Shown piece after piece: positions 1 to 64,000 of a stretch of 64,000 bases of DNA. Numbering within the stretch: the stretch's first letter is position 1; each line of letters starts with the position of its first letter. The translations under genes were made by a program, and so were the position numbers. The DNA is from Neobacillus sp. PS3-34 (GTDB lineage: Bacteria > Bacillota > Bacilli > Bacillales > Cytobacillaceae). The stretch spans positions 4,701,001 through 4,765,000 of the forward strand of contig NZ_CP133267.1 in NCBI RefSeq assembly GCF_030915465.1. The letters run 5' to 3'. Below the pieces are notes generated by a model. That model did not search any database. It was not told the DNA's origin and saw only the letters and a list, made by a program, of their open reading frames with translations.

Positions 1-290
1 CCAGTGAGAAATCACAGTCCCATGAAATAACGGAAAGTAATCAGCATGGACCTTTCCATCGAAATACAGAACGAGGGAATGACTGGTTATTCGGCTTTAA
101 CCAGAAAACCCAGCGAGGAAACCGTAATAGGAAACTCTCCCCTTACGAAAGGTTACTTGACCAGGTTGATTACGACTTACTTATGGACACGATTGATTCT
201 GGCATGAAATCCTACCAAAGTATAAAGCCCTTATTTAGCGGTGCCTCCCCTTTTCTGCAGAAATTCACGAAAAAATTCCAGTCAAAATAA
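1..290 (+). CDS. C-terminal end of an unrecognised protein (5' end outside window)
   Basis: The frame starting at base 3 is open from the window edge to a TAA at 288-290, giving about 95 residues. The visible part is polar and low in complexity at first (many Ser, Asn, His, Arg), then becomes more ordered with a segment containing YERLLDQVDYDLLMDTID and ends in a basic tail, FTKKFQSK. No family is recognised. A rho-independent terminator follows, which fits a real 3' end. Function is unknown. Confidence 0.5.
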   Translation, partial: SEKSQSHEITESNQHGPFHRNTERGNDWLFGFNQKTQRGNRNRKLSPYERLLDQVDYDLLMDTIDSGMKSYQSIKPLFSGASPFLQKFTKKFQSK

Positions 291-346
291 TGGACTAAAA
301 TTGGCTTCCTAAAGGATTTATTTATCGTTTAACCAGGGCAAATAAG

Positions 347-391
347 AGGATTGATCATGCTATGTTACTAGCTTTAATCAATCCTTTTTTG
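347..391 (+). terminator. Rho-independent terminator after the first gene
   Basis: AGGATTGAT (347-355) pairs with ATCAATCCT (377-385) and is followed by TTTTTTGTTTT. It lies 57 bases after the stop of the partial first gene. Confidence 0.75.
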
Positions 392-549
392 TTTTGCATC
401 TTGAGCAATAAATTTTATTAAAATTTTTTATGATTTGAGCAATGTAAAGATTATAATTAGTAGAGAATAACCTGTATTTAGTACAGTACGTTTGCCGCAT
501 TTACCAGGGCTTCCGGAGGAAATACTTTTATAAAGGACGGTTCACATAA

Positions 550-1407
550 ATGCTGAATATGATGCTACTAAACTATTTCGTTAAAGCGGTAGAAAACCAG
601 AGCCTGAATAAAGCGGCGAAGGAGCTTTATATCTCACAGCCAGCACTGACCAAGCAGCTTGCACAATTGGAAAAACAATTGAATTGTAAACTCTTTTTAC
701 GGAAACCATCAGGGATAGAAATGACCGATGCCGGAAGACATCTTTACGAAAAAGCAGTTTTTCTGTTAGGCCAATTGAATTCACTGGAAAAGGGTATGGA
801 AAAATACGCTGAAAAACGCAGTATTAGAATTGGTGCTACCCCAAGTATCGCCTCCAACTATGTACCAACCATCCTAACTAAATTTGAACTTCATGGATTT
901 GAAGTGAGTCTTGTCACCCGCGATACGACCGCTCAGCTGCTGCAAATGCTAAGTGAAGAAGAGATCGACATCGGCTTTATTCAAGACTTGGACAATTTCA
1001 ATTTTGACCTACCCTTCCAGAATCTATTTAATGAACCATATGTTGCACTATTGCCAAAGGATCACCATTTAGCTAAATTGATTGAAATACCATTTGAAGA
1101 ACTCATTCAGAATAGGATGATTCTTAATAGCGACCCTTGTGATATTCGAGCTTCTTTTCGGGCTGTTTGCAATGCCCTTGGCAAGCATCCCGATAACTGG
1201 GTCGATCTCGAAATGAATGATTCGATCCAAACCTTTGTTTTGCAAAACTATGGAGTTTCGATTGTACCTGAAATGACGGTAAGTCATTTATTTCATCCTT
1301 TATTAGTTTCGAGGCCAATAATTTCCCCTTTTCCGTTTTACAGAACAATCGGTATGGCGATACGGTCAGAGCAAGATAAGGAACTGTTCGATTTGATAAA
1401 AAGTTAA
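550..1407 (+). CDS. LysR-family transcriptional regulator
   Basis: This 285-residue protein has the LysR layout. An N-terminal winged helix-turn-helix (about residues 5-65, with SLNKAAKELYISQPALTKQL as the helix-turn-helix) is followed by a periplasmic-binding-like effector domain (about 90-285). The ATG at 550 is preferred because AAGGA lies 12 bases upstream; in-frame ATGs at 559 and 562 are further from it. The neighbouring reductase is convergent, so no divergent target gene is visible and the regulon cannot be inferred. Effector unknown. Confidence 0.88.
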   Translation: MLNMMLLNYFVKAVENQSLNKAAKELYISQPALTKQLAQLEKQLNCKLFLRKPSGIEMTDAGRHLYEKAVFLLGQLNSLEKGMEKYAEKRSIRIGATPSIASNYVPTILTKFELHGFEVSLVTRDTTAQLLQMLSEEEIDIGFIQDLDNFNFDLPFQNLFNEPYVALLPKDHHLAKLIEIPFEELIQNRMILNSDPCDIRASFRAVCNALGKHPDNWVDLEMNDSIQTFVLQNYGVSIVPEMTVSHLFHPLLVSRPIISPFPFYRTIGMAIRSEQDKELFDLIKS

Positions 1408-1450
1408 CCGATTAGCGCCTATTTTCAAAACTGTTTCAAATTATTAATAA

Positions 1451-1490
1451 AAATAACGGAGCCATAATTTTTAGTATGGTTCCGTTATTT
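1451..1490. terminator. Bidirectional terminator between convergent genes
   Basis: AAATAACGGA..CCATA pairs with TATGG..CCGTTATTT around the loop atttttag. The A/T ends make it usable in both directions, for the LysR gene on the plus strand and the reductase on the minus strand. Confidence 0.75.
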
Positions 1491-1526
1491 GCGATGTGAT
1501 CTACGAGGCAACATTTAGTCAATATT

Positions 1527-2552
1527 TTAACTCCTAATTTTTGAACCTAACCTCACAAGTTGCTTGCCAATATTTTTGCCATGGAATAAATCGATCAACG
1601 CTTTTGGAGCGCTATCAAGCCCATCCGAAATGGTTTCTGTGTATTTAATTCTACCTTCTAAAATCCATTGAGCAATTTCAGACCTCGCCGCTTCACTTCG
1701 TTGTGGATCAAGGCCAGAAATAAGATATCCTTGCATGATTGCTCTATTTTTCGTGATCCGTCCGAAAATCTTCGGATCTATATAGGGGGTTTCTCCGTTA
1801 TACTGCGAGATTTGGCCACACAACACAATCCTTGCGAAAGGATTGATCAGCTTTGTAATGTTATTTATCCATTCATTTCCGACATTATCAAAATAAATAT
1901 CGATCCCATCCGGGCACAATTTCCGGAGTTCTCCCTCTATATCCTCTTCCGTCTTATAATTAATTGCGCCATCGAAACCCAGTTCATTGACTAAATACGC
2001 ATTTTTGTCATCCGACCCTGATATGCCTATTACTCTGCAGCCATGGATTTTGGCAATCTGCCCCACCATGCTCCCCACCGCTCCAGCTGCTCCCGATATG
2101 ACAATCGTTTCACCACTCTTCGGTTTTCCAACATCCAAAAGGCCAAAATATGCTGTAAGGCCAGGACTGCCTAAAACGCTTAACATTGCTTGATAAGGCA
2201 CTGGTAACGGCTCAATCTTTCTTATATTTGTTCCGTTTGATATCGGAAACTCCTGCCAGCCTAAAAAGCCAGAAACAATATCATCTTCCGTAAAATCTGG
2301 ATGCTTACTTTCCATGATTTTTCCAATCATTGTTCCAGTGATTACTTCTTTTAAACCGAACGACTCCATATGCGACTTCATGGGTGTCATTCTTTCACGC
2401 ATATACGGATCGACTGACAGAAAAAGCGTTTGAATCTGCACCTCGCCATCCATAATCTCCCTCACTTCACGCTCAATCATGTCAAAGTTTTCTTCCGATG
2501 GAATCCCGCAAGGTCTTTTTTTCAAAATGATTTGTTTTTCTTTCATATTCAT
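1527..2552 (-). CDS. yfmJ: Zinc-independent NADP-dependent oxidoreductase (MDR superfamily, YfmJ/CurA-like)
   Basis: At 341 residues it matches the leukotriene B4 12-hydroxydehydrogenase/CurA branch of medium-chain reductases, which reduce alpha,beta-unsaturated carbonyls with NADPH. The Rossmann motif SGAAGAVG is at residues 153-160, and VDPYMRERM near residue 48 is typical of the branch. No catalytic zinc cysteines are seen. A second start lies two codons downstream. Its divergent neighbour is the M32 carboxypeptidase. The family call is firm; the YfmJ name rests on remembered similarity and the substrate is unknown. Confidence 0.82.
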   Translation of the reverse strand: MNMKEKQIILKKRPCGIPSEENFDMIEREVREIMDGEVQIQTLFLSVDPYMRERMTPMKSHMESFGLKEVITGTMIGKIMESKHPDFTEDDIVSGFLGWQEFPISNGTNIRKIEPLPVPYQAMLSVLGSPGLTAYFGLLDVGKPKSGETIVISGAAGAVGSMVGQIAKIHGCRVIGISGSDDKNAYLVNELGFDGAINYKTEEDIEGELRKLCPDGIDIYFDNVGNEWINNITKLINPFARIVLCGQISQYNGETPYIDPKIFGRITKNRAIMQGYLISGLDPQRSEAARSEIAQWILEGRIKYTETISDGLDSAPKALIDLFHGKNIGKQLVRLGSKIRS

Positions 2553-2831
2553 TCTCCCGTTCTATATTGGTTAATTTGGCTTCCATTTCAGTTTAAAGAG
2601 ATTCCCCGGTTTTGGATAATATACATTAGTCATAACCATATAACTCACGATTATAGTCAATTCTGTATTGATTGCTCCACCCGTTCCAAATTTGTCGTGT
2701 TTTGACTAGTTTTGACAAGCGACTATAAATCAGATGTATTTGATTGAATATTTCACCAAATTGTGGTCTAATAAAATAGACTTAATAGTCATTTTACATA
2801 AGTGTTCATTAACTATTTGGAGGGATACATA

Positions 2832-4364
2832 ATGATGGAACAAACGCTGGATATCAATGTTTCTGAGTTGGTCAAACAATTTAAGGAGATGGATCAAAAG
2901 CTTGCCCACTTCTCTGATATTTTAAGCCAGATTAGCTGGGACTCGAAAACGATGGCACCGAAGAAAGGGCGTCCCCTTTTCGCAAAAGCAATCGGCACTC
3001 TTTCAACTGAGACCTTCAAGCTTTCCGTTTCAAAGGAAATGGGCGAATTACTAGAAGCACTAACATCTGAGGAAGTTTACAGCCAGCTAGATGAAGTAAC
3101 AAAAGCATGTGTGAGGGAAAGAAAATCAGACTACGATAAATCAAAGAGCATTCCAGCTGAATTATACAATGAGTTTGTGGTTACAACTTCAATGGCAAAT
3201 GATGCCTGGGAAGAAGCAAGAGAGAAAAATGACTTTTCTATTTTCCAGCCTTTCTTGGAAAAAATCGTAGGGTTTGTGAAGCAATTTACTGACTACTATG
3301 GCTTTGAAGGACACCGCTACAATGCACTTTTAGATGCTTATGAGCAAGGACTCACAGTTGAAAAATTAGACCCATTATTCGCTGAGCTTCGTGAAAAAAG
3401 CATCCAGCTATTAAAACGCATTCAAAACTCATCGAGCCAGCCTCGAACAGATATTTTTAAATTAACGTACGATGTAGCCCAGCAAAAGGAATTTAATAAA
3501 TTCTTATTGCCAAAAATCGGCTTCGATATGAATGCAGGCCGCCTGGATGAATCGGTTCATCCATTTGCACAGCCTGTAAATACGGGTGATGTCCGTCTGA
3601 CCACCCGCTACTTACAAGAAAATGTTCGTTCCGCTATCTTTGGAACCATTCACGAAGCGGGCCACGGTATGTATGAACAAGGGGTAAACAGTGAATTTGA
3701 AGGTACGGCGATTCGTAGTGGTGCCTCCATGGGGATCCATGAATCACAATCAAGATTTGCGGAAAATGTGGTCGGTCGCAGCAAAGCATTCTGGACGTAT
3801 TTCTATAAGGATCTGCAAAATCATTTCCCAGATCAATTATCGAATGTTTCATTGGATGATTTCTATCGTGCCATTAACCATGTTGAGCCATCCTTCATTC
3901 GTGTTGAGGCGGATGAGTTAACGTATAATCTTCATATCATGATTCGCTATGAAATTGAAAAAGCACTGATTGGCGGGGAAATTGAAGTGAAGGATCTTCC
4001 TGAGGTATGGAATAAAAAAGTCGAAGAATACCTTGGAATCACACCACCTACCGATACCCTTGGTGTATTGCAGGATGTGCATTGGTCATTTGGAGGACTT
4101 GGATACTTCCCTTCCTATTCATTAGGAAATCTATATGCAGCACAAATTCTTAACACGATTAAAAAAGAACTTCCTGACTTTTACCTATTGATTGAAAACG
4201 GTGAGTTCGGAAAGATCCAAGCATGGCTTGGCGAAAAAATCCATCAACACGGAAGACTATATACACCAAGTGAATTAATTCAAAAAGTGACAGGTGAAGA
4301 ATTGAATGCCAAATACCTCGTTGAATATTTAGAAGAGAAATATTCAGAGGTTTATAGTATATAA
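2832..4364 (+). CDS. ypwA: M32-family metallocarboxypeptidase
   Basis: This is a zinc carboxypeptidase of the Taq family, which trims C-terminal residues in the cytoplasm. The zinc motif HEAGH is at residues 274-278, followed about 25 residues later by HESQSR, which carries the third ligand. The open frame reaches back to 2802, but the ATG at 2832 has GGAGGG (2819-2824) at ideal spacing and gives 510 residues, close to the usual M32 length of about 500. No signal peptide. It is monocistronic, ending in a very strong terminator. Confidence 0.92.
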   Translation: MMEQTLDINVSELVKQFKEMDQKLAHFSDILSQISWDSKTMAPKKGRPLFAKAIGTLSTETFKLSVSKEMGELLEALTSEEVYSQLDEVTKACVRERKSDYDKSKSIPAELYNEFVVTTSMANDAWEEAREKNDFSIFQPFLEKIVGFVKQFTDYYGFEGHRYNALLDAYEQGLTVEKLDPLFAELREKSIQLLKRIQNSSSQPRTDIFKLTYDVAQQKEFNKFLLPKIGFDMNAGRLDESVHPFAQPVNTGDVRLTTRYLQENVRSAIFGTIHEAGHGMYEQGVNSEFEGTAIRSGASMGIHESQSRFAENVVGRSKAFWTYFYKDLQNHFPDQLSNVSLDDFYRAINHVEPSFIRVEADELTYNLHIMIRYEIEKALIGGEIEVKDLPEVWNKKVEEYLGITPPTDTLGVLQDVHWSFGGLGYFPSYSLGNLYAAQILNTIKKELPDFYLLIENGEFGKIQAWLGEKIHQHGRLYTPSELIQKVTGEELNAKYLVEYLEEKYSEVYSI

Positions 4365-4365
4365 A

Positions 4366-4412
4366 AAGAAGCTTCCATTCGTAAGGGAAACCTTACGGAT
4401 GGAAGCTTCTTC
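4366..4412 (+). terminator. Very strong terminator of the M32 gene
   Basis: AAGAAGCTTCCATTCGTAAGG pairs almost perfectly with CCTTACGGATGGAAGCTTCTT around a GAAA tetraloop, starting 2 bases after the stop codon. There is little T-tract on the plus strand. Confidence 0.75.
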
Positions 4413-4414
4413 TT

Positions 4415-4456
4415 GGTGACAGGCACCTCCCAAAAATTTGGGAGGTGCCTGTCACC
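4415..4456. repeat. Perfect 20-bp palindrome, GGTGACAGGCACC-type extragenic element
   Basis: GGTGACAGGCACCTCCCAAA (4415-4434) is the exact reverse complement of 4437-4456, separated by AA. It sits directly behind another hairpin and between convergent genes. A diverged relative with GGCACCCC/GGGGTGCC arms is at 46911-46963. The perfect arms and intergenic placement suggest a dispersed repeat rather than the terminator of one gene. Confidence 0.75.
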
Positions 4457-4466
4457 AGCGATATCA

Positions 4467-5429
4467 TTAAAACTCAAATTTAACAGGTCTTAAAAATAAA
4501 TCTTCTAATGTTTCTTTTGCATTTTTGTTATTAAATAGGATCTCATATATAGCATTACAAATCGGAAGTTCTACGTCATACTGTTTGGATAATTCTCTTA
4601 ATGCCTTAACGGTTGAAACACCTTCTGCTAATTTTCCAAACCTTTCTCCTTCAACATATGCTTGTCCAAATTTTCTATTATGACTATGCTCCGAGAACAA
4701 TGTTGCTTCATAATCTCCTAAATGACTTAATCCGTATATAGTGATATCATTTCCACCCATCGCTCTAATAAGGCGAGATATTTCTCTTGTCCCTCTTGCC
4801 ATAAGTGAGCCTTTTAAACTGCTATAATTTAATCCATCTAACATACCTGCAGCAAGACCCATAACATTTTTGGTAGCAGCTCCAATTTCATTTCCTATAA
4901 GGTCCTGCCCGTAATAAAACCTAATTAAATCACTATTAACCTCCTGTACTATCTTTTTAGTTGTTTCAACACTTTCAGAACCTATGACCATACAATTGGG
5001 TATATGATTTACAAAATCTTGTACATGTCCTGGACCTACCCACACTGCAAGATTTATATTTTTTCCGACCTCTTCAGCAAATACTTGAGAAAGTCTTTTT
5101 CCACTAACAGCTTCTAAACCTTTCATGCAAAGAATGATGGTTTTACCTTGTATTTCATTTAATGAGCTTAGTTGCTTTGCAAACGAACGCAATTCCTGAG
5201 CACTAATAGAAATGATGATTATTTCAGCAAACGAAACCGCTTTTTCTAATGAAGTACTTAATTCTATTTCTTCTGGCAATGAAAGATAATCATTTTTTCT
5301 GGATTCTTTTAACCCCATGTAATTTCTTGAGTTTTCTCTTCCCCATAAAACGACCTGATGGCCAACTTTATGAACATACCATGCTAAAAAGCTTCCCCAT
5401 CGTCCACAACCTAATACGGAAATATTCAT
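4467..5429 (-). CDS. GpsA-like NAD(P)H-dependent glycerol-3-phosphate dehydrogenase paralogue
   Basis: The 320-residue protein has the GpsA layout: dinucleotide motif GCGRWG (residues 7-12), the catalytic-lysine block GAATKNVMGLAAG (Lys187), and the C-terminal block YGLSHLGDYEAT followed by HNRKFG. Typical GpsA makes sn-glycerol 3-phosphate from dihydroxyacetone phosphate for phospholipids. The usual GPSFA motif is changed here to VGPGHVQDFV and the N-terminal WGT is WGS, so this is probably a divergent paralogue and not the housekeeping enzyme. It stands alone between convergent and co-directional genes. Start supported by AAGGTG upstream. Confidence 0.82.
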   Translation of the reverse strand: MNISVLGCGRWGSFLAWYVHKVGHQVVLWGRENSRNYMGLKESRKNDYLSLPEEIELSTSLEKAVSFAEIIIISISAQELRSFAKQLSSLNEIQGKTIILCMKGLEAVSGKRLSQVFAEEVGKNINLAVWVGPGHVQDFVNHIPNCMVIGSESVETTKKIVQEVNSDLIRFYYGQDLIGNEIGAATKNVMGLAAGMLDGLNYSSLKGSLMARGTREISRLIRAMGGNDITIYGLSHLGDYEATLFSEHSHNRKFGQAYVEGERFGKLAEGVSTVKALRELSKQYDVELPICNAIYEILFNNKNAKETLEDLFLRPVKFEF

Positions 5430-5596
5430 TATTTCACCTTCCTCTTTTGTTAGTTAAACGTAGGTAATGTTGTATTTATTTTTAGTAAAAAGTTGCATTT
5501 AAATAAAACCTATCAAAGAACTATTCTGTAAATACATAGGTATTCCTGCTAAATCGTCAATATTTGGGTCTGACCCTCCAATACAAAATCGCTAAA

Positions 5597-5627
5597 AACC
5601 CCCCTGATACTTATAGATCAGGGGGGG
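5597..5627 (-). terminator. Terminator of the O-antigen-ligase-like gene
   Basis: On the minus strand CCCCCCTGAT pairs with ATCAGGGGGG (loop about 8) and is followed by TTTTT. It lies just after the stop of the gene at 5654-6928. Confidence 0.8.
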
Positions 5628-5653
5628 AATTTGAAGAATAAACTATAATCCAG

Positions 5654-6928
5654 TTATTTTTCAGATAAAGCTCCAATTTTTCGTTTTCCCAGTATTGATT
5701 GGGAGCGAGGCATATATTTTTGGATTGAGAGAACCGGTATGGTTTCCAGTTCGCTTGATGAATACTTATTCCAAAAGGCAACTAGGATGATGGTTGGAAT
5801 TGCCATTTGTGGTGAAAAAAATGGTTCATCAAATATGCCTGTCAGAAGAATGATCGGCAAACTGAATAGAAAGGTTTCAAACATTTTCCGATCCTTGTGT
5901 CTTTCAAAATAAATGGTGATCAGCTTCGTGCATATGACGACGATTAATAACAGAAACAGGATGCCGCTGAACGTTCCGTATTCCGCAAATACGCCAATCA
6001 TAGAATTATGCGGATGTACCATGTTTTCATGCCTTCCATCCGGGAACAGATGGGCATACTCTTTATGAAAACCGAATGGTGTGACACCAAATAAAGCGTG
6101 ATGCTCCCACAATTCAATGGAATTACTCCATATTGCCCTTCTCACACCGTAATCTTGATTGATGATATTGCTTCTTGGCATGATATCTATTATCCATTTT
6201 ACCTTCAGTAACATCAATGAAAAGACAGCTACAAAAATCTTCTTATTTAACTGAAAAAGGAAAAGAGTAAAAATACAAACAATAGCGAAAAACGCTGCAC
6301 GTGAACCAGTATCCAGGACTCCCTTTGATAACATGATCAGCACCGCCACTTGCCAAATGCTGTTGAACCATTTCCTGGAACGAATGCTGGATAGGACTTC
6401 ATTAAGGATAAATGCAATTGCCAGCAGCAGAATGTACATCGTGAAGTTGGGATTATAGGCACTTCCTACCAATCTGGGATAGTTTTTGGCTTGAACGGCA
6501 GGAAAAATCGTTGTTCCTGTTAACATACCAATTACCGGATTAATGGATACACCCTTCAATGCCCAGCCTAATAGACAATTATAAATGCCTCCCATAATGA
6601 TGATCCACCGATATCTGACAAAATTCATTGACACGCCTTTGCGAATAATACTCAAATAAATTCCAAAATAACACAAAATCATAAAACTTGCGCATAACAA
6701 TGTTATGTCATTCATTTGGATGGAAGCACCAATACTAGAAATTAAAAGGCAAATAAAGTAAAGATGCATCAAACTAAACGTCTTATTGCTGGTTCTTGCA
6801 TATTCAAAAACAGATATTAAACCCTTTATAGAAAGGATTAAAATGCCGACTGGAGGCAACAAAAAACATAAACCCAGCCCGATTCCAAATAGGTTGCGTC
6901 TATTTGGATGAGTAAATATGGGATTCAT
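5654..6928 (-). CDS. O-antigen ligase/polymerase-like (Wzy/WaaL family) membrane protein
   Basis: This 424-residue protein is very hydrophobic, with about ten or more membrane segments and one large outer loop. The loop ends with HPHNSMIGVFAEYG followed by a transmembrane helix, a hallmark of the O-antigen ligase superfamily, which transfers or polymerises undecaprenyl-linked glycans outside the membrane. No glycosyltransferase, flippase or chain-length gene is adjacent, so it is an orphan and the glycan is unknown. It has its own terminator downstream. Confidence 0.75.
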   Translation of the reverse strand: MNPIFTHPNRRNLFGIGLGLCFLLPPVGILILSIKGLISVFEYARTSNKTFSLMHLYFICLLISSIGASIQMNDITLLCASFMILCYFGIYLSIIRKGVSMNFVRYRWIIIMGGIYNCLLGWALKGVSINPVIGMLTGTTIFPAVQAKNYPRLVGSAYNPNFTMYILLLAIAFILNEVLSSIRSRKWFNSIWQVAVLIMLSKGVLDTGSRAAFFAIVCIFTLFLFQLNKKIFVAVFSLMLLKVKWIIDIMPRSNIINQDYGVRRAIWSNSIELWEHHALFGVTPFGFHKEYAHLFPDGRHENMVHPHNSMIGVFAEYGTFSGILFLLLIVVICTKLITIYFERHKDRKMFETFLFSLPIILLTGIFDEPFFSPQMAIPTIILVAFWNKYSSSELETIPVLSIQKYMPRSQSILGKRKIGALSEK

Positions 6929-7221
6929 TCTTGGACCTCATTTCTTTTTTGTAATTTTCTATTTTTTTATCCAAATTAAAAAAGGAACCTGCTGAATAAG
7001 AAGGGACCTTTTGAGATTTTTTCAATTGTTTTACTCATGGGAATGTTTTCCGCTATGTCGCTGGGTACCTGACACATTCTAAATGACTTGATTCCAGATG
7101 TCGACAAAGTTTAGCTGTTAAGTTTGGAAAAACATATAAGCTTCTCCCCCATTTTTCCACTTCAATGGGCCAATTATGCATCGAACCTGCCATGTTATGT
7201 CTGAAGTCCATTATTTTTTTA
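6929..7221. other. Gene-free stretch upstream of the MITE-like repeat
   Basis: No convincing gene is seen. The minus-strand open frame that enters from the repeat is an artefact shared with the second repeat copy. A short GGTACCTGACAC motif near 7066 resembles the GGCACC-type extragenic repeats elsewhere in the window but lacks a clear second arm. Confidence 0.4.
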
Positions 7222-7505
7222 GGTTGTTTTCGCATACTATTTAAGGAGTAGTTGATTTCCACTTCAGGATGCTCGCTTTCCGCGGGGCGGGCGGTAAGCC
7301 TCCTCGGCGCACAGCGCCTGTGGGGTCTCACCTGTCCCGCTGCTCCCGCAGGACGTTGAATCAGCTCCCTAGAATCAACACCGCACGAAGGAAATGCGAT
7401 AGCATTTTCGAGGAGTCACGCACCTTCCGTTCCAATCAACTTCTTTTTTCAACTATTTGCTTTCTAAAACCTATTTACAAAACAACAATCTTTTAGAAAA
7501 CAGCC
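7222..7505. mobile_element. MITE-like repeat, copy 1 (284 bp)
   Basis: The element is bounded by GGTTGTTTTC (7222-7231) and GAAAACAGCC (7496-7505), an inverted repeat with one mismatch, and is flanked by TTTTTTTA on both sides (7214-7221 and 7506-7513). The GC-rich core, from GGATGCTCGCTTTCCGCG to TTCCGTTCCAATCAACTTC, matches copy 2 at 45624-45853. Copy 1 carries about 54 extra bases inside the core (around 7352-7415). It encodes no transposase, so it would have to be moved in trans. Open frames across it are spurious. Confidence 0.78.
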
Positions 7506-7740
7506 TTTTTTTAAAATTACCTTTTCCTATACCCAATTTTATTTTGTTAAAACTAAACTCGGGATTACACTGAAGAGTTAATTTGTTAAAGTATACATAA
7601 ACAAGCCCAATTCTTTGTATATCTAGATATTTTAATTTGAAATTTAAATAAAGGCTGTTGTTCACCTAAAGTAAGCAGGTTTGTGGAGTAAGGATATCTT
7701 CATTTCATAAATTCCCATAACCAGTTGTGTCTCTAATAAT

Positions 7741-7780
7741 TCCGGTACATTGCCCATTTAGCGATGTCCGGACTTTTTTT
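7741..7780 (+). terminator. Hairpin plus T-run with no obvious upstream gene
   Basis: TCCGG-T-ACAT pairs with ATGTCCGGA with one bulged T, then CTTTTTTT. It is a good plus-strand terminator although no gene ends nearby. It may end a lost gene or insulate the membrane protein/XRE operon promoter. Confidence 0.6.
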
Positions 7781-7789
7781 GTAATTTAC

Positions 7790-7808
7790 ACTTTACTTCA
7801 TGTAAAGT
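7790..7808. promoter_or_regulatory. Palindrome ACTTTAC-N5-GTAAAGT, possible XRE operator
   Basis: A perfect 7-bp inverted repeat with a 5-base spacer lies 67 bases upstream of the membrane protein/XRE operon, next to a run of TTACA-like half sites (TATTACATTATGTATAA). Position and symmetry suggest autoregulation by the XRE protein at 8325-8549. This is inference only. Confidence 0.5.
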
Positions 7809-7874
7809 TTATATTACATTATGTATAACATATTTTACCAATTTCTATAAATTGGATGGAAAAAGGGGGAAACC

Positions 7875-8321
7875 ATGACCTATCAAGAAAAGAAAAGCAT
7901 CGTATCGTTGATCAGCGCCTTACTCATTTTCGGATCTTATTGCCTGTACATGTACCCGCGGCACCCCAATGGGGGGCTAGAGTCGCTCGAAACCTTTCGC
8001 TATTGGGGTTCATTTGTCCTCAACCTGACTTTGTTTTCAATAGCAGCACACATCATTATTAGCATTGTTTTTAACATCGTCTTTAGGATTACGACCGGAG
8101 AAAAGGAACCAACGTTTGCGGATGAACTGGATAAGTTAATTGACTTGAAAGCGACTCGAATTTCTTTTTTTGTATTTATCATCGGCTTTCTAATTGCAAT
8201 GGGATCGCTAGTCATTTATCAGCCGTCACAGGCGATGTTCATCATCCTGATCATTTCGGGATTTGTTTCCGATGTGACTGGATCCGTTATAAGATTTTAT
8301 CACTATCGGAAAGGAGTCTAA
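7875..8321 (+). CDS. Small four-helix integral membrane protein
   Basis: It has 148 residues with four predicted membrane segments (roughly 9-27, 44-70, 96-115 and 120-137) and a charged loop between the second and third. No enzymatic motif is seen and the family is not recognised. AAAGGGGG lies at good spacing before the ATG. The next gene, an XRE regulator, begins 3 bases after its stop. Such membrane protein/small-XRE pairs are common in Bacilli, where the regulator usually controls its own operon; the physiological role here is unknown. Confidence 0.75.
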   Translation: MTYQEKKSIVSLISALLIFGSYCLYMYPRHPNGGLESLETFRYWGSFVLNLTLFSIAAHIIISIVFNIVFRITTGEKEPTFADELDKLIDLKATRISFFVFIIGFLIAMGSLVIYQPSQAMFIILIISGFVSDVTGSVIRFYHYRKGV

Positions 8322-8324
8322 TTA

Positions 8325-8549
8325 ATGGGAAAAAATCTTGTCGGCAATCATATCAGAAGATTACGATTCGACCATAATGAAATGACCCAGCAGCAACTGG
8401 CTGACAAGGTAGGCGTAACAAGACAAACCATCGTGGCTCTCGAAAGGGGAAATTATTCCCCATCCCTAGAACTTGCATTTCGCATTGCTCTCGCCTTTAA
8501 CTTACAGTTGGATGAGGTATTCTTCTATGGGGACAACACAAAGAAGTAA
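8325..8549 (+). CDS. Small XRE/Cro-CI family transcriptional regulator
   Basis: The 74-residue protein is a single helix-turn-helix domain. QQQLADKVGVTRQTIVALERG (about residues 23-43) is the canonical five-helix XRE core, followed by NYSPSLELAFRIALAFN and a short acidic tail. It is preceded by AAAGGAGT and translationally coupled to the membrane protein upstream. It probably binds the palindrome at 7790-7808. Resembles the YozG/YvaO-type single-domain regulators. Confidence 0.88.
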   Translation: MGKNLVGNHIRRLRFDHNEMTQQQLADKVGVTRQTIVALERGNYSPSLELAFRIALAFNLQLDEVFFYGDNTKK

Positions 8550-8608
8550 GAACTATGATTTTTTTTGCTTTACCGTTTTTGAATTTATTAAGAGATGGGG
8601 GTAAAAAA

Positions 8609-9316
8609 ATGAATTCAAATAAAAAAGCTGCAAAAATTGTGGGGGCACTGTTTATTCTTGCAGCAGTTACGGCGGTAATTGGTCTAAATTTATACAATCC
8701 TATCCTAAAGGGTCCTGATTATATGATTAAAGGTTCGGAACACGCCAACCAGGTGATAACTGGAGCGCTTATGGAGTTAATTCTTGTCGTTTCAGCGGTT
8801 GGTACTGCAACTATAATGTTTCCGTTTTTAAGAAAGTACAATGAAACGATTGCTCTTTTGCATGTTTGTTTTAGGTTTCTTGAAGCGATTATCATTACAG
8901 TTGGTGTAATAAGCGTACTGTCCCTATTAACCTTAAGCCGGGAATTTGCAGCAGTAGGTGCTCTTGATGTCGCCTCTTATCAAGCTTCAGGTATTTTGTT
9001 AAAAGCGGTACATGACTGGACATTTTTGCTTGGTCCCAATTTCATGCTGGGCATCAATACGATGATGTATAGTTATATATTTTATAAATCCAAGCTCGTA
9101 CCAAGATTTATACCCATCTTGGGTATGACAGGGGCAGCTCTTGTTTTTATGGCATCATTGTTAGAAATGTTCGGAGTAATTCAACAAGTTTCGTTTTGGG
9201 GTGCTATGTTGTCGCTACCAGTAGCGGCTAATGAAATGATTTTAGCAGTATGGCTCATTGTTAAAGGATTCAATGAATCTGCACTTGGTTCCATGTCTAC
9301 AAAAAAAATGGCATGA
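8609..9316 (+). CDS. DUF4386 family membrane protein
   Basis: This is a hydrophobic protein of 235 residues with about six membrane segments. The open frame extends to 8555, but the ATG at 8609 has a GATGGGGGT ribosome site directly upstream and begins MNSNKKAAKIVGALF, typical of DUF4386 proteins. A conserved-looking HDWTFLLGPNFMLGINTMMY block lies around residue 150. Function of the family is unknown. It lies 60 bases after the XRE gene and about 100 bases before an MDR dehydrogenase in the same direction, so co-transcription is possible. Confidence 0.8.
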   Translation: MNSNKKAAKIVGALFILAAVTAVIGLNLYNPILKGPDYMIKGSEHANQVITGALMELILVVSAVGTATIMFPFLRKYNETIALLHVCFRFLEAIIITVGVISVLSLLTLSREFAAVGALDVASYQASGILLKAVHDWTFLLGPNFMLGINTMMYSYIFYKSKLVPRFIPILGMTGAALVFMASLLEMFGVIQQVSFWGAMLSLPVAANEMILAVWLIVKGFNESALGSMSTKKMA

Positions 9317-9423
9317 GCTTTTATTTGAAGAAAATACTTGCCAATGTGTTATTTACTATAGCAAAAGAATAAATTTTTCAAGGGGGATTTTAGATGGTTT
9401 CGAAGGGGTACGGAGGGAAATTA

Positions 9424-10392
9424 ATGAAAGCCATCGTTTATAACAAATACGGTTCACCCGATGTTCTTAATTTAAAAGAAGTAGATAAACCTTTTCCTGA
9501 GGACAATCAAGTACTGGTAAAGATTCATGCATCTTCCCTGAATTATGGTAATCTAGTGCTTCTTAGAGGAGAGCCCTTCTTAGCACGTTTTGCCTTCGGT
9601 CTTCTAAAACCAAAATACTCCATACCCGGAGGTGACATTGCAGGTCGGGTCGAAGCAGTAGGTAAAAATGTTAAACAGTTTCAGCCGGGTCAAGAAGTAT
9701 TTGGTGACCTTTCCACTTCTGGCTGGGGTGGTTTTGCTGAATATGTATCGGTTCCTGAGAATGCATTGGCATTAAAACCAGAAAATATCACATTTGAGGA
9801 AGCTGCTTCGGTACCTATGGCGGCAGTTACTGCCTTACAAGGTCTTAGGGATAAAGGCAATATTCAGGCGGGACAGAAGGTATTGATTAATGGTGCGTCT
9901 GGTGGTGTGGGGACTTTTGCTGTACAGATTGCCAAATCGTTCGGTGCAGAAGTAACAGGTGTTTGCAGTACGAGAAATTTAGAAATCCTCAGATCCATGG
10001 GTGCAGATCATATCATTGATTATACGAAAGAGGATTTTACAGAAAAAGGACAGAAGTATGACTTAATTCTTGCTGTTAACGGGCACCATCCGATTACAGC
10101 TTATAAGCGCTCCTTAAACGATAACGGAACTTTCATTCACGTCGGAGGTTCAGGTGCACAACTGTTTCAAACAATGACCTTAGGGTCTTGGTTCTCACTC
10201 TCTGGAAGGAAAAAAATGTCTAGTTTATTACAAAGGCAAAACCAAAATGATTTAATTTATATGAAAGAACTACTTGAAGCCGGAAAAGTAAAACCAGTCA
10301 TTGATAGAACTTTTAAGATGAGTGAAGTTGAAGAAGCTTTCAAGTATTTTGAACAAGGTCACGCTCAAGGAAAAGTTATCATCACTGTATGA
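9424..10392 (+). CDS. NAD(P)-dependent alcohol dehydrogenase/quinone-reductase-like protein (MDR superfamily)
   Basis: This medium-chain reductase has 322 residues: an N-terminal GroES-like domain (MKAIVYNKYGSPDVLNLKEV) and a Rossmann domain with INGASGGVGTFAVQIAK at about residues 158-174. The catalytic-zinc cysteine and histidine of classical alcohol dehydrogenases are missing, as in the zeta-crystallin/QOR branch. The ATG at 9424 is chosen over the upstream frame start at 9394 because of ACGGAGGGA seven bases before it and the match to family N-termini. Substrate unknown. Confidence 0.85.
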   Translation: MKAIVYNKYGSPDVLNLKEVDKPFPEDNQVLVKIHASSLNYGNLVLLRGEPFLARFAFGLLKPKYSIPGGDIAGRVEAVGKNVKQFQPGQEVFGDLSTSGWGGFAEYVSVPENALALKPENITFEEAASVPMAAVTALQGLRDKGNIQAGQKVLINGASGGVGTFAVQIAKSFGAEVTGVCSTRNLEILRSMGADHIIDYTKEDFTEKGQKYDLILAVNGHHPITAYKRSLNDNGTFIHVGGSGAQLFQTMTLGSWFSLSGRKKMSSLLQRQNQNDLIYMKELLEAGKVKPVIDRTFKMSEVEEAFKYFEQGHAQGKVIITV

Positions 10393-10481
10393 AAACTTAT
10401 AAGGAATAAATATTTATTACACATTCCACATTCTCACTATGTTCCCTTTATTTAATAGAAATTTTTTATATAGTGTTTCTT

Positions 10482-10530
10482 AATAACGTAAAAAAACGAG
10501 GAGATATCCCCCTCGTTTTTTAAGTTATTT
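10482..10530. terminator. Bidirectional terminator between convergent genes
   Basis: AAAAAACGAGG (10491-10501) pairs with CCTCGTTTTTT (10511-10521), with outer AATAAC/GTTATT pairing as well. It serves the MDR gene on the plus strand and the CstB-like gene on the minus strand. Confidence 0.85.
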
Positions 10531-10606
10531 AATATTTAAATGATACTCTAGTTATCTAAGTAAATTGGACTTATTTTTGTTATGGGTTGTTTTTACACTA
10601 ATCTCA

Positions 10607-11991
10607 TTAATCCTTTTTAATCGGTAATCCTTCCTTCTGCCACGCAGAAAAGCCACCTTCCAGGTTGAGAACGTCCTTAAAGCCCTTTGCCTGGAGCAGG
10701 CTGGTGCCAATGGCGGAACGACCGCCAGACTGGCAATGGGCAATTATTGTTTTATCCATTGGGAATGAATCGAGATGGTCCTCCAGTATCCCGAGCATGA
10801 AGTGGTGTGCACCTGGAATATCGCCGCTTTCCCACTCACTCTGATTCCTGACATCGATAAGATAATAGTCATCTCTTTCCAATAATTTCTTCGCTTGATC
10901 GGCAGGTATGGATTCATACTTTTCTAGCTGTTTCCCAAGATCGTCCGAAGGTATATAGCCGACAATCTGATCAAGACCGATGGATTGAAGGGATTTTTTC
11001 AAATTTGAAAGCTCCTTTTCACTGGCGATTAAAACCATATCCTGGTCATAACTTAACAGCCATCCTGCCCAGTTTGTAAAGGAACGGTTATACGGCAAAT
11101 TCAGGGACCCTTTAACATGCCCCTTTGCAAATTCCTTTGCCGGCTGGTATCAACCAAGAATGCCTCGTTATGAATAGGGAGAGAAACCTTTGGTGTTTCT
11201 TCCCGTCTTAACAAATCAGGTCCCGTCTTGTTCAGCTTTTTCATTTGGGCAAAATATTTTGGAGGCTCCGGCTGTCCTGCCAGCAGCTCTTCAACAAAAA
11301 TATCCTCCTCTTTAATTTGGAAGGCCCAGTTGAATTTCTTCTCGTAGCCCAAGGTCGACATTGGAACCGCACCTAAGGATTTCCCGCAGGAGCTCCCAGC
11401 ACCATGTGCAGGCCAAACCTGTAAAAAGTCAGGCAATTGCTTCACTTTTTTAAGCGATTTAAACATCTGCCTCGCCCCACGCTCCGATGTCCCAGCTGCA
11501 CCAGCCGCTTTTTCCAGTAAATCCGGTCGGCCAACATCTCCGACAAATAGAAAATCTCCGGTGAAGATCCCCATTGGTTCATTTGCGCCACCTCCTTGAT
11601 CGATGAGCAGGAAGGAAATGCTCTCAGCTGTATGGCCTGGTGTATGTAGGACTTCAAAAATGACTTTCCCTACCGAAAAGGTAGAGCCCTCCTTTAAAAG
11701 CTCATGTTCATAAGCTGATAAGTAAAGGTACTTCCAATCCTTATCCCCTTCGTCAGACGCAAATAATTTTGCACCAAGCTGATGAGCCAGCTCCCTCGCT
11801 CCAGAAAGATAATCCGCATGAATATGGGTTTCAGTCGCCGCAGTAATTGTTAGATTTTCTTTTTTGGCTACTTTCAGATAAGGTTCAATATTCCTTGCCG
11901 GATCAATGACAATCGCTTCGCCTGTTTTCTGGCAGCCAATCAGATAGGACATATGGGCGAGTTGTTCATCAAAAAAAGATTTGAAATACAT
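10607..11991 (-). pseudogene. CstB-like persulfide dioxygenase-rhodanese fusion, split by a 1-base frameshift near 11146
   Basis: The N-terminal part is an ETHE1-type metallo-beta-lactamase domain: THIHADYLSG, HTPGHT, TGDFLFVGDVGRPDL and WPAHGAGSSCGK. Two rhodanese-like domains follow. The first spans the break and appears to lack an active Cys; the second has the CQSGGR active loop near the C-terminus. This order matches Staphylococcus CstB, which oxidises low-molecular-weight persulfides and releases thiosulfate. After VDT the frame shifts: adding one base at GATACC/AGCC restores AKEFAKGHVKGSLNLPYNRSF, so the loss of one C is either a sequence error or a recent mutation. A CsoR/CstR-like palindrome lies upstream. 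Confidence 0.85.
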
Positions 11992-12047
11992 GACCTGTTC
12001 CTCCTTTAGTTAGTTTGGATAAAAAAGCCGAGAACATAATTGATTTT

Positions 12048-12063
12048 ATACCTCTATAGGTAT
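12048..12063. promoter_or_regulatory. CsoR/CstR-type operator candidate ATACCTCTATAGGTAT
   Basis: The inverted repeat ATACC-N6-GGTAT lies 57 bases upstream of the CstB-like start and overlaps the likely promoter region (TATAAA on the minus strand). CsoR/CstR-family repressors bind similar ATACC..GGTAT palindromes and CstR controls cstB in staphylococci. No CstR gene is in the window. Confidence 0.6.
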
Positions 12064-12256
12064 GTTAATCTTTTAAAAAAAGTTTAAAGCCTTTAGCTTA
12101 ATTTATCAAATCATTTGTTCTATTTTTTATTCCAATTAAGCCATGTTTAAAGACGACCTATTTAAGGAATAGTTTACCAACAGAGTAAATGATGCAAGAG
12201 AAATTCTTGCCTTTCTCTGAATAGCAATCATTTATTATTTTCTGGGGGGATGGGTT

Positions 12257-13597
12257 TTGAAACAATCTGTAGATCGCGCTACGAACCGGCGCATTACGAG
12301 TAACATATTCAAGGGATCACTTGGTAATCTGATTGAATGGTATGACTGGTATGTTTATTCTGCTTTTGCGATTTATTTTTCAGCAGAATTTTTCCCACAG
12401 GGAAATTCGACGATCCAATTGCTAAACACAGCGGGGGTTTTCGCGATTGGGTTTTTAATGCGGCCAATTGGAAGCGTAATCATGGGCCGTTACGCAGATC
12501 GATATCGCCGGCGTGCGGGACTCACACTTTCAGTCGCGATCATGGCGATCGGTTCACTTGTCATTGCCTGTACACCAGGTTATAGCAGTATTGGTATACT
12601 TTCGCCTATCATTCTCGTAGTTGCCCGGCTAATCCAGGGAATATCGCTCGGTGGAGAGTACGGAACGTCGGCAACCTATTTATCAGAGGTGGCCAGCACC
12701 GGACGACGCGGCTACTACTCCAGCTTCCAGTATGTAACACTAGTCGGAGGCCAATTGGTAGCGCTTGGGGTGCAAATTGTACTACAGCAAATTCTCAATG
12801 AAAACGAAATGATTTCATGGGGCTGGAGGATTCCATTTGTGATCGGGGCTCTTGGAGCATTAGCCGTATTATGGCTTCGCCGTTCAATGGATGAATCAGA
12901 GCAATTTGAAAAAATGAATTCCAAAAACCGTGTCAATGCCGGTACCATTAAGGCTTTAATGAAATATCCAAGAGCTGTCATGACGGTTATTGGTCTTACG
13001 CTCGGCGGAACAGTTGCCTTCTATACGTATACAACCTATTTGCAGAAATACATGATCAATACGGTTGGACTTGATAAACAATCCGTAAGCTGGATCAATT
13101 TTATTGCATTATTGGTATTTGTTATTCTTCAGCCACTTGCAGGCAAGCTGTCTGACCGGATTGGCCGTCGTCCTCTATTGTTGGGCTTTGGTATATTTGG
13201 AACTATACTGACCGTTCCTCTTTTCTTATTAATGGGGCAGACAAAAAGCCCCGTTGTCGCCTTTTTGTTCATGATGTTAGGCCTTGTCATTGTAACTGGT
13301 TACACCTCCATCAATGCGGTTGTAAAGGCTGAGTTATTTCCTACTGAAATACGGGCACTTGGAGTGGGCTTCCCTTATTCCCTGACCGTTGCCGTATTTG
13401 GCGGAACTGCGGAGTTTGTAGCACTTTGGCTAAAAAGCATAGGTGTCGAGTCACTTTTCTTCTATTATGTATCTGCATGTATCGCAGTGAGTCTTATAGC
13501 CTATTGGCGAATGGGTGAATCTTCGAAAAACTCTCAAATTGAAGCTGAACACAACGCTGCCAATGCTTCAAGCACACCTGGAAAAAAAGCATTATAA
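12257..13597 (+). CDS. MFS transporter, metabolite:H+ symporter (MHS) family
   Basis: A 446-residue, 12-helix transporter. The N-terminal NLIEWYDWYVYSAFAIYFSAEFF, the loop RYADRYRRRAGL, and RLIQGISLGGEYGTSATYL are typical of the MHS group (KgtP, ProP, citrate and shikimate carriers), which import organic acids or compatible solutes with protons. The TTG start at 12257 fits CTGGGGGGATGG upstream; no in-frame ATG exists nearby. It is divergent from the CstB-like gene across 265 bases. Substrate is not decidable from sequence; a dicarboxylate or 2-oxoglutarate is a guess. Confidence 0.87.
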   Translation: MKQSVDRATNRRITSNIFKGSLGNLIEWYDWYVYSAFAIYFSAEFFPQGNSTIQLLNTAGVFAIGFLMRPIGSVIMGRYADRYRRRAGLTLSVAIMAIGSLVIACTPGYSSIGILSPIILVVARLIQGISLGGEYGTSATYLSEVASTGRRGYYSSFQYVTLVGGQLVALGVQIVLQQILNENEMISWGWRIPFVIGALGALAVLWLRRSMDESEQFEKMNSKNRVNAGTIKALMKYPRAVMTVIGLTLGGTVAFYTYTTYLQKYMINTVGLDKQSVSWINFIALLVFVILQPLAGKLSDRIGRRPLLLGFGIFGTILTVPLFLLMGQTKSPVVAFLFMMLGLVIVTGYTSINAVVKAELFPTEIRALGVGFPYSLTVAVFGGTAEFVALWLKSIGVESLFFYYVSACIAVSLIAYWRMGESSKNSQIEAEHNAANASSTPGKKAL

Positions 13598-13620
13598 AAA
13601 ATGCTGCGAACGAAAAAAAA

Positions 13621-13655
13621 CGTTGTTTTGCCATAGGCTAAACAGCGTTTTTTTT
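13621..13655. terminator. Terminator between MFS gene and sensor kinase
   Basis: CGTTGTTT pairs with AAACAGCG (one G-T) and is followed by TTTTTTTTT on the plus strand. It is preceded by AAAAAAAA, so it also works in the minus direction for the convergent kinase gene. Confidence 0.8.
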
Positions 13656-13662
13656 ACTCAAT

Positions 13663-14871
13663 TTAATGAATGGGAAACTTCAGAGTAACGGTAGTCCCTT
13701 CATCCTTTATACTTTGAAATTGAATGGTGCCGTTGTACTTTTCAACAATTTGATAGCAAATCATCAAACCTAATCCTGTCCCTTTACTTTTTAATGAGTA
13801 AAATGGTGTACCAAGAGACTTCACTTCTGCCTCTGACATTCCACTTCCGTAATCGATGATTTTGATCTCGACATAATCCCTCATCTTTTTAGCAATTACA
13901 GTGACCGCGTCACCAATTTTAGAAGCCTCAATCGCGTTCTTCACAAGATTGGTGATTAACTGTTTAAACTCGATAGTATTAGCCACCACAAAGCAATCTT
14001 CCTGGACATTCAGATTAATTTTATTATCATTTAAAAGCCCGTAAGAATAGAGTAAATCTGTCACACTTTGAAGTGCATACTTTAAATCGATCGTATCCAG
14101 CTTCTTTTCCTTATTTGGTTTTGCGAATGTTAAAAAATGTGAAATTACATGTTCTGCCGTTTTTAACTCGTCGATCATCAAGGAAAAATTTCTTTTTACA
14201 TCGGGACTAAAGGAAATCTCTTCCCTGTACAGCTGCAAAAAGCCTTGAACAACCGTGAGTGGATTTCTAATTTCGTGAGCAACAGCAGCTGCCAATTGCC
14301 CCGTTGTTTTCAACCGTTCCTGATGCTGTATTTGTTCGTAATAGGATTTCAGTTTGTTTATCCTGGCAGAGGATAAATAAAAGATTAGATATAAAATCAC
14401 TTGGCTGCCTGCAAAATTAGCAATATTCCCTACCAAATCCCTGGTGATATGAGGATAAATTTTTCCTTGGTCAATAAAAATAATATAACTAAAGGTAGCC
14501 GTTATCGATAGACCATTGAGGATTAATGAAAAATAAAAAAGCTTTGGATCAAAAAACAAAATCGAAATGGCAGGAATAAAGCATAGAAATACAAAGGTTG
14601 ACCATGTGTCTGGGTATAAAAAGAAAATCAAATAGAAATAAGCAGACGCTACTAGAATAATGATGATTCTAGAAACCTGTGTTTCATACTTTGGATAGCG
14701 TATTAAACAAACAGAAAGAAAGACGACAAGGACAATATGCAAAATGTATCCTGTATCATGTTCCTCCATACGTGGATTGCCGATAAATAAACCTGTTGTC
14801 ATAATGATGATGCCCATTAGAATTAAACTATAATATAATTTCAGATTGATATTTGAATAAAATTCCTTCAT
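13663..14871 (-). CDS. Membrane sensor histidine kinase, KinB-like
   Basis: The 402-residue protein has about six membrane segments in residues 1-170 and no extracellular domain, then a HisKA domain with AHEIRNPLTVVQGFL (phosphorylated His199) and a HATPase with NLVKNAIEAS (N box), DYGSGMSE (G1) and KGTGLGLMICYQIVEKYNG (G2). This layout resembles Bacillus sporulation kinases such as KinB, which feed the Spo0F phosphorelay. No response regulator is adjacent, as expected for orphan phosphorelay kinases. A role in sporulation is an inference. Confidence 0.85.
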   Translation of the reverse strand: MKEFYSNINLKLYYSLILMGIIIMTTGLFIGNPRMEEHDTGYILHIVLVVFLSVCLIRYPKYETQVSRIIIILVASAYFYLIFFLYPDTWSTFVFLCFIPAISILFFDPKLFYFSLILNGLSITATFSYIIFIDQGKIYPHITRDLVGNIANFAGSQVILYLIFYLSSARINKLKSYYEQIQHQERLKTTGQLAAAVAHEIRNPLTVVQGFLQLYREEISFSPDVKRNFSLMIDELKTAEHVISHFLTFAKPNKEKKLDTIDLKYALQSVTDLLYSYGLLNDNKINLNVQEDCFVVANTIEFKQLITNLVKNAIEASKIGDAVTVIAKKMRDYVEIKIIDYGSGMSEAEVKSLGTPFYSLKSKGTGLGLMICYQIVEKYNGTIQFQSIKDEGTTVTLKFPIH

Positions 14872-15089
14872 GTAAACACCTTTTTACTTACTTTTTGTTT
14901 AAGTTTACCAAATTTTAATGCTTATGGAAAATATCCAAATATTTTTAATGAATCAATAAAAATATCTAAGGATAAGGTGTTCGTATCTTTCCCCATCACC
15001 CAAGTCCATGATATACTTGTTTGTCTTGAAAAATAGTAAGAAAATAGAGAATAATTTATTTGCAATATTGATTTCATCAGGGGGAAAAT

Positions 15090-15992
15090 ATGAATCAGCT
15101 AGAACGTCCAAAATCCATCGGTTTGCCGCTTACACTTTCGATTATTGCCATTTCGTTTTCTGCAATTTTCGTGAAATGGTCAGATGCACCAGCTTCGATT
15201 TTAAGTATGTATCGAATGTGTTTTGCAAGTATTCTCATGATACCAATTGTTTGGAGAAAACGTGAAGAATTTAAAAAAATAGCTAAAAAGGATTGGTTCT
15301 TTTTGTTTTTCTCCGGTCTCTTTTTAGCCTTGCATTTTGTTCTTTGGTTTGGATCTTTGAAGTTAACGACGGTAGCAAGTTCGACCATCATTCTTGCACT
15401 CCAACCGATTGTCTCTTTGGTTGGTGGATTTTTTCTTTTTAAAGAACGAACAACAGGTTCGGCGTTGCTGACGATGGGAATTGCGATAATGGGTGCGATC
15501 ATGATTGGCTGGGGAGATTTTGGGTTAAGTCAAGAGTCCATTCTTGGCGATATTCTTTCATTTTTAAGTGTCATTGCTGTTGTGGGGTACTTATTAATTG
15601 GACAAAGCATTGTTAAAAAAGTATCGCATTGGATTTATAGCTTTTGTGTCTTTTTCTTTGCTTCGTTTGTTTTGGCTATTTATAACGTAGGTACAGAAGT
15701 TGCTTTTAGTGGATATCCAGCTCGGGAATGGGGCATTTTCCTTTTATTAGCTACCGTACCGACCATTAGTCATGTGATTAATAATTGGCTCTTAAACTAT
15801 GTTAATGCCACCACGATTTCTATGAGTATTTTAGGAGAACCTGTCGGAGCAACTACATTGGCATTCTTTTTACTAAGTGAGCGTCTTGTCAGTGGGCAAA
15901 TAGTTGGGGGCTTGCTTGTGCTGCTTGGTGTCTTTTTCTTTTTGATACAGCAGAAAAAAACAAATGCTCTTAAGAAAGTGTCTATACAATAG
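15090..15992 (+). CDS. EamA-type DMT transporter
   Basis: Two tandem EamA repeats with about ten membrane helices in 300 residues. The N-terminal SFSAIFVKWSDAPASILSMYRM and the internal LWFGSLKLTTVASSTIILALQPI and LGEPVGATTLAFFLLSERL blocks are typical of the drug/metabolite transporter superfamily, usually efflux or metabolite carriers. The ATG at 15090 follows CAGGGGGAAAAT. It is monocistronic, ending in a terminator. Substrate unknown. Confidence 0.87.
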   Translation: MNQLERPKSIGLPLTLSIIAISFSAIFVKWSDAPASILSMYRMCFASILMIPIVWRKREEFKKIAKKDWFFLFFSGLFLALHFVLWFGSLKLTTVASSTIILALQPIVSLVGGFFLFKERTTGSALLTMGIAIMGAIMIGWGDFGLSQESILGDILSFLSVIAVVGYLLIGQSIVKKVSHWIYSFCVFFFASFVLAIYNVGTEVAFSGYPAREWGIFLLLATVPTISHVINNWLLNYVNATTISMSILGEPVGATTLAFFLLSERLVSGQIVGGLLVLLGVFFFLIQQKKTNALKKVSIQ

Positions 15993-16013
15993 TTTCCACC
16001 CTATCTAAAGAAA

Positions 16014-16047
16014 ATGCCCTCCAATACGTTAACGAATTGGGGGGCAT
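16014..16047 (+). terminator. Terminator of the DMT transporter gene
   Basis: ATGCCCTCCAAT pairs with ATTGGGGGGCAT (one wobble or mismatch), followed by ACATTTTTAATT. Confidence 0.75.
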
Positions 16048-16079
16048 ACATTTTTAATTAACTTTACTAACCATTTCGA

Positions 16080-16460
16080 TCATTGTCTGATTAATCGCTG
16101 AATCTCAGTTTCTACAGCATAAACACGCTTATTTAATGCTTCCGTTTTATTATCAAAGTGGGCAGCAATTTTTTCAGTGTATTGTCCAAGACTTACGATG
16201 ATGTTTTTTTGTAGCATTTCCTGTCCCGTTTTAAGCTCTTTCACGTCTTTTTCAATAGTATCCAGTCGTTTACTGTGTTCTTTCACATCTTGTCCAATTG
16301 CATTCAATCGTTTACTATGTTCTTTCCCATCTTTTTCAATAGCATCCAATCGTTTACTGTGTTCTTTCACATCTTGTCCAATAGCATCTAAACGTGTATT
16401 AATAGGCTTTAATTCTTCTTTTAAAACGGAACGTAATGCTTCTGTTATTTCATTTTTCAT
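16080..16460 (-). CDS. Coiled-coil protein built on 14-residue repeats
   Basis: The 126-residue protein contains four consecutive 14-residue repeats (residues 23-78): RLDAIGQDVKEHSK, RLDAIEKDGKEHSK, RLNAIGQDVKEHSK and RLDTIEKDVKELKT. Fourteen residues is exactly two heptads, so this should be a long parallel coiled coil. The C-terminal half (AHFDNKTEALNKRVYAVETEIQRLIRQ) is also coiled coil. The start at 16460 is chosen over 16496 because CGGAGGATTGG directly precedes it. No signal or membrane segment. Similar small Bacillus coiled-coil proteins have no assigned role. Confidence 0.75.
   Translation of the reverse strand: MKNEITEALRSVLKEELKPINTRLDAIGQDVKEHSKRLDAIEKDGKEHSKRLNAIGQDVKEHSKRLDTIEKDVKELKTGQEMLQKNIIVSLGQYTEKIAAHFDNKTEALNKRVYAVETEIQRLIRQ
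16227..16394 (-). repeat. Four tandem 42-bp units inside the coiled-coil gene
   Basis: Four near-identical 42-base units encode the 14-residue heptad repeats. Units 1 and 3 (IGQDVKEHSK) match each other more closely than units 2 and 4, suggesting that an 84-bp pair was duplicated. In-frame copy number could change by slippage. Confidence 0.85.
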
Positions 16461-16571
16461 TATCCAATCCTCCGATTTTTTTATAGTATAACACAAGAGA
16501 AATCGTTATTATGAAAAAACATATCGGCTATAATTTTATGAGAAGGGAATAATTTTATCAGCTAGAAGAGT

Positions 16572-17318
16572 TTATCTTGAAGAAGGATTTTCCTGATGAT
16601 CTATGAAGACTAATCTTTCTATTTGCAACATAGAGGATAGTACGTGGATGAATGCTTCATGCATGGAAGAGGTTTTCGAACATTTGTCGTAATAGTAGAA
16701 AAAGTGATTTGCAAGTTCTTGCCTTGCTTCAAAATCGAAATGATAAAAATCAATAATCGGGAAAAACAATCCATCACCTAATGGGATTAATGTTCCCATG
16801 ACGATTTCCCCTTTTTTAGGTGGGATAGCACTCTGATCATACACGATTACATCAAGTGTTTTCGCTGTTAAAATATCCGTAACGACAAGAACACGATCGT
16901 TATATTTATATCCAACATGATAAAATTTAGGTATTAACCTATTACATTCCCTAAGCCAGGAAATAAGGATAGGCCGCTTGCTTAACCAATGATGGTTTTC
17001 AGAAATATAGTCCTCTATACAGTTACTCCCAACTTTTACGCTTGAATCATATAATATTCGCCACCAAAATAAATTGCGAATTAATATTTGCCGTTTTTCT
17101 TCCCTCGGATGATGCTCATCTACATATTCTTTCAGCATCGGAAGGTATTCAGCATAATATTGATCCAAGGCATACATCATAAAATCCCTGCATACTTCGC
17201 TTACCATTACTTTCCTTAATTCATCAGAAACAGGATAATCATGACGAAATATCTTTGTTTTCGTTTCGGTCTGTGCAAATTCTACCACCTTTTCAACAGT
17301 TTCTTTTGTCTCCATCAT
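16572..17318 (-). CDS. Conserved-looking hypothetical protein, 248 residues
   Basis: No family is recognised. The protein is soluble and rich in aromatic residues, with no signal peptide. The first half is mostly helical (DFMMYALDQYYAEYLPMLKEYVDEHH). The middle, from HVGYKYNDRVLVVTDILTAKTLDVIVYD to KKGEIVMGTLIPLGDG, looks like a beta-barrel or SH3-like region, and the C-terminal part is helical again. RBS AAAGAAAGGATTGG precedes the ATG pair at 17318/17315. Neighbours give no clue. Confidence 0.65.
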   Translation of the reverse strand: MMETKETVEKVVEFAQTETKTKIFRHDYPVSDELRKVMVSEVCRDFMMYALDQYYAEYLPMLKEYVDEHHPREEKRQILIRNLFWWRILYDSSVKVGSNCIEDYISENHHWLSKRPILISWLRECNRLIPKFYHVGYKYNDRVLVVTDILTAKTLDVIVYDQSAIPPKKGEIVMGTLIPLGDGLFFPIIDFYHFDFEARQELANHFFYYYDKCSKTSSMHEAFIHVLSSMLQIERLVFIDHQENPSSR

Positions 17319-17429
17319 AACACCAATCCTTTCTTTAAATTCACCATGTTATTCGACATAAGTTTCCACATTCCTCTTATTTGTCGAAAATCACTAGGTT
17401 ATTTCCTTCAAAAACAATTCGTCCCAATC

Positions 17430-17572
17430 AGAACCTGACCAATCGTTCGAATTCGCAAAGAAACGAAGAAAAGTCGCTATCCATTTTAAAAACCGACTTT
17501 TCCATCGATTCAATCGGATCGACATAATCGCGAAGGATTCGTTCAATTTCGTGAATCTCATCGCTTCCAATT
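17430..17572 (-). other. Possible short gene remnant between two minus-strand genes
   Basis: A minus-strand frame without a proper start reads EIHEIERILRDYVDPIESM and continues KSVFKMDSDFSSFLCEFERLVRF before a stop. The composition is protein-like, but it begins inside the end of the GNAT gene without ATG, GTG or TTG. A second frame with ATG (beginning MRFTKLNES) lacks a spaced ribosome site. A decayed gene is possible; nothing firmer can be said. Confidence 0.25.
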
Positions 17573-18122
17573 AAATAAGATTAATATCTTCTTTTAAGAT
17601 TGAGTACATATATAAATCATCGAATTTACCACAAGTAAATTCATAATGTCTCAGTAACCCTTCTCTTATGAAGCCTTGTTTTTCTACAAGTATTTGTGAT
17701 GCGACATTAGCAGGTTCGATTAATGCCTCAATTCTTTCTAATTGAAAATGGTGATATCCATATCTAACAACAGCTTCCAAAGCTTCACTAGCAATCCCAT
17801 TTCCCCAGAAATCTTTGCTTAATTCAAATCCAACCTCTGCTCGGAAATGTTTGGGAAGCATATTGAGAAAACCACAACTTCCTATAACCTTTCCAGACTC
17901 TTTTAGTGTAATACCCCATCTAATTCCTGTTCCTTTTTCATAAATAGAGTTATACCACCCAATTTCATCCCAGACGTCATTTATTGTCTGGAAAGGTGCT
18001 ATTCCCATATGTTTAACAACATCTTTATCAGATAGATAGTTAAACATATCATTCGCATCCTTCGTTGTTACTTCTCGTAAGATTAATCTTTTTGTATTAA
18101 TCATAGGAAAGTCTTTTTCCAT
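17571..18122 (-). CDS. GNAT N-acetyltransferase, RimJ/RimL type
   Basis: A 183-residue acetyltransferase beginning TKRLILREVTTKDANDMFNYL, typical of the RimJ/RimL/YjcK group. The acetyl-CoA binding region is near FELSKDFWGNGIASEALEAV (residues about 100-119), and PANVASQILVEKQGFIREG is the usual family C-terminal block. RBS GAGGAGGG lies before the ATG at 18122. Substrates of this subgroup range from ribosomal-protein N-termini to antibiotics; the neighbours do not help. Confidence 0.88.
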   Translation of the reverse strand: MEKDFPMINTKRLILREVTTKDANDMFNYLSDKDVVKHMGIAPFQTINDVWDEIGWYNSIYEKGTGIRWGITLKESGKVIGSCGFLNMLPKHFRAEVGFELSKDFWGNGIASEALEAVVRYGYHHFQLERIEALIEPANVASQILVEKQGFIREGLLRHYEFTCGKFDDLYMYSILKEDINLI

Positions 18123-18366
18123 TGAAATTCCCTCCTCTCAAGATTTGATAAAGCTACTCTGAAAAAAACTATATCTTCAAAATAGTAACATTAATTATGT
18201 AAATTAAATATTTTAAGTTTAATAATCCATACCAACTCAGCTTTTTAACTTTCCTTAGTTCAATCCGGAAATTGAGCACATATATTGGTTAATGAAGGCC
18301 GAAATAATACCAATAAAGGTACTGGGATGCTCACATTAACGAAAACGGTAAAGGATGGGTTGAACC

Positions 18367-18630
18367 ATGAAAAAGTATCATCGCACCATGCTTGGATTGA
18401 TGGCAAGCAGCTTTGCAGCATTTTTTGTTGTTTTTTTCTTCAATAACCTGCCAGGGGTGGTGGTAGCACCCTCTATTTTTTCAGTAGAAAACACATTGTT
18501 TTTTATCTTCCTATTCCTGTCACTGTTTTATGTTCTATCCCTAAAGGTGGTCTCACTTCGCACCGAGAGAAAGGAAAAGAAGGAAAACAAACAATATAGA
18601 CAAAGCAAATTAGGTGACTGGGATTATTAA
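18367..18630 (+). CDS. Small two-helix membrane protein
   Basis: An 87-residue protein with two hydrophobic segments (about 7-29 and 40-63) and a strongly basic cytoplasmic tail (RTERKEKKENKQYRQSK). AAAGGA is upstream of the ATG at suitable spacing and a hairpin terminator follows the stop. The family is not recognised. Small proteins of this kind are common in Bacilli. Confidence 0.6.
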   Translation: MKKYHRTMLGLMASSFAAFFVVFFFNNLPGVVVAPSIFSVENTLFFIFLFLSLFYVLSLKVVSLRTERKEKKENKQYRQSKLGDWDY

Positions 18631-18663
18631 ATTGGTTTGTAATGTTTTTTCAAATTAAAAATA

Positions 18664-18694
18664 AAATGGCTCAGGTGACTGTTCTGAGCCATTT
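18664..18694. terminator. Bidirectional hairpin terminator
   Basis: AAATGGCTCAG (18664-18674) pairs perfectly with CTGAGCCATTT (18684-18694). A/T-rich flanks on both sides fit the convergent genes at 18367-18630 and 18775-19252. Confidence 0.8.
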
Positions 18695-18774
18695 CTATTT
18701 GTATTCAATTGCTTCTTAAAGTAATGCCACCATTTTAAGTGAAACAATTTACAATCTTAGTACATAACGTTCTG

Positions 18775-19252
18775 TCAACGATGGGAAGGCCAGGACCCTT
18801 GCATTTTTCTGATTTGAATAATTTGTCCTGTATGGTATGCGTCGTGAAGCATGATGTCCAGAAGTTTCCCTTCAAGGGAATCCTGGTCAAGCTCTTCAAC
18901 GGAAGTTTTACTCAGTATCTGTCTTAAACTGTGATGAGCGTTTTCGGCACGATCAACGACTTCCTTCCAGTCCTTCTCAACGTTAGATTGTTTGGTAAAA
19001 TCGAAAGTTTCATCACCGTCGAGATTATATGTCCATTCACGGCCAGTCCATTTTTGTTCCAAGTCTCTCTTTGTAATAAATGAGATGATTAACGTTCTCC
19101 CAAATTGTTTTGGTTGCCTCTCCAGTGGGTCTCCAGTTAGCTTGTTCTGCAGTGATTCCTTCAATTGCATGTTTGAACGGCGCATACCAGCTCTCCTTAT
19201 CGAACGTTGAATCTAGCACCTTTAAAAGCAAGTCAATTCGATTCAAAGCCAT
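18775..19252 (-). pseudogene. DinB/YfiT-like metal-binding protein, split by a 1-base frameshift near 19061
   Basis: The two overlapping minus-strand frames make one DinB four-helix-bundle protein of about 158 residues. The first part holds ENVNHLIYYKERL and the second EQKWTGREWTYN; inserting one base at CTTGG joins them. The three metal-ligand histidines of the fold are present (NHLIYY, ENAHHSL, HDAYHTGQI). The family includes bacillithiol-S-transferase-like and damage-inducible proteins. Start at 19252 with AAGGAGGAG upstream. Either a sequence error or a very recent pseudogene. Confidence 0.82.
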
Positions 19253-19760
19253 CTCCTCCTTGAATGGTTATCAGAATATTACTACGGTTTTATATCATCA
19301 GCTTACCATACAGACAAATACTGGACAATGTTTCCATAAATGCCTTGCTCTGATTTTATATTAAACAATTGATTAGAGAGAGCCACCACAAAATCGAATA
19401 CCCCAATTATAAAATGCAATTTTTCACAAAATCAGCCATGATTGCTGTTATCATCTGCTATTATCAAATTGCTATCACTTGATATCAATATACTATCTAC
19501 CTGCAACACCAGTGATATTAAGCTGCTTAACTGTGTTTGAATGGCTTATTACTCATCTATAAAAATATTCAAGTCCTAAACAGCACCCAATATCTTATTC
19601 CCCTTAACGAAATTCGAAAATTCTTATGCAGGTTTTCATGACAGGAAATTTTAACTACTTTTAGGAGGAATGTTGTAGGGATGAAACGTATATTCATATA
19701 GGAGGATTCTACATACATAGTTTGAATCTTTGTAACTTAAAAAGATATTGGGAGGTCTAT
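19253..19760. other. Long leader region upstream of tldD
   Basis: About 500 bases with no supportable gene. The last 100 bases hold three Shine-Dalgarno-like sequences (TTAGGAGGAATG near 19662, TAGGAGGATTC near 19699, GGGAGGTC near 19751). Tiny frames follow the first, including MKRIFI and a stop. Only the last fits tldD. This may be a leader-peptide region or chance. Confidence 0.35.
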
Positions 19761-21149
19761 ATGCTAAGTCAAACTGTAATTGAAGATGTACTGACAGCGG
19801 CTCTATCAACAGGTGGGGATTTTTCGGAGATTTTCGTGGAAGATCGTTTTACGAATAACATCACCCTGCAAAGCGGGAAAATTGATACATGTCTTTCAGG
19901 ACGTGATTTTGGAATCGGGATTCGTGTGTTTAAAGGATTTCAAAGCGTGTATGCGTATACAACAGATTTTAGTAAGGAGGGACTTATTAAAGCAGCTAAA
20001 AATGCAGCACAAGCCATTAAGGGAAATACGGTTATTCAACTAGCTCCATTTGTCCAACAGTCCTTTGATACCCTTCATCCTGTACAATTAATGCCGCAAG
20101 AAGTTGATAAGTCTCGGAAAGCAGCCGTCATGAAAAATGCCTTTGATAAAGCAAAAAACTATCACTCTAGTATTACGCAGGTAACCGTCCGTTATATGGA
20201 TGAGGAACAAAATGTACTGATTGCCAATTCAGAAGGAAAATTTATTGAAGACAAACGAATTCGTTCAAGGCTGGCGATACAATCTGTAGCAGTCAGGGAC
20301 AACCAGATGGAAACCGGCTTCTACGGACCTGGTGCACATCAGGGCTTTGAGTTCTTCGAAAACCTAAATATGGACCATTATGCAAAAGAATCCTCCCGTA
20401 TTGCGGTAACAATGTTAGATGCGAGTCCATGTCCAAGCGGGAAATTTCCTGTCATTATTGATAATGAATTTGGCGGCGTTATTTTTCATGAAGCATGCGG
20501 GCATGGATTAGAAGCAACCTGCGTTGCCAAAGATAATTCCGTTTTTGCGAATCGCCTTGGAGAACAAGTTGCCCCGGAAATCGTTTCATATATCGATGAC
20601 GGCACACTGCAAAATGAATGGGGCTCCATTAATATCGACGATGAAGGCGAAAAGGCAAGGAAAAATGTTCTCATCGAAAATGGTATTCTTAAAGGCTATT
20701 TAATAGATAAATTTAATTCACGAAGAATGGGCATGGAATCGACCGGTTCAGGCAGAAGACAATCCTTCCGTTTCGCGCCAACCTCAAGGATGACCAATAC
20801 CTATATTGCTCCAGGAAAATCAACGCCTGAAGAGATCATTGCCAATACTGAACATGGTATTTATGCAAAATATATGGGCGGTGGCCAAGTCAATCCTGCT
20901 ACAGGCGATTATAACTTTGCCATCATGGAAGCGTATGAAGTGAAAAATGGTAAGCTCGGTAAACCATTAAAAGGCGCGACTTTAATCGGAAATGGTCCAA
21001 AAACCTTACAGCTGGTCGATATGGTTGGAAATAATTTAGGCCATGGTGCAGGGATGTGTGGTTCCCAAAGTGGAAGCATTCCGGTGAACGTGGGTCAGCC
21101 AATGATTCGTGTCAGCGAAATAACTGTCGGTGGGACTAAGGGGGAATAA
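19761..21149 (+). CDS. tldD: TldD-type metalloprotease subunit
   Basis: At 463 residues it matches TldD, the zinc-bearing half of the TldD/TldE heterodimer, which degrades unfolded peptides and matures some ribosomal peptides. The catalytic motif HEACGHGLEA begins at residue 243 (HExxxH), with downstream GNGPKTLQLVDMVGNNLGHG and MCGSQSGSIPVNVGQP typical of the family. The ATG at 19761 with GGGAGG is chosen over the TTG at 19722. tldE begins 3 bases after the stop, so the two are coupled. No peptide-natural-product genes are adjacent. Confidence 0.92.
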   Translation: MLSQTVIEDVLTAALSTGGDFSEIFVEDRFTNNITLQSGKIDTCLSGRDFGIGIRVFKGFQSVYAYTTDFSKEGLIKAAKNAAQAIKGNTVIQLAPFVQQSFDTLHPVQLMPQEVDKSRKAAVMKNAFDKAKNYHSSITQVTVRYMDEEQNVLIANSEGKFIEDKRIRSRLAIQSVAVRDNQMETGFYGPGAHQGFEFFENLNMDHYAKESSRIAVTMLDASPCPSGKFPVIIDNEFGGVIFHEACGHGLEATCVAKDNSVFANRLGEQVAPEIVSYIDDGTLQNEWGSINIDDEGEKARKNVLIENGILKGYLIDKFNSRRMGMESTGSGRRQSFRFAPTSRMTNTYIAPGKSTPEEIIANTEHGIYAKYMGGGQVNPATGDYNFAIMEAYEVKNGKLGKPLKGATLIGNGPKTLQLVDMVGNNLGHGAGMCGSQSGSIPVNVGQPMIRVSEITVGGTKGE

Positions 21150-21152
21150 GCG

Positions 21153-22496
21153 ATGATGGTACAAGAATTTCAAACGAAGCTATTTAATGCTGCTCAAAAT
21201 AGTGGATATACCGATGTAGAAATTTATTTTGAAAAGAAAGAAGTTTTTGGCTGCCAGGTGTACAAAGGGGAAATTGATCAATATGAAATAGCCGAAGATG
21301 GCGGTGTATCCTTCCGGGGTATCATCAATGGTAAAATGGGCTACGCTTATTCTGAAAAAATAGATGATGCCTCCATCCCCTTCTTGTTAGAAAGTGCAAA
21401 AGAAAATACACAGATTATGAATGATGACGAGGTTGAGGAAATTTTTTCTGGAAGCAGTCATTATGAACAAACGAACTTTTTCTCCACAGCGTTAAATGAG
21501 GTAACCATTCCTGAAAAAATACAATTCATTAAGGACGTTGAACGCGAATTACTGGCCTATGATCCAAGAATTGCTGCAACGGATTATTGTTTCATTCGCT
21601 CCGAGTCGCTCTCAAGAAGCCTTGCAAATAATAAAGGCTTGTCTCTAACGGATCAAAATAATTATTTGTATGTGATTGTGGAAGCTATCGTGAAGGACGG
21701 AGAAGAAACCAAAACATCCTTTGAATTTATAGTGACAAAAGACTTCCATCGTTTAAATGCAAAGGAAATCGCCAAAAAGGCCGCAGAAGAGGCACTCTCC
21801 CAACTAGGATCGAGGAATATCGAGAGCAAGGACTACCCTGTTCTGTTAAGAAATGATGCAGCAGCTAACCTTTTTGCCACTTTTTCGCCTAATTTTTCAG
21901 CAGAAAACACGCAAGCGGGTATTTCATCATTAATGGATAAGCTTGGAAAGCAGATTGCAAGTCAAAAGATTACAATCGTTGATGATCCATTCCTGGAGGA
22001 TGGTCTTGCGAGCAGGACTTTTGATAGTGAAGGTGTTGCATCCAGCAAGCTTACATTAGTTGAATCCGGTGTTTTACAATCCTTGCTTTATAATCAAAAG
22101 ACCGCAAAAAAAGATCAAACGGAAACCACAGGACATGCACATAAGGATTCCTATAAAAGTGCGATCAAGGTCGGACCATCCAATCTTTATATCCAGCCCT
22201 CCCCTACTCTATTTGAGGATTTACTCGCATCCATGGGAGAAGGCATATTGATTACCCATCTATCTGGCTTGCATTCAGGAGCAAACAAAGTTTCAGGTGA
22301 TTTCTCAGTTGCCGCCAATGGTTACTTTGTGAAAGACGGTAAGGTTCAATTTCCTGTAAACTTAATGACCATTGCGGGTAATTTTTATCAATTACTACAA
22401 AATGTCGAGGAAATAGGTTCTGACCTAACTTTCCCACTTTCACCAATTGGGTCCCCATCGGTTTTAGTTAAATCATTGTCGGTTACTGTGGAGTAA
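21153..22496 (+). CDS. pmbA: TldE/PmbA-type protease subunit
   Basis: The 447-residue partner of TldD, homologous but without an HExxxH zinc motif, as expected for TldE (PmbA). DYPVLLRNDAAANLFATFSPNFSAE and THLSGLHSGANKVSGDFSVAANGYFVKDGK are diagnostic. The start at 21153 sits in AAGGGGGAATAAGCG, overlapping the tldD stop region. The operon ends in a good terminator. Substrate in this organism unknown. Confidence 0.92.
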   Translation: MMVQEFQTKLFNAAQNSGYTDVEIYFEKKEVFGCQVYKGEIDQYEIAEDGGVSFRGIINGKMGYAYSEKIDDASIPFLLESAKENTQIMNDDEVEEIFSGSSHYEQTNFFSTALNEVTIPEKIQFIKDVERELLAYDPRIAATDYCFIRSESLSRSLANNKGLSLTDQNNYLYVIVEAIVKDGEETKTSFEFIVTKDFHRLNAKEIAKKAAEEALSQLGSRNIESKDYPVLLRNDAAANLFATFSPNFSAENTQAGISSLMDKLGKQIASQKITIVDDPFLEDGLASRTFDSEGVASSKLTLVESGVLQSLLYNQKTAKKDQTETTGHAHKDSYKSAIKVGPSNLYIQPSPTLFEDLLASMGEGILITHLSGLHSGANKVSGDFSVAANGYFVKDGKVQFPVNLMTIAGNFYQLLQNVEEIGSDLTFPLSPIGSPSVLVKSLSVTVE

Positions 22497-22516
22497 AATT
22501 GTTTTATTTATTAAGC

Positions 22517-22554
22517 AAAAAATGCTGAGCATTATTAAGGCTCAGCATTTTTTT
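22517..22554. terminator. Bidirectional terminator after tldE and after the catabolic gene cluster
   Basis: AAAAAATGCTGAGC pairs with GCTCAGCATTTTTT with loop ATTATTAAG. T-runs occur in both directions, so it can end the tldDE operon and the long minus-strand cluster. Confidence 0.88.
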
Positions 22555-22605
22555 GTTTTTGTACTGAAAAGTCTGTGGTTAGTTATTATCAGGTGTAAAC
22601 AAATC

Positions 22606-23082
22606 CTAAAGCAATTTCTCCATATAATATCGATCTTCCCCAACACCGAATTCGGAGTATCTTGTTTCTTTTACTTCAAATCCTTCTCTTTCATATAGGT
22701 TTACGGCTGGCAGGTTCTTTACGCTAACCGTTAAGCAAACGATCGATAACCCGTCATTTTTAAGAATGGAACATACCTCTTGTAAGAACTGTTTTCCGAT
22801 TCCCTTACCTTTATAGTCGGATCTAACGTAATAGCCAAAAATATAAGCTTTATCCGGGTTATGATAATCTCTTATGCATTCACAAACTGCCACGGGTCGA
22901 TTCTCATCTTGGTGTCTATATAAAATTAGCTTTCCAAAACGGGCGATTGGAACAAGTGTTTGTTCATCAACGGCACCTGTCCCAGGAAATGCATCAACTT
23001 CGAGCTCCATCATCATTTTTTGTTCTTCGGGTGTTAATTTAGTTGGAATATCGATGTAAAAAGGTTTTTCCATGATCATCAT
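22606..23082 (-). CDS. GNAT N-acetyltransferase
   Basis: A 158-residue acetyltransferase with the acetyl-CoA loop VRSDYKGKGIGKQFLQEV (about 103-120) and the C-terminal block LPAVNLYEREGFEVKETRYSE. Its ribosome site GAGGAGGT overlaps the stop codon region of the upstream M81 gene (4 bases between the genes), so it is translationally coupled as the last gene of the long cluster. It may acetylate an intermediate or detoxify an amine; this is inference. Confidence 0.85.
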   Translation of the reverse strand: MMIMEKPFYIDIPTKLTPEEQKMMMELEVDAFPGTGAVDEQTLVPIARFGKLILYRHQDENRPVAVCECIRDYHNPDKAYIFGYYVRSDYKGKGIGKQFLQEVCSILKNDGLSIVCLTVSVKNLPAVNLYEREGFEVKETRYSEFGVGEDRYYMEKLL

Positions 23083-23086
23083 ATCT

Positions 23087-24589
23087 TTATACCTCCTCGA
23101 CTTCAGTAAACTCTATATCTTTAAGCGGCCAGATGTCCTCTGGGATATTTTTATACGGAAAATGACTTAAACCATTGGATGCCACTCCTGGAGCATCGAC
23201 ATATATTACCTTACTAATTATGGGATCAAAGGCTGCCCGGAAATGATTTTTCACTTTTAATCCTAAAATGGTATAGGAAGTCGGCTCAATACCTATATGT
23301 CGGAACATCTCAGGGTCATTAGCTGACATAGGACGGCCTATCAAAAGAATGTCCACATTTCCTGCTCGAATGTAGGCTGCTCCTTTAACATCCACTCGTA
23401 AGTGTTGATTAAATGGGCCACTATTGTAAAAAACGCCATCTGACAGGGCCATCACCTCTGCTTTGACTTTAACTGACCCTCCAAATTCAGGAGAAGTTTT
23501 TCCGCCAAGCTCAAGCATAACAGTACTGCCAACTCCAGCGTTTCTGCATCTTTCAATCGATTCTGGGTCAGTCAATCCACCAAATAATGTTTTCGGATTG
23601 TTTTCGTAAATAAATTCTTCTAATAAAAGAGTCGTGTCCCCACTCCCACAGCTTAAAGGATTATCCGAGATATCTGCCAATACAATTGGTTTTACTACTT
23701 CCATGGACAAAGCAATCTTCATGCCCTCTTTAACTGTTGGGAGCTCCATAATAAAATCGTCACGAATCTCCCAGAATTTGTTGGCTAATTCTCTTGCTGC
23801 ATGATCTGCATTATTTTGATCGTTGGCAATGACAAGGACGCTTGCCCCTACTATCGGAATGTCGGAATAAGGAAAGCCGCCAAAAACAGAAGCATTTTTA
23901 ATAAAATCATAACTTTCAAGTTTAGAAGCAAGCACCATCAATTCATGCATGGGTCCTTCCTCAGTCCGCATGTTAATAGAAGGAGGCATCATCGGAAGCT
24001 TGATGAAAGAAGCCGCATAGCGCTTTTTCTCCAGTAAATGCTCCAGAAGTAATGTAGCTGCATTCACCCCTTGATCATACATGTCAACATGAGGATACGT
24101 TTTAAACCCAAAATGATAAGGTGTATGGTTTAACATCGTTGCACTTAAATTTGCGTGCATATCTAGAGTGGTTGCGATGGGAATATCATGCCCGATCAAA
24201 TTTCTGATTTCCTTTAACAGTTTCTCTTCAGGGTCAAAAATACCTTCCACTACCATTGCACCATGTAAAGCTAGAAGCAAACCATCCAGCTTCCCTGCCT
24301 TCTCGATTTCGGTCAGCATTTCTCCTTCAATTTGCTGATAGGCTTCGTCCGTTACCGGCCCTGAAGGAGTCGCAGCTGCACACAATAATGGAACGATTTC
24401 AATTTGTTCTACCTTTGACAAAACATCCAAAAAGCCGCCTACTTCTGTTTTGGTCGCAGTATAGGCAGAAAAAATTTCGGCTCCTTTAAAATATCCTTCA
24501 TTATAAAAAGCTTGAATATCCGTTTTTATAGGAGCGAAACTATGGGATTCATGATAGAAAAAAGCAATCCCGATTCGAAGCTTTTTCAT
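23087..24589 (-). CDS. M81 family metallopeptidase (MlrC-like)
   Basis: This 500-residue protein matches the MlrC (microcystinase C) family throughout. The N-terminal FFYHESHSFAPIKTDI, GLLLALHGAMVVEG, TTLDMHANLSATML and the C-terminal-half ADISDNPLSCGSGDTTLLLEE are characteristic. MlrC hydrolyses linear microcystin, including cleavage after the beta-amino acid Adda, and homologues are found in other peptide catabolism clusters. No signal peptide. It lies 43 bases after the aldehyde dehydrogenase and just before GNAT. A role in opening unusual peptide bonds fits the cluster. Confidence 0.87.
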   Translation of the reverse strand: MKKLRIGIAFFYHESHSFAPIKTDIQAFYNEGYFKGAEIFSAYTATKTEVGGFLDVLSKVEQIEIVPLLCAAATPSGPVTDEAYQQIEGEMLTEIEKAGKLDGLLLALHGAMVVEGIFDPEEKLLKEIRNLIGHDIPIATTLDMHANLSATMLNHTPYHFGFKTYPHVDMYDQGVNAATLLLEHLLEKKRYAASFIKLPMMPPSINMRTEEGPMHELMVLASKLESYDFIKNASVFGGFPYSDIPIVGASVLVIANDQNNADHAARELANKFWEIRDDFIMELPTVKEGMKIALSMEVVKPIVLADISDNPLSCGSGDTTLLLEEFIYENNPKTLFGGLTDPESIERCRNAGVGSTVMLELGGKTSPEFGGSVKVKAEVMALSDGVFYNSGPFNQHLRVDVKGAAYIRAGNVDILLIGRPMSANDPEMFRHIGIEPTSYTILGLKVKNHFRAAFDPIISKVIYVDAPGVASNGLSHFPYKNIPEDIWPLKDIEFTEVEEV

Positions 24590-24632
24590 AAAGCATCTCC
24601 TTGTGGTAGTTAATCAATTTTAAAAAAACATT

Positions 24633-26081
24633 CTAATAAGTCGTATAAATCGACTTCCATTCTGTCATCACATCAAAGGCATGATGCGAAACTTCTCGAT
24701 GTCCATTGCCGGAATGCTTAGTTCCACCAAAAGCGATTCCAAGTTCAGCATTGGAGGTACCATTATTAATGTAAACCAACCCGCTTTCGATTTCTTTGGC
24801 ACCACGATTTGCAAAATGAAGGCTGCTAGTAAACAAGGAAGTGGATAGTCCGTATATGGTATCATTATTTACTTCTATTGCTTCTTCAAAGCTATCGACC
24901 TCTATGAACGCCAGAACCGGTCCAAATATTTCTTCTTGGGCAACCGTATCATCTATTTTTACATTGCTTAAGATTGTAGGCTCATAAAAGAATCCTCTTT
25001 CACTGAATATACGCCTCCCGCCACATTCAATCACCGAACCTTGGGAGACGGCTAAATCTACATATTTTTCAACCGTTTGAATCTGCTGTTTATTAGTTAA
25101 CGGACCGATATCAATACCTGGTTCGAGTCCATTTCCTGCTTTTAGTTGTTTCGTTAGAGAAACGACCCGCTGAAGTAATTCATCCTTCACTTCGGACTCA
25201 ACAATCACCCGGCTTGCAGCTGTACATCTTTGACCGGTAGTCGTAAAGGCAGCCTTTACGATCGCTTCCGCAGCTTGCTTAAGGTCTGCATCCTTTAAGA
25301 CAATAGCTGCATTTTTCCCTCCTAGCTCTAAGGCTACTCTTTTTAACGTTTTGGCAGCTGTTTCGGATAGCTTAATTCCTACTTCAGTTGAGCCCGTAAA
25401 CGAAATGACCTTAACGTCTTTATGTTCCGCAAGCTGTGCACCCACCTTGCTTCCAGAACCTGTAATCAAATTCAATACACCCTTTGGAAGGCCAATATCA
25501 TGAAAAACATCTGTGAAAATTTGTGCCGATAAAGCAACCTCGGAAGCCGGTTTCCAAACGACTGTATTCCCACTGATTAGGGCTGCCAAAATTTTATAGC
25601 CTGCCAAAGATACTGGGAAATTCCATGGAGTAATACAAGTCACTACCCCAACAGGCTCACGAATCATCATAATATGACGATTATCGGCGCCAGCACCAAC
25701 GGTTTCACCGAATAGTCTTCGTCCTTCTCCTGCCATGTACTTGCAGGTTTCAATTACGACACCCACTTCTCCAAGTGATTCAGCTAATACCTTACCCATT
25801 TCCTGAGTCATCATTTGAGCTAAAATATCCCTTTTCTCTTCAAAAGCCTTTGCTGCTTTCCAAAGAAATTGTGCTCTTTCTGGAAGTGGTGTGTTTTTCC
25901 ACATTTTAAAAGCGGATCTCGCACTTTCAACGGCATCATCCACCTGGGAAGCTGTAGCAGCAGGACAATAGCCAACTACTTCCTCTGTAGCAGGATTCAG
26001 ACTCTCAAAAAATTCCTGGTCCTCTTCTAGAATCCAAGACCCGTTTATATACAATCCTTTTTTGGTTGCTTGTTGAATCAT
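24633..26081 (-). CDS. Aldehyde dehydrogenase family protein, succinate-semialdehyde-dehydrogenase-like
   Basis: The 482-residue NAD(P)-dependent aldehyde dehydrogenase has TPWNFPVSLAGYKILAALISGN, FTGSTEVG, LELGGKN (general base Glu252) and TGQRCTAASR (nucleophile Cys286). It oxidises an aldehyde to a carboxylate. Two class III aminotransferases directly upstream suggest it takes an omega-oxo acid such as succinate or malonate semialdehyde. The C-terminal FGGTKHSGNGHREVSHHAFD differs from classical GabD, so the exact substrate is open. RBS AAAGGAGG; 13 bases after the preceding gene. Confidence 0.87.
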   Translation of the reverse strand: MIQQATKKGLYINGSWILEEDQEFFESLNPATEEVVGYCPAATASQVDDAVESARSAFKMWKNTPLPERAQFLWKAAKAFEEKRDILAQMMTQEMGKVLAESLGEVGVVIETCKYMAGEGRRLFGETVGAGADNRHIMMIREPVGVVTCITPWNFPVSLAGYKILAALISGNTVVWKPASEVALSAQIFTDVFHDIGLPKGVLNLITGSGSKVGAQLAEHKDVKVISFTGSTEVGIKLSETAAKTLKRVALELGGKNAAIVLKDADLKQAAEAIVKAAFTTTGQRCTAASRVIVESEVKDELLQRVVSLTKQLKAGNGLEPGIDIGPLTNKQQIQTVEKYVDLAVSQGSVIECGGRRIFSERGFFYEPTILSNVKIDDTVAQEEIFGPVLAFIEVDSFEEAIEVNNDTIYGLSTSLFTSSLHFANRGAKEIESGLVYINNGTSNAELGIAFGGTKHSGNGHREVSHHAFDVMTEWKSIYTTY

Positions 26082-26094
26082 CCGATTGCCTCCT

Positions 26095-27381
26095 TTATAG
26101 TGTATCTTTTATGGCGTCTTCTAAAATGGACAAACCTTGATGTAAATCTTCCTCATTAATATTAAGTGGAAGCATTAATCTAATCGTTTGTCCTTGTACA
26201 CCACAATTCATGATCAGAAGTTTATGTTCTAAACATTTTTGCTTGATAAGCGGAACAGCATGGCTGGCAAAATCCTCGTGGAATTCAATTCCGATCATCA
26301 TTCCTAAACCGTGAATTTCCTTAATTCCAGGTAGCCCATTTAGGGATTCCTTTAATCGTTCTACAATCTTTGCCCCTAAATCCCTGCTTCGGTCGACTAG
26401 TTTTTCTTCTTCAATGACATTAATATTCGCTAGAGCTGCTGCACAAGAAATCGGATTCCCTCCAAAAGTTGAACCATGCCCTCCAATTGGCCATTTTTCA
26501 TGGAGCTCCCTGCTTGCAACGATCGCTCCAAGCGGCATTCCGCCAGATAGCGCCTTTGCTAAAACCATAATGTCAGGAGTTACACCAGAATGCTCTGCTG
26601 CGAACATTTTCCCGGTGCTGCGAAATCCAGTTTGAACCTCATCAAAGATTAAGAGAATTCCATGTTTTTCTGTTATTTTTCTAAGCTCCTGCAAGAATTC
26701 AACCGGAGCTGGGAAATATCCGCCTTCACCCATCACTGGTTCAATAACCACAGCAGCCACGCGTGAAGGATCAATCCGTAAATCAAAGATTTTTTGAAGC
26801 TGGTGTAAACAATAAGGAACAATCTCTTCTTCTTTCACACCCTTTAATTGTGATGGGTATGGATATGGAGCGTGATAGACCTCTCCTAAAATAGGTTCAT
26901 AGTATTTTCGATATTTGGAGCTAGAAGCAGTGATGGCCGTTGCCCCAAGTGTTCTCCCATGGAAGGAACCTTCAAAGGCAATGATCCCTGGTCTGCCAGT
27001 AGCTGCCCGAGCTAGTTTTAAGGCTCCATCAATCGCTTCTCCACCTGAATTCGCGAAAAATACGGTATCCAGATTGCCTGGCGTGATTTCAGCGATTTTC
27101 TCTGCAAGGTTGGCAGCCGATTCATAATAGCCATAGTTCAATCCGAAATGAATAAACGACTCTGCTTGTTTTTTAATAGCTTGAACCATCGCGTCATTCG
27201 CGTGACCGACAGCATTTACAGCTACACCAGACACAAAGTCAATGTATTCATCACCATCAGCTGTCCAAAATCTAGCTCCCTTTGCTTTTTCTACGACTAA
27301 TTCTGTTACCCTTGTCAAGACTGGGGATAAATGTTTTTTTGCCTTTTCTTTAATTTCCTGTGATTTATTTTGCACCTTCAT
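26095..27381 (-). CDS. Class III (omega) aminotransferase, GabT-like
   Basis: A 428-residue PLP enzyme with the fold-type I class III pattern: FVSGVAVNAVGHANDAMVQA near the N-terminus, FANSGGEAIDGALKLARAATG, GSFHGRTLGATAITASS, LIFDEVQTGFRSTGKMFAAEH, and VLAKALSGGMPLGAIVAS, where the Lys in AKALSGG binds PLP. Such enzymes act on 4-aminobutyrate, beta-alanine, ornithine and related amines. Its start overlaps the end of the preceding aminotransferase by 17 bases. Pairing with an aldehyde dehydrogenase suggests conversion of an omega-amino acid to a dicarboxylate. Confidence 0.9.
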   Translation of the reverse strand: MKVQNKSQEIKEKAKKHLSPVLTRVTELVVEKAKGARFWTADGDEYIDFVSGVAVNAVGHANDAMVQAIKKQAESFIHFGLNYGYYESAANLAEKIAEITPGNLDTVFFANSGGEAIDGALKLARAATGRPGIIAFEGSFHGRTLGATAITASSSKYRKYYEPILGEVYHAPYPYPSQLKGVKEEEIVPYCLHQLQKIFDLRIDPSRVAAVVIEPVMGEGGYFPAPVEFLQELRKITEKHGILLIFDEVQTGFRSTGKMFAAEHSGVTPDIMVLAKALSGGMPLGAIVASRELHEKWPIGGHGSTFGGNPISCAAALANINVIEEEKLVDRSRDLGAKIVERLKESLNGLPGIKEIHGLGMMIGIEFHEDFASHAVPLIKQKCLEHKLLIMNCGVQGQTIRLMLPLNINEEDLHQGLSILEDAIKDTL

Positions 27382-28752
27382 ACACCTTTTCCTCCTTCAA
27401 TTCTTTAATAAAAATCTGTAGAGAATTTTCAAGTATCCTTATCATTTCATCGATCTCATCAGTTGTAACTGTCAGAGGCGGGGTAATTAATAAATGGTCT
27501 CCAAGGCATCCGTTTATTGATCCACTGCCCGGATAAAACACCGCACCAAGCTCCATCGCTATACTATTAATTCGCTCAGAGGCGTGGATTTCACTCTTAA
27601 TTGGTGTTCCCTTTTCTCCATCAGCAGCTAATTCAATTCCCAATAGAAGTCCTTCTCCACGCACATCGAATATGATTGGAGATCGTTTTTTCAGCGCCAA
27701 TAGCTGTTCCTTCAGGTAATCACCTACAACTTGAACCTTGGCCACGATATTTTCTCTTTCATAAATAGTTAACACAGACAATCCTGCAGCGACTGAGACT
27801 GGGCTGCCACTGTACGTGGATCCATGAACAAATTTGCCCTTGCCATTTTGAATTAAGCTATCGACAATCCGATCATGAACAACCATGCCAGCAAGAGGGG
27901 CATAGCCAGCGGAAACTCCCTTTCCGAATGTCATAATGTCAGGGGTTATCCCGAAGTGCTCGATGCCAAAGTCCTTACCAGTTCGTCCAAAACCCGTCAT
28001 TACCTCATCCACAATTAAAACAATATTGTACTTGTCACAGATCTTTCGAATCTTTTTAAAATAAGATTCCGGGGGACTGACTGCACCAAGCTGACTGCCG
28101 ACAATTGGCTCAGCAATGAAGGCAGAAACCTGGTCTGGCCGAGTTCCAGGACAACGCTTTCAAAATCGCGGACACATGACCAATTTTCCTTATAATCACA
28201 ATCCTCTTTTTCTCTCTGATAGGGACATCGTTTACAATTCGGAGAATGAATATGGCTGAAATTCATTAGGTTTGGTGTATAAACCTGACGGCGCTTAATA
28301 TCTCCACCTGCTGAAAGAGATCCAAACGTGTTTCCGTGATAGGATTGCCACCTGCCGATTACGATGTGTTTTTCAGGTCTACCTTCATCCCTATGAAACT
28401 GCCTTGCCAGCTTTATAGCACTTTCATTTGCTTCGGACCCACCACTTGTAAAATAAACCTTGTTCATGGAATCCGGTGCTAGTTTTGCAATTTTTTCAGC
28501 AAGCTTGAACAATACCTCCGTTTCAAATCTCATCGTATGTACGAAGGCAGCCTTCTTGGCTTGTAATGCCATGGCATCAGCTATTTCTTCCACACCATGG
28601 CCTAAGTTTGCAGCAACGGCACCTGAACAGGCATCAATATAGCTTTTTCCGTTCTCATCATATAGATAAATTCCTTTACCGTGGGTGATAATAGGATACG
28701 TTTTTGAAAAGTCCCTATGGAACACATAATCTTCTAATAGCTCTCTTTCCAT
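27365..28752 (-). pseudogene. Second class III aminotransferase, split by a 1-base frameshift near 28138
   Basis: The first fragment contains DACSGAVAANLGHGVEEIAD, VYFTSGGSEANESAIKLARQF and GRWQSYHGNTFGSLSAGG. Adding a base at GGCC/AGACC resumes with QVSAFIAEPIVGSQLGAVSP and VDEVMTGFGRTGKDFGIEHFG, then MTFGKGVSAGYAPLAG with the PLP lysine. Together they form a complete enzyme of about 460 residues. A Cys insertion (C-x2-C-x8-C-x7-C) lies at about residues 185-205. The start at 28752 has AAAGGTGGTG upstream; the open frame starts at 28788. Intact apart from the indel, so a sequence error is likely. Confidence 0.85.
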
Positions 28753-28809
28753 TCTTTCACCACCTTTGCTATTCTTTAACACTGGCATTTGTAATGACTA
28801 GTCAATCAT

Positions 28810-29466
28810 TCACCATACTCCCTTCACAACAGTGTTCAATGAAACCTTGAAGCTTGCCTCCGTATGTTTTTTTACGTGATCAATCGTTATTTCAGGTGCT
28901 GTTTCCTTTAAGACGAGTCCTTCATCATCCACTTCAAATACGGCAAGTTCAGTAATAATGAGATCTGCCTTTCGTTCAGAAGTCATCGGATACTGAAGCC
29001 ATTTTACAATTTTTGATTCCCCTTCTTTTGTAGTATGAAGGGTTGTAACGATGACTTTTCTCGAGCCTTCCAGCAAGTCCATTGCTCCCCCTACCCCCAG
29101 CACACTTTTACCAGGTACAGCCCAATTTGCCACTCTTCCTTTTTCGTCTACTTGAAGCACCCCAAGAATAGAGACATCTACATGACCACCCCGAATCATC
29201 GCAAATGATGAAGCACTGTCAAAAAATGATGCTCCAGCCTCCACTGTCACTGGCAGCTTTCCAGCATTCACTAGCTGTTTATCCACTTGTTCTGGCTTCG
29301 GGGAAGGTCCAACACCTAATATTCCATTTTCAGAATGGAGAAACACTTCAATATCAGGTGGTACAAAATCTGCGACCTGCGTTGGAATGCCAATACCGAG
29401 GTTCACAATATCTCCATCCTCGAGAGCCTGTGCTGCTCTCCTTGCAATAAATTCTTTTGGGTTCAT
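28810..29466 (-). CDS. scoB: 3-oxoacid CoA-transferase subunit B
   Basis: This 218-residue beta subunit of a class I CoA-transferase has [15 protein letters not shown] and the catalytic-glutamate motif [11 protein letters not shown] near residue 45, then [21 protein letters not shown] and [19 protein letters not shown]. The enzyme moves CoA from succinyl-CoA to a 3-oxo acid. Its ATG overlaps the TGA of subunit A (ATGA). In this cluster it could activate a 3-oxo acid or other acid produced by the dehydrogenase. Substrate inferred from family only. Confidence 0.92.
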
Positions 29467-30124
29467 GGCATTTCCAGCTCCTTCATTACGATATAGTCAA
29501 CGAATAGGTGTGGGATTACGATTTCCTCAGGTGAAAGTTCACCCACTTTAACGATTTCATCTACTTCCACAATGACTACCTTTGCTGCCGTTGCCATATT
29601 CGGATTAAAGTTCCTGGCTGACTTTGTAAAAACTAAGTTGCCGAGTTCATCCGCCTTATGCGCTTTAATAAGGGCAAAATCTGCCTTTAAGGACGGCTGG
29701 AAAATATATTTTTTTTCATCTATTATTCTTTCTTCCTTACCAGCAGCAATTAAAGTTCCTGCACCAACTGGCGTAAAAAAACCAGCAATGCCGCTCCTCC
29801 TGCTCGAATGGCCTCAGATAAGGTACCTTGTGGAATTAGCTCAATCTCTAACTCCCCCATTTGATATGCCTTTACTACGTCTGGGTTAGAGGTAAAATAA
29901 GAACCGATTCCCTTTCTCACTCTTTTGTTCCTTACGAGTACACCCAGCCCTCTGCCTGGTTCACCTAAGTTATTACTTATAATCTCTAATTCTTTTACTT
30001 CCGAAAGAAACAAGGAGTGGATTAACGTTAACGGGCATCCAACTAAACCGAATCCACCCACCATGATTCGACTTCCGTCTTTAATTAATGAAGCAGCTTC
30101 ATTGGATGAGATCAGCTTTTTCAT
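29463..30124 (-). pseudogene. scoA: 3-oxoacid CoA-transferase subunit A, split by a 1-base frameshift near 29791
   Basis: The N-terminal half reads ISSNEAASLIKDGSRIMVGG, ISNNLGEPGRGLGVLV and GELEIELIPQGTLSEAIRAGG. Restoring one G in GCGG/CATT (GGG reduced to GG) gives IAGFFTPVGAGTLIAAGKEE, then KADFALIKAHKADELGNLVF and a C-terminus ending [10 protein letters not shown] that overlaps the scoB start by ATGA. Full length is about 220 residues, normal for ScoA/AtoD. RBS GGAGG before 30124. Most likely intact in vivo. Confidence 0.87.
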
Positions 30125-30201
30125 TCGGTTTCCTCCATTTAGCCATTCTATTTTTATTCAAAAAAGCGAAGAAGAAAATATGCATGATTTAACATCTATC
30201 A

Positions 30202-31427
30202 TTACGTATGTGCCTGTGCCCACCTGCTCCATAAACCCTCCAGGTCCTTTCTTGCTTCTGAAACGTTTGGATGGAACTTAATATCGGATAATTTTCTGCT
30301 ATGTTCCACAAAAGAAATCGATTCTTCAATATCTGTCTCATTAATTTTTCCAATTTTCAATCTTTTGCAGATAGACTTACCTGCTAATGTTCCCTGTGCC
30401 ATAGCAACTTTTGCTCCCTCAATTCCGGTAATATTTCCAGCAACAAAAAGATTGGGAACTGTTGTTTGAAGCTCTTTATTATGTAATGGCACCGTACCTG
30501 ATAATCCTTCCAACGTAACAAATTTACATCCTACCGTTGCCGCTAGTTCGTATAATGGGCTAAGGTTCCGGAGACACAGACTGTATCGGCCTGGATGACC
30601 TTTTGTTCTCCAATAGGGTTTCCATCTACATCAATCTTAGAAATTGTTACACTGTCCACCTCTTGAGTCCCATTTATCTTAAGGATTGTGTGCCTTAAAT
30701 GGATAGGAATTCCCCACATTTTCATTCCCTTTGGCGGGTAATATTTGGCAGCAATCTTTCTCCCGGTTTTCGTTTTTAATAGCTTGCCTGCAAATCTAAT
30801 CATTTTAGAAGGAGCAAAATCTGTCATCTTATTTAACGTTTCTAGCTGTAATAGCGGGGAAGCATAATTGGAGAATGGACTATGTGGAAGCATGTAAATT
30901 CCTATTACATCCGCTCCGGCAAGCTTCAGGGACCGTGCAATTGATAGTGACAGAATATCAATGCCTATAACGATTACTTTTTTTCCTGGCAATACTTGAT
31001 ATACATTTGTCATCACTTGTGCCGCACCAATGGATAGCACACCTGGCAATGTCCACCCAGGAATCGGTATTGGCTTTTCAACAGCACCAGTAGCAAGCAA
31101 TACACAATCTGCTTGGATTTCCATTCCTGGTTCATTCTGGACCAAATCAGAAATGTGCACCTTCCATCCTAGTTCCAAGCCCCAAACCTGCTTATTAGAA
31201 AGAATGGTAACGTTGGCTGCTAGGGCAGTTTGTCTTAATTTTTGAGCATTCTCGAATCCCTTCCACCACTTTGAATGATTTCCCTCTTGATGCAGTTGAC
31301 CAAGCAATTTTCCTCCTGGTGTTGGATGATCATCGATTACTACGACATTCCCGCCTCTAGATCCAATTTCGATGGCTGCAGATAAACCAGCAGGACCTCC
31401 CCCAACCACTACCACATCCACTTTCAT
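30202..31427 (-). pseudogene. NAD/FAD oxidoreductase, HcnB/opine-oxidase subunit A-like, frameshift near 30558
   Basis: A GxGxxG FAD motif (VVVGGGPAGLSAAIEIGSRGG) opens the protein and a second dinucleotide motif is near GKKVIVIGIDILSLSIARSL. The domain order and the motifs LATGAVEKPIPIPGWTLPGV and, after the break, ELAATVGCKF then NLFVAGNITGIEGAKVAMAQGTLAG match HcnB, OoxA and hydroxyproline-dehydrogenase subunits. Restoring one C in GCCC/ATTA joins the parts. The start at 31427 follows AAAGGGGGGAAG. These enzymes oxidise secondary amines or glycine-like substrates together with the neighbouring iron-sulfur and oxidase subunits. Confidence 0.85.
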
Positions 31428-31447
31428 TTTCTTCCCCCCTTTCATAT

Positions 31448-31750
31448 TTAGACCATTTCAGTAAACGTTTCTTTAGAAAAATAGTGATCCCCTGCTTGAA
31501 CGGGTGTCGTACAAGCTTTCAATAATCCTATTTTCGGATGATAGATTCTGCATTCATAGCACTGTCCGATTCCACAATACATGCCTCTTGGTTCATTATT
31601 CTTTTCACTATTTCTTAAAGCCTTGACGCCATTAGCCCATAATGCAATTGCGATTGTATCTCCTTCTCTTGCTTGATAAAGTTTATGATTAAAAGAAAAC
31701 GAGATGGTTTTTGTAGAGCGGGAGGAAAGTAAAGGATGTTGAATCCTCAT
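31448..31750 (-). CDS. 2Fe-2S ferredoxin-like subunit (HcnA-like)
   Basis: This 100-residue protein carries the plant-type ferredoxin cysteines in MYCGIGQCYECR and a later Cys in LLKACTTPV. It matches HcnA, the small subunit of hydrogen-cyanide synthase/opine-oxidase-type dehydrogenases, which relays electrons from the flavins. The ATG overlaps the TGA of the upstream BFD-like gene, and the HcnB-like gene follows within 20 bases, so all are coupled. Confidence 0.87.
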   Translation of the reverse strand: MRIQHPLLSSRSTKTISFSFNHKLYQAREGDTIAIALWANGVKALRNSEKNNEPRGMYCGIGQCYECRIYHPKIGLLKACTTPVQAGDHYFSKETFTEMV

Positions 31751-32026
31751 ATCGAATTCTCCTTTCGCACTATTTTGGCTAAGGAAACAGGACGAACTGG
31801 CTGGTGAAAGGTTAGTTGACTCGGGCTATCATCACTTTCCTTATGAAAAGTTGGCAGCATTGCCTCCAATAATGGTCTGCATATCCTGCCCTGGCACAGT
31901 CCCATCCCCGCCCGGGCTGGCCATTTTCATTTCCTGACTTGTGGTGGCACCGGCATTGATAGCATCTTGGATATCGTCAATTGTTACTTCTTCACAACGA
32001 CATATGATTAAAGAATGATTACACAT
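31747..32026 (-). pseudogene. BFD-like (2Fe-2S)-binding protein, 1-base frameshift near 31915
   Basis: The N-terminus holds ICRCEEVTIDDIQDAINAGATT. Removing one base in the run at 31914-31916 gives MASRAGMGLCQGRICRPLLE, completing the C-R-C ... C-Q-G-R-I-C pattern of bacterioferritin-associated-ferredoxin-like domains. About 92 residues. In opine-oxidase systems this domain is usually fused to the HcnB/OoxA subunit; here it is a separate gene. It overlaps the upstream oxidase by 8 bases and the downstream ferredoxin by ATGA. One of the few insertions among the indels. Confidence 0.8.
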
Positions 32027-33289
32027 TTTGTTTCCCTGCCTTCTTTTTCGACCGGGCTACTGAAAAACAGGAAAGAATGGGGTCGTATATTGGATTTGCT
32101 ATTCCATTAAATTGATAAGTTAAGCAAGTTGCGATGAGTTTGCCCATGACGGCAGACATACCATATCCATGGCCATTATAGCCTGCAGATATAAACGCAT
32201 TTTCGAGTGAGGTTAATTGCCCAAAATACGGAAGATGATCGTCAGTCAGTTCAACAGTTCCGGCAAATGCTCTAATCAATTGTTTATTGTGATAGCTAGG
32301 AAAAATTTCTAGTAATCTGTTCGATAGAAACTCTAATGCATAGTTTGTATTCGAAACATCGTACCCATTTGTTTCCCAAGGGCCCCTCCGCCAAATAAAA
32401 TATTGCCAGCGTGAGTTTGTCGTAAATATAAAGAATTCCCAGTAACAAATGGGTGAATCCTCCGTTTATTAACAATCTCAGATACAAGAATTTGAGAACG
32501 TCTAGGCTTGACAACAACTGGTTCGTTTAGCATTTTACTAATTTCAGTTGTCCATGGACCACAACATAACAGAAAGGCATCCGCTTGAAAATTTCCTTTA
32601 TCAGTAATAACATAATCGATGGTTTTATTACTTATTTTGAAATCAAGGACCTCACAATGATTAATCACGGTAGCTCCATGTTCTTTTAAATACTTTAGTA
32701 AACTAGTAACCGTTGTAAAAGGATAGCTTTGCCCATCTGTTTCGCTGAACAACCCCATTTTTATTTCGGCTGTTAGATCCGGAACCGTGCTTTTCAAATC
32801 AACTGGAGAAAAAACCTTAACCTTCAAGCCCGCTGTATTGTATAAATCATGTGCTGCCAAGAGTTTTTCTTGTTCTACATCGTTTCTAGCAACCATTACG
32901 TGGCCAGATGAAGCATATTTCGTTTCAATTTTTTCTTGTTGAAGCGAACTCCAAATCTCTGCGGCCAACCGTGCGAAGGGTATTTCGGATAACTCCCTGC
33001 CTAAAGAGAGCACTCCGCCTCCATTCCTTCCAGAAGCGGCTCCTCCAAATGATTTTTTTTCTAAAATCGTGATGGCATATCCACATTTCAGCAAAAAAAG
33101 TGCCGACATTAGCCCAACAATTCCTCCGCCAATAATGGTGATATGCGTATTTTTCCGTTTTAAATAAGGAGGATCGGAAAGAAATTCTTTTAAATGATTA
33201 TAAGTCTCTATTGCTTGAATAGCTGTTTTACTAGTCTCTTTGTCTAGCTGCAGACTTAATAAACTTAGACGATCCATTTCTTCCTTCAT
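32019..33289 (-). pseudogene. FAD-dependent oxidase (DAO family, HcnC/opine-oxidase subunit B-like), frameshift near 32365
   Basis: Residues about 48-75 (THITIIGGGIVGLMSALFLL) form the FAD-binding dinucleotide motif, and GGAASGRNGGGVLSLGRE is typical of the DAO/glycine-oxidase fold. Restoring one G in ATGGG/TAC continues as YDVSNTNYALEFLSNRLLE and then IRAFAGTVELTDDHLPYFGQL and FISAGYNGHGYGMSAVMGK. Total is about 423 residues with a longer N-terminus than usual. It should be the amine-oxidising catalytic subunit. Gene overlap of 8 bases with the BFD-like gene shows tight coupling. Confidence 0.85.
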
Positions 33290-33331
33290 ATATATTTACT
33301 TCCTTTGGCAATTTTTTCGAGACCTCATTTT

Positions 33332-34096
33332 TTACCTAACTAAACGTAAAAAAGAAATGAGTCTCTCGCTTTTCGGATTGGTCAAGACTTCTTTAGGGTC
33401 ACCTTGTTCCTCGATGACACCGTCGGCCATAAAGATTACCCTGTCGGCCACCTCTCGTGCAAAGCCCATTTCATGAGTGACAACGACCATTGTCATTCCT
33501 TCTAATGCTAATTGCCTCATTACTTGCAAAACTTCCCCAACCAATTCAGGGTCTAACGCTGATGTAGGCTCATCAAAAAGCATAATCATAGGATTCATGG
33601 CAAGTGCTCTGGCAATGGCTACACGCTGCTGTTGTCCTCCAGATAGTTTTTTCGGATATACATCTTTTTTATCCTTCAAGCCTACTTTTTCCAAAAGCTT
33701 AATGGCTTCCATTTCCGCTTCAGCTTTATTCTTATTCAGTACTTGAATGGGACCAACCGTTACGTTTTCTATTACAGTCATATGGGGAAATAAATTAAAT
33801 TGTTGAAACACCATCCCCACTTCCTGCCGAACCTTGCTGATGTTCTTAACAGAATTGTCTAATTTAATATCGTCGACGATGACATTTCCGCTCGTTACCG
33901 TTTCCAGGCGATTGATACAGCGGAGCAAGGTGCTTTTCCCTGAACCGCTTGCACCAATTAAGGCCACAACCTCACCTTTATAGATTTGAAGATCAATTCC
34001 TTTTAATACCTCTAAATGACCAAAGCTCTTATGAAGATTTTCAATTAGAATAATGGGAGATAATGGGCTCGCTTCTTCGATCTCCATAGCTTCCAC
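33332..34096 (-). CDS. Polar amino acid ABC transporter ATP-binding protein
   Basis: A 254-residue ATPase with Walker [10 protein letters not shown], signature [16 protein letters not shown] and Walker [13 protein letters not shown], of the GlnQ/HisP class. The GTG start at 34096 has TAGGAGG at good spacing. It follows its permease by 11 bases and precedes the oxidase by 42. The system should import an amino acid or opine; the adjacent oxidase module suggests the imported compound is its substrate. Confidence 0.92.
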
Positions 34097-34107
34097 TTCG
34101 TTTCCTC

Positions 34108-34766
34108 CTAGCGTTCACTTATAGACATTCGCTTTTCAATCTTGTGCAAAATAAAAGTAAAAATGGTTGTCATCACCAGATAGAAACCAGCAGCGACAAG
34201 ATAGAATTCAATAAACGCAAAATTCGTTGATGCAAATCGCTGTGACACCATCATTAATTCGGATACGGTTACAAGTGAAGCCAGCGATGAATCCTTCAGC
34301 ATTGCGACAGCTTGGTTTCCGAGGGAAGGAACACTGACCCTAAGGCGTGTGGAAGGATGATTTTTTTCATGATGGCAGGATATCTCATACCTAATGATTC
34401 GGCAGCCTCCATTTGTCCCATTGGAACGGACATAATACCACCACGATATATTTCTGCAATATAGGCAGCTGCATTCAACCCTAATGCGATGACGGAAGAA
34501 ACAAATGGTGATAGCTCAATCCCTATTTGCGGCAATCCGAAATATACAAGAAACAATTGAACCAGCATAGGCGTCCCACGGATAATCCAAATATAGAATT
34601 GAGCAATATAGGACAAGATCTTTATTTTGGAAATCCTCATTAATGCAATGACAAGACCAAAAACAAGGCCTAGTATTATGGATACTAGCGACAGTTGAAT
34701 CGTTACAACTGCCGCCTTGACCAAGAATGGTATATACTCGCTTACTAAACTAAAATTAAGCATCAT
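34108..34766 (-). pseudogene. Polar amino acid ABC permease, split by a frameshift near 34339
   Basis: The first part (LVKAAVVTIQLSLVSIILGL, IWIIRGTPMLVQLFLVYFGL, AESLGMRYPAIMKKIILPHA) and, after one restored base in TTAGGG/TCA, NQAVAMLKDSSLASLVTVSE form a complete HisM/GlnP-type permease of about 219 residues with five helices and the EAA loop. Eight bases after the binding-protein gene. Probably intact in vivo. Confidence 0.85.
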
Positions 34767-34774
34767 ATCTCTCC

Positions 34775-35587
34775 TTAGCGAATATCCTCACCGAACCATT
34801 TCTTACTAATTTCTGCGTATGTTCCATCATCCATCATTGATTTAAGCTGTTTGTTGATTTCAGCTTTTAATGCTTCTTCATGCTTGTTTAATGTAATTCC
34901 AGCAGCATCCTGGAACATCATGCCTCCAACAGACTTAAACCCGTATCCTTTTTCTTTAATCATTCTTGAACCAACTGCTTTATCTGTAATAACTCCCTCG
35001 ACTCGTTTATTGGCCAAATCCTGGAAGGTCAAAAGATCACTTTTATAATTCACAACATTTGCCCCAAGCTCAGTGGCCTTCTTTTCAAATGTCGTACCAA
35101 TGGCAACGCCGATTTTTTTACCTTTAATATCTTTTTCAGGATCTTTAATATCTGAGTTATCCCCATTTACAAATAATTGTGCACCTGTATGATAATACGG
35201 ATCCGTAAAGTCTACTTTTTGTTTCCGTTCTTCCGTGATTGCCATACTTGAGAGAATAATGTCGTATTTTTTTGTCAGTAATCCCCCGATAATGGTATCC
35301 CAAGGAGTCGGTACATAATTAGGCTTAACGCCCATTCTTTTTGTAATTTCATTGGCAATATCCACATCGAAACCTATTAATTTATTATTACCATCAAAAT
35401 AGTTAAACGGAGGATAAGCACCCTCGATTCCAATATCAATAACACCTTTTTTCTTAATATCTGCAAGGATTCCAGAATCCTTTTTAGCACCCTCTCCTCC
35501 ATTACTTGTGGTTTTAGAACTGCTTCCACACGCAGCTAGCATCATAATTAAACATAAGGCCATGAAAATGAAAATAGGTTTCTTCAC
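34775..35587 (-). CDS. Amino acid ABC transporter substrate-binding lipoprotein
   Basis: This 270-residue family 3 binding protein has a lipoprotein signal (LCLIMMLAACGSS; the Cys at about 20 is lipidated). EGAYPPFNYFDGNNKLIGFD, SMAITEERKQKVDFTDPYYHTG and GVITDKAVGSRMIKEKGYGF are typical of the amino-acid group. The GTG start has TAGGAGG seven bases before it. The Pro in YPP and the Asp in GFDVDIA are ligand-site positions for an alpha-amino-carboxylate, consistent with an amino acid or opine ligand. Confidence 0.9.
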   Translation of the reverse strand: MKKPIFIFMALCLIMMLAACGSSSKTTSNGGEGAKKDSGILADIKKKGVIDIGIEGAYPPFNYFDGNNKLIGFDVDIANEITKRMGVKPNYVPTPWDTIIGGLLTKKYDIILSSMAITEERKQKVDFTDPYYHTGAQLFVNGDNSDIKDPEKDIKGKKIGVAIGTTFEKKATELGANVVNYKSDLLTFQDLANKRVEGVITDKAVGSRMIKEKGYGFKSVGGMMFQDAAGITLNKHEEALKAEINKQLKSMMDDGTYAEISKKWFGEDIR

Positions 35588-35659
35588 ATTGGTTCCTCCT
35601 AAAGTGTTGTGGATTACTGACTTTAACCTTTCAAAACGATTTTTCCTATTGCTGCAGAA

Positions 35660-36826
35660 TTATTTCCTTTTCTCTAGAAATTCCGAACGAATTTTATCCT
35701 GTAACACCTTGTCTTTTATCACTTTTAATCCTGTTAACGCCATGGCTTTCGCGGCTAACAGCATCGTCTCGTATGCTTGGCTTGTATTGCACATTTCGGC
35801 AAATTCAACCGTATGCCCAGGAACAAATTGGTCGGTCAATGATAATACGGGATGAATGGCAGGGACGACGTTGCTTACATTCCCCATGTCAATGGAGCCC
35901 ATCCCTTCTTCATATTGAGAAGGATCAATAAAATGTAATTCATCTAAACATTCTTGAAAAACATCTCCTAACACTCGATTGCTTTTCATTGCTTCATAGG
36001 AATGGCCAATTTTCTTAACTTCAAGTTCAGTTCCAGTACTTAACGCTGCAGCCTGCGCACAGTTTTTAACCTTTTCTACAAGTTCTTCAAGATAGGCATT
36101 ATCCTGAGAGCGGATACAAAATTCAGCAACTGCACGTTCAGGAATAATATTGGTAGCTAATCCACCTTCTTTAATGATTCCGTGTATTCGCACATCAGGT
36201 TTCACATGTTGACGCAAGGCATTAATCGCATTAAAGGTTTGGATGACCCCATCAAGTGCATTTCTGCCCTCCCATGGCTCTGAAGCAGCATGCGCTGTTT
36301 TACCATGAAAGATAAATTCAAAGGAATGAAAGGCGAGAGAATGAACATGAATTTCTGTACTGAATCCGGGATGAAACATCATCGCAAGGTCTACATCATC
36401 GAAGACACCCGCATTTAACAAGTCAATTTTGCCGCCAGTACCCTCTTCATCCGGTGTACCGATGACAGATACCCGATAAGGAATCCCCTCTTCTTTTAAA
36501 CTGTCAGCTAACATCACACCTGCAGCAACACTCGCCATGCCAATTAAATTGTGTCCACAAGCATGCCCGATCTCTGGGAGTGCATCATATTCAGCACAGA
36601 ATGCGACGTGATAGCCTTCTTCCCCCATTTCGTAACTTGCTAGATAGGAAGTTTCTAGGCCCCCAACCCCTTTGGTGACTGCAAAACCCTTTGACTCTAA
36701 ATAATCACACATGATAGACGACGCAAATCTTTCTTGCAGCCCTAGTTCCGGATGTGCGAATATTTGCTTGCTCAAATGGATCACTTCGTTTCGTTCTCTA
36801 TCTAAAACCTGATTAAGTCTATCCAA
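35660..36826 (-). CDS. M20 family amidohydrolase/peptidase
   Basis: At 388 residues it belongs to the M20D/amidohydrolase group (indole-acetyl-amino-acid hydrolases, HipO, AbgB-like). Metal-site motifs include ECDALPEIGHACGHNLIG-like AFCAEYDALPEIGHACGHNL, DEEGTGGKIDLLNAG and the dimerisation domain FIFHGKTAHAASEPWEGRNALDG. It would hydrolyse an N-acyl or dipeptide amide bond in the cytoplasm. TTG start with AAGGGGGAG. It sits between the dipeptide importer and the amino acid importer. Confidence 0.88.
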   Translation of the reverse strand: MDRLNQVLDRERNEVIHLSKQIFAHPELGLQERFASSIMCDYLESKGFAVTKGVGGLETSYLASYEMGEEGYHVAFCAEYDALPEIGHACGHNLIGMASVAAGVMLADSLKEEGIPYRVSVIGTPDEEGTGGKIDLLNAGVFDDVDLAMMFHPGFSTEIHVHSLAFHSFEFIFHGKTAHAASEPWEGRNALDGVIQTFNAINALRQHVKPDVRIHGIIKEGGLATNIIPERAVAEFCIRSQDNAYLEELVEKVKNCAQAAALSTGTELEVKKIGHSYEAMKSNRVLGDVFQECLDELHFIDPSQYEEGMGSIDMGNVSNVVPAIHPVLSLTDQFVPGHTVEFAEMCNTSQAYETMLLAAKAMALTGLKVIKDKVLQDKIRSEFLEKRK

Positions 36827-36850
36827 AATTTCTCCCCCTTGCTCGGTTGA

Positions 36851-37834
36851 TTAAACAAGATGACAAGCAACATGATGACCCGGCTTCACTTCTTTTAATA
36901 CAGGTTCCTCTGCTTTACATTGATCGATCGCAAATGGACAGCGCGGATGAAATCGACAACCCGTTGGGATTCTACTCGGGTTTGGCGTTTCCCCTTTTAG
37001 GATCATTCTTTCACGATTTTTTAATTTTCTAGGGACAGGCATCACGCTAACCAGCGCTTTTGAATAAGGATGAAGACATGAACCAGCAATGAGTTCAGCG
37101 TCACCAACCTCGACTATTTTTCCTAAATACATGATGGCAATTCGATCTGAAATGAGCCATGCTAATGATAAATCATGGGTTATAAAAAGATACGAAATTC
37201 CTTTTTTATCACGTTGTTCAACCATCAGCTTTAAAATATCGGCTCTGATGGAAACATCCAGCATGGAAACAGGCTCATCAGCTACTATGAATGAAGGATT
37301 TAAAATTAATGCACTTGCAATGACAATTCTTTGTCTTTGTCCACCACTTAATTCATGAGGATATTTATACAGGAATCTTTCTGCTGGCTTTATGCCGGCG
37401 TTCTCTAATGCTTGTATGACCCGTTCTTTTTTTTCATCCTCTGATGAGATGAGTTTATTAACCACTAAAGGTTCAGCGACAATATCCATAATGATATTTC
37501 TTGGGTTAAGGGATTGGTACGGGTCTTGAAAAATCATTTGAGCTTTTTGACGGAACGATTTCAATGCTTTTTTGTTTTTTTGAGAGATAGACTCTCCTTC
37601 AAAAAGGATTTCTCCATCGCTTTGGTGCGTAAGACTTAATAATGCTTTACCAGTTGTTGTCTTCCCGCTCCCACTCTCTCCAACAAGTGAAACAATTTCA
37701 CCTTTTTTTATGACCAAATCAATCCCATCTACCGCTTTCACTAGATTCTTTTCTTTTGAAAAAAAATCTTTTAAAAAACCTTGGTGTCCATCAAAATGAA
37801 CCTTTAAACTCTTCACTTCAACAACATTGCTCAC
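36851..37834 (-). CDS. Oligopeptide/dipeptide ABC transporter ATP-binding protein (OppF/DppF-like)
   Basis: A 327-residue ATPase with Walker A GESGSGKTT, signature LSGGQRQRIVIASALI, Walker B FIVADEPVSMLD and the C-terminal oligopeptide-transporter Cys region RFHPRCPFAIDQCKAEEP. The GTG start overlaps the OppD stop (GTGA), so translation is coupled. Partner of the OppD-like ATPase. Confidence 0.92.
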   Translation of the reverse strand: MSNVVEVKSLKVHFDGHQGFLKDFFSKEKNLVKAVDGIDLVIKKGEIVSLVGESGSGKTTTGKALLSLTHQSDGEILFEGESISQKNKKALKSFRQKAQMIFQDPYQSLNPRNIIMDIVAEPLVVNKLISSEDEKKERVIQALENAGIKPAERFLYKYPHELSGGQRQRIVIASALILNPSFIVADEPVSMLDVSIRADILKLMVEQRDKKGISYLFITHDLSLAWLISDRIAIMYLGKIVEVGDAELIAGSCLHPYSKALVSVMPVPRKLKNRERMILKGETPNPSRIPTGCRFHPRCPFAIDQCKAEEPVLKEVKPGHHVACHLV

Positions 37835-38792
37835 ATGATCCCTCCTCTTACATGACAGGCAACAAAGTGATTAGGAGAGACTTCTTGAAGCTCAGGTTCT
37901 TTTGACCTGCACTCATCTGTTGCATATTCACAGCGAGGATGAAATAGGCAGCCACTCGGTGGATTTAATAGATTTGGTGGAGAACCTGGAATCGAAGAAA
38001 TCATTTCCCTGCTGCCATATATATCTGGAAAGGAGTGAACTAGCTTTTCTGTATACGGATGAAGGTGTTGATCTAAAATATCTTCAACACTACCTAATTC
38101 AACAATTTTTCCTGCATACATGATGGCTGCTTTATCACACGTTTCTCCCATCACAGATAAATCATGCGTAATAAGAATCATTGACATATTTAATTCTTTC
38201 CTAAGCTTTTCGAGCAGATTAAGAATTTGGCGTGAACCATTACGTCAAGAGCCGTAGTTGGTTCATCCCCGATAATAAGCTTCGGGTCACAAGCTAATGC
38301 CATTGCAATCATGGCACGCTGCTTCATTCCACCACTAAATTCATGTGGAAATTGATCCATTCGTTCACTATTAATTTCAACTAATTCAAAAAGTTCCTTT
38401 ACCTTCTTTTTTGCTTCAGTACGGTTACTGCCTTTATGTAACATGATGGCCTCAATAATTTGATCGCCGACCTTCATAACAGGATTCAACGAGTTCATCG
38501 CACCTTGAAAGACGATCGAAATATCGTTCCACCGTGTTCTTCTCATTTTTTCATGTGATAATTTGACCAGGTCATTTCCATTAAAAAATACGTTCCCGCC
38601 TGCTAATTTGCCTTCATTAGGAAGAAGCTTCGTGATCGATAAGGCAGTCGTTGTTTTACCACAGCCTGACTCTCCTACAAGAGCAATGGCTTCGCCTTCT
38701 TCGAGTGTAAAACTTACACCATCTACAGCTTTAACAATGCCTTCCTTCGTATGAAAATATGTTTTTAAATCCCTTACTTCTAATAGACTCAT
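37831..38792 (-). pseudogene. OppD/DppD-like ATP-binding protein, split by a frameshift near 38227
   Basis: Walker A GESGCGKTT, FSGGMKQRAMIAMALACDP and GDEPTTALDVMV lie before the break. Restoring one A in GCCAAA/TTCTT yields ILNLLEKLRKELNMSMILIT and then HDLSVMGETCDKAAIMYAG and the C-terminal Cys region LFHPRCEYATDECRSKEPE. About 320 residues when joined. The start at 38792 has GCGGAGG, which overlaps the end of the OppC gene. Probably intact in vivo. Confidence 0.87.
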
Positions 38793-38793
38793 A

Positions 38794-39709
38794 TTATTTC
38801 CTCCGCAGCTTTGGGTTGAAAAGTTCATCAAATGCATATCCCAGGAAGGTAAAACCAAGAACAACCCCTACTACACATAGTCCAGGTGGAAGTAAAAACC
38901 AATAAGCCCCCACACTAGCAGCGCCTGAAGTAAAGGCGTAATGTAACATCATTCCCCAGCTCGGATGCGATGCATCTCCCATTCCTAAAAAACTAAGACT
39001 AGTCTCTGATAAAATGGCCACTGCTGAAACGAGAATTGTGTTTGCAAATATTAACGGAAAAACGTTAGGAAGAATGTGTTTATACATGATATAGAAGTCA
39101 TTTGCCCCAATGGCCTTTGCACGTTCAATAAATTGTCTTTCCTTTACGGATAAGGTTTGCGCGGACAATTCTGGCTGTACTTGACCAACTCGTTAGTCCA
39201 ATAACTAAGATAATGTTCCAAATACTTGACCCTAAAAGCGCAGCCAGAACAAGCATTAAAGGTAACCAAGGTAGTACTAGGAAAATTTCTGTAAATCTCA
39301 TCAAGATCGTATCAACTTTTCCGCCGATATAACCTGAGCCAATACCTATCAAGGTTCCGACAACCATGGTAATAAATGTAGCAAGAATTCCAACTCCTAA
39401 TGACACTCTTGAACCTGAGATCAGTGCAGCCAATACGTCCCTGCCTAAATCATCCGTTCCAAGCCAGTGCTGGCTGCTTGGTGGCTGCATGACTTCATTA
39501 CCAGACCCAATTTGTAATGGATTATATGGAAAAATGATTGGTCCAATCAGCGCAATTAAGCCAAAAAACACGAATATACCGATCCCAAGCATGCCCATTT
39601 TATTACTTTTAAAAATCGAAATGATTTGAGAATATCTTTTGCGATTAACATCACTTTTTCTTGTCATTTCTATTTCTGGGATCGACTGTACTACTTTTGG
39701 TTCAATCAT
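38794..39709 (-). pseudogene. OppC/DppC-like permease, split by a frameshift near 39160
   Basis: The N-terminal half has HWLGTDDLGRDVLAALISGS, the usual OppC block, and several helices. The C-terminal half has VKERQFIERAKAIGANDFYI, the EAA loop, and SETSLSFLGMGDASHPSWGM. The parts join as RIVRAQTLSV if one GC dinucleotide is restored in the GCGC repeat, so this is a two-base slip. About 305 residues. Thirteen bases after OppB. Confidence 0.85.
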
Positions 39710-39722
39710 GATGGGCTCCTTT

Positions 39723-40691
39723 CTATCCTTTTACTCTTGGATCTAAATATCCATAGAGTACGTCTGCGATTAAGTTGGCTAAGATAACGCAAATGCTAAT
39801 AATAAGAAAAATTCCCTGCAATAATGGATAATCACGATTTAAAAGCGCTTCATACATCAGCCGGCCTATACCTGGCCATGAAAAAACAGTCTCAATTTCA
39901 ATGGCACCTGCAATCATAAATCCAAGATTAATCGAAATGACGGTAACCATTGGTAACATCGCATTAGGCACAGCATGTTTCCGAACGATATATTTTTCTG
40001 AAAATCCCTTTGCTTTTGCTGTCTGTACATAATCTTCTGTTAGTTCGTCGATAAGTGAATTTCTCATAATGAGCACATATTGTCCCAGTAATACGAGACT
40101 AAGTGATAACGCAGGGAGTAATAAGTGGTGTGCTACATCAAGCACTTCATCCATGGAGTTTGCAAAAACCATTCCAGCTGTCGACATTCCTGATGTAGGA
40201 AAAAGGGTAAAATGAACACTTAATAAAGCAACCAGCACCACACCAACCCAAAAGGTTGGCATGGAGTAGGTTAGTAATGAAAAAGATAATGAAAAGACAT
40301 CCACTTTCTTTCCTCTTTTTCGTGCAGCAAGGATACCTAAAAATATTCCACCAAGCAGAGAGACCAAGGTCGCGACTCCTACTAACAATAGTGTGGGAAC
40401 AATCTTAGTTGCGATTAAATCCACAACCGGCTGTTTAAACAAAAATGACATACCTAAGTCACCCTTCAAGAGCGCCTTCACATATAACCCAAACTGAACG
40501 TACCACGGGTGATCCAGCCCGAAGAGGTGCTTCATTTTTTCAACCGATTCAGGCGATGCTTTTGGATCGCGAAGCATCATGGCCAGCGGATTACCAGGCA
40601 TGACACGAAACAAAAAATAATTGATTACGAGTACAAAAAACAAGGTGACGATTGCATTGGATAGTTTTTTTGCAAAATATTTAAGTTTCAT
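39723..40691 (-). CDS. OppB/DppB-like ABC permease
   Basis: A 322-residue, six-helix permease. FRVMPGNPLAMMLRDPKASPE near the N-terminus, the EAA loop DYVQTAKAKGFSEKYIVRKH and ETVFSWPGIGRLMYEALLNRDYP near the C-terminus are typical of the peptide-transporter OppB/DppB group. AAGGAG precedes the ATG. It lies 24 bases after the binding-protein gene. Confidence 0.93.
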   Translation of the reverse strand: MKLKYFAKKLSNAIVTLFFVLVINYFLFRVMPGNPLAMMLRDPKASPESVEKMKHLFGLDHPWYVQFGLYVKALLKGDLGMSFLFKQPVVDLIATKIVPTLLLVGVATLVSLLGGIFLGILAARKRGKKVDVFSLSFSLLTYSMPTFWVGVVLVALLSVHFTLFPTSGMSTAGMVFANSMDEVLDVAHHLLLPALSLSLVLLGQYVLIMRNSLIDELTEDYVQTAKAKGFSEKYIVRKHAVPNAMLPMVTVISINLGFMIAGAIEIETVFSWPGIGRLMYEALLNRDYPLLQGIFLIISICVILANLIADVLYGYLDPRVKG

Positions 40692-40714
40692 AGCTTCTCC
40701 TTCACCAAATCGTT

Positions 40715-42490
40715 TTACATATCATCAAAACGGTCAATTCCATTCCGTTTTCTCGCTTTAACCACCAATATGAGAACAATGATAGCTACTGCAATTGCGA
40801 CGTAAATCCACCAGGAGTTACTGCTATTTTCATTATTTTTATTTGTATCTTTCCCGCTCGCGGTTTCTTTGACAGCAGGCTCAACATGAAGATAGTTATA
40901 ATTGTTAGCTGTCATGAAGTAAGCGCCTTGAACGGGTGTCCAACCCTTCCATTTATCAGTGCGAACCGCCTGGATTGCATTTTCCTCCATTAGAATGATG
41001 TATGGAAGATCTTCTGCTAAAATGTCCTGCATCTCATACACCATACTCTGGCGTTTTTTGAAATCGATCGTTGTTGCCTGCTCTGCCAGCAACTCATCAT
41101 ACTTTGAATTGGAATAATACGTTTCGCTTAAATTTCCAATTTGATCAGTACTAACAATACTCAAGATTGTGGTTGGATCGATATCAGTTGTCCAACCCCA
41201 AATAAATAAATCATAGTTGCCTTTGTCAGCGATTTTATCTCCTAACACACCATCATCCATGGTTTCCACTTTTGTTTCGATTCCAACATCGTTTAACATG
41301 GAATGAACCATTTGGCCGGCTTTAACTTCTTCTGCTGATTTGCTCCGAGTATAGAGACGAAACTCTAATGGTTTTCCGTTTTTATCTTCACGAATACCAT
41401 CACCATTTTGATCCTTAAAGCCTGCGTCATCCAAGATGGCTTTAGCCTTGTTCGCATCAAAGGAGCGAACCTTATCCGCACTCAATTCATTGTGCCAATC
41501 CTTTAAAAATGTTGGAACGATTGTCGTTCCTGCTTTTCCCTGACCGGAATAAGCCACATCGATAATTTTTTGTTTATCAATTGCATATTCCATCGCTTGT
41601 TTGATGGAAGTGTTTAATAATAGTGGATTCCCTTTTGATGCCTTATCCTTCGATGAGTTGATACCAATATTGGTAAAGCTGTTCGTCGGATTGGAAAGAA
41701 CTTTCATATTCTTTTCTGCTCCCAGTAATTTTACCTGGTTCGCATTAATGTTGATGGCTGCATCAATTTCACCAATTTTTAACGATTGGACCATCGTATC
41801 GTTGTTGGCATATAGAGGGTAAATTAATTCATTAACCTTTGGGGTGCCTAAAAAGTAATCCTTGTTCGCCTCAAGCTTTACATATTCGCCTTTCTTCCAT
41901 TCAACAAATTTAAACGCACCCGTCCCGATTGGCTTTTCGTTAGGCCATGTCTTTAAATCATCAAATTTTACTTTTTCCCAAATATGCTTTGGTAAAATTG
42001 GGGCTGTTACATATAACATATTGGCTTTCGGCTTATCTGTTTTAATGACAACTGTATAGTCGTCAGGGGTTTCAATGCTGGTAATTCCCTTAAGAAAATC
42101 CGAATACATGCCCATTTCAGCTTTCAGCAGCGTTTCATAACTATACTTAACGTCTTGGGAGGTAAAAGGCACTCCATCATGCCATTTGACACCTTTCTTC
42201 AACTTAAATGTCCACGTTAAATTGTCATCGCTAACATTCCAGCTTTCTGCTAATCTTCCTTCTGGCTTTAAATGATTATCAAAAGCAACCAAGGAGTCAT
42301 AGATTAATAGATGTAACTCAAAGGTGGAAACTCTGTTTGATATGAACGGACTTAAGCTATCAGGTTCTGTAGTCCAACCAACTCTTAAGGAAGATGGACT
42401 TGAAGCTTCCGCACGGTTGTTAACTAGTGGTGAAAAAAACATAAATAATATAATTGAAATGATGCATAAAAATGAAATCCCCTTTTTCAT
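40715..42490 (-). CDS. Peptide ABC transporter substrate-binding protein with C-terminal membrane anchor
   Basis: This 591-residue family 5 binding protein has a Sec signal (hydrophobic 6-25, then NNRAEASSP) without a lipobox cysteine. The family block WTFKLKKGVKWHDGVPFTSQDVKYSYE is near residue 92. Instead of a lipid anchor it ends with a linker (TASGKDTNKNNENSSN), a transmembrane helix (WWIYVAIAVAIIVLILVV) and a basic tail, so it is anchored at the C-terminus, which is less common. RBS AGGAGG. Binds di- or oligopeptides for the adjacent importer. Confidence 0.9.
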   Translation of the reverse strand: MKKGISFLCIISIILFMFFSPLVNNRAEASSPSSLRVGWTTEPDSLSPFISNRVSTFELHLLIYDSLVAFDNHLKPEGRLAESWNVSDDNLTWTFKLKKGVKWHDGVPFTSQDVKYSYETLLKAEMGMYSDFLKGITSIETPDDYTVVIKTDKPKANMLYVTAPILPKHIWEKVKFDDLKTWPNEKPIGTGAFKFVEWKKGEYVKLEANKDYFLGTPKVNELIYPLYANNDTMVQSLKIGEIDAAININANQVKLLGAEKNMKVLSNPTNSFTNIGINSSKDKASKGNPLLLNTSIKQAMEYAIDKQKIIDVAYSGQGKAGTTIVPTFLKDWHNELSADKVRSFDANKAKAILDDAGFKDQNGDGIREDKNGKPLEFRLYTRSKSAEEVKAGQMVHSMLNDVGIETKVETMDDGVLGDKIADKGNYDLFIWGWTTDIDPTTILSIVSTDQIGNLSETYYSNSKYDELLAEQATTIDFKKRQSMVYEMQDILAEDLPYIILMEENAIQAVRTDKWKGWTPVQGAYFMTANNYNYLHVEPAVKETASGKDTNKNNENSSNSWWIYVAIAVAIIVLILVVKARKRNGIDRFDDM

Positions 42491-42500
42491 CCTTAACCTC

Positions 42501-43457
42501 CTACGAACGCGTACCGCATTCTTCTATGATAAATTTTCCGTTTGAAGCATCTAAAAACCCATGTACCCCTAATGGAATAGTTGCCAAATCTTTTGTGTGT
42601 CCAAGTGGCAGCCCATAAATAGCCGGGATTTGTAAGCGCTTTAAATAGTCCTCTAAAATATCCTCTAAACTAAACGTAACCGGGAAACCAGGATTGTGCT
42701 TATAAGGCTCACAATCTTTACATTCCGCAACGACAATGCCTGCGGCTTTTTGCAGCTTTCCTGCATTCCATAAGTGCGATAACATATGATCCATAACCCA
42801 TGGCTCGGTATCCAGCTCTTCGAAAAATAAAATTTTCCCCTCCGTTTCTATCTCATAGGGAGTACCTAAAGAGGCACAGATTAACGTCAGATTTCCGCCC
42901 ACCATTTCTCCTCTTGCTTCACCTGGATGAATGATGTTAATCCATTTTTTCTTATCAGCGAGTTCAATTTCCCCAATGGGTTCGTTCAACATTAATGCTT
43001 TAAATAGCTGATTCTTTCGATATTCGGATAAATCCTCAGGATTAAATCCTGCCATTCCTGGCCCGTGAAAGGAAACCAATCCTGTAAGCCTATGTATCGC
43101 GAGATGAATTGCAGTAATATCACTGTAGCCAATGAAAATTTTAGGATTCTGTTTAATCAAATCAAAATCTAAATAGCGGAGGATTCTTGCTGATCCATAT
43201 CCACCCTGTGTGACGAAAATGGCATCGACTTGATCATTTTTAAACATGGAGTTGATGTCGTGTGCGCGCTGTTCATCTGTTCCCGCTAAATACTCATGTC
43301 TTGCATGAACATGGTCACCAACGATCACATGAAAGCCCCACTCTTCAAGTGTTCTTTTTCCTCGAATGAAATCACTCTTATTGTATAAAGGGCTGGCAGG
43401 GGCAACGATTCCGATCGTATCTCCTTTTTTTAACCTTGCTGGTTTTATTTTTTCCAA
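42501..43457 (-). CDS. S66 family LD-carboxypeptidase/MccF-like
   Basis: A 318-residue serine peptidase with GDTIGIVAPASPLYNKSDF, the nucleophile-elbow IFIGYSDITAIHLAI, ILFFEELDTEPWVMD with the catalytic Glu, and GLPLGHTKDLATIPLG with the His. Family members cleave murein L,D-peptide bonds (LdcA, YkfA) or microcin-like acyl-adenylates (MccF). In B. subtilis a similar gene (ykfA) adjoins the dipeptide importer operon. TTG start with AAGGGGAG. Ten bases before the binding-protein gene. Confidence 0.88.
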   Translation of the reverse strand: MEKIKPARLKKGDTIGIVAPASPLYNKSDFIRGKRTLEEWGFHVIVGDHVHARHEYLAGTDEQRAHDINSMFKNDQVDAIFVTQGGYGSARILRYLDFDLIKQNPKIFIGYSDITAIHLAIHRLTGLVSFHGPGMAGFNPEDLSEYRKNQLFKALMLNEPIGEIELADKKKWINIIHPGEARGEMVGGNLTLICASLGTPYEIETEGKILFFEELDTEPWVMDHMLSHLWNAGKLQKAAGIVVAECKDCEPYKHNPGFPVTFSLEDILEDYLKRLQIPAIYGLPLGHTKDLATIPLGVHGFLDASNGKFIIEECGTRS

Positions 43458-43524
43458 AGTTCTTCACTCCCCTTTGGAATCATGTTGACTGAACCTAATT
43501 GTCCTGAAATGAGATTAGCCGTCA

Positions 43525-44286
43525 TTAGGAGCTGGTTGCGAAATTCAATTTGTTTCTCTTCAATATAATGATGCTCTGGCCAGAAATAGAGATGCCCGCA
43601 ACTACTGCGTTTGAATAATCATAAATAGGTGCTGCAATCGCTGCCTCTCCGATGGTTAGTTCGCCTCTGGATTCCGCATAGCCTTGTTCGCGAATTTTTG
43701 CAAGTTCTTTTAATAAAAGGTCTCGGTGAGATATCGTTTGTGGTGTAAAGGTTGGTAAATCATCTGAGATGAGGTTCGATATTAAATCTGAAGGAAGATG
43801 AGCCAGGATGACTTTTGATAATGCCCCTCCATATACTGGGAGGCTCTGTCCAACTTTGATTCCCATAAAATAGCTTTTAAAGGATTCAATATTGATTAAA
43901 CATAAAACTTTTCCTTGATCATATACACTGAGGTTGCAATTTTGTGAGGTTTTATTGGATAGTTCCTGGAGGTAGGGTATTGCTGTTTGCACTAGGTCTA
44001 TGCAGCTTACAACGATGCCGCCTAATCGAACAAACTGCTTACTAAGCTTGTATTTATTGGAAATAGGGTCCTGCTCAATATATCCCCTAGCCAGCATGGT
44101 TTGAATAAAACGATGAATCGTAGCTAGGGATAATGAGGTTTTTTCTGAGATTTCTGTGAGTGTTAATTCTGAACTGTCTAATGTAAAGGCTTCAATAATA
44201 TCAAACACTCTTTCTAATACCCGTATATTTTGGCTTTTTTCTTGGTCTATTCTTGACACCCCCAACACTTGAAATTGTTTTTTCAT
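43525..44286 (-). CDS. IclR-family transcriptional regulator
   Basis: At 253 residues it has the IclR winged helix (IRVLERVFDIIEAFTL, LTLTEISEKTSLSLATIHRF) and an effector domain with AIPYLQELSNKTSQNCNLSV and GVLCLINIES-like segments, then ESRGELTIGEAAIAAPIYDY. It is the first gene after the palindromic region at 44281-44345 and likely represses the downstream peptide and amine catabolism genes until an inducer is bound. A GTG at about residue 10 is an alternative start. The effector is unknown. Confidence 0.9.
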   Translation of the reverse strand: MKKQFQVLGVSRIDQEKSQNIRVLERVFDIIEAFTLDSSELTLTEISEKTSLSLATIHRFIQTMLARGYIEQDPISNKYKLSKQFVRLGGIVVSCIDLVQTAIPYLQELSNKTSQNCNLSVYDQGKVLCLINIESFKSYFMGIKVGQSLPVYGGALSKVILAHLPSDLISNLISDDLPTFTPQTISHRDLLLKELAKIREQGYAESRGELTIGEAAIAAPIYDYSNAVVAGISISGQSIIILKRNKLNFATSS

Positions 44287-44310
44287 TTCCGCCTAGTGAA
44301 AGTATAATTT

Positions 44311-44331
44311 CATTTTCACCAGGTGAAAATG
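44311..44331. promoter_or_regulatory. 21-bp palindrome CATTTTCACC-A-GGTGAAAATG, probable IclR operator
   Basis: Two perfect 10-base arms around a central A lie 25 bases upstream of the iclR start. Additional TTTCA/TGAAA half sites occur at 44281-44302 and TTTTCA at 44335-44340, giving a clustered array. IclR regulators bind such palindromes in front of their own operons. The binding protein is inferred from position. Confidence 0.7.
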
Positions 44332-44420
44332 GAGTTTTCATTTTCTTATCACCCATTATATAATTTAAAAAAATAAATAGTCAATATATTTCGACTTTTT
44401 AGATTAGTTAGAAATATATG

Positions 44421-45487
44421 TTATTTGAGACCAAGAATTTGTAAAGTCTTCTCGATTGGTATTTCATATAGAACATTTCCATTCCGGCCAGACAAGGTAG
44501 TTGCTTTAAATATTGCATTTAAGATCGCTTCTTCCACACTCTCGATCGCAGCTTCAAAAATATCATTAAGGAACTGATCATTTAACATGTTTAAGCACTG
44601 GATGTCTGTCACATCTCCTCTTTTCAACCTATTTGCCGTAGAAAAAGCAAGAGATATTTCACCACTTCCATGATAAGCCTTCGAGCCAATTTTCCCGAGT
44701 CCTAATGCGGCTCTTTTTGCTACCCTCCCTAACTGATGTGACAGCAATGGAGCATCTGTTCCAATGACAATAATAATGGATCCCTCAGGAACACGACTTT
44801 TCGGCATAAACTCTTGAAGTTCCTTTCCAACAGCAGTACCGTTTAAAAGAAAATCGTTGCGTTTACCAAAGTTAGTCATGACTAATGTTCCAATCGTATA
44901 TTGATTTAAAACGACTCTAGAAGATGTACCTATCCCTCCTTTAAACTCAAAACAGCTCATTCCCGTACCACTTCCAACACAGCCCTCTTCTACGGCCCGT
45001 ATGTCGCTTTATTTATTGCTGATAAAACGTGTTCTTGCTTCACATGTCTACCGCGAGGGTTATTTAAAAAGCTATCATCACATTCTGCAACAATTGGCAG
45101 GACGATATCCTCCGTGTTCCCTAATTCAGGATATCTTCTTGTCATATATTCAATGATGCCATCACTTACAATCCCTACATTCATTGAATTTGTTAGTGCA
45201 ATTGGGGTTTCTATGATTCCCCATTCCTTCACTTGAAGAATTCCTGTCATTTCACCAGCACCGTTAATGACATAACTATTAGCAAAAAGGCGCTGATTGT
45301 ATAAATCTTCATTAGGAAGGATCACCGTTACACCAGTCCGTGCAGGACCTCTATCATCATGTTCTTCAGAAATAACGGTTTCGTGTCCAACTTTTACACC
45401 AGGGATATCCGTAATGGCGTTGTTTGGACCTGTTGGAAACCTCCCTATATTTATCCCTAATTCTCTTACACGTTTTCTTTCTCTCAT
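44421..45487 (-). pseudogene. P1 family peptidase (DmpA/BapA-like), split by a frameshift near 44995
   Basis: This is an N-terminal-nucleophile aminopeptidase family in which the precursor self-cleaves to alpha and beta chains. GPNNAITDIPGVKVGHETVI, EWGIIETPIALTNSMNVGIV and, after restoring one base at GGGCC/GTAG, VGSGTGMSCFEFKGGIGTSS are family hallmarks. The nucleophile Ser follows Gly in PEGSIIIVIGTDAPLLSHQL. About 355 residues when joined. DmpA and BapA remove D- or beta-amino acids from peptides. RBS GGGAGAG before ATG 45487. First gene of the cluster, with a MITE 137 bases upstream. Confidence 0.87.
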
Positions 45488-45623
45488 TCAATGACTCTCC
45501 CTTCAGGAAAATAAGTTTGACTTTAAGGATACGATAAAGAAAAGGTAATTCCTCTATTAAGAAGAAAATAATATGATGATTTGTTTGGTGAAAGAGTTCC
45601 AAGCATCCTGAATAAAATAAAAA

Positions 45624-45853
45624 GGCTGTTTTCGTATACTTTGTTGCTATATAAGGAGTAGTTGATTTCCACTCCAGGATGCTCGCTTTCCGCGTGGCGG
45701 GCGCTGAGCCTCCTCGGCGCACAGCGCCTGTGGGGTCTCACCTGTCCCTCTGCTCCCGCTGGAGTCTCGCACCTTCCGCTCCAATCAACTTCTTTTTCAA
45801 CGATGTGCTTTTAAAAACCTATTTGCAAAACAACAGTATCTTAGAAAACAGCC
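45624..45853. mobile_element. MITE-like repeat, copy 2 (230 bp), with perfect 8-bp target duplication
   Basis: Terminal inverted repeats GGCTGTTTTC (45624-45633) and GAAAACAGCC (45844-45853) are perfect. AATAAAAA flanks both ends (45616-45623 and 45854-45861). The core matches copy 1 at 7222-7505. Removing the element plus one AATAAAAA restores ATAAAATAAAAAAGACCAG, the exact sequence at the paralogous toxin locus (46511-46529), so the insertion into the T-tract of a terminator can be reconstructed. No transposase inside. Confidence 0.85.
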
Positions 45854-45990
45854 AATAAAAAAGACCAGACATGCTCGAACATGTCCGGTCATAAATTACA
45901 CGGTTCCCGTAAAGGGGTCGACTATAAACGGGGATAATCCTCTTGAGCAACTCAAGTTTGAATTATTTTTTCACTAATATAAAGTGACCT
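45854..45990. pseudogene. Decayed copy of the type I toxin-antitoxin locus
   Basis: This segment aligns with 46516-46660 from the terminator hairpin (GACCAGACATG..CATGTCCGGTC), through GGGGTCG..TATAAA..GGGGATAATCC, to the toxin's 3' end (GTCACTTTA..AAAAATAAT). The 5' part of the toxin frame is missing; the SUKH gene ends there instead. It has no start codon or ribosome site, so it is a remnant and possibly a source of cross-reacting antisense RNA. Confidence 0.65.
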
Positions 45991-46005
45991 AGTTTTCGGC
46001 CCCCC

Positions 46006-46374
46006 TTATGATAAAGATTCTAGAAATTCTTTCAAAGATGAATATATTACTTCTGGCTCCCAGTCTCCTTCACCGTGCATTGCAGTCATTACAGGATAAT
46101 CTTTATTATTAATATCTATAATAATTGGATCCCCTAGGTCTTCATCGTAACCTATGACATACCAATTTTCTTTCCAGTCGCCTTCATTTTTTCCTGTTAA
46201 AGAATTTCCATCCTCGTCTACCCTATATCCTAACTGCCCTTGTTCAAATTCGTCTCTTAAAAAAAGGTGAAAAGAAATAGTTTCAATTTCGGGATCCTCT
46301 ACTACTATCTCTACATCATTAGTTTCAAGCTCCTCAATTTTACTTAAAATACATTCTAAATCTTTATTTATCAT
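46006..46374 (-). CDS. SUKH/SMI1-KNR4-like immunity-type protein
   Basis: This 122-residue acidic protein contains WYVIGYDEDLGDPIIIDINN and YPVMTAMHGEGDWEPEVIYS, which fit the SMI1/KNR4 (SUKH) fold: a hydrophobic core followed by GDPI-D and a WxPE-like end. SUKH proteins are typical immunity proteins of polymorphic contact toxins. No toxin with a C-terminal nuclease domain is adjacent, so it is an orphan. RBS TTGGAGGG before the ATG. It lies between two toxin-antitoxin copies. Confidence 0.72.
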   Translation of the reverse strand: MINKDLECILSKIEELETNDVEIVVEDPEIETISFHLFLRDEFEQGQLGYRVDEDGNSLTGKNEGDWKENWYVIGYDEDLGDPIIIDINNKDYPVMTAMHGEGDWEPEVIYSSLKEFLESLS

Positions 46375-46499
46375 TAAGGAATCCCTCCAATAGATTTGTT
46401 AGTTCCTACTTTCTTAAATAAATTATATCATTTATTTTAAATACCTTTGTTTAGGCTATTTTTGTTTTCTTTTAAGCGACTCTTAGGTATAATTAAATC

Positions 46500-46640
46500 A
46501 TTACAATGCATAAAATAAAAAAGACCAGACATGCGCGAACATGTCCGGTCATACAATAGACGGCTCCCCCAAAGGGGTCGGCTATAAAGTGGGGATAATC
46601 CACCTGAGCCTCTAACTCAAGGGTGGATTATTTTTTTTGG
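46500..46640 (+). ncRNA. Putative antisense antitoxin RNA of a BsrG/TxpA-like type I system
   Basis: A plus-strand TATAAT (46488-46493) is followed by about 140 bases ending in a strong terminator: AATCCACC..TGAG pairs with CTCA..GGTGGATT, then ATTTTTTTT (46599-46638). This RNA would overlap the 3' half of the minus-strand toxin mRNA tail to tail, the same arrangement as BsrG/SR4 and TxpA/RatA. The -35 element is poor, so the exact start is uncertain. Confidence 0.6.
46523..46550 (-). terminator. Terminator of the toxin mRNA
   Basis: On the minus strand GACCGGACATG pairs with CATGTCTGGTC (G-U wobble allowed) and is followed by TTTTTTATTTT. On the plus strand the same position would be an A-C mismatch, so the hairpin is adapted to minus-strand RNA. 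Confidence 0.8.
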
Positions 46641-46711
46641 TTAAATGACAGTAAAGCGACGATTAAGCTCGCAAATGCAATCATAATCATAAAAGATTCA
46701 AATACTGTCAT
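46628..46711 (-). CDS. 27-residue holin-like type I toxin (BsrG/TxpA-like)
   Basis: The frame begins MTVFESFMIMIAFA and ends VALLSFNQKK. It is one hydrophobic helix with a basic end, as in putative holin-like toxins of Bacillus, which act at the membrane. It is preceded by AAAGGGGGTGAT at ideal spacing and by an extended -10 promoter (TATGGTATAAT, 46782-46792). CTCAAGGGTGG in the mRNA leader (46748-46758) can pair with CCACCCTTGAG in the 3' region (46616-46626), so the mRNA may fold to hide its ribosome site, as known for this toxin class. It is shorter than usual gene-finder cut-offs. Confidence 0.8.
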   Translation of the reverse strand: MTVFESFMIMIAFASLIVALLSFNQKK

Positions 46712-46781
46712 ACAGCATCACCCCCTTTCAAAGCAGGAGTGTGCAGACCACCCTTGAGAAAACCTATTCTATTGTCATACA

Positions 46782-46792
46782 ATTATACCATA
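46782..46792 (-). promoter_or_regulatory. Extended -10 promoter of the toxin gene
   Basis: The minus strand reads TATGGTATAAT, with a TG motif one base before the -10 hexamer. The start of transcription would be near 46775, giving an mRNA of about 265 bases down to the hairpin at 46523. No good -35 is seen, which is normal for extended -10 promoters. Confidence 0.6.
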
Positions 46793-46910
46793 TCTTAAAC
46801 ACGAATTAGAACAAATGTTCCTTTTTAAAGTATGTACACCACAAAAAAACACTAGGTTCTTTCGACAACTTCTCTAAATACTTAAGAACCTCCCCTAATT
46901 AATTATCAGC

Positions 46911-46963
46911 GTCAGGCACCCCTTGTGGACAAATTAAGGGTTAGTCCATTAGGGGTGCCAGAT
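46911..46963. repeat. GGCACC-type inverted repeat, diverged copy
   Basis: GGCACCCC..GTGGAC pairs with GTCCA..GGGGTGCC around AAATTAAGGGTTA. The outer TCAGGCACC resembles the perfect palindrome at 4415-4456. It lies between the toxin promoter and the secreted protein gene, with no T-tract. Confidence 0.6.
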
Positions 46964-47034
46964 GATTTAAATCCAATTAAAACACTAAAAAATGGTATGT
47001 GTTCTTTTTTTTCAATTATTAGTACTTAATGTTT

Positions 47035-47535
47035 TTAATTTCGATTTTTAATATTTTCTTCTTCACATTTCAACAATTTATAATCTATGGGCTTACCCAT
47101 TTTCTTTTGAGTTTCAATCACTGTCCATTTCTTATTTTCTAGTGTTAGTCGTATCATAACATTAGTATTATCTGTTTTCTTATAAAGAAAATAACCATTT
47201 AATGGCTTAACAAACAATCTTGGTTCCCCACGGGTATTAAGATTGCTAAAAAGTGTGATCAAGGAATTAAAATAGGTATCATCAATCTGTCCACCATATA
47301 AAATATGAGCTATTAATAAATCTTTTAGAGATAGTTCACCATAACTACTTTCATTAATATCTAAATTAAACGTTGAGATAATATCCCTCATAATACCTTT
47401 ATTATAAAGGCTGTCCCTAACCTTCGCTTGTTCCTGACACTCTGGAGATAACACAAGTCTACCTTCAGCATAAAAAACACCAGGATTAAACATAACAAAG
47501 ATAAATGTAAAGAGTAGAATAAGAAATTGCTTCAT
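47035..47535 (-). CDS. Secreted hypothetical protein
   Basis: The 166-residue protein starts with a Sec signal peptide (MKQFLILLFTFIFVMF, likely cut after FYAEG or nearby). The mature part has LSPECQEQAKVRDSLYNKGIM and a C-terminal Cys, and the KPLNGYFLYKKTDNTNVMIR / ENKKWTVIETQKKMGKPI segments look like a small beta domain of the kind found in stalk or NTF2-like secreted proteins. No family is recognised. RBS GAGGTGAT before the ATG. Confidence 0.7.
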   Translation of the reverse strand: MKQFLILLFTFIFVMFNPGVFYAEGRLVLSPECQEQAKVRDSLYNKGIMRDIISTFNLDINESSYGELSLKDLLIAHILYGGQIDDTYFNSLITLFSNLNTRGEPRLFVKPLNGYFLYKKTDNTNVMIRLTLENKKWTVIETQKKMGKPIDYKLLKCEEENIKNRN

Positions 47536-47668
47536 TTATAAAATCACCTCAATTATTTTTACATATCTTTCTCTATAATTGAGATTAATATCCTTTGTAA
47601 ACAAGCCTTGTATTTGAACACTCAATTTGCTTTATTTCCTGTATCATCCTTTTAATAACGAACTATCA

Positions 47669-48060
47669 TTATTCTCGATCAGGACTATTCACCATGATAC
47701 CAGCTACTTGTGTTAACCGATCATAAAATTCAGCTCCTGCGGGGTTTTCAAATAACCCTATTTCTTCAAAGGCTTCCTTCATACAGCACAGCCAGCACTG
47801 AGCTCTTTTCGGTGTTACTTCAAACGGAAGGTGCCGGTATCTCATTGCTGGTGGCGAAATTCCTGGCTGTACAATGCTGGTCCTCCCAAAAATTGCGGCA
47901 GAAACATCCGCTGCTTCCTCTTGATTTCTTCCATATCGCCCAAAAATAACGGCATCAAATCCGGATCATCATAGACACGAGGGTAAAAGGCATCAACCAG
48001 TTTATCTATTGTTTCCTGTCCGCCGATTTCGTTATATAAAGATTTAAATGAAAAATCCAT
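47669..48060 (-). pseudogene. yjbI: Group II truncated haemoglobin (YjbI/GlbO), 1-base frameshift near 47850
   Basis: YNEIGGQETIDKLVDAFYPRVYDD and LPQFLGGPALYSQEF are the haem-pocket blocks of group II truncated haemoglobins. Restoring one C in CACC/AGC gives HPAMRYRHLPFEVTPKRAQC and CMKEAFEEIGLFENPAGAEF, completing about 130 residues, the normal length. The proximal His lies in the restored RYRHLPF block. Family members bind oxygen or nitric oxide and may act as peroxidases. The ATG at 48060 has GGTGAT upstream. An Fnr-like palindrome precedes it. Confidence 0.87.
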
Positions 48061-48116
48061 TTTTATCACCATCTTTTGTTTTTTCTTTGATTATATAGAA
48101 ATAACCAATGATGAAT

Positions 48117-48132
48117 GGTGATTTACATCACA
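48117..48132. promoter_or_regulatory. Fnr/CRP-type box GGTGA-TTTACA-TCACA before the haemoglobin gene
   Basis: It matches the Bacillus Fnr consensus TGTGA-N6-TCACA with one mismatch and lies 57 bases upstream of the truncated haemoglobin start. Oxygen- or nitric-oxide-dependent control would suit the gene. No regulator gene is nearby. Confidence 0.5.
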
Positions 48133-48183
48133 CTTAGAAAACAAATAGCTTCAGATGAACTTTAATATATCTGAATTCACTTA

Positions 48184-48353
48184 GGAGGATGCGAACCGCA
48201 GCTGCGCGTTCACTTAAACGCTGCCCTAAGAGTTGGGCTAACGAAAGAAGAAATTATTGAAGCACTTCTCCAATGTTCACCTTACACTGGTTTCCAAAGG
48301 TATTGAACTCTGTCAGTGTAGCAAAACAGGTTTTTAATCAGGCAGAGGAATAA
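48184..48353 (+). pseudogene. C-terminal fragment of a carboxymuconolactone decarboxylase-like (AhpD fold) protein
   Basis: The frame reads EPQLRVHLNAALRVGLTKEE and IIEALLQCSPYTGF, then needs one base (TTTCC/AAAGG near 48295) to continue as PKVLNSVSVAKQVFNQAEE and a stop. This is the C-terminal third of a CMD-domain protein; the catalytic CxxC-type N-terminal part is absent, so it is truncated at its 5' side as well as frameshifted. Real decay, not only a sequence error. Confidence 0.65.
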
Positions 48354-48552
48354 TGCAACAGGGAAAATCGCGTTAATCGTAGAATATTTTAATGGTAAAA
48401 CGCAGAAAATTTTGCTAATCAGCAGGGAAGAAGTAAGGCAGGTACTTTTGCCCCTAACACAAGTATAATCATAACGGTTCTTCGTCCTTTTATTTTTACT
48501 AAAAACCCATTAAGGATTTCTATTTCGATATTCCTAATACCTGCCTTTTCCA
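48354..48552. other. Gene-free interval in the decayed zone
   Basis: No gene, terminator or repeat can be supported here. Confidence 0.4.
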
Positions 48553-48714
48553 CTAAACTGTCCCTTTAGTCGAACAAGAAAGTATTAAATTATCAAGTTC
48601 CGAACCACACCAAGGACAAAAATCAATGATAATACTGGAAGTTCCACCATCATGTATTTTCAAACCGTAGTCATTATTTCGTTTATCAAATCCTTCAAGA
48701 AATCATGGATATTC
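48553..48714 (-). pseudogene. Fragment of a zinc-ribbon hypothetical protein (DUF6980-like)
   Basis: The minus-strand frame after an internal stop reads FDKRNNDYGLKIHDGGTSSI and IIDFCPWCGSELDN. The IHDGGTS and CPWCG blocks resemble small Bacillus zinc-ribbon proteins remembered as DUF6980, which have a further N-terminal Cys pair. A stop (CCATGATTT) and the lack of a start make it a remnant. The flanking AAGAAATCATGGAT..TTCAACAA is repeated near 48750. Confidence 0.4.
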
Positions 48715-48807
48715 AACAATACCTTTAACCATAATGATTATCGGTAATTAAGAAATCATGGATTCAACAAAAAAGACGATGGATGATCACCGCCTTAAAT
48801 GATTGTT

Positions 48808-48950
48808 TTATCTTTCTGTAAATTTATTTTTGAAATAAAGGTAATCAACCTTATGTTTTGTGGCCATTAGTTGTGATGCAAGTATTGCGGTGTAGATAGT
48901 TGTTAATAGTATGCCAAAAATATCCCAATTAATGAGTCCTTGTTATTCAA
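48808..48950 (-). pseudogene. Small membrane protein, 47 residues, 1-base frameshift near 48914
   Basis: A TTG start at 48950 with GGAGG eight bases upstream opens a frame MNNKDSLIGIF. Restoring one G in TTTTTGG/CAT continues GILLTTIYTAILASQLMATK and ends FKNKFTER. The 47-residue product would have one transmembrane helix with a basic C-terminus. It was found only by reading across the indel. Family not recognised. Confidence 0.45.
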
Positions 48951-48998
48951 AATAACAACCTCCATTTCTAAAAGAATATATAGGAATTCATTTTAGAT

Positions 48999-49443
48999 TT
49001 AAGGTTTTAGAATGACTTTTATGCAATTATCGGTCCTTGTGTCAAAAACTTCGTATCCATGCTTTGCCTGGTCTAATGGAAGAACATGTGTAATTACATC
49101 ACCAATATCAACCTTTCCTTCAGTTATAAGATTGTAAAGAAAAGGCATATACGGAATAACTGGCATGCCCCGTTTTAATGTCAACATTTCTTTGGAAAAT
49201 GTCTCCTAACGGGAAACCATTATAACGTCCCCCATAAACACCGGTAATTTGGATGGTCCCAGCTTTCCGTACAGCCTGTGACGCAATGACAAGCCCGCCC
49301 ATTGCACCGCCATGAAGCTTCATTCCGGATGCAAGATATTCAAGAGGCGTCACCTTGCCGCTCATACCTGAACAATCAATAACTATATCTGCTCCACCTT
49401 GTGTTATCTCTCTTAAATATTCGCCAACGTTTTCATGAAGGTA
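48999..49443 (-). pseudogene. C-terminal fragment of a zinc-type alcohol/formaldehyde dehydrogenase
   Basis: The remaining part reads GGADIVIDCSGMSGKVTPLE, IASQAVRKAGTIQITGVYGG and MFQRN-like IFQRNVDIKTGHA, then after a shift near 49162 VIPYMPFLYNLITEGKVDIG and HVLPLDQAKHGYEVFDTRTD. These are the end of the Rossmann domain and C-terminus of an MDR alcohol dehydrogenase. The N-terminal catalytic domain is missing and a stop lies just upstream, so the gene is truncated as well as frameshifted. Confidence 0.75.
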
Positions 49444-49471
49444 TCATGGAGGTTTGCTTTTTTATGAACTT

Positions 49472-50089
49472 TTATTGGTTCCCTTTATTAACCCATTCAG
49501 CAACAGTTACAGTACGTCTCGCCTGATGTTTAACCGCTGCTTCCACTTGATTCGGATCCTTCATTTTTCCATCTTCTCCAACAGTTACACTTGTCCCGTA
49601 TGGATTTCCTCCTGCTCCAAACAAAACAGGATCGGTGTATCCTGGTGGTACGATAATTGCCCCCCAGTGCATCATAGATGTATAAAGAGCCAAAATTGTT
49701 GCTTCCTGACCTCCATGTGGATTTTGGGCAGATGTCATGGCGCTCACAACTTTATTAACGGTTTTTCCGCTAGCCCATAATCCTCCCTGTGTATCAAGAA
49801 ACTGTTTCATTTGGGAAGGAACGTTACCAAACCTGGTAGGAACGCTGAAGATAATTGCATTAGCCCATTCAATATCCCCGGAAGTCACAACAGGTATATC
49901 CTTTGTTTCCTCGGTTGTACGCCTCCATACTTCGTTTCCTTGAACAACTGATTCAGGAGCCAATTCCTGAACCTTCAATACCTTTACCTCTGCACCTGCT
50001 TCTCTTGCCCCTTCTTCAGCCCATTTTGCGAGTTGAACATTCGTACCACCCATGCTGTAGAAAATGACTGCTAATTTAACATTTGCCAA
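49472..50089 (-). CDS. wrbA: NAD(P)H:quinone oxidoreductase, WrbA type IV
   Basis: This flavodoxin-fold protein carries VFYSMGGTNVQLAKWAEEGA-like AVIFYSMGGTNVQLAKW, the WrbA signature VPTRFGNVPSQMKQFLDTQG and HGGQEATILALYTSMMHWGA. It reduces quinones by two electrons using FMN. Two TTG starts are possible. The one at 50089 has AGGAGG at ideal spacing and gives the usual length of about 205 residues; one at 50143 adds MGFFSRLFGKSPKKEVKT and has only GGTGG. It is followed by the truncated dehydrogenase. Confidence 0.87.
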   Translation of the reverse strand: MANVKLAVIFYSMGGTNVQLAKWAEEGAREAGAEVKVLKVQELAPESVVQGNEVWRRTTEETKDIPVVTSGDIEWANAIIFSVPTRFGNVPSQMKQFLDTQGGLWASGKTVNKVVSAMTSAQNPHGGQEATILALYTSMMHWGAIIVPPGYTDPVLFGAGGNPYGTSVTVGEDGKMKDPNQVEAAVKHQARRTVTVAEWVNKGNQ

Positions 50090-50143
50090 TGTTTTAACCT
50101 CCTTTTTTGGTGATTTCCCAAATAATCTTGAAAAGAAACCCAA

Positions 50144-50565
50144 ATTAACACACCACCTTTAGTAGGCAGACAAAAACATTGTTCACAATTTCACTATAAA
50201 TATGTATTTTAAACAAAAAAATGATATTTATACCGAATAAAACCAGCATAATTTTTACCAAAACCAGGTACAATACCAAGCCCCACTTGGGATATCTACA
50301 TTCAAGTACCATTATAGGTTCATTAGAATTTTGAAATTGCGGTATTTGAGTCATCACAATGATGGAAACAGGAGCTGATGCCTTGCCCAAAAACGGCTGT
50401 GAAGAAGGTAAAAAAAGAGATAACTAATGAAGTTATCCCCTTTCCGATTTAAACATTTTGAAAATCCCCTCCAAGTCACATTCCTTTCCTCCATGCGTAA
50501 CATGAAGGTTATTGTGAATGTCTATTTGAAGGGGATAATATTAAAATGCCGGTTTTTTAGTTCAT
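50144..50565. other. Gene-free stretch with a long-range inverted repeat
   Basis: An open minus-strand frame here lacks a plausible start and conserved features and is not called. TTATCCCCTT (near 50433) and AAGGGGATAA (near 50531) form a 10-base inverted repeat separated by about 90 bases. Nothing else is supportable. Confidence 0.35.
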
Positions 50566-51383
50566 TTATTTTGTTTGTGAATTTGCATTAACTAGTTGGA
50601 TCAGTGCTTCGTTGATTGGTTTAACTGGACGACCAAGAACTTTCTCAAAATCATTGCTTTCAACTTCAAGTGAACCGTTCCGAATGCTTTCTTGAATTCC
50701 TACTACAATCGGAATCACAAAATCAGGTAAACCTAATCCTTTCATGATCTCAGCAAATTTTTCGTCACTAACTTGTTGTACGGGTATTTCTTTACCCAAC
50801 GCTTTACCAAGAGCAGATGCCAATTCTTCTTGAGTTAAAAGAGGAGCCGAAAGTTCATACACTGTATTTTCATGACCGTTTCCAACAAGAACCTCTGCCG
50901 CTGCATCTGCGTAATCTTGTTGCAATGCCCAGCCTACTTTACCTTCTCCTGCAGAAGTTACCCATGGAGATCCTGCTATAGCACCTTGAATGCTTCCGAT
51001 TTCGTTTTCTAAATACCAATTGTTTATGCAAGAAAGAATATGGGATACCTGTTTTAATGATGGCTGCTTCTGTAGCAACATGAGGAGGAGCAATTAAATT
51101 TTTGCTTTCTGTTGCATTTGCTAAACTTGTGTAAGCAATAAATTTTACCCCTGCTCGTTCAGCTGCATGGACAATATTAGTATGTAGATGAATTCTGGTT
51201 TCATTATCTCCATCCGCAGAAATGATTAATAAGCGGTCAATCCCTTTAAAAGCATTATCTAGTGTTTCTGGACGGTCAAAATCTCCTTGACGAACTTCCA
51301 CTCCACGGGCACGAAGTCCTTCTGCCTTCTCTGGATTTCGAACACTTAATGCCAGCTCACTTGCAGGTAAAGAATTTAATTAT
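50566..51383 (-). pseudogene. NmrA/YtfG-like NAD(P)-binding oxidoreductase, 5'-truncated and frameshifted
   Basis: The frame enters as SLPASELALSVRNPEKAEGL, skipping the GxxGxxG nucleotide motif that should start the protein, and continues ARGVEVRQGDFDRPETLDNA and FKGIDRLLIISADG. Deleting one A at about 51023 joins TGIPYSFLHNNWYLENEIGS to the C-terminal half with EVLVGNGHENTVYELSAPLL and NGSLEVESNDFEKVLGRPVK. It is thus a decayed SDR of the YtfG/QorB group, broken at the N-terminal side near 51383. Confidence 0.75.
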
Positions 51384-51503
51384 GATTCTAGGAAACCAGA
51401 CTGTTCCCAAGATTATTCCAAATAATTTTATTTTCGCCGATTACATTATTCCCAAAGTAACAAAATATGCTGAAATAACAAATGGTAAGAAAGAATATGG
51501 TTC
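51384..51503 (+). other. Possible unrelated gene fragment joined to the NmrA remnant
   Basis: The plus-strand frame reads NLIMILGNQTVPKIIPNNFI and FADYIIPKVTKYAEITNGKK before a stop at 51505-51507. It looks protein-like but has no start here and no recognised family. It may be the 3' end of another gene brought next to the NmrA fragment by a deletion. Confidence 0.25.
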
Positions 51504-51770
51504 TTAACCTGCACCTGCATCTTTATAAGCATCCCATATGGCAAAAAAGTATACACAAGGATAAAACATAATCCATTGATAGTCAGTATAGTCAATCGCT
51601 TTTTTAATTTCACCGTTAAAACTATATAAGATCACTTCATTAAAATGAGATTTAACATTAATAATGAATTCTAATGATATAAAAGTGATCCTTTTGAAGT
51701 ATTTTCCATTCAGTAATTGACCAAACCCTGGAAAAGCGATGCACCAAAATAATCGTTCTTTTGCATCCAC
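51504..51770 (-). CDS. Small membrane protein next to DUF3231 gene
   Basis: An 88-residue protein, MDAKERLFWCIAFPGFGQLL, with a TM2-like GFGQLLNGKY motif and two or three hydrophobic segments, ending CVYFFAIWDAYKDAGAG. Proteins of this type are often found beside DUF3231 genes in Bacilli, and its gene lies 6 bases after one here. Function unknown. Confidence 0.7.
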   Translation of the reverse strand: MDAKERLFWCIAFPGFGQLLNGKYFKRITFISLEFIINVKSHFNEVILYSFNGEIKKAIDYTDYQWIMFYPCVYFFAIWDAYKDAGAG

Positions 51771-51776
51771 ATTGTT

Positions 51777-52784
51777 TTAATCCTTAGCTAAGTTTTCGTG
51801 GTCGGTGGCAGTAGGAGGTTGTTCCATCCATCCATTTTCTATTAAAAGATTCATACCATCTTCTGCAATTAATGCAATTTCCATATTCATTCGTGCGTAA
51901 TCAGCACTCAAGTCCCTTCTTTGACACATTGATAAAGCCTCTCCATAATAACCAAGTGCAGCAGATAGCAGTGTGGCTACATGGAAAAGCATAAGCTTAT
52001 CAGAAAAGGGAGGTACTGTTGAATCTGTTACTTCTGACTCAAATATCCTTGGTTCATGGAGATTCTCCTCTTCTAACATTAAACCCAGTATATGAAAGTG
52101 TCTTTTACAAAGTTTTCGAGCACGTTCGAAAAACTCTCGTACTTCTTTAGATTGGCATACTTGGCTGAATCCTAACTCTAAAACCATTTTCACCATAGTT
52201 TTTTGCATATTAAGATGTGCGCCACTGATTTCGACTGCATTAATCGGTCTACGCTTTCCGAACCAACCTGTTAAATAGTTTTGTTTCCTAATAAAATCAA
52301 TCTTTTGTTTATTATTTAATGTAGGCGGCTTACTAAGAATCCCCTTAGATAAGGCGACAGTAGTTACCCTATCATATAATTCCAATGTTTGAGAAGTACA
52401 TTCCATTAAATATTTTCTGACATCCTCACGTATACTGACACTTGTAGCACCAGCATACCTCGTCAATCCGTGAATGGACATAATTTGCAAATAAATTACC
52501 TTAAAGGTATCAGTAAATAAACTAGGGGCGTTTACTGTTACATCTTCGTCTGTGAACCCTATTGGAATAGGATAGTTTTCTTGTGTTAAAAATTGTTTCG
52601 TTCTTTCTATATGGGATTCTGATAATTGTAAGGCAAATTGAAGTAAAGCACGAGTATCTTCATCTTTAGCATCATTTATTAAATAGCGAAGAACACAACG
52701 TGACATACTGTCATTAATATATTGCGACCAGATGATACCATATTCTGAAGCATTAATTTTATCTTGATGATTAACCTGTTCCAT
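51777..52784 (-). CDS. DUF3231 family ferritin-like protein
   Basis: At 335 residues it contains two tandem helical-bundle DUF3231 repeats. In the first, MSRCVLRYLINDAKDEDTRA and SESHIERTKQFLTQENYPIP are seen; the second contains ARKLCKRHFHILGLMLEEEN. Acidic and His residues on the helices resemble diiron proteins, but metal binding is not proven. The ATG at 52784 with AGGAGGG at 11 bases is chosen; a TTG at 52793 lies too close to the ribosome site. DUF3231 proteins are characteristic of spore-formers. Coupled to the small membrane protein downstream. Confidence 0.87.
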   Translation of the reverse strand: MEQVNHQDKINASEYGIIWSQYINDSMSRCVLRYLINDAKDEDTRALLQFALQLSESHIERTKQFLTQENYPIPIGFTDEDVTVNAPSLFTDTFKVIYLQIMSIHGLTRYAGATSVSIREDVRKYLMECTSQTLELYDRVTTVALSKGILSKPPTLNNKQKIDFIRKQNYLTGWFGKRRPINAVEISGAHLNMQKTMVKMVLELGFSQVCQSKEVREFFERARKLCKRHFHILGLMLEEENLHEPRIFESEVTDSTVPPFSDKLMLFHVATLLSAALGYYGEALSMCQRRDLSADYARMNMEIALIAEDGMNLLIENGWMEQPPTATDHENLAKD

Positions 52785-53008
52785 TTGTTTCAACCCTCCT
52801 AACTTTTACAGAAATAGGTTAACCATTAACGATAATTTTATTAGTTAAAACTTCGACAAGAAAAATTCTTTTTGCCACCGCCTTTACCTTTTTGCAACTT
52901 ACCAAATGAAGGAACAGATGGCAGTAATCTAATAGTATTAATTTGTTTTGAAGGGAACAATAATCCTAGTGTTATTTAACACTAAAATTCAATGTGGAGG
53001 GATGTATT

Positions 53009-53131
53009 TTGAATACTTCATTTAAAATTTTATTGTCATCCCTGATTAGATTGTTGGTTAAAATATACTTCTTAATTGAAAAGTTTTACGCTAAGTTAAG
53101 TTTTTCATCAAGAATGCCAACTTTAGAATAG
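53009..53131 (+). CDS. Possible 40-residue basic hydrophobic peptide
   Basis: A TTG at 53009 with GGAGGG seven bases before it opens the frame NTSFKILLSSLIRLLVKIYF and ends RMPTLE. A terminator follows 40 bases downstream. The peptide is amphipathic and basic. The ribosome site and terminator make it plausible, but it could be chance; no homologue is recognised. Confidence 0.35.
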   Translation: MNTSFKILLSSLIRLLVKIYFLIEKFYAKLSFSSRMPTLE

Positions 53132-53169
53132 GGATTAAGTATTTCTGAATATTGTCTTACCACATTGTT

Positions 53170-53197
53170 AAAAAGCGAGCACACTGTGCTTGCTTTT
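53170..53197 (+). terminator. Terminator after the short open frame
   Basis: AAAAAGC..AGCAC pairs with GTGCT..GCTTTTTT around ACT, followed by CGTTAC. It supports a short plus-strand transcript. Confidence 0.65.
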
Positions 53198-53358
53198 TTC
53201 GTTACTTTAATATACAAATCAGGGCTGCCACTATGTCGTATGGGTCAATGGGATATTTCATTTGTAGTATAAAGATCTCTATTAAGTCTTATAAAACCCG
53301 AAGTTTCCCTCTTCTCAAATCAATAAGAATGGGAGAAAAAGTGGAAGAATGCGAAAAC

Positions 53359-54057
53359 TCATGAATGTAGAAAACTTTTTACGGCAGCTATGAAGGCTGG
53401 TAAGTTATCATCATGCACAAAGTGCCCCGCATGATCAATTGTCACCAATTCGCAAGTGGGAATAAGTTCAGAAACTTCTTGCAATTTATGTTGTGGAATA
53501 TGACTTGACCCACCGCCTATAATAAGAGTCGGCTTGATAATATCCTTTAGACGGGCCCACCATTGGGGATTGGGGTCATTAAGTTGCGTTAGAATCGAAG
53601 GCACTACCAGCCAATCAAATGGGAGGGAACCAGGAGGTTTAGAAGGAATCTCGATTGGCTTGTCAGGAAAAGGAGGTGGAGTGTCTTCAACAATCAACCT
53701 TTCTATCCTTGACGGAAATTTTTCTGAGAATAGATAGGATACTGTTCCTCCCATGGACTGACCGAGTAACGTAAATTGGTCTAAATTCATGGCATTCACA
53801 AAATGAAGCAAGTCATCGCACATAAGTTCAAAGGAGTAAGTGCCAACTCTTGTACTCCCACCGTGCCCTCGCTGATCCAAAGCTAAAACGCGGTAATTTT
53901 CTCCTAATGCAACTGCCACTTGATCCCATGTTTCTGCACTTTTTCCCAGTGCATGTAGTGCAACAATTGGCGCTGCAGAAGGGTGCCCGCTCTCTCGATA
54001 TTGAAAGGTGAGTCCATTCAATTCAATTTGATTTACCCGTGTTTCCATCTCGCTCAT
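53359..54057 (-). CDS. Alpha/beta hydrolase
   Basis: A 232-residue hydrolase with HALGKSAETWDQVA, ALDQRGHGGSTRVGTYSFEL and the nucleophile elbow GQSMGG (Ser about 97). The catalytic His is in DHAGHFVHDD, and the acid is probably the Asp in that region or after IGGGSSHIPQ. Small, without a lid, of the esterase/lactonase/AB-hydrolase type. It lies 184 bases after the TetR gene, same strand, so the two may be regulated together. Substrate unknown. Confidence 0.87.
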   Translation of the reverse strand: MSEMETRVNQIELNGLTFQYRESGHPSAAPIVALHALGKSAETWDQVAVALGENYRVLALDQRGHGGSTRVGTYSFELMCDDLLHFVNAMNLDQFTLLGQSMGGTVSYLFSEKFPSRIERLIVEDTPPPFPDKPIEIPSKPPGSLPFDWLVVPSILTQLNDPNPQWWARLKDIIKPTLIIGGGSSHIPQHKLQEVSELIPTCELVTIDHAGHFVHDDNLPAFIAAVKSFLHS

Positions 54058-54241
54058 CTCCTATGGCGGGATTCGTCATTTGAAACCCGATTAATTAAAT
54101 TCCCAAACGAACACATTTTAGCGAATGTGTAAGCATTGCCTGCTTATCTTCTATCAAAATGGCTTGGAGACACCTTCTTAAGAAGCGCACCATCCATTTG
54201 AATAGATTGAATATTAACTCTGTTTTCATGTGAAAGAGGGG

Positions 54242-54823
54242 TTAACAAAATTCTTGAATAATCTGTTTTTTAATTTCTTCAATCGGAAAAATTTGTGGAT
54301 AGGTAGATATCATCAACATAATACCTTGAAGCACGGATGAAAAATATAACGACCGTTGCCTTGGCTGCTGTACTCCCAGCCTTTCAAATATTTCACATTG
54401 TATCTCAAACATTCTAGCGTTTTCTTTAATAAGGAGTTTACTGTATTTAATCAACTCTTCGTCTGACTCTGGCTGAGTTTGCAGATGCAGATAGAATCGA
54501 TGGACTTCTGGATTTTGATGGATATTATCAATCGCTCCTTCGATAATGTGTTTAAGTTGCTCACTGGGTCTCTTGAGAGCGGTTGCTCCTTCCATTACTT
54601 CAACCACTTCCCTGATTCTCGCCTCGACCATTTCAGACAGCAGCTCTTCTTTTCCTTTGTAATAATTGTATAGTAACCCTTTAGAAATGCCCGCTTGTTT
54701 TGCTACATCGTGAATAGAGGTAGCATAATATCCTTGTTTAATAAATAATTCCATAGCTGCAGTACGAATATTTTGTTTTGAAAGTTGGCGAATGCGATCA
54801 TTCTCTTCGGGTGTTCGCGGCAT
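54242..54823 (-). CDS. TetR/AcrR-family transcriptional regulator
   Basis: This 193-residue protein carries the TetR helix-turn-helix: AAMELFIKQGYYATSIHDVAKQ-like sequence and GISKGLLYNYYKGKEELLSE (about residues 30-60). The C-terminal helical domain should bind a small lipophilic ligand. It is next to an alpha/beta hydrolase, a frequent pairing. A palindrome resembling TetR operators is 240 bases upstream. Confidence 0.9.
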   Translation of the reverse strand: MPRTPEENDRIRQLSKQNIRTAAMELFIKQGYYATSIHDVAKQAGISKGLLYNYYKGKEELLSEMVEARIREVVEVMEGATALKRPSEQLKHIIEGAIDNIHQNPEVHRFYLHLQTQPESDEELIKYSKLLIKENARMFEIQCEIFERLGVQQPRQRSLYFSSVLQGIMLMISTYPQIFPIEEIKKQIIQEFC

Positions 54824-55062
54824 TTTAACTTCAATCCTCCATAAAAACAGTGATTTCCTCTTATAAATATTCAGATTGTGTTAGTGTCACATTTGTTCAG
54901 CATTATCTATTTCTGTGAAACGAATTTTTGGAACTTCTCAAAAACAAGCTCCATCAGGATTATTCTGTACCATCACTGGAAGATACTCTTTACAATTAAT
55001 CTCGTAATAAATCCAATTCACCCCTTCCATAATTTAACTTAATTTACAGTTTTATTTTATTA

Positions 55063-55082
55063 TTGAATGAACGTTTAGTCAA
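55063..55082. promoter_or_regulatory. TetR-type operator candidate TTGAATGAACGTTTAGTCAA
   Basis: This 20-base imperfect palindrome is centred on AACGTT (16 of 20 positions symmetric), similar to the TGAATGA..TCATTCA type bound by FadR-like TetR regulators. It lies 240 bases before the TetR start, so its role is tentative. Confidence 0.45.
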
Positions 55083-55240
55083 TGAAAAAAATTCTGTTTG
55101 CTTAAATTAGAAAAACCTTATGGCTCTTCACAAAAATAGTCCTATTGCGTCCGGTTTATTGATATATTGACGGTATTAGAAGGGATAAAAATCAAATTTG
55201 ATATTTCGATACCATTTCCCCACTTTATCGCAAAAAAAAC

Positions 55241-55260
55241 GATGCCTAATATGGCATCGC
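55241..55260 (-). terminator. Terminator of the HAD hydrolase gene
   Basis: CGATGCC-N6-GGCATCG is followed on the minus strand by TTTTTTTTGCG. It is the first terminator after the HAD gene on the minus strand. Confidence 0.75.
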
Positions 55261-55395
55261 CTCTCTATTACCTATTTTTACACACAGTCAAATCTACATA
55301 ATATGATGGTTCAATATTATTCATGCGGGTGTACAGCATCAATAGCGTTTGTGATGTGCCATATTGTGAAGTAATACAACTTCTGATTATGTTTA

Positions 55396-56070
55396 TTAAG
55401 TAAAATAACTTAATAATCTATCAAAAGAATTGATTTCTGCATATGGTTTTATTTCGGTATCATTTTTGATCAAATAAGGATTGAACCATATGCCCTTAAT
55501 ATCTGCGTTTTGACAACCACCGATATCCTTTTCTATATCATCTCCAACGAATAATGCGTCTTCTGGTTGCACATTAAGATTATTTAATGCTAATTCAAAT
55601 ATTCTTTTGTCAGGTTTTCTAAATCCCACTTCTTCAGAAATAATTACTATATCAAAACAACTATTTAAATTTGTGTTAATTATTTTAGCCTTTTGTCTCT
55701 GAGTTGAGCCGTTTGTTATAATTGCAACTTTAACATGCCTCTTTATAGTATTTACGATATTTATAGTATATTGGTTTATAGAAAAACAATTAGGAAAATT
55801 ATTATTCCAAAAATCTTGAATGTAATTGTGTGGCAATCTATATTTTGGTGGAAATTCATCAAAAAATGATTCCAAAACTTTTGTTTTATCACTATTGCCA
55901 TAGTTTCTATTATCATACTTTTTGAATTTTTGTAACATTTCGTTTTGTGATGAATGATTAACATCCTCATAACACTTTTCTAAAATAATTAAAAACATTT
56001 TATCTACTGCCTTATCCCTATTAAGTAGGGTATCATCTAAATCAAATAGCATTGCTTTATAACCTCTCAA
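55396..56070 (-). CDS. HAD-superfamily hydrolase (HAD-IA, YjjG/PhoN-like phosphatase)
   Basis: This 224-residue hydrolase has motif I LFDLDDTLLNRD (nucleophile Asp about 10), motif II AIITNGSTQRQ, motif III Lys in SEEVGFRKPDKRIFE and motif IV ALFVGDDIEKDIGGCQNADI. It is a small-molecule phosphatase, possibly acting on nucleotides. No operon partner. Flanked by terminators on both sides. Confidence 0.9.
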   Translation of the reverse strand: MRGYKAMLFDLDDTLLNRDKAVDKMFLIILEKCYEDVNHSSQNEMLQKFKKYDNRNYGNSDKTKVLESFFDEFPPKYRLPHNYIQDFWNNNFPNCFSINQYTINIVNTIKRHVKVAIITNGSTQRQKAKIINTNLNSCFDIVIISEEVGFRKPDKRIFELALNNLNVQPEDALFVGDDIEKDIGGCQNADIKGIWFNPYLIKNDTEIKPYAEINSFDRLLSYFT

Positions 56071-56165
56071 ATAACTTCACTACCTTTACAAATTACTTAT
56101 TTTTAATTTAACATAAAACCCCATAAAATCTTCGAAAAATTCACATAAATATACCATAAAACACA

Positions 56166-56198
56166 AAAACGCACAGTGAACTAAATACTGTGCGTTTT
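56166..56198. terminator. Perfect bidirectional hairpin
   Basis: AAAACGCACAGT (56166-56177) pairs perfectly with ACTGTGCGTTTT (56187-56198). A/T runs are present on both sides. It lies between the HAD gene and the truncated zinc-ribbon fragment. Confidence 0.75.
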
Positions 56199-56357
56199 CG
56201 GTTGTGAATTTACTTAGATTTTGATTGATAATTAAGATGCAAATTCGTGTGCGAATTGAGTTTTTCTACTCCAAAACCAAACCCGCTACGCAGCACTCTG
56301 CATCTTTACTCTTGCACCTTTTAGTTTAATTGTAATTCTTATACACGCTGATTCGCC

Positions 56358-56615
56358 TTATTCCTTTTCGCATCTATAACAGCGTTTATCTTTGTCATTA
56401 TTTCCGTACATACGTAGCTCCTTCTCCAGTCCACAAACATTGCAAAAGTCAAAGTGTATTTGCGGAAGTATACCTTCTTCGGCTAATGGAACCCACTCTT
56501 TTTCATATAAACTCTTTGTCATACCATAATCGGTATAAACAAGTTTACCATCATTGTTTAAACCAAAATTACTGCTATCTTTTAAATCAAAGCCGTCGAA
56601 GTTTTTATCTAATAG
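56358..56615 (-). pseudogene. C-terminal fragment of an unrecognised protein with a zinc-ribbon end
   Basis: The frame reads LLDKNFDGFDLKDSSNFGLN and ends DFCNVCGLEKELRMYGNNDK then RCYRCEKE, a four-Cys zinc ribbon (C-x2-C..C-x2-C). It enters from within the terminator of the DinB gene and has no start or ribosome site, so the upstream part is missing. No family is recognised. Confidence 0.5.
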
Positions 56616-56618
56616 TAC

Positions 56619-56644
56619 AAAAAACCGGCATGCGCCGGTTTTTT
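56619..56644 (-). terminator. Terminator of the intact DinB gene
   Basis: AAAAAACCGGC pairs with GCCGGTTTTTT around ATGC; T-runs in both directions. It is about 20 bases after the DinB stop. Confidence 0.85.
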
Positions 56645-56661
56645 TTGCATCATTGACAATA

Positions 56662-57159
56662 CTAACTCTTTTGAGCATTCATCGCTTCCCATTCTTCTTT
56701 GCTAGGACCATATACGCCCGGAACCTTCAAGTCAGCTTGTCTCATAAGGACCGTCAATTGTCCGCGGTGATGAGCCTGATGCTGTATTAGCAGACGGAAA
56801 ACAGCTTGAAGTGGCATTTCCCTTCCAAATAAATTCACCATTTCATTCAATTTAACATCTGTAACCTGTTCAGAAAATGCTTCTGTTAACCGCTGACTTA
56901 CTGTTTTATAAGTCTCGCTGATTTCAGCAGCTGATTTTGGTGATTCTTTTTGAAGATCAGGAGCCTCGAATTTTACTCCTACCTGTAAAGGAAAATAGTA
57001 AACTGCTCCCGTAATGTGCCAAGCGAGGCTTCCAATACAGTATAATCCTAGAGAAACTTCCTGATTCAAAGATACATCTGTCAGCGCGTCCAGCACTTTT
57101 TGAGTAACTGCTGCTTCTTGTTTCCATTCGTTTAAGAAATCATTTACTGATGTGAACAT
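56662..57159 (-). CDS. DinB family metal-binding protein
   Basis: A 165-residue four-helix-bundle protein with the three-histidine site: SLAWHITGAV (His48), and HQAHHRGQLTVLMRQ (about 128-142). The C-terminal DLKVPGVYGPSKEEW is typical of DinB/YfiT proteins. Some relatives are bacillithiol-dependent transferases; others have unknown roles. It is intact, unlike the DinB gene at 18775-19252. YciI/DGPF gene is the next upstream gene on the same strand. Confidence 0.88.
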   Translation of the reverse strand: MFTSVNDFLNEWKQEAAVTQKVLDALTDVSLNQEVSLGLYCIGSLAWHITGAVYYFPLQVGVKFEAPDLQKESPKSAAEISETYKTVSQRLTEAFSEQVTDVKLNEMVNLFGREMPLQAVFRLLIQHQAHHRGQLTVLMRQADLKVPGVYGPSKEEWEAMNAQKS

Positions 57160-57264
57160 TTTTGGTCCTCCTTAAATTAGTAAAGCTTGTTTCAAATTCA
57201 TTGTAACATGTTCCAGAAAAATGATTGCGTTTATCCCAAGGGCTCATTTATTGAAGCTCGGCGC

Positions 57265-57615
57265 CTAAAAAACCTGACGCAATTCAATCTCACCTTCCCC
57301 ATGTCCTTGCGGGTCAGGCATCCTTATTGCCCACTCGATAGCTTCTTCCCTCGACTTCACATCAATCAGAATGAACCCAGCAATCAAGTCGTTCGATTCC
57401 GTAAATGGGCCCTCCGTAACCACCGGCTTTTCTCCAGGTTTCGGAAAGGAAATGCGCATCCCATTCGAACTTGGATGAAGCCCTTTAGCCATAACCCGCA
57501 CGCCTGCATTAACTAATTCCTCATTGTACTTCGTCATGGCTTCCATGAGCTCTGTGCTCGGGAGATTTCCGGCTTCCGAATTCTTCGAGGCCTTGACAAT
57601 CAGCATAAACAGCAT
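57265..57615 (-). CDS. YciI/DGPF-domain protein
   Basis: The 116-residue alpha-beta protein begins MLFMLIVKASKNSEAG and holds VVTEGPFTESNDLIAGFILIDVKS, the DGPF-type core, and WAIRMPDPQGHGEGEIELRQ. DGPF proteins are genomic partners of certain ECF sigma factors. A sigma factor gene lies divergently 430 bases upstream here. AGGAGG precedes ATG 57615 at seven bases. Confidence 0.85.
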   Translation of the reverse strand: MLFMLIVKASKNSEAGNLPSTELMEAMTKYNEELVNAGVRVMAKGLHPSSNGMRISFPKPGEKPVVTEGPFTESNDLIAGFILIDVKSREEAIEWAIRMPDPQGHGEGEIELRQVF

Positions 57616-58044
57616 AAAAATTTCCTCCTTCTATTTTAGGGGCAATCTCCTAAGTAAATTCACGCCACATACATCTAGGTAGATATTTAACAACTATCAT
57701 TTTCTTATATTCTATCTTTCACTTAAAAAACCAAACCGCTTAGAGGTGACATTTTGCATTGAAATACCAGCCATATAAATATCAAACTTAATGTATTTAA
57801 ATCATATTTCCTCTTCACAAATTGCCTTATCTTCAATAATTCTATTTGTTTATTTAAAATCCTTCTTTCGTTAAACTCAGCGGTTTGTTAAAGAAGTAAT
57901 ACAACAAAAAAGGGAGTTAATCCTTCCTAGATCAACACCCTAGTAACTTTAATAAGATAATTCCTTAAAAATATTTTTTTATGGCCGTATAATTCTTCGA
58001 TATATAATCGTTTATTTAGTATATTGACAGTAGGAGGAATTTGG
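57616..58044. other. Divergent region between YciI gene and sigma factor gene
   Basis: A/T-rich with no gene seen. AGGAGG (58032) serves the sigma gene. No clear autoregulatory sigma promoter motif was found. Confidence 0.4.
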
Positions 58045-58986
58045 ATGAAACCAATTGATAACATTACTTTGGATATCGTGAATGAAACGAGAAAGGTAAG
58101 AGATGAATTCTTCAGAACAATTTCTGATTATTCATCAGATTTATGGAATTATTGTAAATTTATCACTGGCTCCCCTTGGGATGGTGAAGATCTATATCAG
58201 GAAACAATAATAAAATCGTTTGGCTTTCTCCCCCAAAGATGGATTGAAATAACTGACAAAAAATATTACTTGTTTAAGGTTGCAACCAATACTTGGATTG
58301 ACCAATGCAGAAAGCTAAAACGGGAAACAGGAATTTTAGATGAACCATCTGAAACGATAGAAGATTTCTCGAATCCTCTTTTTTTGGAAGAAATTTTAAT
58401 ATATTTAGATTCTCATTTAACACCAAAACAAGTTGCCGCTTTTCTTTTATTGGATATTTTCAAATTTAATGCCGAGGAAGCAGCCGGAATTCTACAAAGC
58501 ACTCCTGGAGGGGTTTATTCTGCTGTACAACGTGCGAGAAGAAACATTGCTTCCATTGATTTTACTCAATCAAAATCTGAGTTGTTGTCTAACCATAAAA
58601 CCAATGTGACCATTCAATCATATTTAAAAGCATTTAATAATGGAGATTTGGATGGCATGTTAAAACTATTTAGTGATCAAGCACAAAATGAAGCCTATTT
58701 TGGTTTCCAAGAATTTTCTAAGTATGAGATGATTAAAGGCTCTCTTAGATTTGGCCTACCTGGACATACAGCTAAAGAATTTATTCTATGGAATAAACCA
58801 GTTATTATTGTAATTTCTAATGGGGACCAGGGACCTGAAATCCACGATATACAGTTACAAGAGGTTGAAAATGGAAAAATAGTAAGTCATAAAAGTTACT
58901 TCTTTAGAAAAGAATTTATTTTGGCTGCTGCAAAAGAGCTTGCAATAAAAGCGCAGTTAGAAAAACCACCGGTTAATTGGACTTAA
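58045..58986 (+). CDS. ECF-type RNA polymerase sigma factor with SnoaL-like C-terminal domain
   Basis: Residues about 20-100 hold sigma region 2 (LWNYCKFITGSPWDGEDLYQ then TIIKSFGFLPQRWIEI) and 120-175 hold region 4 (LDSHLTPKQVAAFLLLDIFK, AEEAAGILQSTPGGVYSAVQ). The remaining 120 residues resemble a SnoaL/NTF2 domain (YLKAFNNGDLDGMLKLFSDQ). Such tails replace the anti-sigma factor in ECF41/ECF56-like groups and modulate activity. The ATG at 58045 with AGGAGG is preferred over 58024. No anti-sigma gene. Its regulon is not visible. Confidence 0.85.
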   Translation: MKPIDNITLDIVNETRKVRDEFFRTISDYSSDLWNYCKFITGSPWDGEDLYQETIIKSFGFLPQRWIEITDKKYYLFKVATNTWIDQCRKLKRETGILDEPSETIEDFSNPLFLEEILIYLDSHLTPKQVAAFLLLDIFKFNAEEAAGILQSTPGGVYSAVQRARRNIASIDFTQSKSELLSNHKTNVTIQSYLKAFNNGDLDGMLKLFSDQAQNEAYFGFQEFSKYEMIKGSLRFGLPGHTAKEFILWNKPVIIVISNGDQGPEIHDIQLQEVENGKIVSHKSYFFRKEFILAAAKELAIKAQLEKPPVNWT

Positions 58987-58992
58987 GCTTTA

Positions 58993-59030
58993 AGGGATGA
59001 CATCTGTTATCCCTATTTTGTTTTTTTTAA
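58993..59030 (+). terminator. Terminator of the sigma factor gene
   Basis: AGGGATGACA pairs with TGTTATCCCT (one wobble) and is followed by ATTTTGTTTTTTTT. Confidence 0.75.
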
Positions 59031-59422
59031 TATCAAAACTAAATTTGCGATTACTGTTGCTTCAAACAATTTTTCAGATGGTTTTTTAACAAAAATACAG
59101 GATGGAAATGCCATCCTGCATGAAGAAGCTGATTCTTCAGCACCTCGCTGTATCATTTTTTTATTGCCTCCATATTTTCAGTCCCCCAATATATTCCCCC
59201 AATTTTTCTATCATCATAATAAACTCGCTCTGACCAGAAGTAATTGTATGAAATAATCATAGAATAGATTTTTTAAAAGTATATTCTTACTAAGTACAAG
59301 GTTCTTCTTATTTACTCATCAAAGAAATGGTTTCATAGGCAACCTTTAATATTAAATAAAGGAAATGAAAGTTTTAAATAGAACTTATTAAGATACTAAT
59401 GAGAAAAAGGAGTAAATAATAA
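59031..59422. other. Non-coding interval before mraY-like gene
   Basis: No gene is seen. CAGGATGG-AAATG-CCATCCTG (59098-59118) is a perfect hairpin, followed on the minus strand by TATTTTTG, so it could terminate minus-strand transcripts, although none is predicted there. Confidence 0.4.
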
Positions 59423-60379
59423 GTGATTAATCAAATAATCCCTGCGTTAATTTCTTTTGTCGCTGTTTCCATTTTATCTCCACTATTAATTGCTGGTTTA
59501 AGACAACTTAGGCTCCTTCAACCGATAAGAAAAGAACTTCCTTCAGGTCATCAGTTAAAAAAAGGCACCCCTTTAATGTTTGGAATGATTCTTTTTGTTG
59601 GAATTATCGTATCCATTCTTTTTTCTCCTACTCCATTCATGTATTTCTTGTGTATTACCTACATTCTTTTTAGTTTTGTTGGGTTTTTGGACGATTTTTG
59701 GAAAGCTTCTCGTCAAGATCCAGGAGGGGTATCGAGTAGGACCAAACTGATTTTTCAATTTACTTTTACTGGTATTTTGCTTTATTACGTGATAAACGCA
59801 CTGGGCGTAGACACCAGCATCCATATTTATAAAAATATTTCCTTGGAGCTTCCAATGGCATTATTTGTTTTTGTCATCTCATTCTTTGTCGTAGGTTCTG
59901 CAAATGCCATTAACTTCACAGATGGATTAGACGGTCTTTTAGGAGTTGTTGCGATCCCTACCTACTTTTTCTTTTTTATGATTTCAGACAGACCAGAGGT
60001 GCAGCTTTTTTGCTTAATTATGATTGGATGTTTACTCGGCTTTCTCATTTATAATATATTTCCTGCGAAAGCTTTTATGGGGGATACGGGATCATTAGCC
60101 ATAGGGGGCTCGCTATCATTTCTAGCTGTTCTTGAGAAAGTTGAAATTTTAATTCCCATTTTGTTCATTATATATTTCGCTGAAATACTTTCAGTAATTT
60201 TACAAGTTTCGTCATTTAAACTAACTCGTAAGCGTGTTTTCAGAATGACGCCGATTCATTATCACTTCGGCTTAAAATATGGATGGTCCGAAACAACAAT
60301 AGTCACGTATTTTGGATTTATTTCTTGGTTTTGTGTTTTTATCTGTTTAGCTTATTGGAGATTTCTTCTACATCCATAA
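59423..60379 (+). CDS. mraY: MraY-like phospho-N-acetylmuramoyl-pentapeptide transferase paralogue
   Basis: This 318-residue, ten-helix enzyme of the GT4/PNPT family has LSSRTKLIFQF-like VSSRTKLIFQFTFTG, the catalytic block ANAINFTDGLDGLLG, MGDTGSLAIGGSLSFLAVL and the MraY-type TPIHYHFGLKYGW. It transfers phospho-MurNAc-pentapeptide to undecaprenyl phosphate (lipid I). It lies alone, not in a dcw cluster, so it is probably a second copy of mraY. GTG start at 59423 with AAAAAGGAG. The 3' end overlaps a convergent small gene. Confidence 0.85.
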   Translation: MINQIIPALISFVAVSILSPLLIAGLRQLRLLQPIRKELPSGHQLKKGTPLMFGMILFVGIIVSILFSPTPFMYFLCITYILFSFVGFLDDFWKASRQDPGGVSSRTKLIFQFTFTGILLYYVINALGVDTSIHIYKNISLELPMALFVFVISFFVVGSANAINFTDGLDGLLGVVAIPTYFFFFMISDRPEVQLFCLIMIGCLLGFLIYNIFPAKAFMGDTGSLAIGGSLSFLAVLEKVEILIPILFIIYFAEILSVILQVSSFKLTRKRVFRMTPIHYHFGLKYGWSETTIVTYFGFISWFCVFICLAYWRFLLHP

Positions 60380-60526
60380 ATAAAGGGATCATCCCTCCAA
60401 TGAATAGTAAAGGTAACCAGGCAATGCACAATACAGAAAAAACATACCAAGGCCAAAATCTGCAACCGCATAAAGTGGTGCACTAATCAATATCCCAATC
60501 ATCAAATAAATGAAGGTGATTTCCAT
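60339..60526 (-). pseudogene. Small membrane protein, 62 residues, 1-base frameshift near 60440
   Basis: The ATG at 60526 follows AAAAGGAG. The first part reads MEITFIYLMIGILISAPLYA and continues to GLGMFF; restoring one T (run of six to seven) gives SVLCIAWLPLLFIGGMIPLF and a C-terminus FMDVEEISNKLNR. This is a two-helix membrane protein. Its 3' end overlaps the end of the mraY-like gene by 41 bases. It was found by reading through the indel; family not recognised. Confidence 0.5.
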
Positions 60527-60612
60527 TTTGCCATTGAACTCCTTTTTAATATTATAAAATGGTGCACTTGTCGGGGTACTAAATTTTTGGCAATAATATT
60601 AAAAAAATTTTT

Positions 60613-60647
60613 GTTAAAACGATCTTCGACTTGAAGATCGTTTTAAC
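60613..60647. terminator. Perfect 15-base hairpin upstream of a small membrane protein gene
   Basis: GTTAAAACGATCTTC and GAAGATCGTTTTAAC are exact reverse complements around GACTT. A- and T-rich flanks make it terminator-like in the minus direction. The open frame crossing it (60579-60866) is an artefact of the palindrome. Confidence 0.65.
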
Positions 60648-61049
60648 TTGGAAATCGACATAAATAGCAACTAGATTAACTTCTTTGATCTTCAACTGAA
60701 TAACCCGATTGTTGAAGAACATCTCCCTGTCATTTGAATTTTCGAGTTTGCGAATTTTTACACTTAAACGATCCTCCGCATTAGTTTTAATAAAAAATTC
60801 AATAATAAGATTCATAAAACTTCTAAAATCATATATGCAAACATAAAAGGACCAAATCGCTAACACCTATGACTTGTCCAGCCGTCCAATTAGAATGTTT
60901 TCCCCATAACATGCTTATAAATCTAACACAATTGGAGCAACAATATACCAGCCCCATTTCAATCTTCGGCATGCATCTTTTTCTTTCTAAATTTGGATTA
61001 ATGCTAAATAAGAGGAATGAGAGATAGTATGGTCAATAGAGGTGATAGA
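60648..61049. other. Gene-free stretch before the GNAT gene
   Basis: No gene is seen. It contains GGACCAAATCGCTAAC near 60850, repeated at 61683-61698. Confidence 0.4.
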
Positions 61050-61594
61050 ATGCTTAATATACGAAATGCTGTTATAACTGACCACGAATTTTTGGTCGAA
61101 TTGACTTAAAAAACGATGGGTATACGGTTTCAGATGAAGTTGAAATGACAGAACAAGAAAAAAAGGAACATAGTGAGAAAATAGAACGGTTTCTAACTGA
61201 CCAAGATAAAGGTGCATTTATTATTGAAGATTCCGCTTCTAACAAAGCGATTGCAATGATAATGTATTCCATAGCAAATAGGAATTCCGTGTATCCTTGG
61301 AAAACAATTTTCAACGAGTTAAACCCAAGACTATTTCAAAGTGATGGTCGATTCACTGAAATATTTCAATTATGGGTTCATCCGAACTTTCGCAGATTAG
61401 GTTTAGCGACTAAGCTAAAGCTAAAGTTGGAAGAAGAGGCTCAGTATCATAAGGTTGATTTAATTTATACACATACAGAAGAAACAAATAACCACGTCAT
61501 CGAACTTAATAAAAAAATTGGGTATCAAGTAATTCGACGTGGTCCAATTTGGGATGATGTAATTCGAATAAGTCTGATTAAGAAACTAAACTAA
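61050..61594 (+). pseudogene. GNAT N-acetyltransferase, 1-base frameshift near 61097
   Basis: The ATG at 61050, with GGTGAT upstream, opens LNIRNAVITDHEFLV. Restoring one base in GTC/GAATT continues as IDLKNDGYTVSDEVEMTEQE. The acetyl-CoA binding region is LWVHPNFRRLGLATKLKLKL and the C-terminal block THTEETNNHVIELNKKIGYQ. Total is about 181 residues. Either a sequence error or a recent pseudogene. Ends just before a hairpin and T-run (61611-61635). Confidence 0.78.
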
Positions 61595-61682
61595 CAAATG
61601 CATAATCAACCGCCGCTTTTGAGTAGGCGTTTTTCTTTTGGTCATAAAACAACAATAAAAGAAAACAAAGCCAAAAATAAAC

Positions 61683-61713
61683 GGACCAAATCGCTAACCT
61701 AACAATTTGGTCC
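61683..61713. terminator. Hairpin between GNAT and fabI genes
   Basis: GGACCAAAT pairs perfectly with ATTTGGTCC around a 13-base loop. Its 5' arm is part of the repeat GGACCAAATCGCTAAC also seen near 60850. Confidence 0.5.
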
Positions 61714-61778
61714 ACAAACGCAATAATATTCATAAAAACACCTAAACCCATTAGCCCTCAACAACTTTTGTGTTGGGC

Positions 61779-62558
61779 TTAGCCCATGATATTATATCCT
61801 GAATCTACATAGATAATTTCACCAGTAACTCCTCGGGAAAGTTGACTAAGCATTGCCAAAGTCATATCCCCCACCTCTTCTTGTGTTACATTTCTTTTTA
61901 AAGGTGCGGTTTCTTCAATTTTATGAAGGATTTCATTGAAAGAACCTACTCCTTTAGCTGCAAGTGTGCGAATCGCTCCAGCAGAAATCGCGTTAATACG
62001 GATATTCTCTTTTCCTAAATCGATTGCGAGGTATTTTACTGCTGATTCAAGAGCTGCTTTTGCAACTCCCATCACATTATAGCCACTGACTGCCCTTTCA
62101 GCTCCAAGGTAACTCATCGTCACGATTGAGCCGCCTTCTGTCATAAAAGGTTTTGCTTCTCTTGCAACCGCTATTAATGAGTACGAGCTGGTATCTTGGG
62201 CAAAAGCATACCCAGACCTTGAGGTATTAATAAACTCCCTTTTTAAATCTTCCGCATTTGCAAATGCAACGGAGTGTACAATTCCGTGGATTGTTCCTAC
62301 CTTCTCCCCAATTTCCTGGAAAGCACCTTTAATACTTTCATCATCGTTTACATCGCATTGCACGATTAGTTGAGCAGTATGATTATTATCCGTTAATAAC
62401 TTATTTATTTTTCCAAGTGAACGTTCTAAACGATAGGTAAAAATAAGATTGGCACCAGCTTGATATAGCGACCGAGCTACACCCCAAGCAATACTGCGCT
62501 CATTTGCAACCCCCATGATGACAATGTTTTTACCTTTTAATTTAAGCAAATCTTCCAT
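61779..62558 (-). CDS. fabI: Enoyl-[acyl-carrier-protein] reductase FabI
   Basis: This 259-residue short-chain reductase has the FabI N-terminus NIVIMGVANERSIAWGVARSL (nucleotide binding), VHSVAFANAEDLKREFINTS and the catalytic block YNVMGVAKAALESAVKYLA with the Tyr-x6-Lys pair. It performs the last reduction of fatty acid elongation with NAD(P)H. A promoter and a FapR-like operator are upstream. Monocistronic. Confidence 0.94.
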   Translation of the reverse strand: MEDLLKLKGKNIVIMGVANERSIAWGVARSLYQAGANLIFTYRLERSLGKINKLLTDNNHTAQLIVQCDVNDDESIKGAFQEIGEKVGTIHGIVHSVAFANAEDLKREFINTSRSGYAFAQDTSSYSLIAVAREAKPFMTEGGSIVTMSYLGAERAVSGYNVMGVAKAALESAVKYLAIDLGKENIRINAISAGAIRTLAAKGVGSFNEILHKIEETAPLKRNVTQEEVGDMTLAMLSQLSRGVTGEIIYVDSGYNIMG

Positions 62559-62604
62559 GTGGTCCTCCTAAGTTGACTGATAGACAATAAAATTATATCT
62601 AGTT

Positions 62605-62647
62605 TTAATACCAGGTACTATTATATCAAAACGGCGTGTTAGTTCAA
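62605..62647 (-). promoter_or_regulatory. fabI promoter with overlapping FapR-type operator
   Basis: On the minus strand TTGAAC (62647-62642), a 16-base spacer and TATAAT (62625-62620) form a near-consensus sigma-A promoter. AGTACCTGGTATTAA, an inverted repeat read on the plus strand as TTAATACCAGGTACTATTA (62605-62623), begins at the -10. FapR represses fatty-acid genes by binding such TAGTACC..GGTACTA sites, and fabI is a known member of that regulon. Confidence 0.7.
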
Positions 62648-62692
62648 TAAACCAACTTCAAAAAGATGTATAAATAAAAAGGAAAATAAAAA

Positions 62693-62712
62693 AGCACTCG
62701 AATCTAAGCGCT
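62693..62712 (-). terminator. Terminator of the two-gene hypothetical operon
   Basis: On the minus strand AGCGCT pairs with AGTGCT (one wobble), followed by TTTTTTATTTT, 10 bases after the stop of 62723-63040. Confidence 0.6.
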
Positions 62713-62722
62713 ATTTTTATAT

Positions 62723-63040
62723 TTAGTAGAATTCGCTTCCACTTAATTTCGAAATGGCCTTGCAGAATTTTGACCACTTTGGTGGAAAGTGGACATGGCC
62801 AGTTTTGATTTCACAATAGGTATCATATTCAATCCGTACACTCCAATGCGTGCCATCCAAAACACCAATCTGATAATATTCTTCTGCCCAATTCACAAAA
62901 TCACATTTATACAATTCCGATCTGAACCAATCGAGTTCTTCATTTGTGAGCGGCTTCCAAGGTTCATTGTCGTTTGAATCTTCAGGAATGAAGGCAGAGT
63001 GCTGCTGTTCAATATACATTTTTGTAAAATCAATTTTCAC
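62723..63040 (-). CDS. Hypothetical protein, 105 residues
   Basis: An acidic, Trp/Tyr-rich protein with MYIEQQHSAFIPEDSNDNEP, NEELDWFRSELYKCDFVNWA and GVLDGTHWSVRIEYDTYCEI. It looks like a small soluble alpha/beta fold, and no family is recognised. Its ATG overlaps the stop of the upstream zinc-ribbon gene by 4 bases, so the two are made together, possibly as partners. Confidence 0.65.
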   Translation of the reverse strand: MKIDFTKMYIEQQHSAFIPEDSNDNEPWKPLTNEELDWFRSELYKCDFVNWAEEYYQIGVLDGTHWSVRIEYDTYCEIKTGHVHFPPKWSKFCKAISKLSGSEFY

Positions 63041-63306
63041 TTGAAAATATGGCCCGGGAAACCTCCTACATCTGCATAAATAACATTTATTCGTTCATAT
63101 AGTTTCTTGCCTCTGTATTTTTTCCAGGTTTTTGAACAATCCAAACAATAATACTTCGCATTTCCTACAGTCTTTTCGTGAAAATATTCAAACACATCTT
63201 CAGATAATTGGATAGCAGGCTCATTAGGTATCCCTGGAAGGATGTCATAAGTATTATTTCCTTTACATCTAGGACAAATAGGTGAAACTCTTCTCAAACC
63301 GTACAC
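63037..63306 (-). CDS. Small zinc-ribbon hypothetical protein
   Basis: This 89-residue protein has an N-terminal ICPRCKGNNTYDI and a later YYCLDCSKTWKKYRGKK, giving C-x2-C..C-x2-C, a typical zinc ribbon. It should bind nucleic acid or a partner protein. GTG start at 63306 with GGAGG. Coupled to the downstream hypothetical gene by a 4-base overlap. Confidence 0.68.
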   Translation of the reverse strand: MYGLRRVSPICPRCKGNNTYDILPGIPNEPAIQLSEDVFEYFHEKTVGNAKYYCLDCSKTWKKYRGKKLYERINVIYADVGGFPGHIFK

Positions 63307-63409
63307 CAGTTACCTCCACTTATTCTCATATTTATAAATAATTATATTAGAAATAGTTTTTGCATTTACAAGTAATGATTACCAACCTTTGAAGGACGAT
63401 ATTATTATT

Positions 63410-63442
63410 AAACTCCCTGAAAGTCGTGTTTCAGGGAGTTTT
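63410..63442. terminator. Bidirectional terminator
   Basis: AAACTCCCTGAAA pairs perfectly with TTTCAGGGAGTTT around GTCGTG, followed on the plus strand by TTTCAC. It ends the UPF0597 gene on the minus strand. Confidence 0.75.
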
Positions 63443-63492
63443 CACTGAGTATATTTATTTGTGACTGAGGCTTCAAAATAACGGTATGATAT

Positions 63493-64000
63493 TTATTTTT
63501 CCATCATTAATCTTAAAATGAGTTCGTCCGTATGCCTTGTTCCTTCATTTCCAAGCTTACAAAAACTTTCTATGCTTTTTTCTACATCATCATGAATAAA
63601 TCCATCAGTGGATTTAATTTCTTGATTGTTTAGTGCCAACAAAGCGGATTGAACGGCAACATTCGAACAGGTGGATACTTTCATTGCGCAGCCCGCCTTT
63701 GCCCCATCGCAAATCATTCCAGACACATTACCAATTGTATTTTGAATCGCTGCTTTTATTTGATGCAAACCACCATCGAGCAAGAAAACAATGGCTCCGC
63801 TAGCACCCATTCCCGCGGCAGTTACACCGCATAAGGCAGATAGACGGCCAAATTTAGATTTGATATGAATCGTCATAAGATGGCTAAGTGCAACTGCCCG
63901 AATCATCTTCTCCTCAGAAACCTGCAATTTCTCCGCCACTGCCACCACGGGAAGTGTGACAGCAATTCCTTGATTTCCACTCCCGGTATTCGCCATAACA
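63493..64000 (-). CDS. UPF0597 (YhaM/CyuA-like) protein, C-terminal part; 5' end beyond the window
   Basis: The 168 visible residues match the C-terminal half of the serine-dehydratase-alpha-like UPF0597 family: NTGSGNQGIAVTLPVVAVAE, GRLSALCGVTAAGMGASGAI and VSGMICDGAKAGCAMKVSTC. These Cys residues should bind the 4Fe-4S cluster of L-cysteine desulfidase/L-serine deaminase-type enzymes. The frame continues past the right edge of the window, so start and full length cannot be judged. Confidence 0.87.
   Translation of the reverse strand, partial: VMANTGSGNQGIAVTLPVVAVAEKLQVSEEKMIRAVALSHLMTIHIKSKFGRLSALCGVTAAGMGASGAIVFLLDGGLHQIKAAIQNTIGNVSGMICDGAKAGCAMKVSTCSNVAVQSALLALNNQEIKSTDGFIHDDVEKSIESFCKLGNEGTRHTDELILRLMMEK

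Follow-up and report, generated by a model that had tools for sequence, protein, structure and literature searches.

In Bacillus, lysine is presumably broken down via beta-lysine by the enzymes of the kam/yod locus, whose gene order is yodT-yodS-yodR-yodQ-gabT-gabD-yodP-kamR-kamA. The aerobic beta-lysine route of Pseudomonas runs via N6-acetyl-beta-lysine and 4-acetamidobutyryl-CoA. The genes kamA and KamR have been described in B. thuringiensis (PMC4428206); according to a 2019 survey, what KamA does in the physiology of B. subtilis is undetermined (PMC6522883). For the flavin-containing opine dehydrogenases, an Arg-X-Trp FMN motif is described in the beta subunit (PMC4575208). The sox locus of B. 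thuringiensis is assigned to the use of sarcosine (PMC4941409).

Here we describe a cluster of 23 co-directional minus-strand genes at positions 22606-45487 of a 64-kb stretch of DNA from Neobacillus sp. PS3-34 (the window), which by open reading frame and domain analysis spans from an S58 peptidase to a GNAT acetyltransferase. The observation behind the original prediction, about 23 genes read in one direction, is confirmed with its named genes in place; its gene list lacked a small BFD-type [2Fe-2S] gene and overlooked that nine of the 23 genes are split. Because the same gene order is found again in other genomes, the cluster is more than a product of chance.

A sigma-A-like promoter upstream of iclR (TTGACT-18-TATAAT, 44355..44384, minus strand) matches 11 of 12 consensus bases and is the top promoter-like match across 22.4-46.5 kb; judged by eye, G189 and G188, two of the genomes compared, have a similar one. 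Directly 3' of it lies a palindrome with a TTTTCACC/GGTGAAAA core (44306..44336), which is conserved in relatives: TTTCCACTAGGTGGAAA stands at the same position exactly in G189 and G191, with two mismatches in G188 and three in the window. We regard the palindrome as a probable IclR operator. Upstream of the S58 gene, a terminator-like hairpin (45863..45890, minus strand) divides the cluster from the preceding gene. No minus-strand terminator-like site was found at 22.4-34.4 kb, and the three at 34.4-44.3 kb all lie within genes. The operon may be read as a single transcript, with the cluster under the control of IclR.

Module A consists of IclR-S66-OppABCDF-M20 with S58 upstream. The S58 peptidase of the DmpA/BapA/D-aminopeptidase family (44421..45487) is split between two frames and has an intact 355-residue ortholog in G189; both the family match and the autoprocessing region are present and the GTGMSCFEFKGGIGTSSR region is found in its sequence. 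The IclR-family regulator (43525..44286; PF01614 136 bits, PF09339) has PcaR/PcaU as its top NCBIfam match, under the cut-off. It is followed by an S66 LD-carboxypeptidase/MccF-like protein (42501..43457; PF02016, PF17676; best PDB match 4e5s), an OppA-type (SBP_bac_5) binding protein (40715..42490; PF00496 321 bits; best PDB match AppA, 1xoc), the permeases OppB (39723..40691, domain match) and OppC (38794..39709), the ATPases OppD (37831..38864) and OppF (36851..37834, domain match), and an M20 dipeptidase/amidohydrolase (35660..36826) that scores over the TIGR01891 cut-off. OppC and OppD are each split by one frameshift.

Module B joins an amino-acid ABC importer (SBP3-HisM-HisP) to a four-subunit flavin/Fe-S dehydrogenase (DAO-BFD-Fer2-OoxA). 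The family 3 amino-acid-binding protein SBP3 (34775..35587; PF00497) reaches 195.8 bits with the cystine and 194.5 bits with the lys/arg/orn binder of NCBIfam, both under cut-off. Its nearest structure is 3vv5, and Lys/Arg/Orn binders are among the next. The Arg and Asp which we take to bind the alpha-amino acid head are retained, and this argues against a beta-amino acid as ligand. HisM (34108..34766, one frameshift) and HisP (33332..34096, domain match) complete the importer. The dehydrogenase comprises a DAO-family catalytic (beta) subunit (32019..33289, one frameshift), the BFD-type [2Fe-2S] small subunit (31750..32026), which was found in two frames by tblastn with the BFD protein of G184 and has PF04324 in its ortholog, a Fer2_4 [2Fe-2S] gamma subunit (31448..31750; PF13510; C-X4-C-X2-C-X12-C), and an OoxA/HcnB-like alpha subunit (30202..31445, split by a frameshift). 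With the G184 ortholog as query, the best PDB match of DAO is 1y56_B, presumably the beta subunit of archaeal L-proline dehydrogenase.

Core C, defined as AT3b-AT3a-ALDH-M81-GNAT, is usually accompanied by CoA-transferase A/B and a thiolase. In the cluster, the 3-oxoacid CoA-transferase subunits A (29463..30124; one frameshift, G001 ortholog over the TIGR02429 cut-off) and B (28810..29466; TIGR02428 302 bits, cut-off 243.6) stand with the YodT-like class III aminotransferase AT3b (27365..28788, one frameshift). Next come the GABA-transaminase-like class III aminotransferase AT3a (26095..27381; PF00202), an aldehyde dehydrogenase, ALDH (24633..26081; PF00171 557 bits; motifs ELGGK and GQRC), an M81 (MlrC-like) metallohydrolase (23087..24589; PF07364, PF07171; PDB 3iuu, 7ylq) and a small GNAT acetyltransferase (22606..23082; PF00583). 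Every NCBIfam match of AT3a, AT3b and SBP3 is under its cut-off. For AT3b of G189 the best is PRK06917 (463 bits, cut-off 535), which makes it a sister of YodT and not YodT itself. ALDH scores best against alpha-ketoglutaric semialdehyde dehydrogenase (482.8 bits, cut-off 770) and reaches 392 bits against succinate-semialdehyde dehydrogenase (cut-off 646). GNAT, about half the size of AblB, has no NCBIfam match over cut-off, and none of its matches is to TIGR03827; an identification as AblB is unsupported. Aminomutase, thiolase and DUF3870 genes were not found in the 64-kb window; the five thiolases of the genome are 42-52% identical to the missing cluster-type thiolase. A reading of DUF3870 as a RidA imine deaminase, guessed from its size, was dropped since Pfam gives DUF3870.

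What, then, might such an assembly do? Of the 38 loci read with C-type genes, 26 hold a lysine 2,3-aminomutase in the same cluster. The aminomutase was identified in G184 (TIGR03820, 630 bits, cut-off 525.4), and this one protein retains Asp293 and Asp330 of 2a5h, which we take to bind the lysine side chain. Apart from the cluster, the genome carries a Bacillus-type kam/yod (beta-lysine) locus, in which its sole aminomutase lies as a split copy. Compared with the core of G189, this kam locus shows 40-47% identity for YodT, 42% and 52% for CoA-transferase A and B, 38% for the gabT-like and 35-40% for the gabD-like protein. The kam locus of G189 matches AblB/TIGR03827, and a sigma54 activator is present in both kam loci.

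We consider it reasonably probable that the cluster encodes a form of lysine/beta-lysine catabolism which is fed by peptides and amino acids and yields acetyl-CoA and succinate; the pathway, its step order, the beta-lysine intermediate and every substrate are what we infer. Counting against it, several enzymes score under their curated family cut-offs, and neither an aminomutase nor a thiolase gene was found in the window. Three modules, each horizontally mobile, would together make up a single IclR-controlled catabolic operon. Peptides with a basic and/or a beta- or LD-linked residue would be imported and trimmed by module A; module B would take up an amino acid that is basic or N-substituted, then oxidise it at a C-N bond, probably freeing lysine or a lysine-like amine. 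GNAT might then acetylate the terminal amine and AT3b transaminate the beta-amine to a 3-oxo acid, which CoA-transferase A/B would activate with CoA for thiolysis by a thiolase encoded outside the cluster. M81 would deacylate, a role that is a guess, before AT3a transaminates and ALDH oxidises the C4 amino acid to succinate. The original suggestion of a beta-, D- or N-alkylated residue fed into succinate or acetyl units is compatible with these data.

More tentatively, core C could be a catabolic hub with exchangeable feeders, and these would bring in a so far unrecognised natural conjugate of lysine or beta-lysine, such as an N-substituted lysine, an opine of lysine or a beta-lysyl peptide. 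The feeder would be the aminomutase in most loci. Elsewhere its place would be taken by peptide import together with LD/D/beta-type peptidases, by the four-subunit opine-type dehydrogenase and the importer that goes with it or, partly, by the tripartite tricarboxylate transporter of G555. We know of no breakdown genes for such conjugates in such bacteria. Within the largely open-access literature searched, no paper matched the candidate substrate carboxymethyl-lysine, and no account of this cluster turned up among the papers listed. Being paralogous and horizontally moving, and occurring with either an aminomutase or import and oxidation modules, the core offers an independent genetic handle on the KamA pathway. 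It points to concrete enzymes and illustrates how a single catabolic hub may be opened to new substrates in bacteria.

An alternative that we judge unlikely is that the core serves beta-amino acids generally: S58 would free them from beta-peptides, AT3b would deaminate them, the 3-oxo acid would be split by CoA-transferase and thiolase, and the aminomutase would be linked only because beta-lysine belongs to this group. S58 has homology to DmpA (231 bits) and BapA (226 bits); its hydrolysis of N-terminal beta-residues is putative. At some loci that have no aminomutase, the core is accompanied by IclR, A or B. At the G555 locus, M81 stands with AT3b (48%), CoA-transferase, thiolase, a creatininase and a tripartite tricarboxylate transporter; GNAT, AT3a and ALDH had no match there, and this composition weighs against deacylation by M81 and against lysine/beta-lysine catabolism. 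Yet the closest structure to S58 is 2drh (332 bits), annotated as a hypothetical D-aminopeptidase and, we assume, archaeal; SBP3 resembles an alpha-amino acid binder and M20 a dipeptidase for C-terminal basic residues. Moreover, only the window and G189 have S58 beside the core. It has matches in 118 of the 193 family genomes, of which G000 and G189 alone carry the close type, the other 116 being 41-51% identical; S58 as an obligate partner was therefore rejected.

Comparably unlikely is salvage of murein peptides, in which S66, Opp and M20 would take up and trim peptides of lysine-type peptidoglycan while the remaining genes burn lysine and D-amino acids; it narrows the lysine/beta-lysine reading rather than opposing it. 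S66 is nearest to LD-carboxypeptidase/MccF, and S66-Opp-M20 forms a unit in G030, as does S66-Opp-M20-M20 in two Clostridia MAGs. S66, however, is equally close to MccF types and tetrapeptide carboxypeptidases, and no muramyl or gamma-D-glutamyl enzyme was recognised in the cluster.

How firmly do the modules belong together? Among the 38 loci with C-type genes, module B is contiguous in seven and module A in two. G189 has an unbroken run S58-IclR-S66-OppABCDF-M20-AT3b-AT3a-ALDH-M81-GNAT, which the importer/dehydrogenase/CoA-transferase/thiolase block precedes by 24 kb; G001, G419 and G221 show a single run importer-dehydrogenase-DUF3870-CoA-transferase-thiolase-AT3b-AT3a-ALDH-M81-GNAT. OoxA orthologs of at least 68% identity occur in 7 of 193 family genomes, all seven with an M81 ortholog, which is found in 37 overall. 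These runs support the joint catabolism originally proposed: the genes are associated, and they are modular. The scattering in related genomes that, by the original prediction, would speak against a joint pathway is seen in part: G030 carries A by itself, and at most core-C loci both A and B are missing; in G258 and G059 the core is present and no named feeder was seen. Synonymous divergence from three relatives places B nearest one, A+C nearest another and CoA-transferase B nearest a third; because the nearest of the three is not the same throughout, descent as one inherited block was rejected and the cluster, by this measure, is a mosaic of modules of different origin. Could these be neighbouring operons with unrelated roles, sharing a direction by chance? 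The differing relatives, the solitary A and the many bare cores speak for it, but two genera combine A with C, two families combine B with C, and B occurs with M81 in all seven genomes, which leaves this very improbable.

The splits in two frames affect S58, OppC, OppD, HisM, DAO, BFD, OoxA, CoA-transferase A and AT3b. When seven of the nine (S58 and BFD left out) were aligned, allowing frameshifts, against proteins of relatives, each showed one clear single-base shift and a gene body with no stop; OoxA and Fer2_4 have one further possible shift at the C-terminal end, where OoxA also has a stop. Elsewhere in the genome rpoC is likewise split, as are at least three of the nine genes of the kam locus (YodT, gabD, KamA). 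Of 25 gene pieces compared with G189, the 20 for which Ka/Ks was computable gave 0.02-0.12, rough values given several Ks above 2; the cluster is under purifying selection. ORF lengths by themselves pointed neither way. As splits are about as frequent in rpoC and the kam genes and Ka/Ks is low where computable, assembly errors are likelier than decay, and the genes were not treated as real pseudogenes. That all nine frameshifts are genuine and the cluster is decaying and non-functional is accordingly a very remote prospect, for all that nine of 23 genes are shifted and thiolase and DUF3870 are missing from the cluster.

Least probable is a hydroxyproline/proline-type pathway, with D-hydroxyproline or a proline analogue as the dehydrogenase substrate and ALDH acting on alpha-ketoglutaric semialdehyde: 1y56_B as nearest structure and the top, under-cut-off family of ALDH favour it, but it leaves CoA-transferase, thiolase, two aminotransferases and the aminomutase unexplained, and was set aside as the cluster has no proline racemase or DapA-type gene, unlike the sox locus (PMC4941409).

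Taken as a whole, the original interpretation is partly supported. It lacked the aminomutase/kam link and the frameshifts, as well as the mosaic origin and the kinship of M20 to HmrA and Xaa-Arg dipeptidase.

Set beside described systems, module B shares DAO beta, Fer2 gamma and OoxA alpha with the flavin-containing opine dehydrogenases (OdhBCA/OoxAB/NoxAB) and D-hydroxyproline dehydrogenase, as well as the tandem order beta-gamma-alpha and the gamma motif C-X4-C-X2-C-X11-12-C (PMC4575208); it too adjoins a family 3 ABC importer. It differs from OdhABC in that the BFD [2Fe-2S] protein is separate in 7/7 relatives, the second [2Fe-2S] motif (C-X-C...C-X4-C) is absent from OoxA in all seven, and DAO reads Arg-X-Phe, not Arg-X-Trp, in these and in the window fragment. 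Dehydrogenase activity on an opine is putative. The sox locus resembles the cluster as a catabolic locus with sarcosine-oxidase-like subunits and an aldehyde dehydrogenase; as listed in the source, its ten genes include a proline racemase, dihydrodipicolinate-synthase genes and a sigma54 activator, unlike the cluster, and no peptidases, CoA-transferase or class III aminotransferases (PMC4941409). The M20 enzyme of module A has HmrA (3ram, 258 bits) and the Xaa-Arg dipeptidase (7yh4, 233 bits) as closest solved structures, but in contrast to PM20D2 / Xaa-Arg dipeptidase it sits in a bacterial operon, and its dipeptidase activity is putative.

Class by class, the enzymes of the cluster are those of kam/yod (class III aminotransferase and GABA-type aminotransferase, CoA-transferase A/B, aldehyde dehydrogenase, acetyltransferase and hydrolase); lysine 2,3-aminomutase is shared with kam/yod by most loci homologous to core C. 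The two are paralogous, at 35-53% identity: core C has M81 in place of the M20 protein YodQ, a short GNAT in place of AblB and, unlike kam/yod, mostly a thiolase, while the cluster has IclR instead of the sigma54 activator. Where kam/yod has its aminomutase, the window has peptide and amino-acid import.

The cluster comprises 23 genes on the minus strand, from 45487 to 22606 of the window, as read from Pfam scans and one tblastn search. They run in the order S58, iclR, S66, oppABCDF and M20, then SBP3, HisM and HisP of a family 3 ABC importer, followed by DAO, BFD, Fer2_4, an OoxA-like gene, CoA-transferase A and B, the class III aminotransferases AT3b and AT3a, ALDH, M81 and GNAT. Just one gap exceeds 100 bp, that of 134 bp between S58 and iclR; within it lies the best promoter-like match found at 22.4-46.5 kb, with a palindrome directly after. 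Three relatives, G189, G191 (whose compared stretch stops at the -10 box) and G188, have a similar promoter and a TTTCCACTAGGTGGAAA palindrome ahead of iclR; the palindrome is exact in the first two, has two mismatches in G188, and differs at three positions in the window. Since promoter-like sites are not commoner here than in shuffled sequence (29 against 27.6, 31 against 35.4), only this conservation carries weight; at four mismatches, TTTCCACTAGGTGGAAA has further scattered matches elsewhere. No terminator-like site was found on the minus strand at 22.4-34.4 kb. Between 34.4 and 46.5 kb, three such minus-strand sites fall within genes (41530, 42183, 36166); another two lie ahead of S58, one of them 45890-45863 with 12 pairs and a T-run. 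Two adjoining TldD/PmbA-type metallopeptidase genes (19722-22496, plus strand) converge on the cluster end, and a gene of the SUKH-1 (SMI1/KNR4) type, often toxin immunity genes, lies at 46006-46374, where coding density is low.

How widely is this combination shared? M81 orthologs (at least about 65% identity) occur in 37 of 193 family genomes; 45 have matches at E up to 1e-60, eight of these at 30-35%, and an order-wide draw gave 16 of 397 at E up to 1e-150. We read 38 loci: the window, six reached via OoxA, 20 of the other family matches and 11 of 13 new order matches (all but G379 and G426). The five-gene core AT3b-AT3a-ALDH-M81-GNAT (core C) is present in 36, the exceptions being G161, at a contig end, and G555, where it is absent. 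Lysine 2,3-aminomutase (KamA) belongs to the same cluster in 26 loci, adjoining GNAT in 25 and at the CoA-transferase A end in G291. The SBP3-to-OoxA block (module B) is contiguous in seven (window, G001, G184, G179, G161, G419, G221); in two more it lies no further than about 35 kb away. The IclR-to-M20 block (module A) is contiguous in two, the window and G189. KamA and both modules are missing from G191 (IclR only), G258, G059, G263 (a short contig), G147 (a contig end) and G555 (another transporter). Of 193 family genomes, 7 have an OoxA ortholog (68% identity or more), all with an M81 ortholog; by hand calculation, and ignoring kinship, the chance of drawing all seven from 37 of 193 is about 6e-6. 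S66 orthologs (E up to 1e-85) occur in three of the 193, two of them with core C.

The modules are arranged differently among relatives. In G189, S58-IclR-S66-OppABCDF-M20 and core C form a run on a single strand (48836-64783 of a 75-kb stretch), with SBP3-HisM-HisP-DAO-BFD-Fer2-OoxA-DUF3870-CoA_A-CoA_B-thiolase 24 kb before it. The SBP3-to-thiolase block continues straight into core C in G001 of the same genus and in G419 and G221 of another family. Upstream in G001, a match to the end of M20 (63% over query residues 332-383) suggests that module A once stood there. The M81 reading frame of G001 has a 64-residue N-terminal extension, to which a short minus-strand ORF of the window (7053-7435) is similar, with 50% identity over 32 residues and 39% over 49. 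G184 and G179 have DUF3870-CoA_A-CoA_B-thiolase-core C-KamA and then module B; G161 agrees from AT3a onward, its contig ending within core C, and an amino acid permease lies near the locus in G179 and G161. IclR directly precedes core C in G188 and G191, with module B, both CoA-transferase genes and thiolase about 21 kb before this run in G188. Module A with a creatininase gene and without core C occurs in G030. S66-Opp-M20-M20 occurs in two Clostridia MAGs, and S66 with OppA to OppD on a short contig of a third. In a Clostridiales MAG the S66-Opp-M20-M20 run is followed by an MTTB-family methyltransferase gene (L017 18972-20363), a hint that module A might serve methylated amines elsewhere. 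The thiolase and DUF3870 genes were not found in the window; five other thiolases of the genome are 42-52% identical to the absent one.

Proportions of synonymous differences from the window, compared for three relatives, point to horizontal transfer. Module B lies much closer to G184 (0.34-0.43; G001 0.59-0.74, G189 0.73-0.76) than does core C, whose four compared genes give 0.77-0.81 (G001 0.68-0.81, G189 0.52-0.60). Module A with S58 differs from G189 by 0.42-0.75, OppA being highest, so that modules A and C, OppA apart, are less diverged than the kam (beta-lysine) locus common to both genomes (0.75-0.84). CoA-transferase B gives 0.68 for G001 and 0.80 each for G184 and G189. The flanks showed no synteny: two ORFs from them match G189 and G188 at only 48-51%.

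Nine of the 23 genes are split over two frames. In frameshift-tolerant alignment to relatives' proteins, seven of them each show a single clear one-base shift, with gene bodies free of stops; at the C-terminal end an additional shift is possible in OoxA and in Fer2_4, and OoxA has a stop. The S58 and BFD splits, outside this alignment, were seen by Pfam scan and tblastn. Of 25 gene pieces, 20 gave Ka/Ks values of 0.02-0.12 against G189 (BFD and Fer2 excluded; rough where Ks exceeds 2), synonymous sites being saturated in CoA_A, CoA_B, OppA, HisP and DAO. As rpoC and at least three of nine kam genes (YodT, gabD, KamA) are split too, mid-gene stops are absent from the seven aligned genes and Ka/Ks is low where computable, we treat the splits as probable assembly errors. 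Mean ORF length agrees weakly, at 177-378 aa in this genome (14 further stretches) and 246-397 aa in relatives (20 stretches). Single-base indels seem to split genes at several places of this single-contig assembly (window 22606-45487; G000:C1:2162363-2165877, rpoC among them), and its gene calls need care.

The cluster is most economically read as a kam-route variant fed by peptides and amino acids. In G184, GNAT and SBP3 flank a lysine 2,3-aminomutase gene (TIGR03820, 630 bits, cut-off 525; 595 bits against 2a5h, Asp293 and Asp330 kept). All ten genomes tested have an aminomutase match, nine above cut-off; the exception is the window's genome, with its single, split copy. It and G189 both have a separate kam locus with a sigma54 activator; in G189 family scans find YodT, CoA-transferase A and B, M20 deacylase, GABA transaminase, aldehyde dehydrogenase and AblB types. 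An excerpt of PMC4428206 places kamA under sigma54 and KamR, and one of PMC6522883 describes the B. subtilis KamA role as still to be determined. A further S66 gene (32% identity) lies directly upstream of yodT in the kam locus of the window's genome (G000:C1:4082197-4083141; L109 7200-8132), which places S66 beside a lysine-type locus twice. The proposed steps from acetylated beta-lysine to succinate rest on the enzyme classes and on background biochemistry.

Several observations speak against this kam-route reading. GNAT, ALDH, AT3a and AT3b fall under all curated family cut-offs, and the best-scoring family for ALDH is a different semialdehyde dehydrogenase. SBP3 resembles alpha-amino acid binders, with uncertain specificity. 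Its best solved relative is 3vv5; next come ancestral reconstructions and a number of amino acid binders, Lys/Arg/Orn and His types included, with nopaline and octopine binders lower. In NCBIfam a cystine binder leads a lys/arg/orn binder by 1.3 bits, both under cut-off. M81 may act at another step, since G555 keeps it in one run (L124 1590-11695) of DUF3870-CoA_A-CoA_B-thiolase-AT3b (48%)-TctC-TctB-TctA-M81-creatininase, where AT3a, ALDH and GNAT have no match. This is a related cluster that has another importer and lacks the lysine-type end steps.

The best solved relatives of M20 are HmrA and Xaa-Arg dipeptidase; a title cited by PMC13311154 calls PM20D2 a beta-alanyl-lysine dipeptidase. 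Core C repeats the enzyme classes of the kam locus at 35-53% identity. The dehydrogenase is a relative of the opine and D-hydroxyproline dehydrogenases described in an excerpt of PMC4575208, but in all seven relatives its BFD domain is a subunit of its own, and Arg-X-Phe stands where that excerpt gives Arg-X-Trp.
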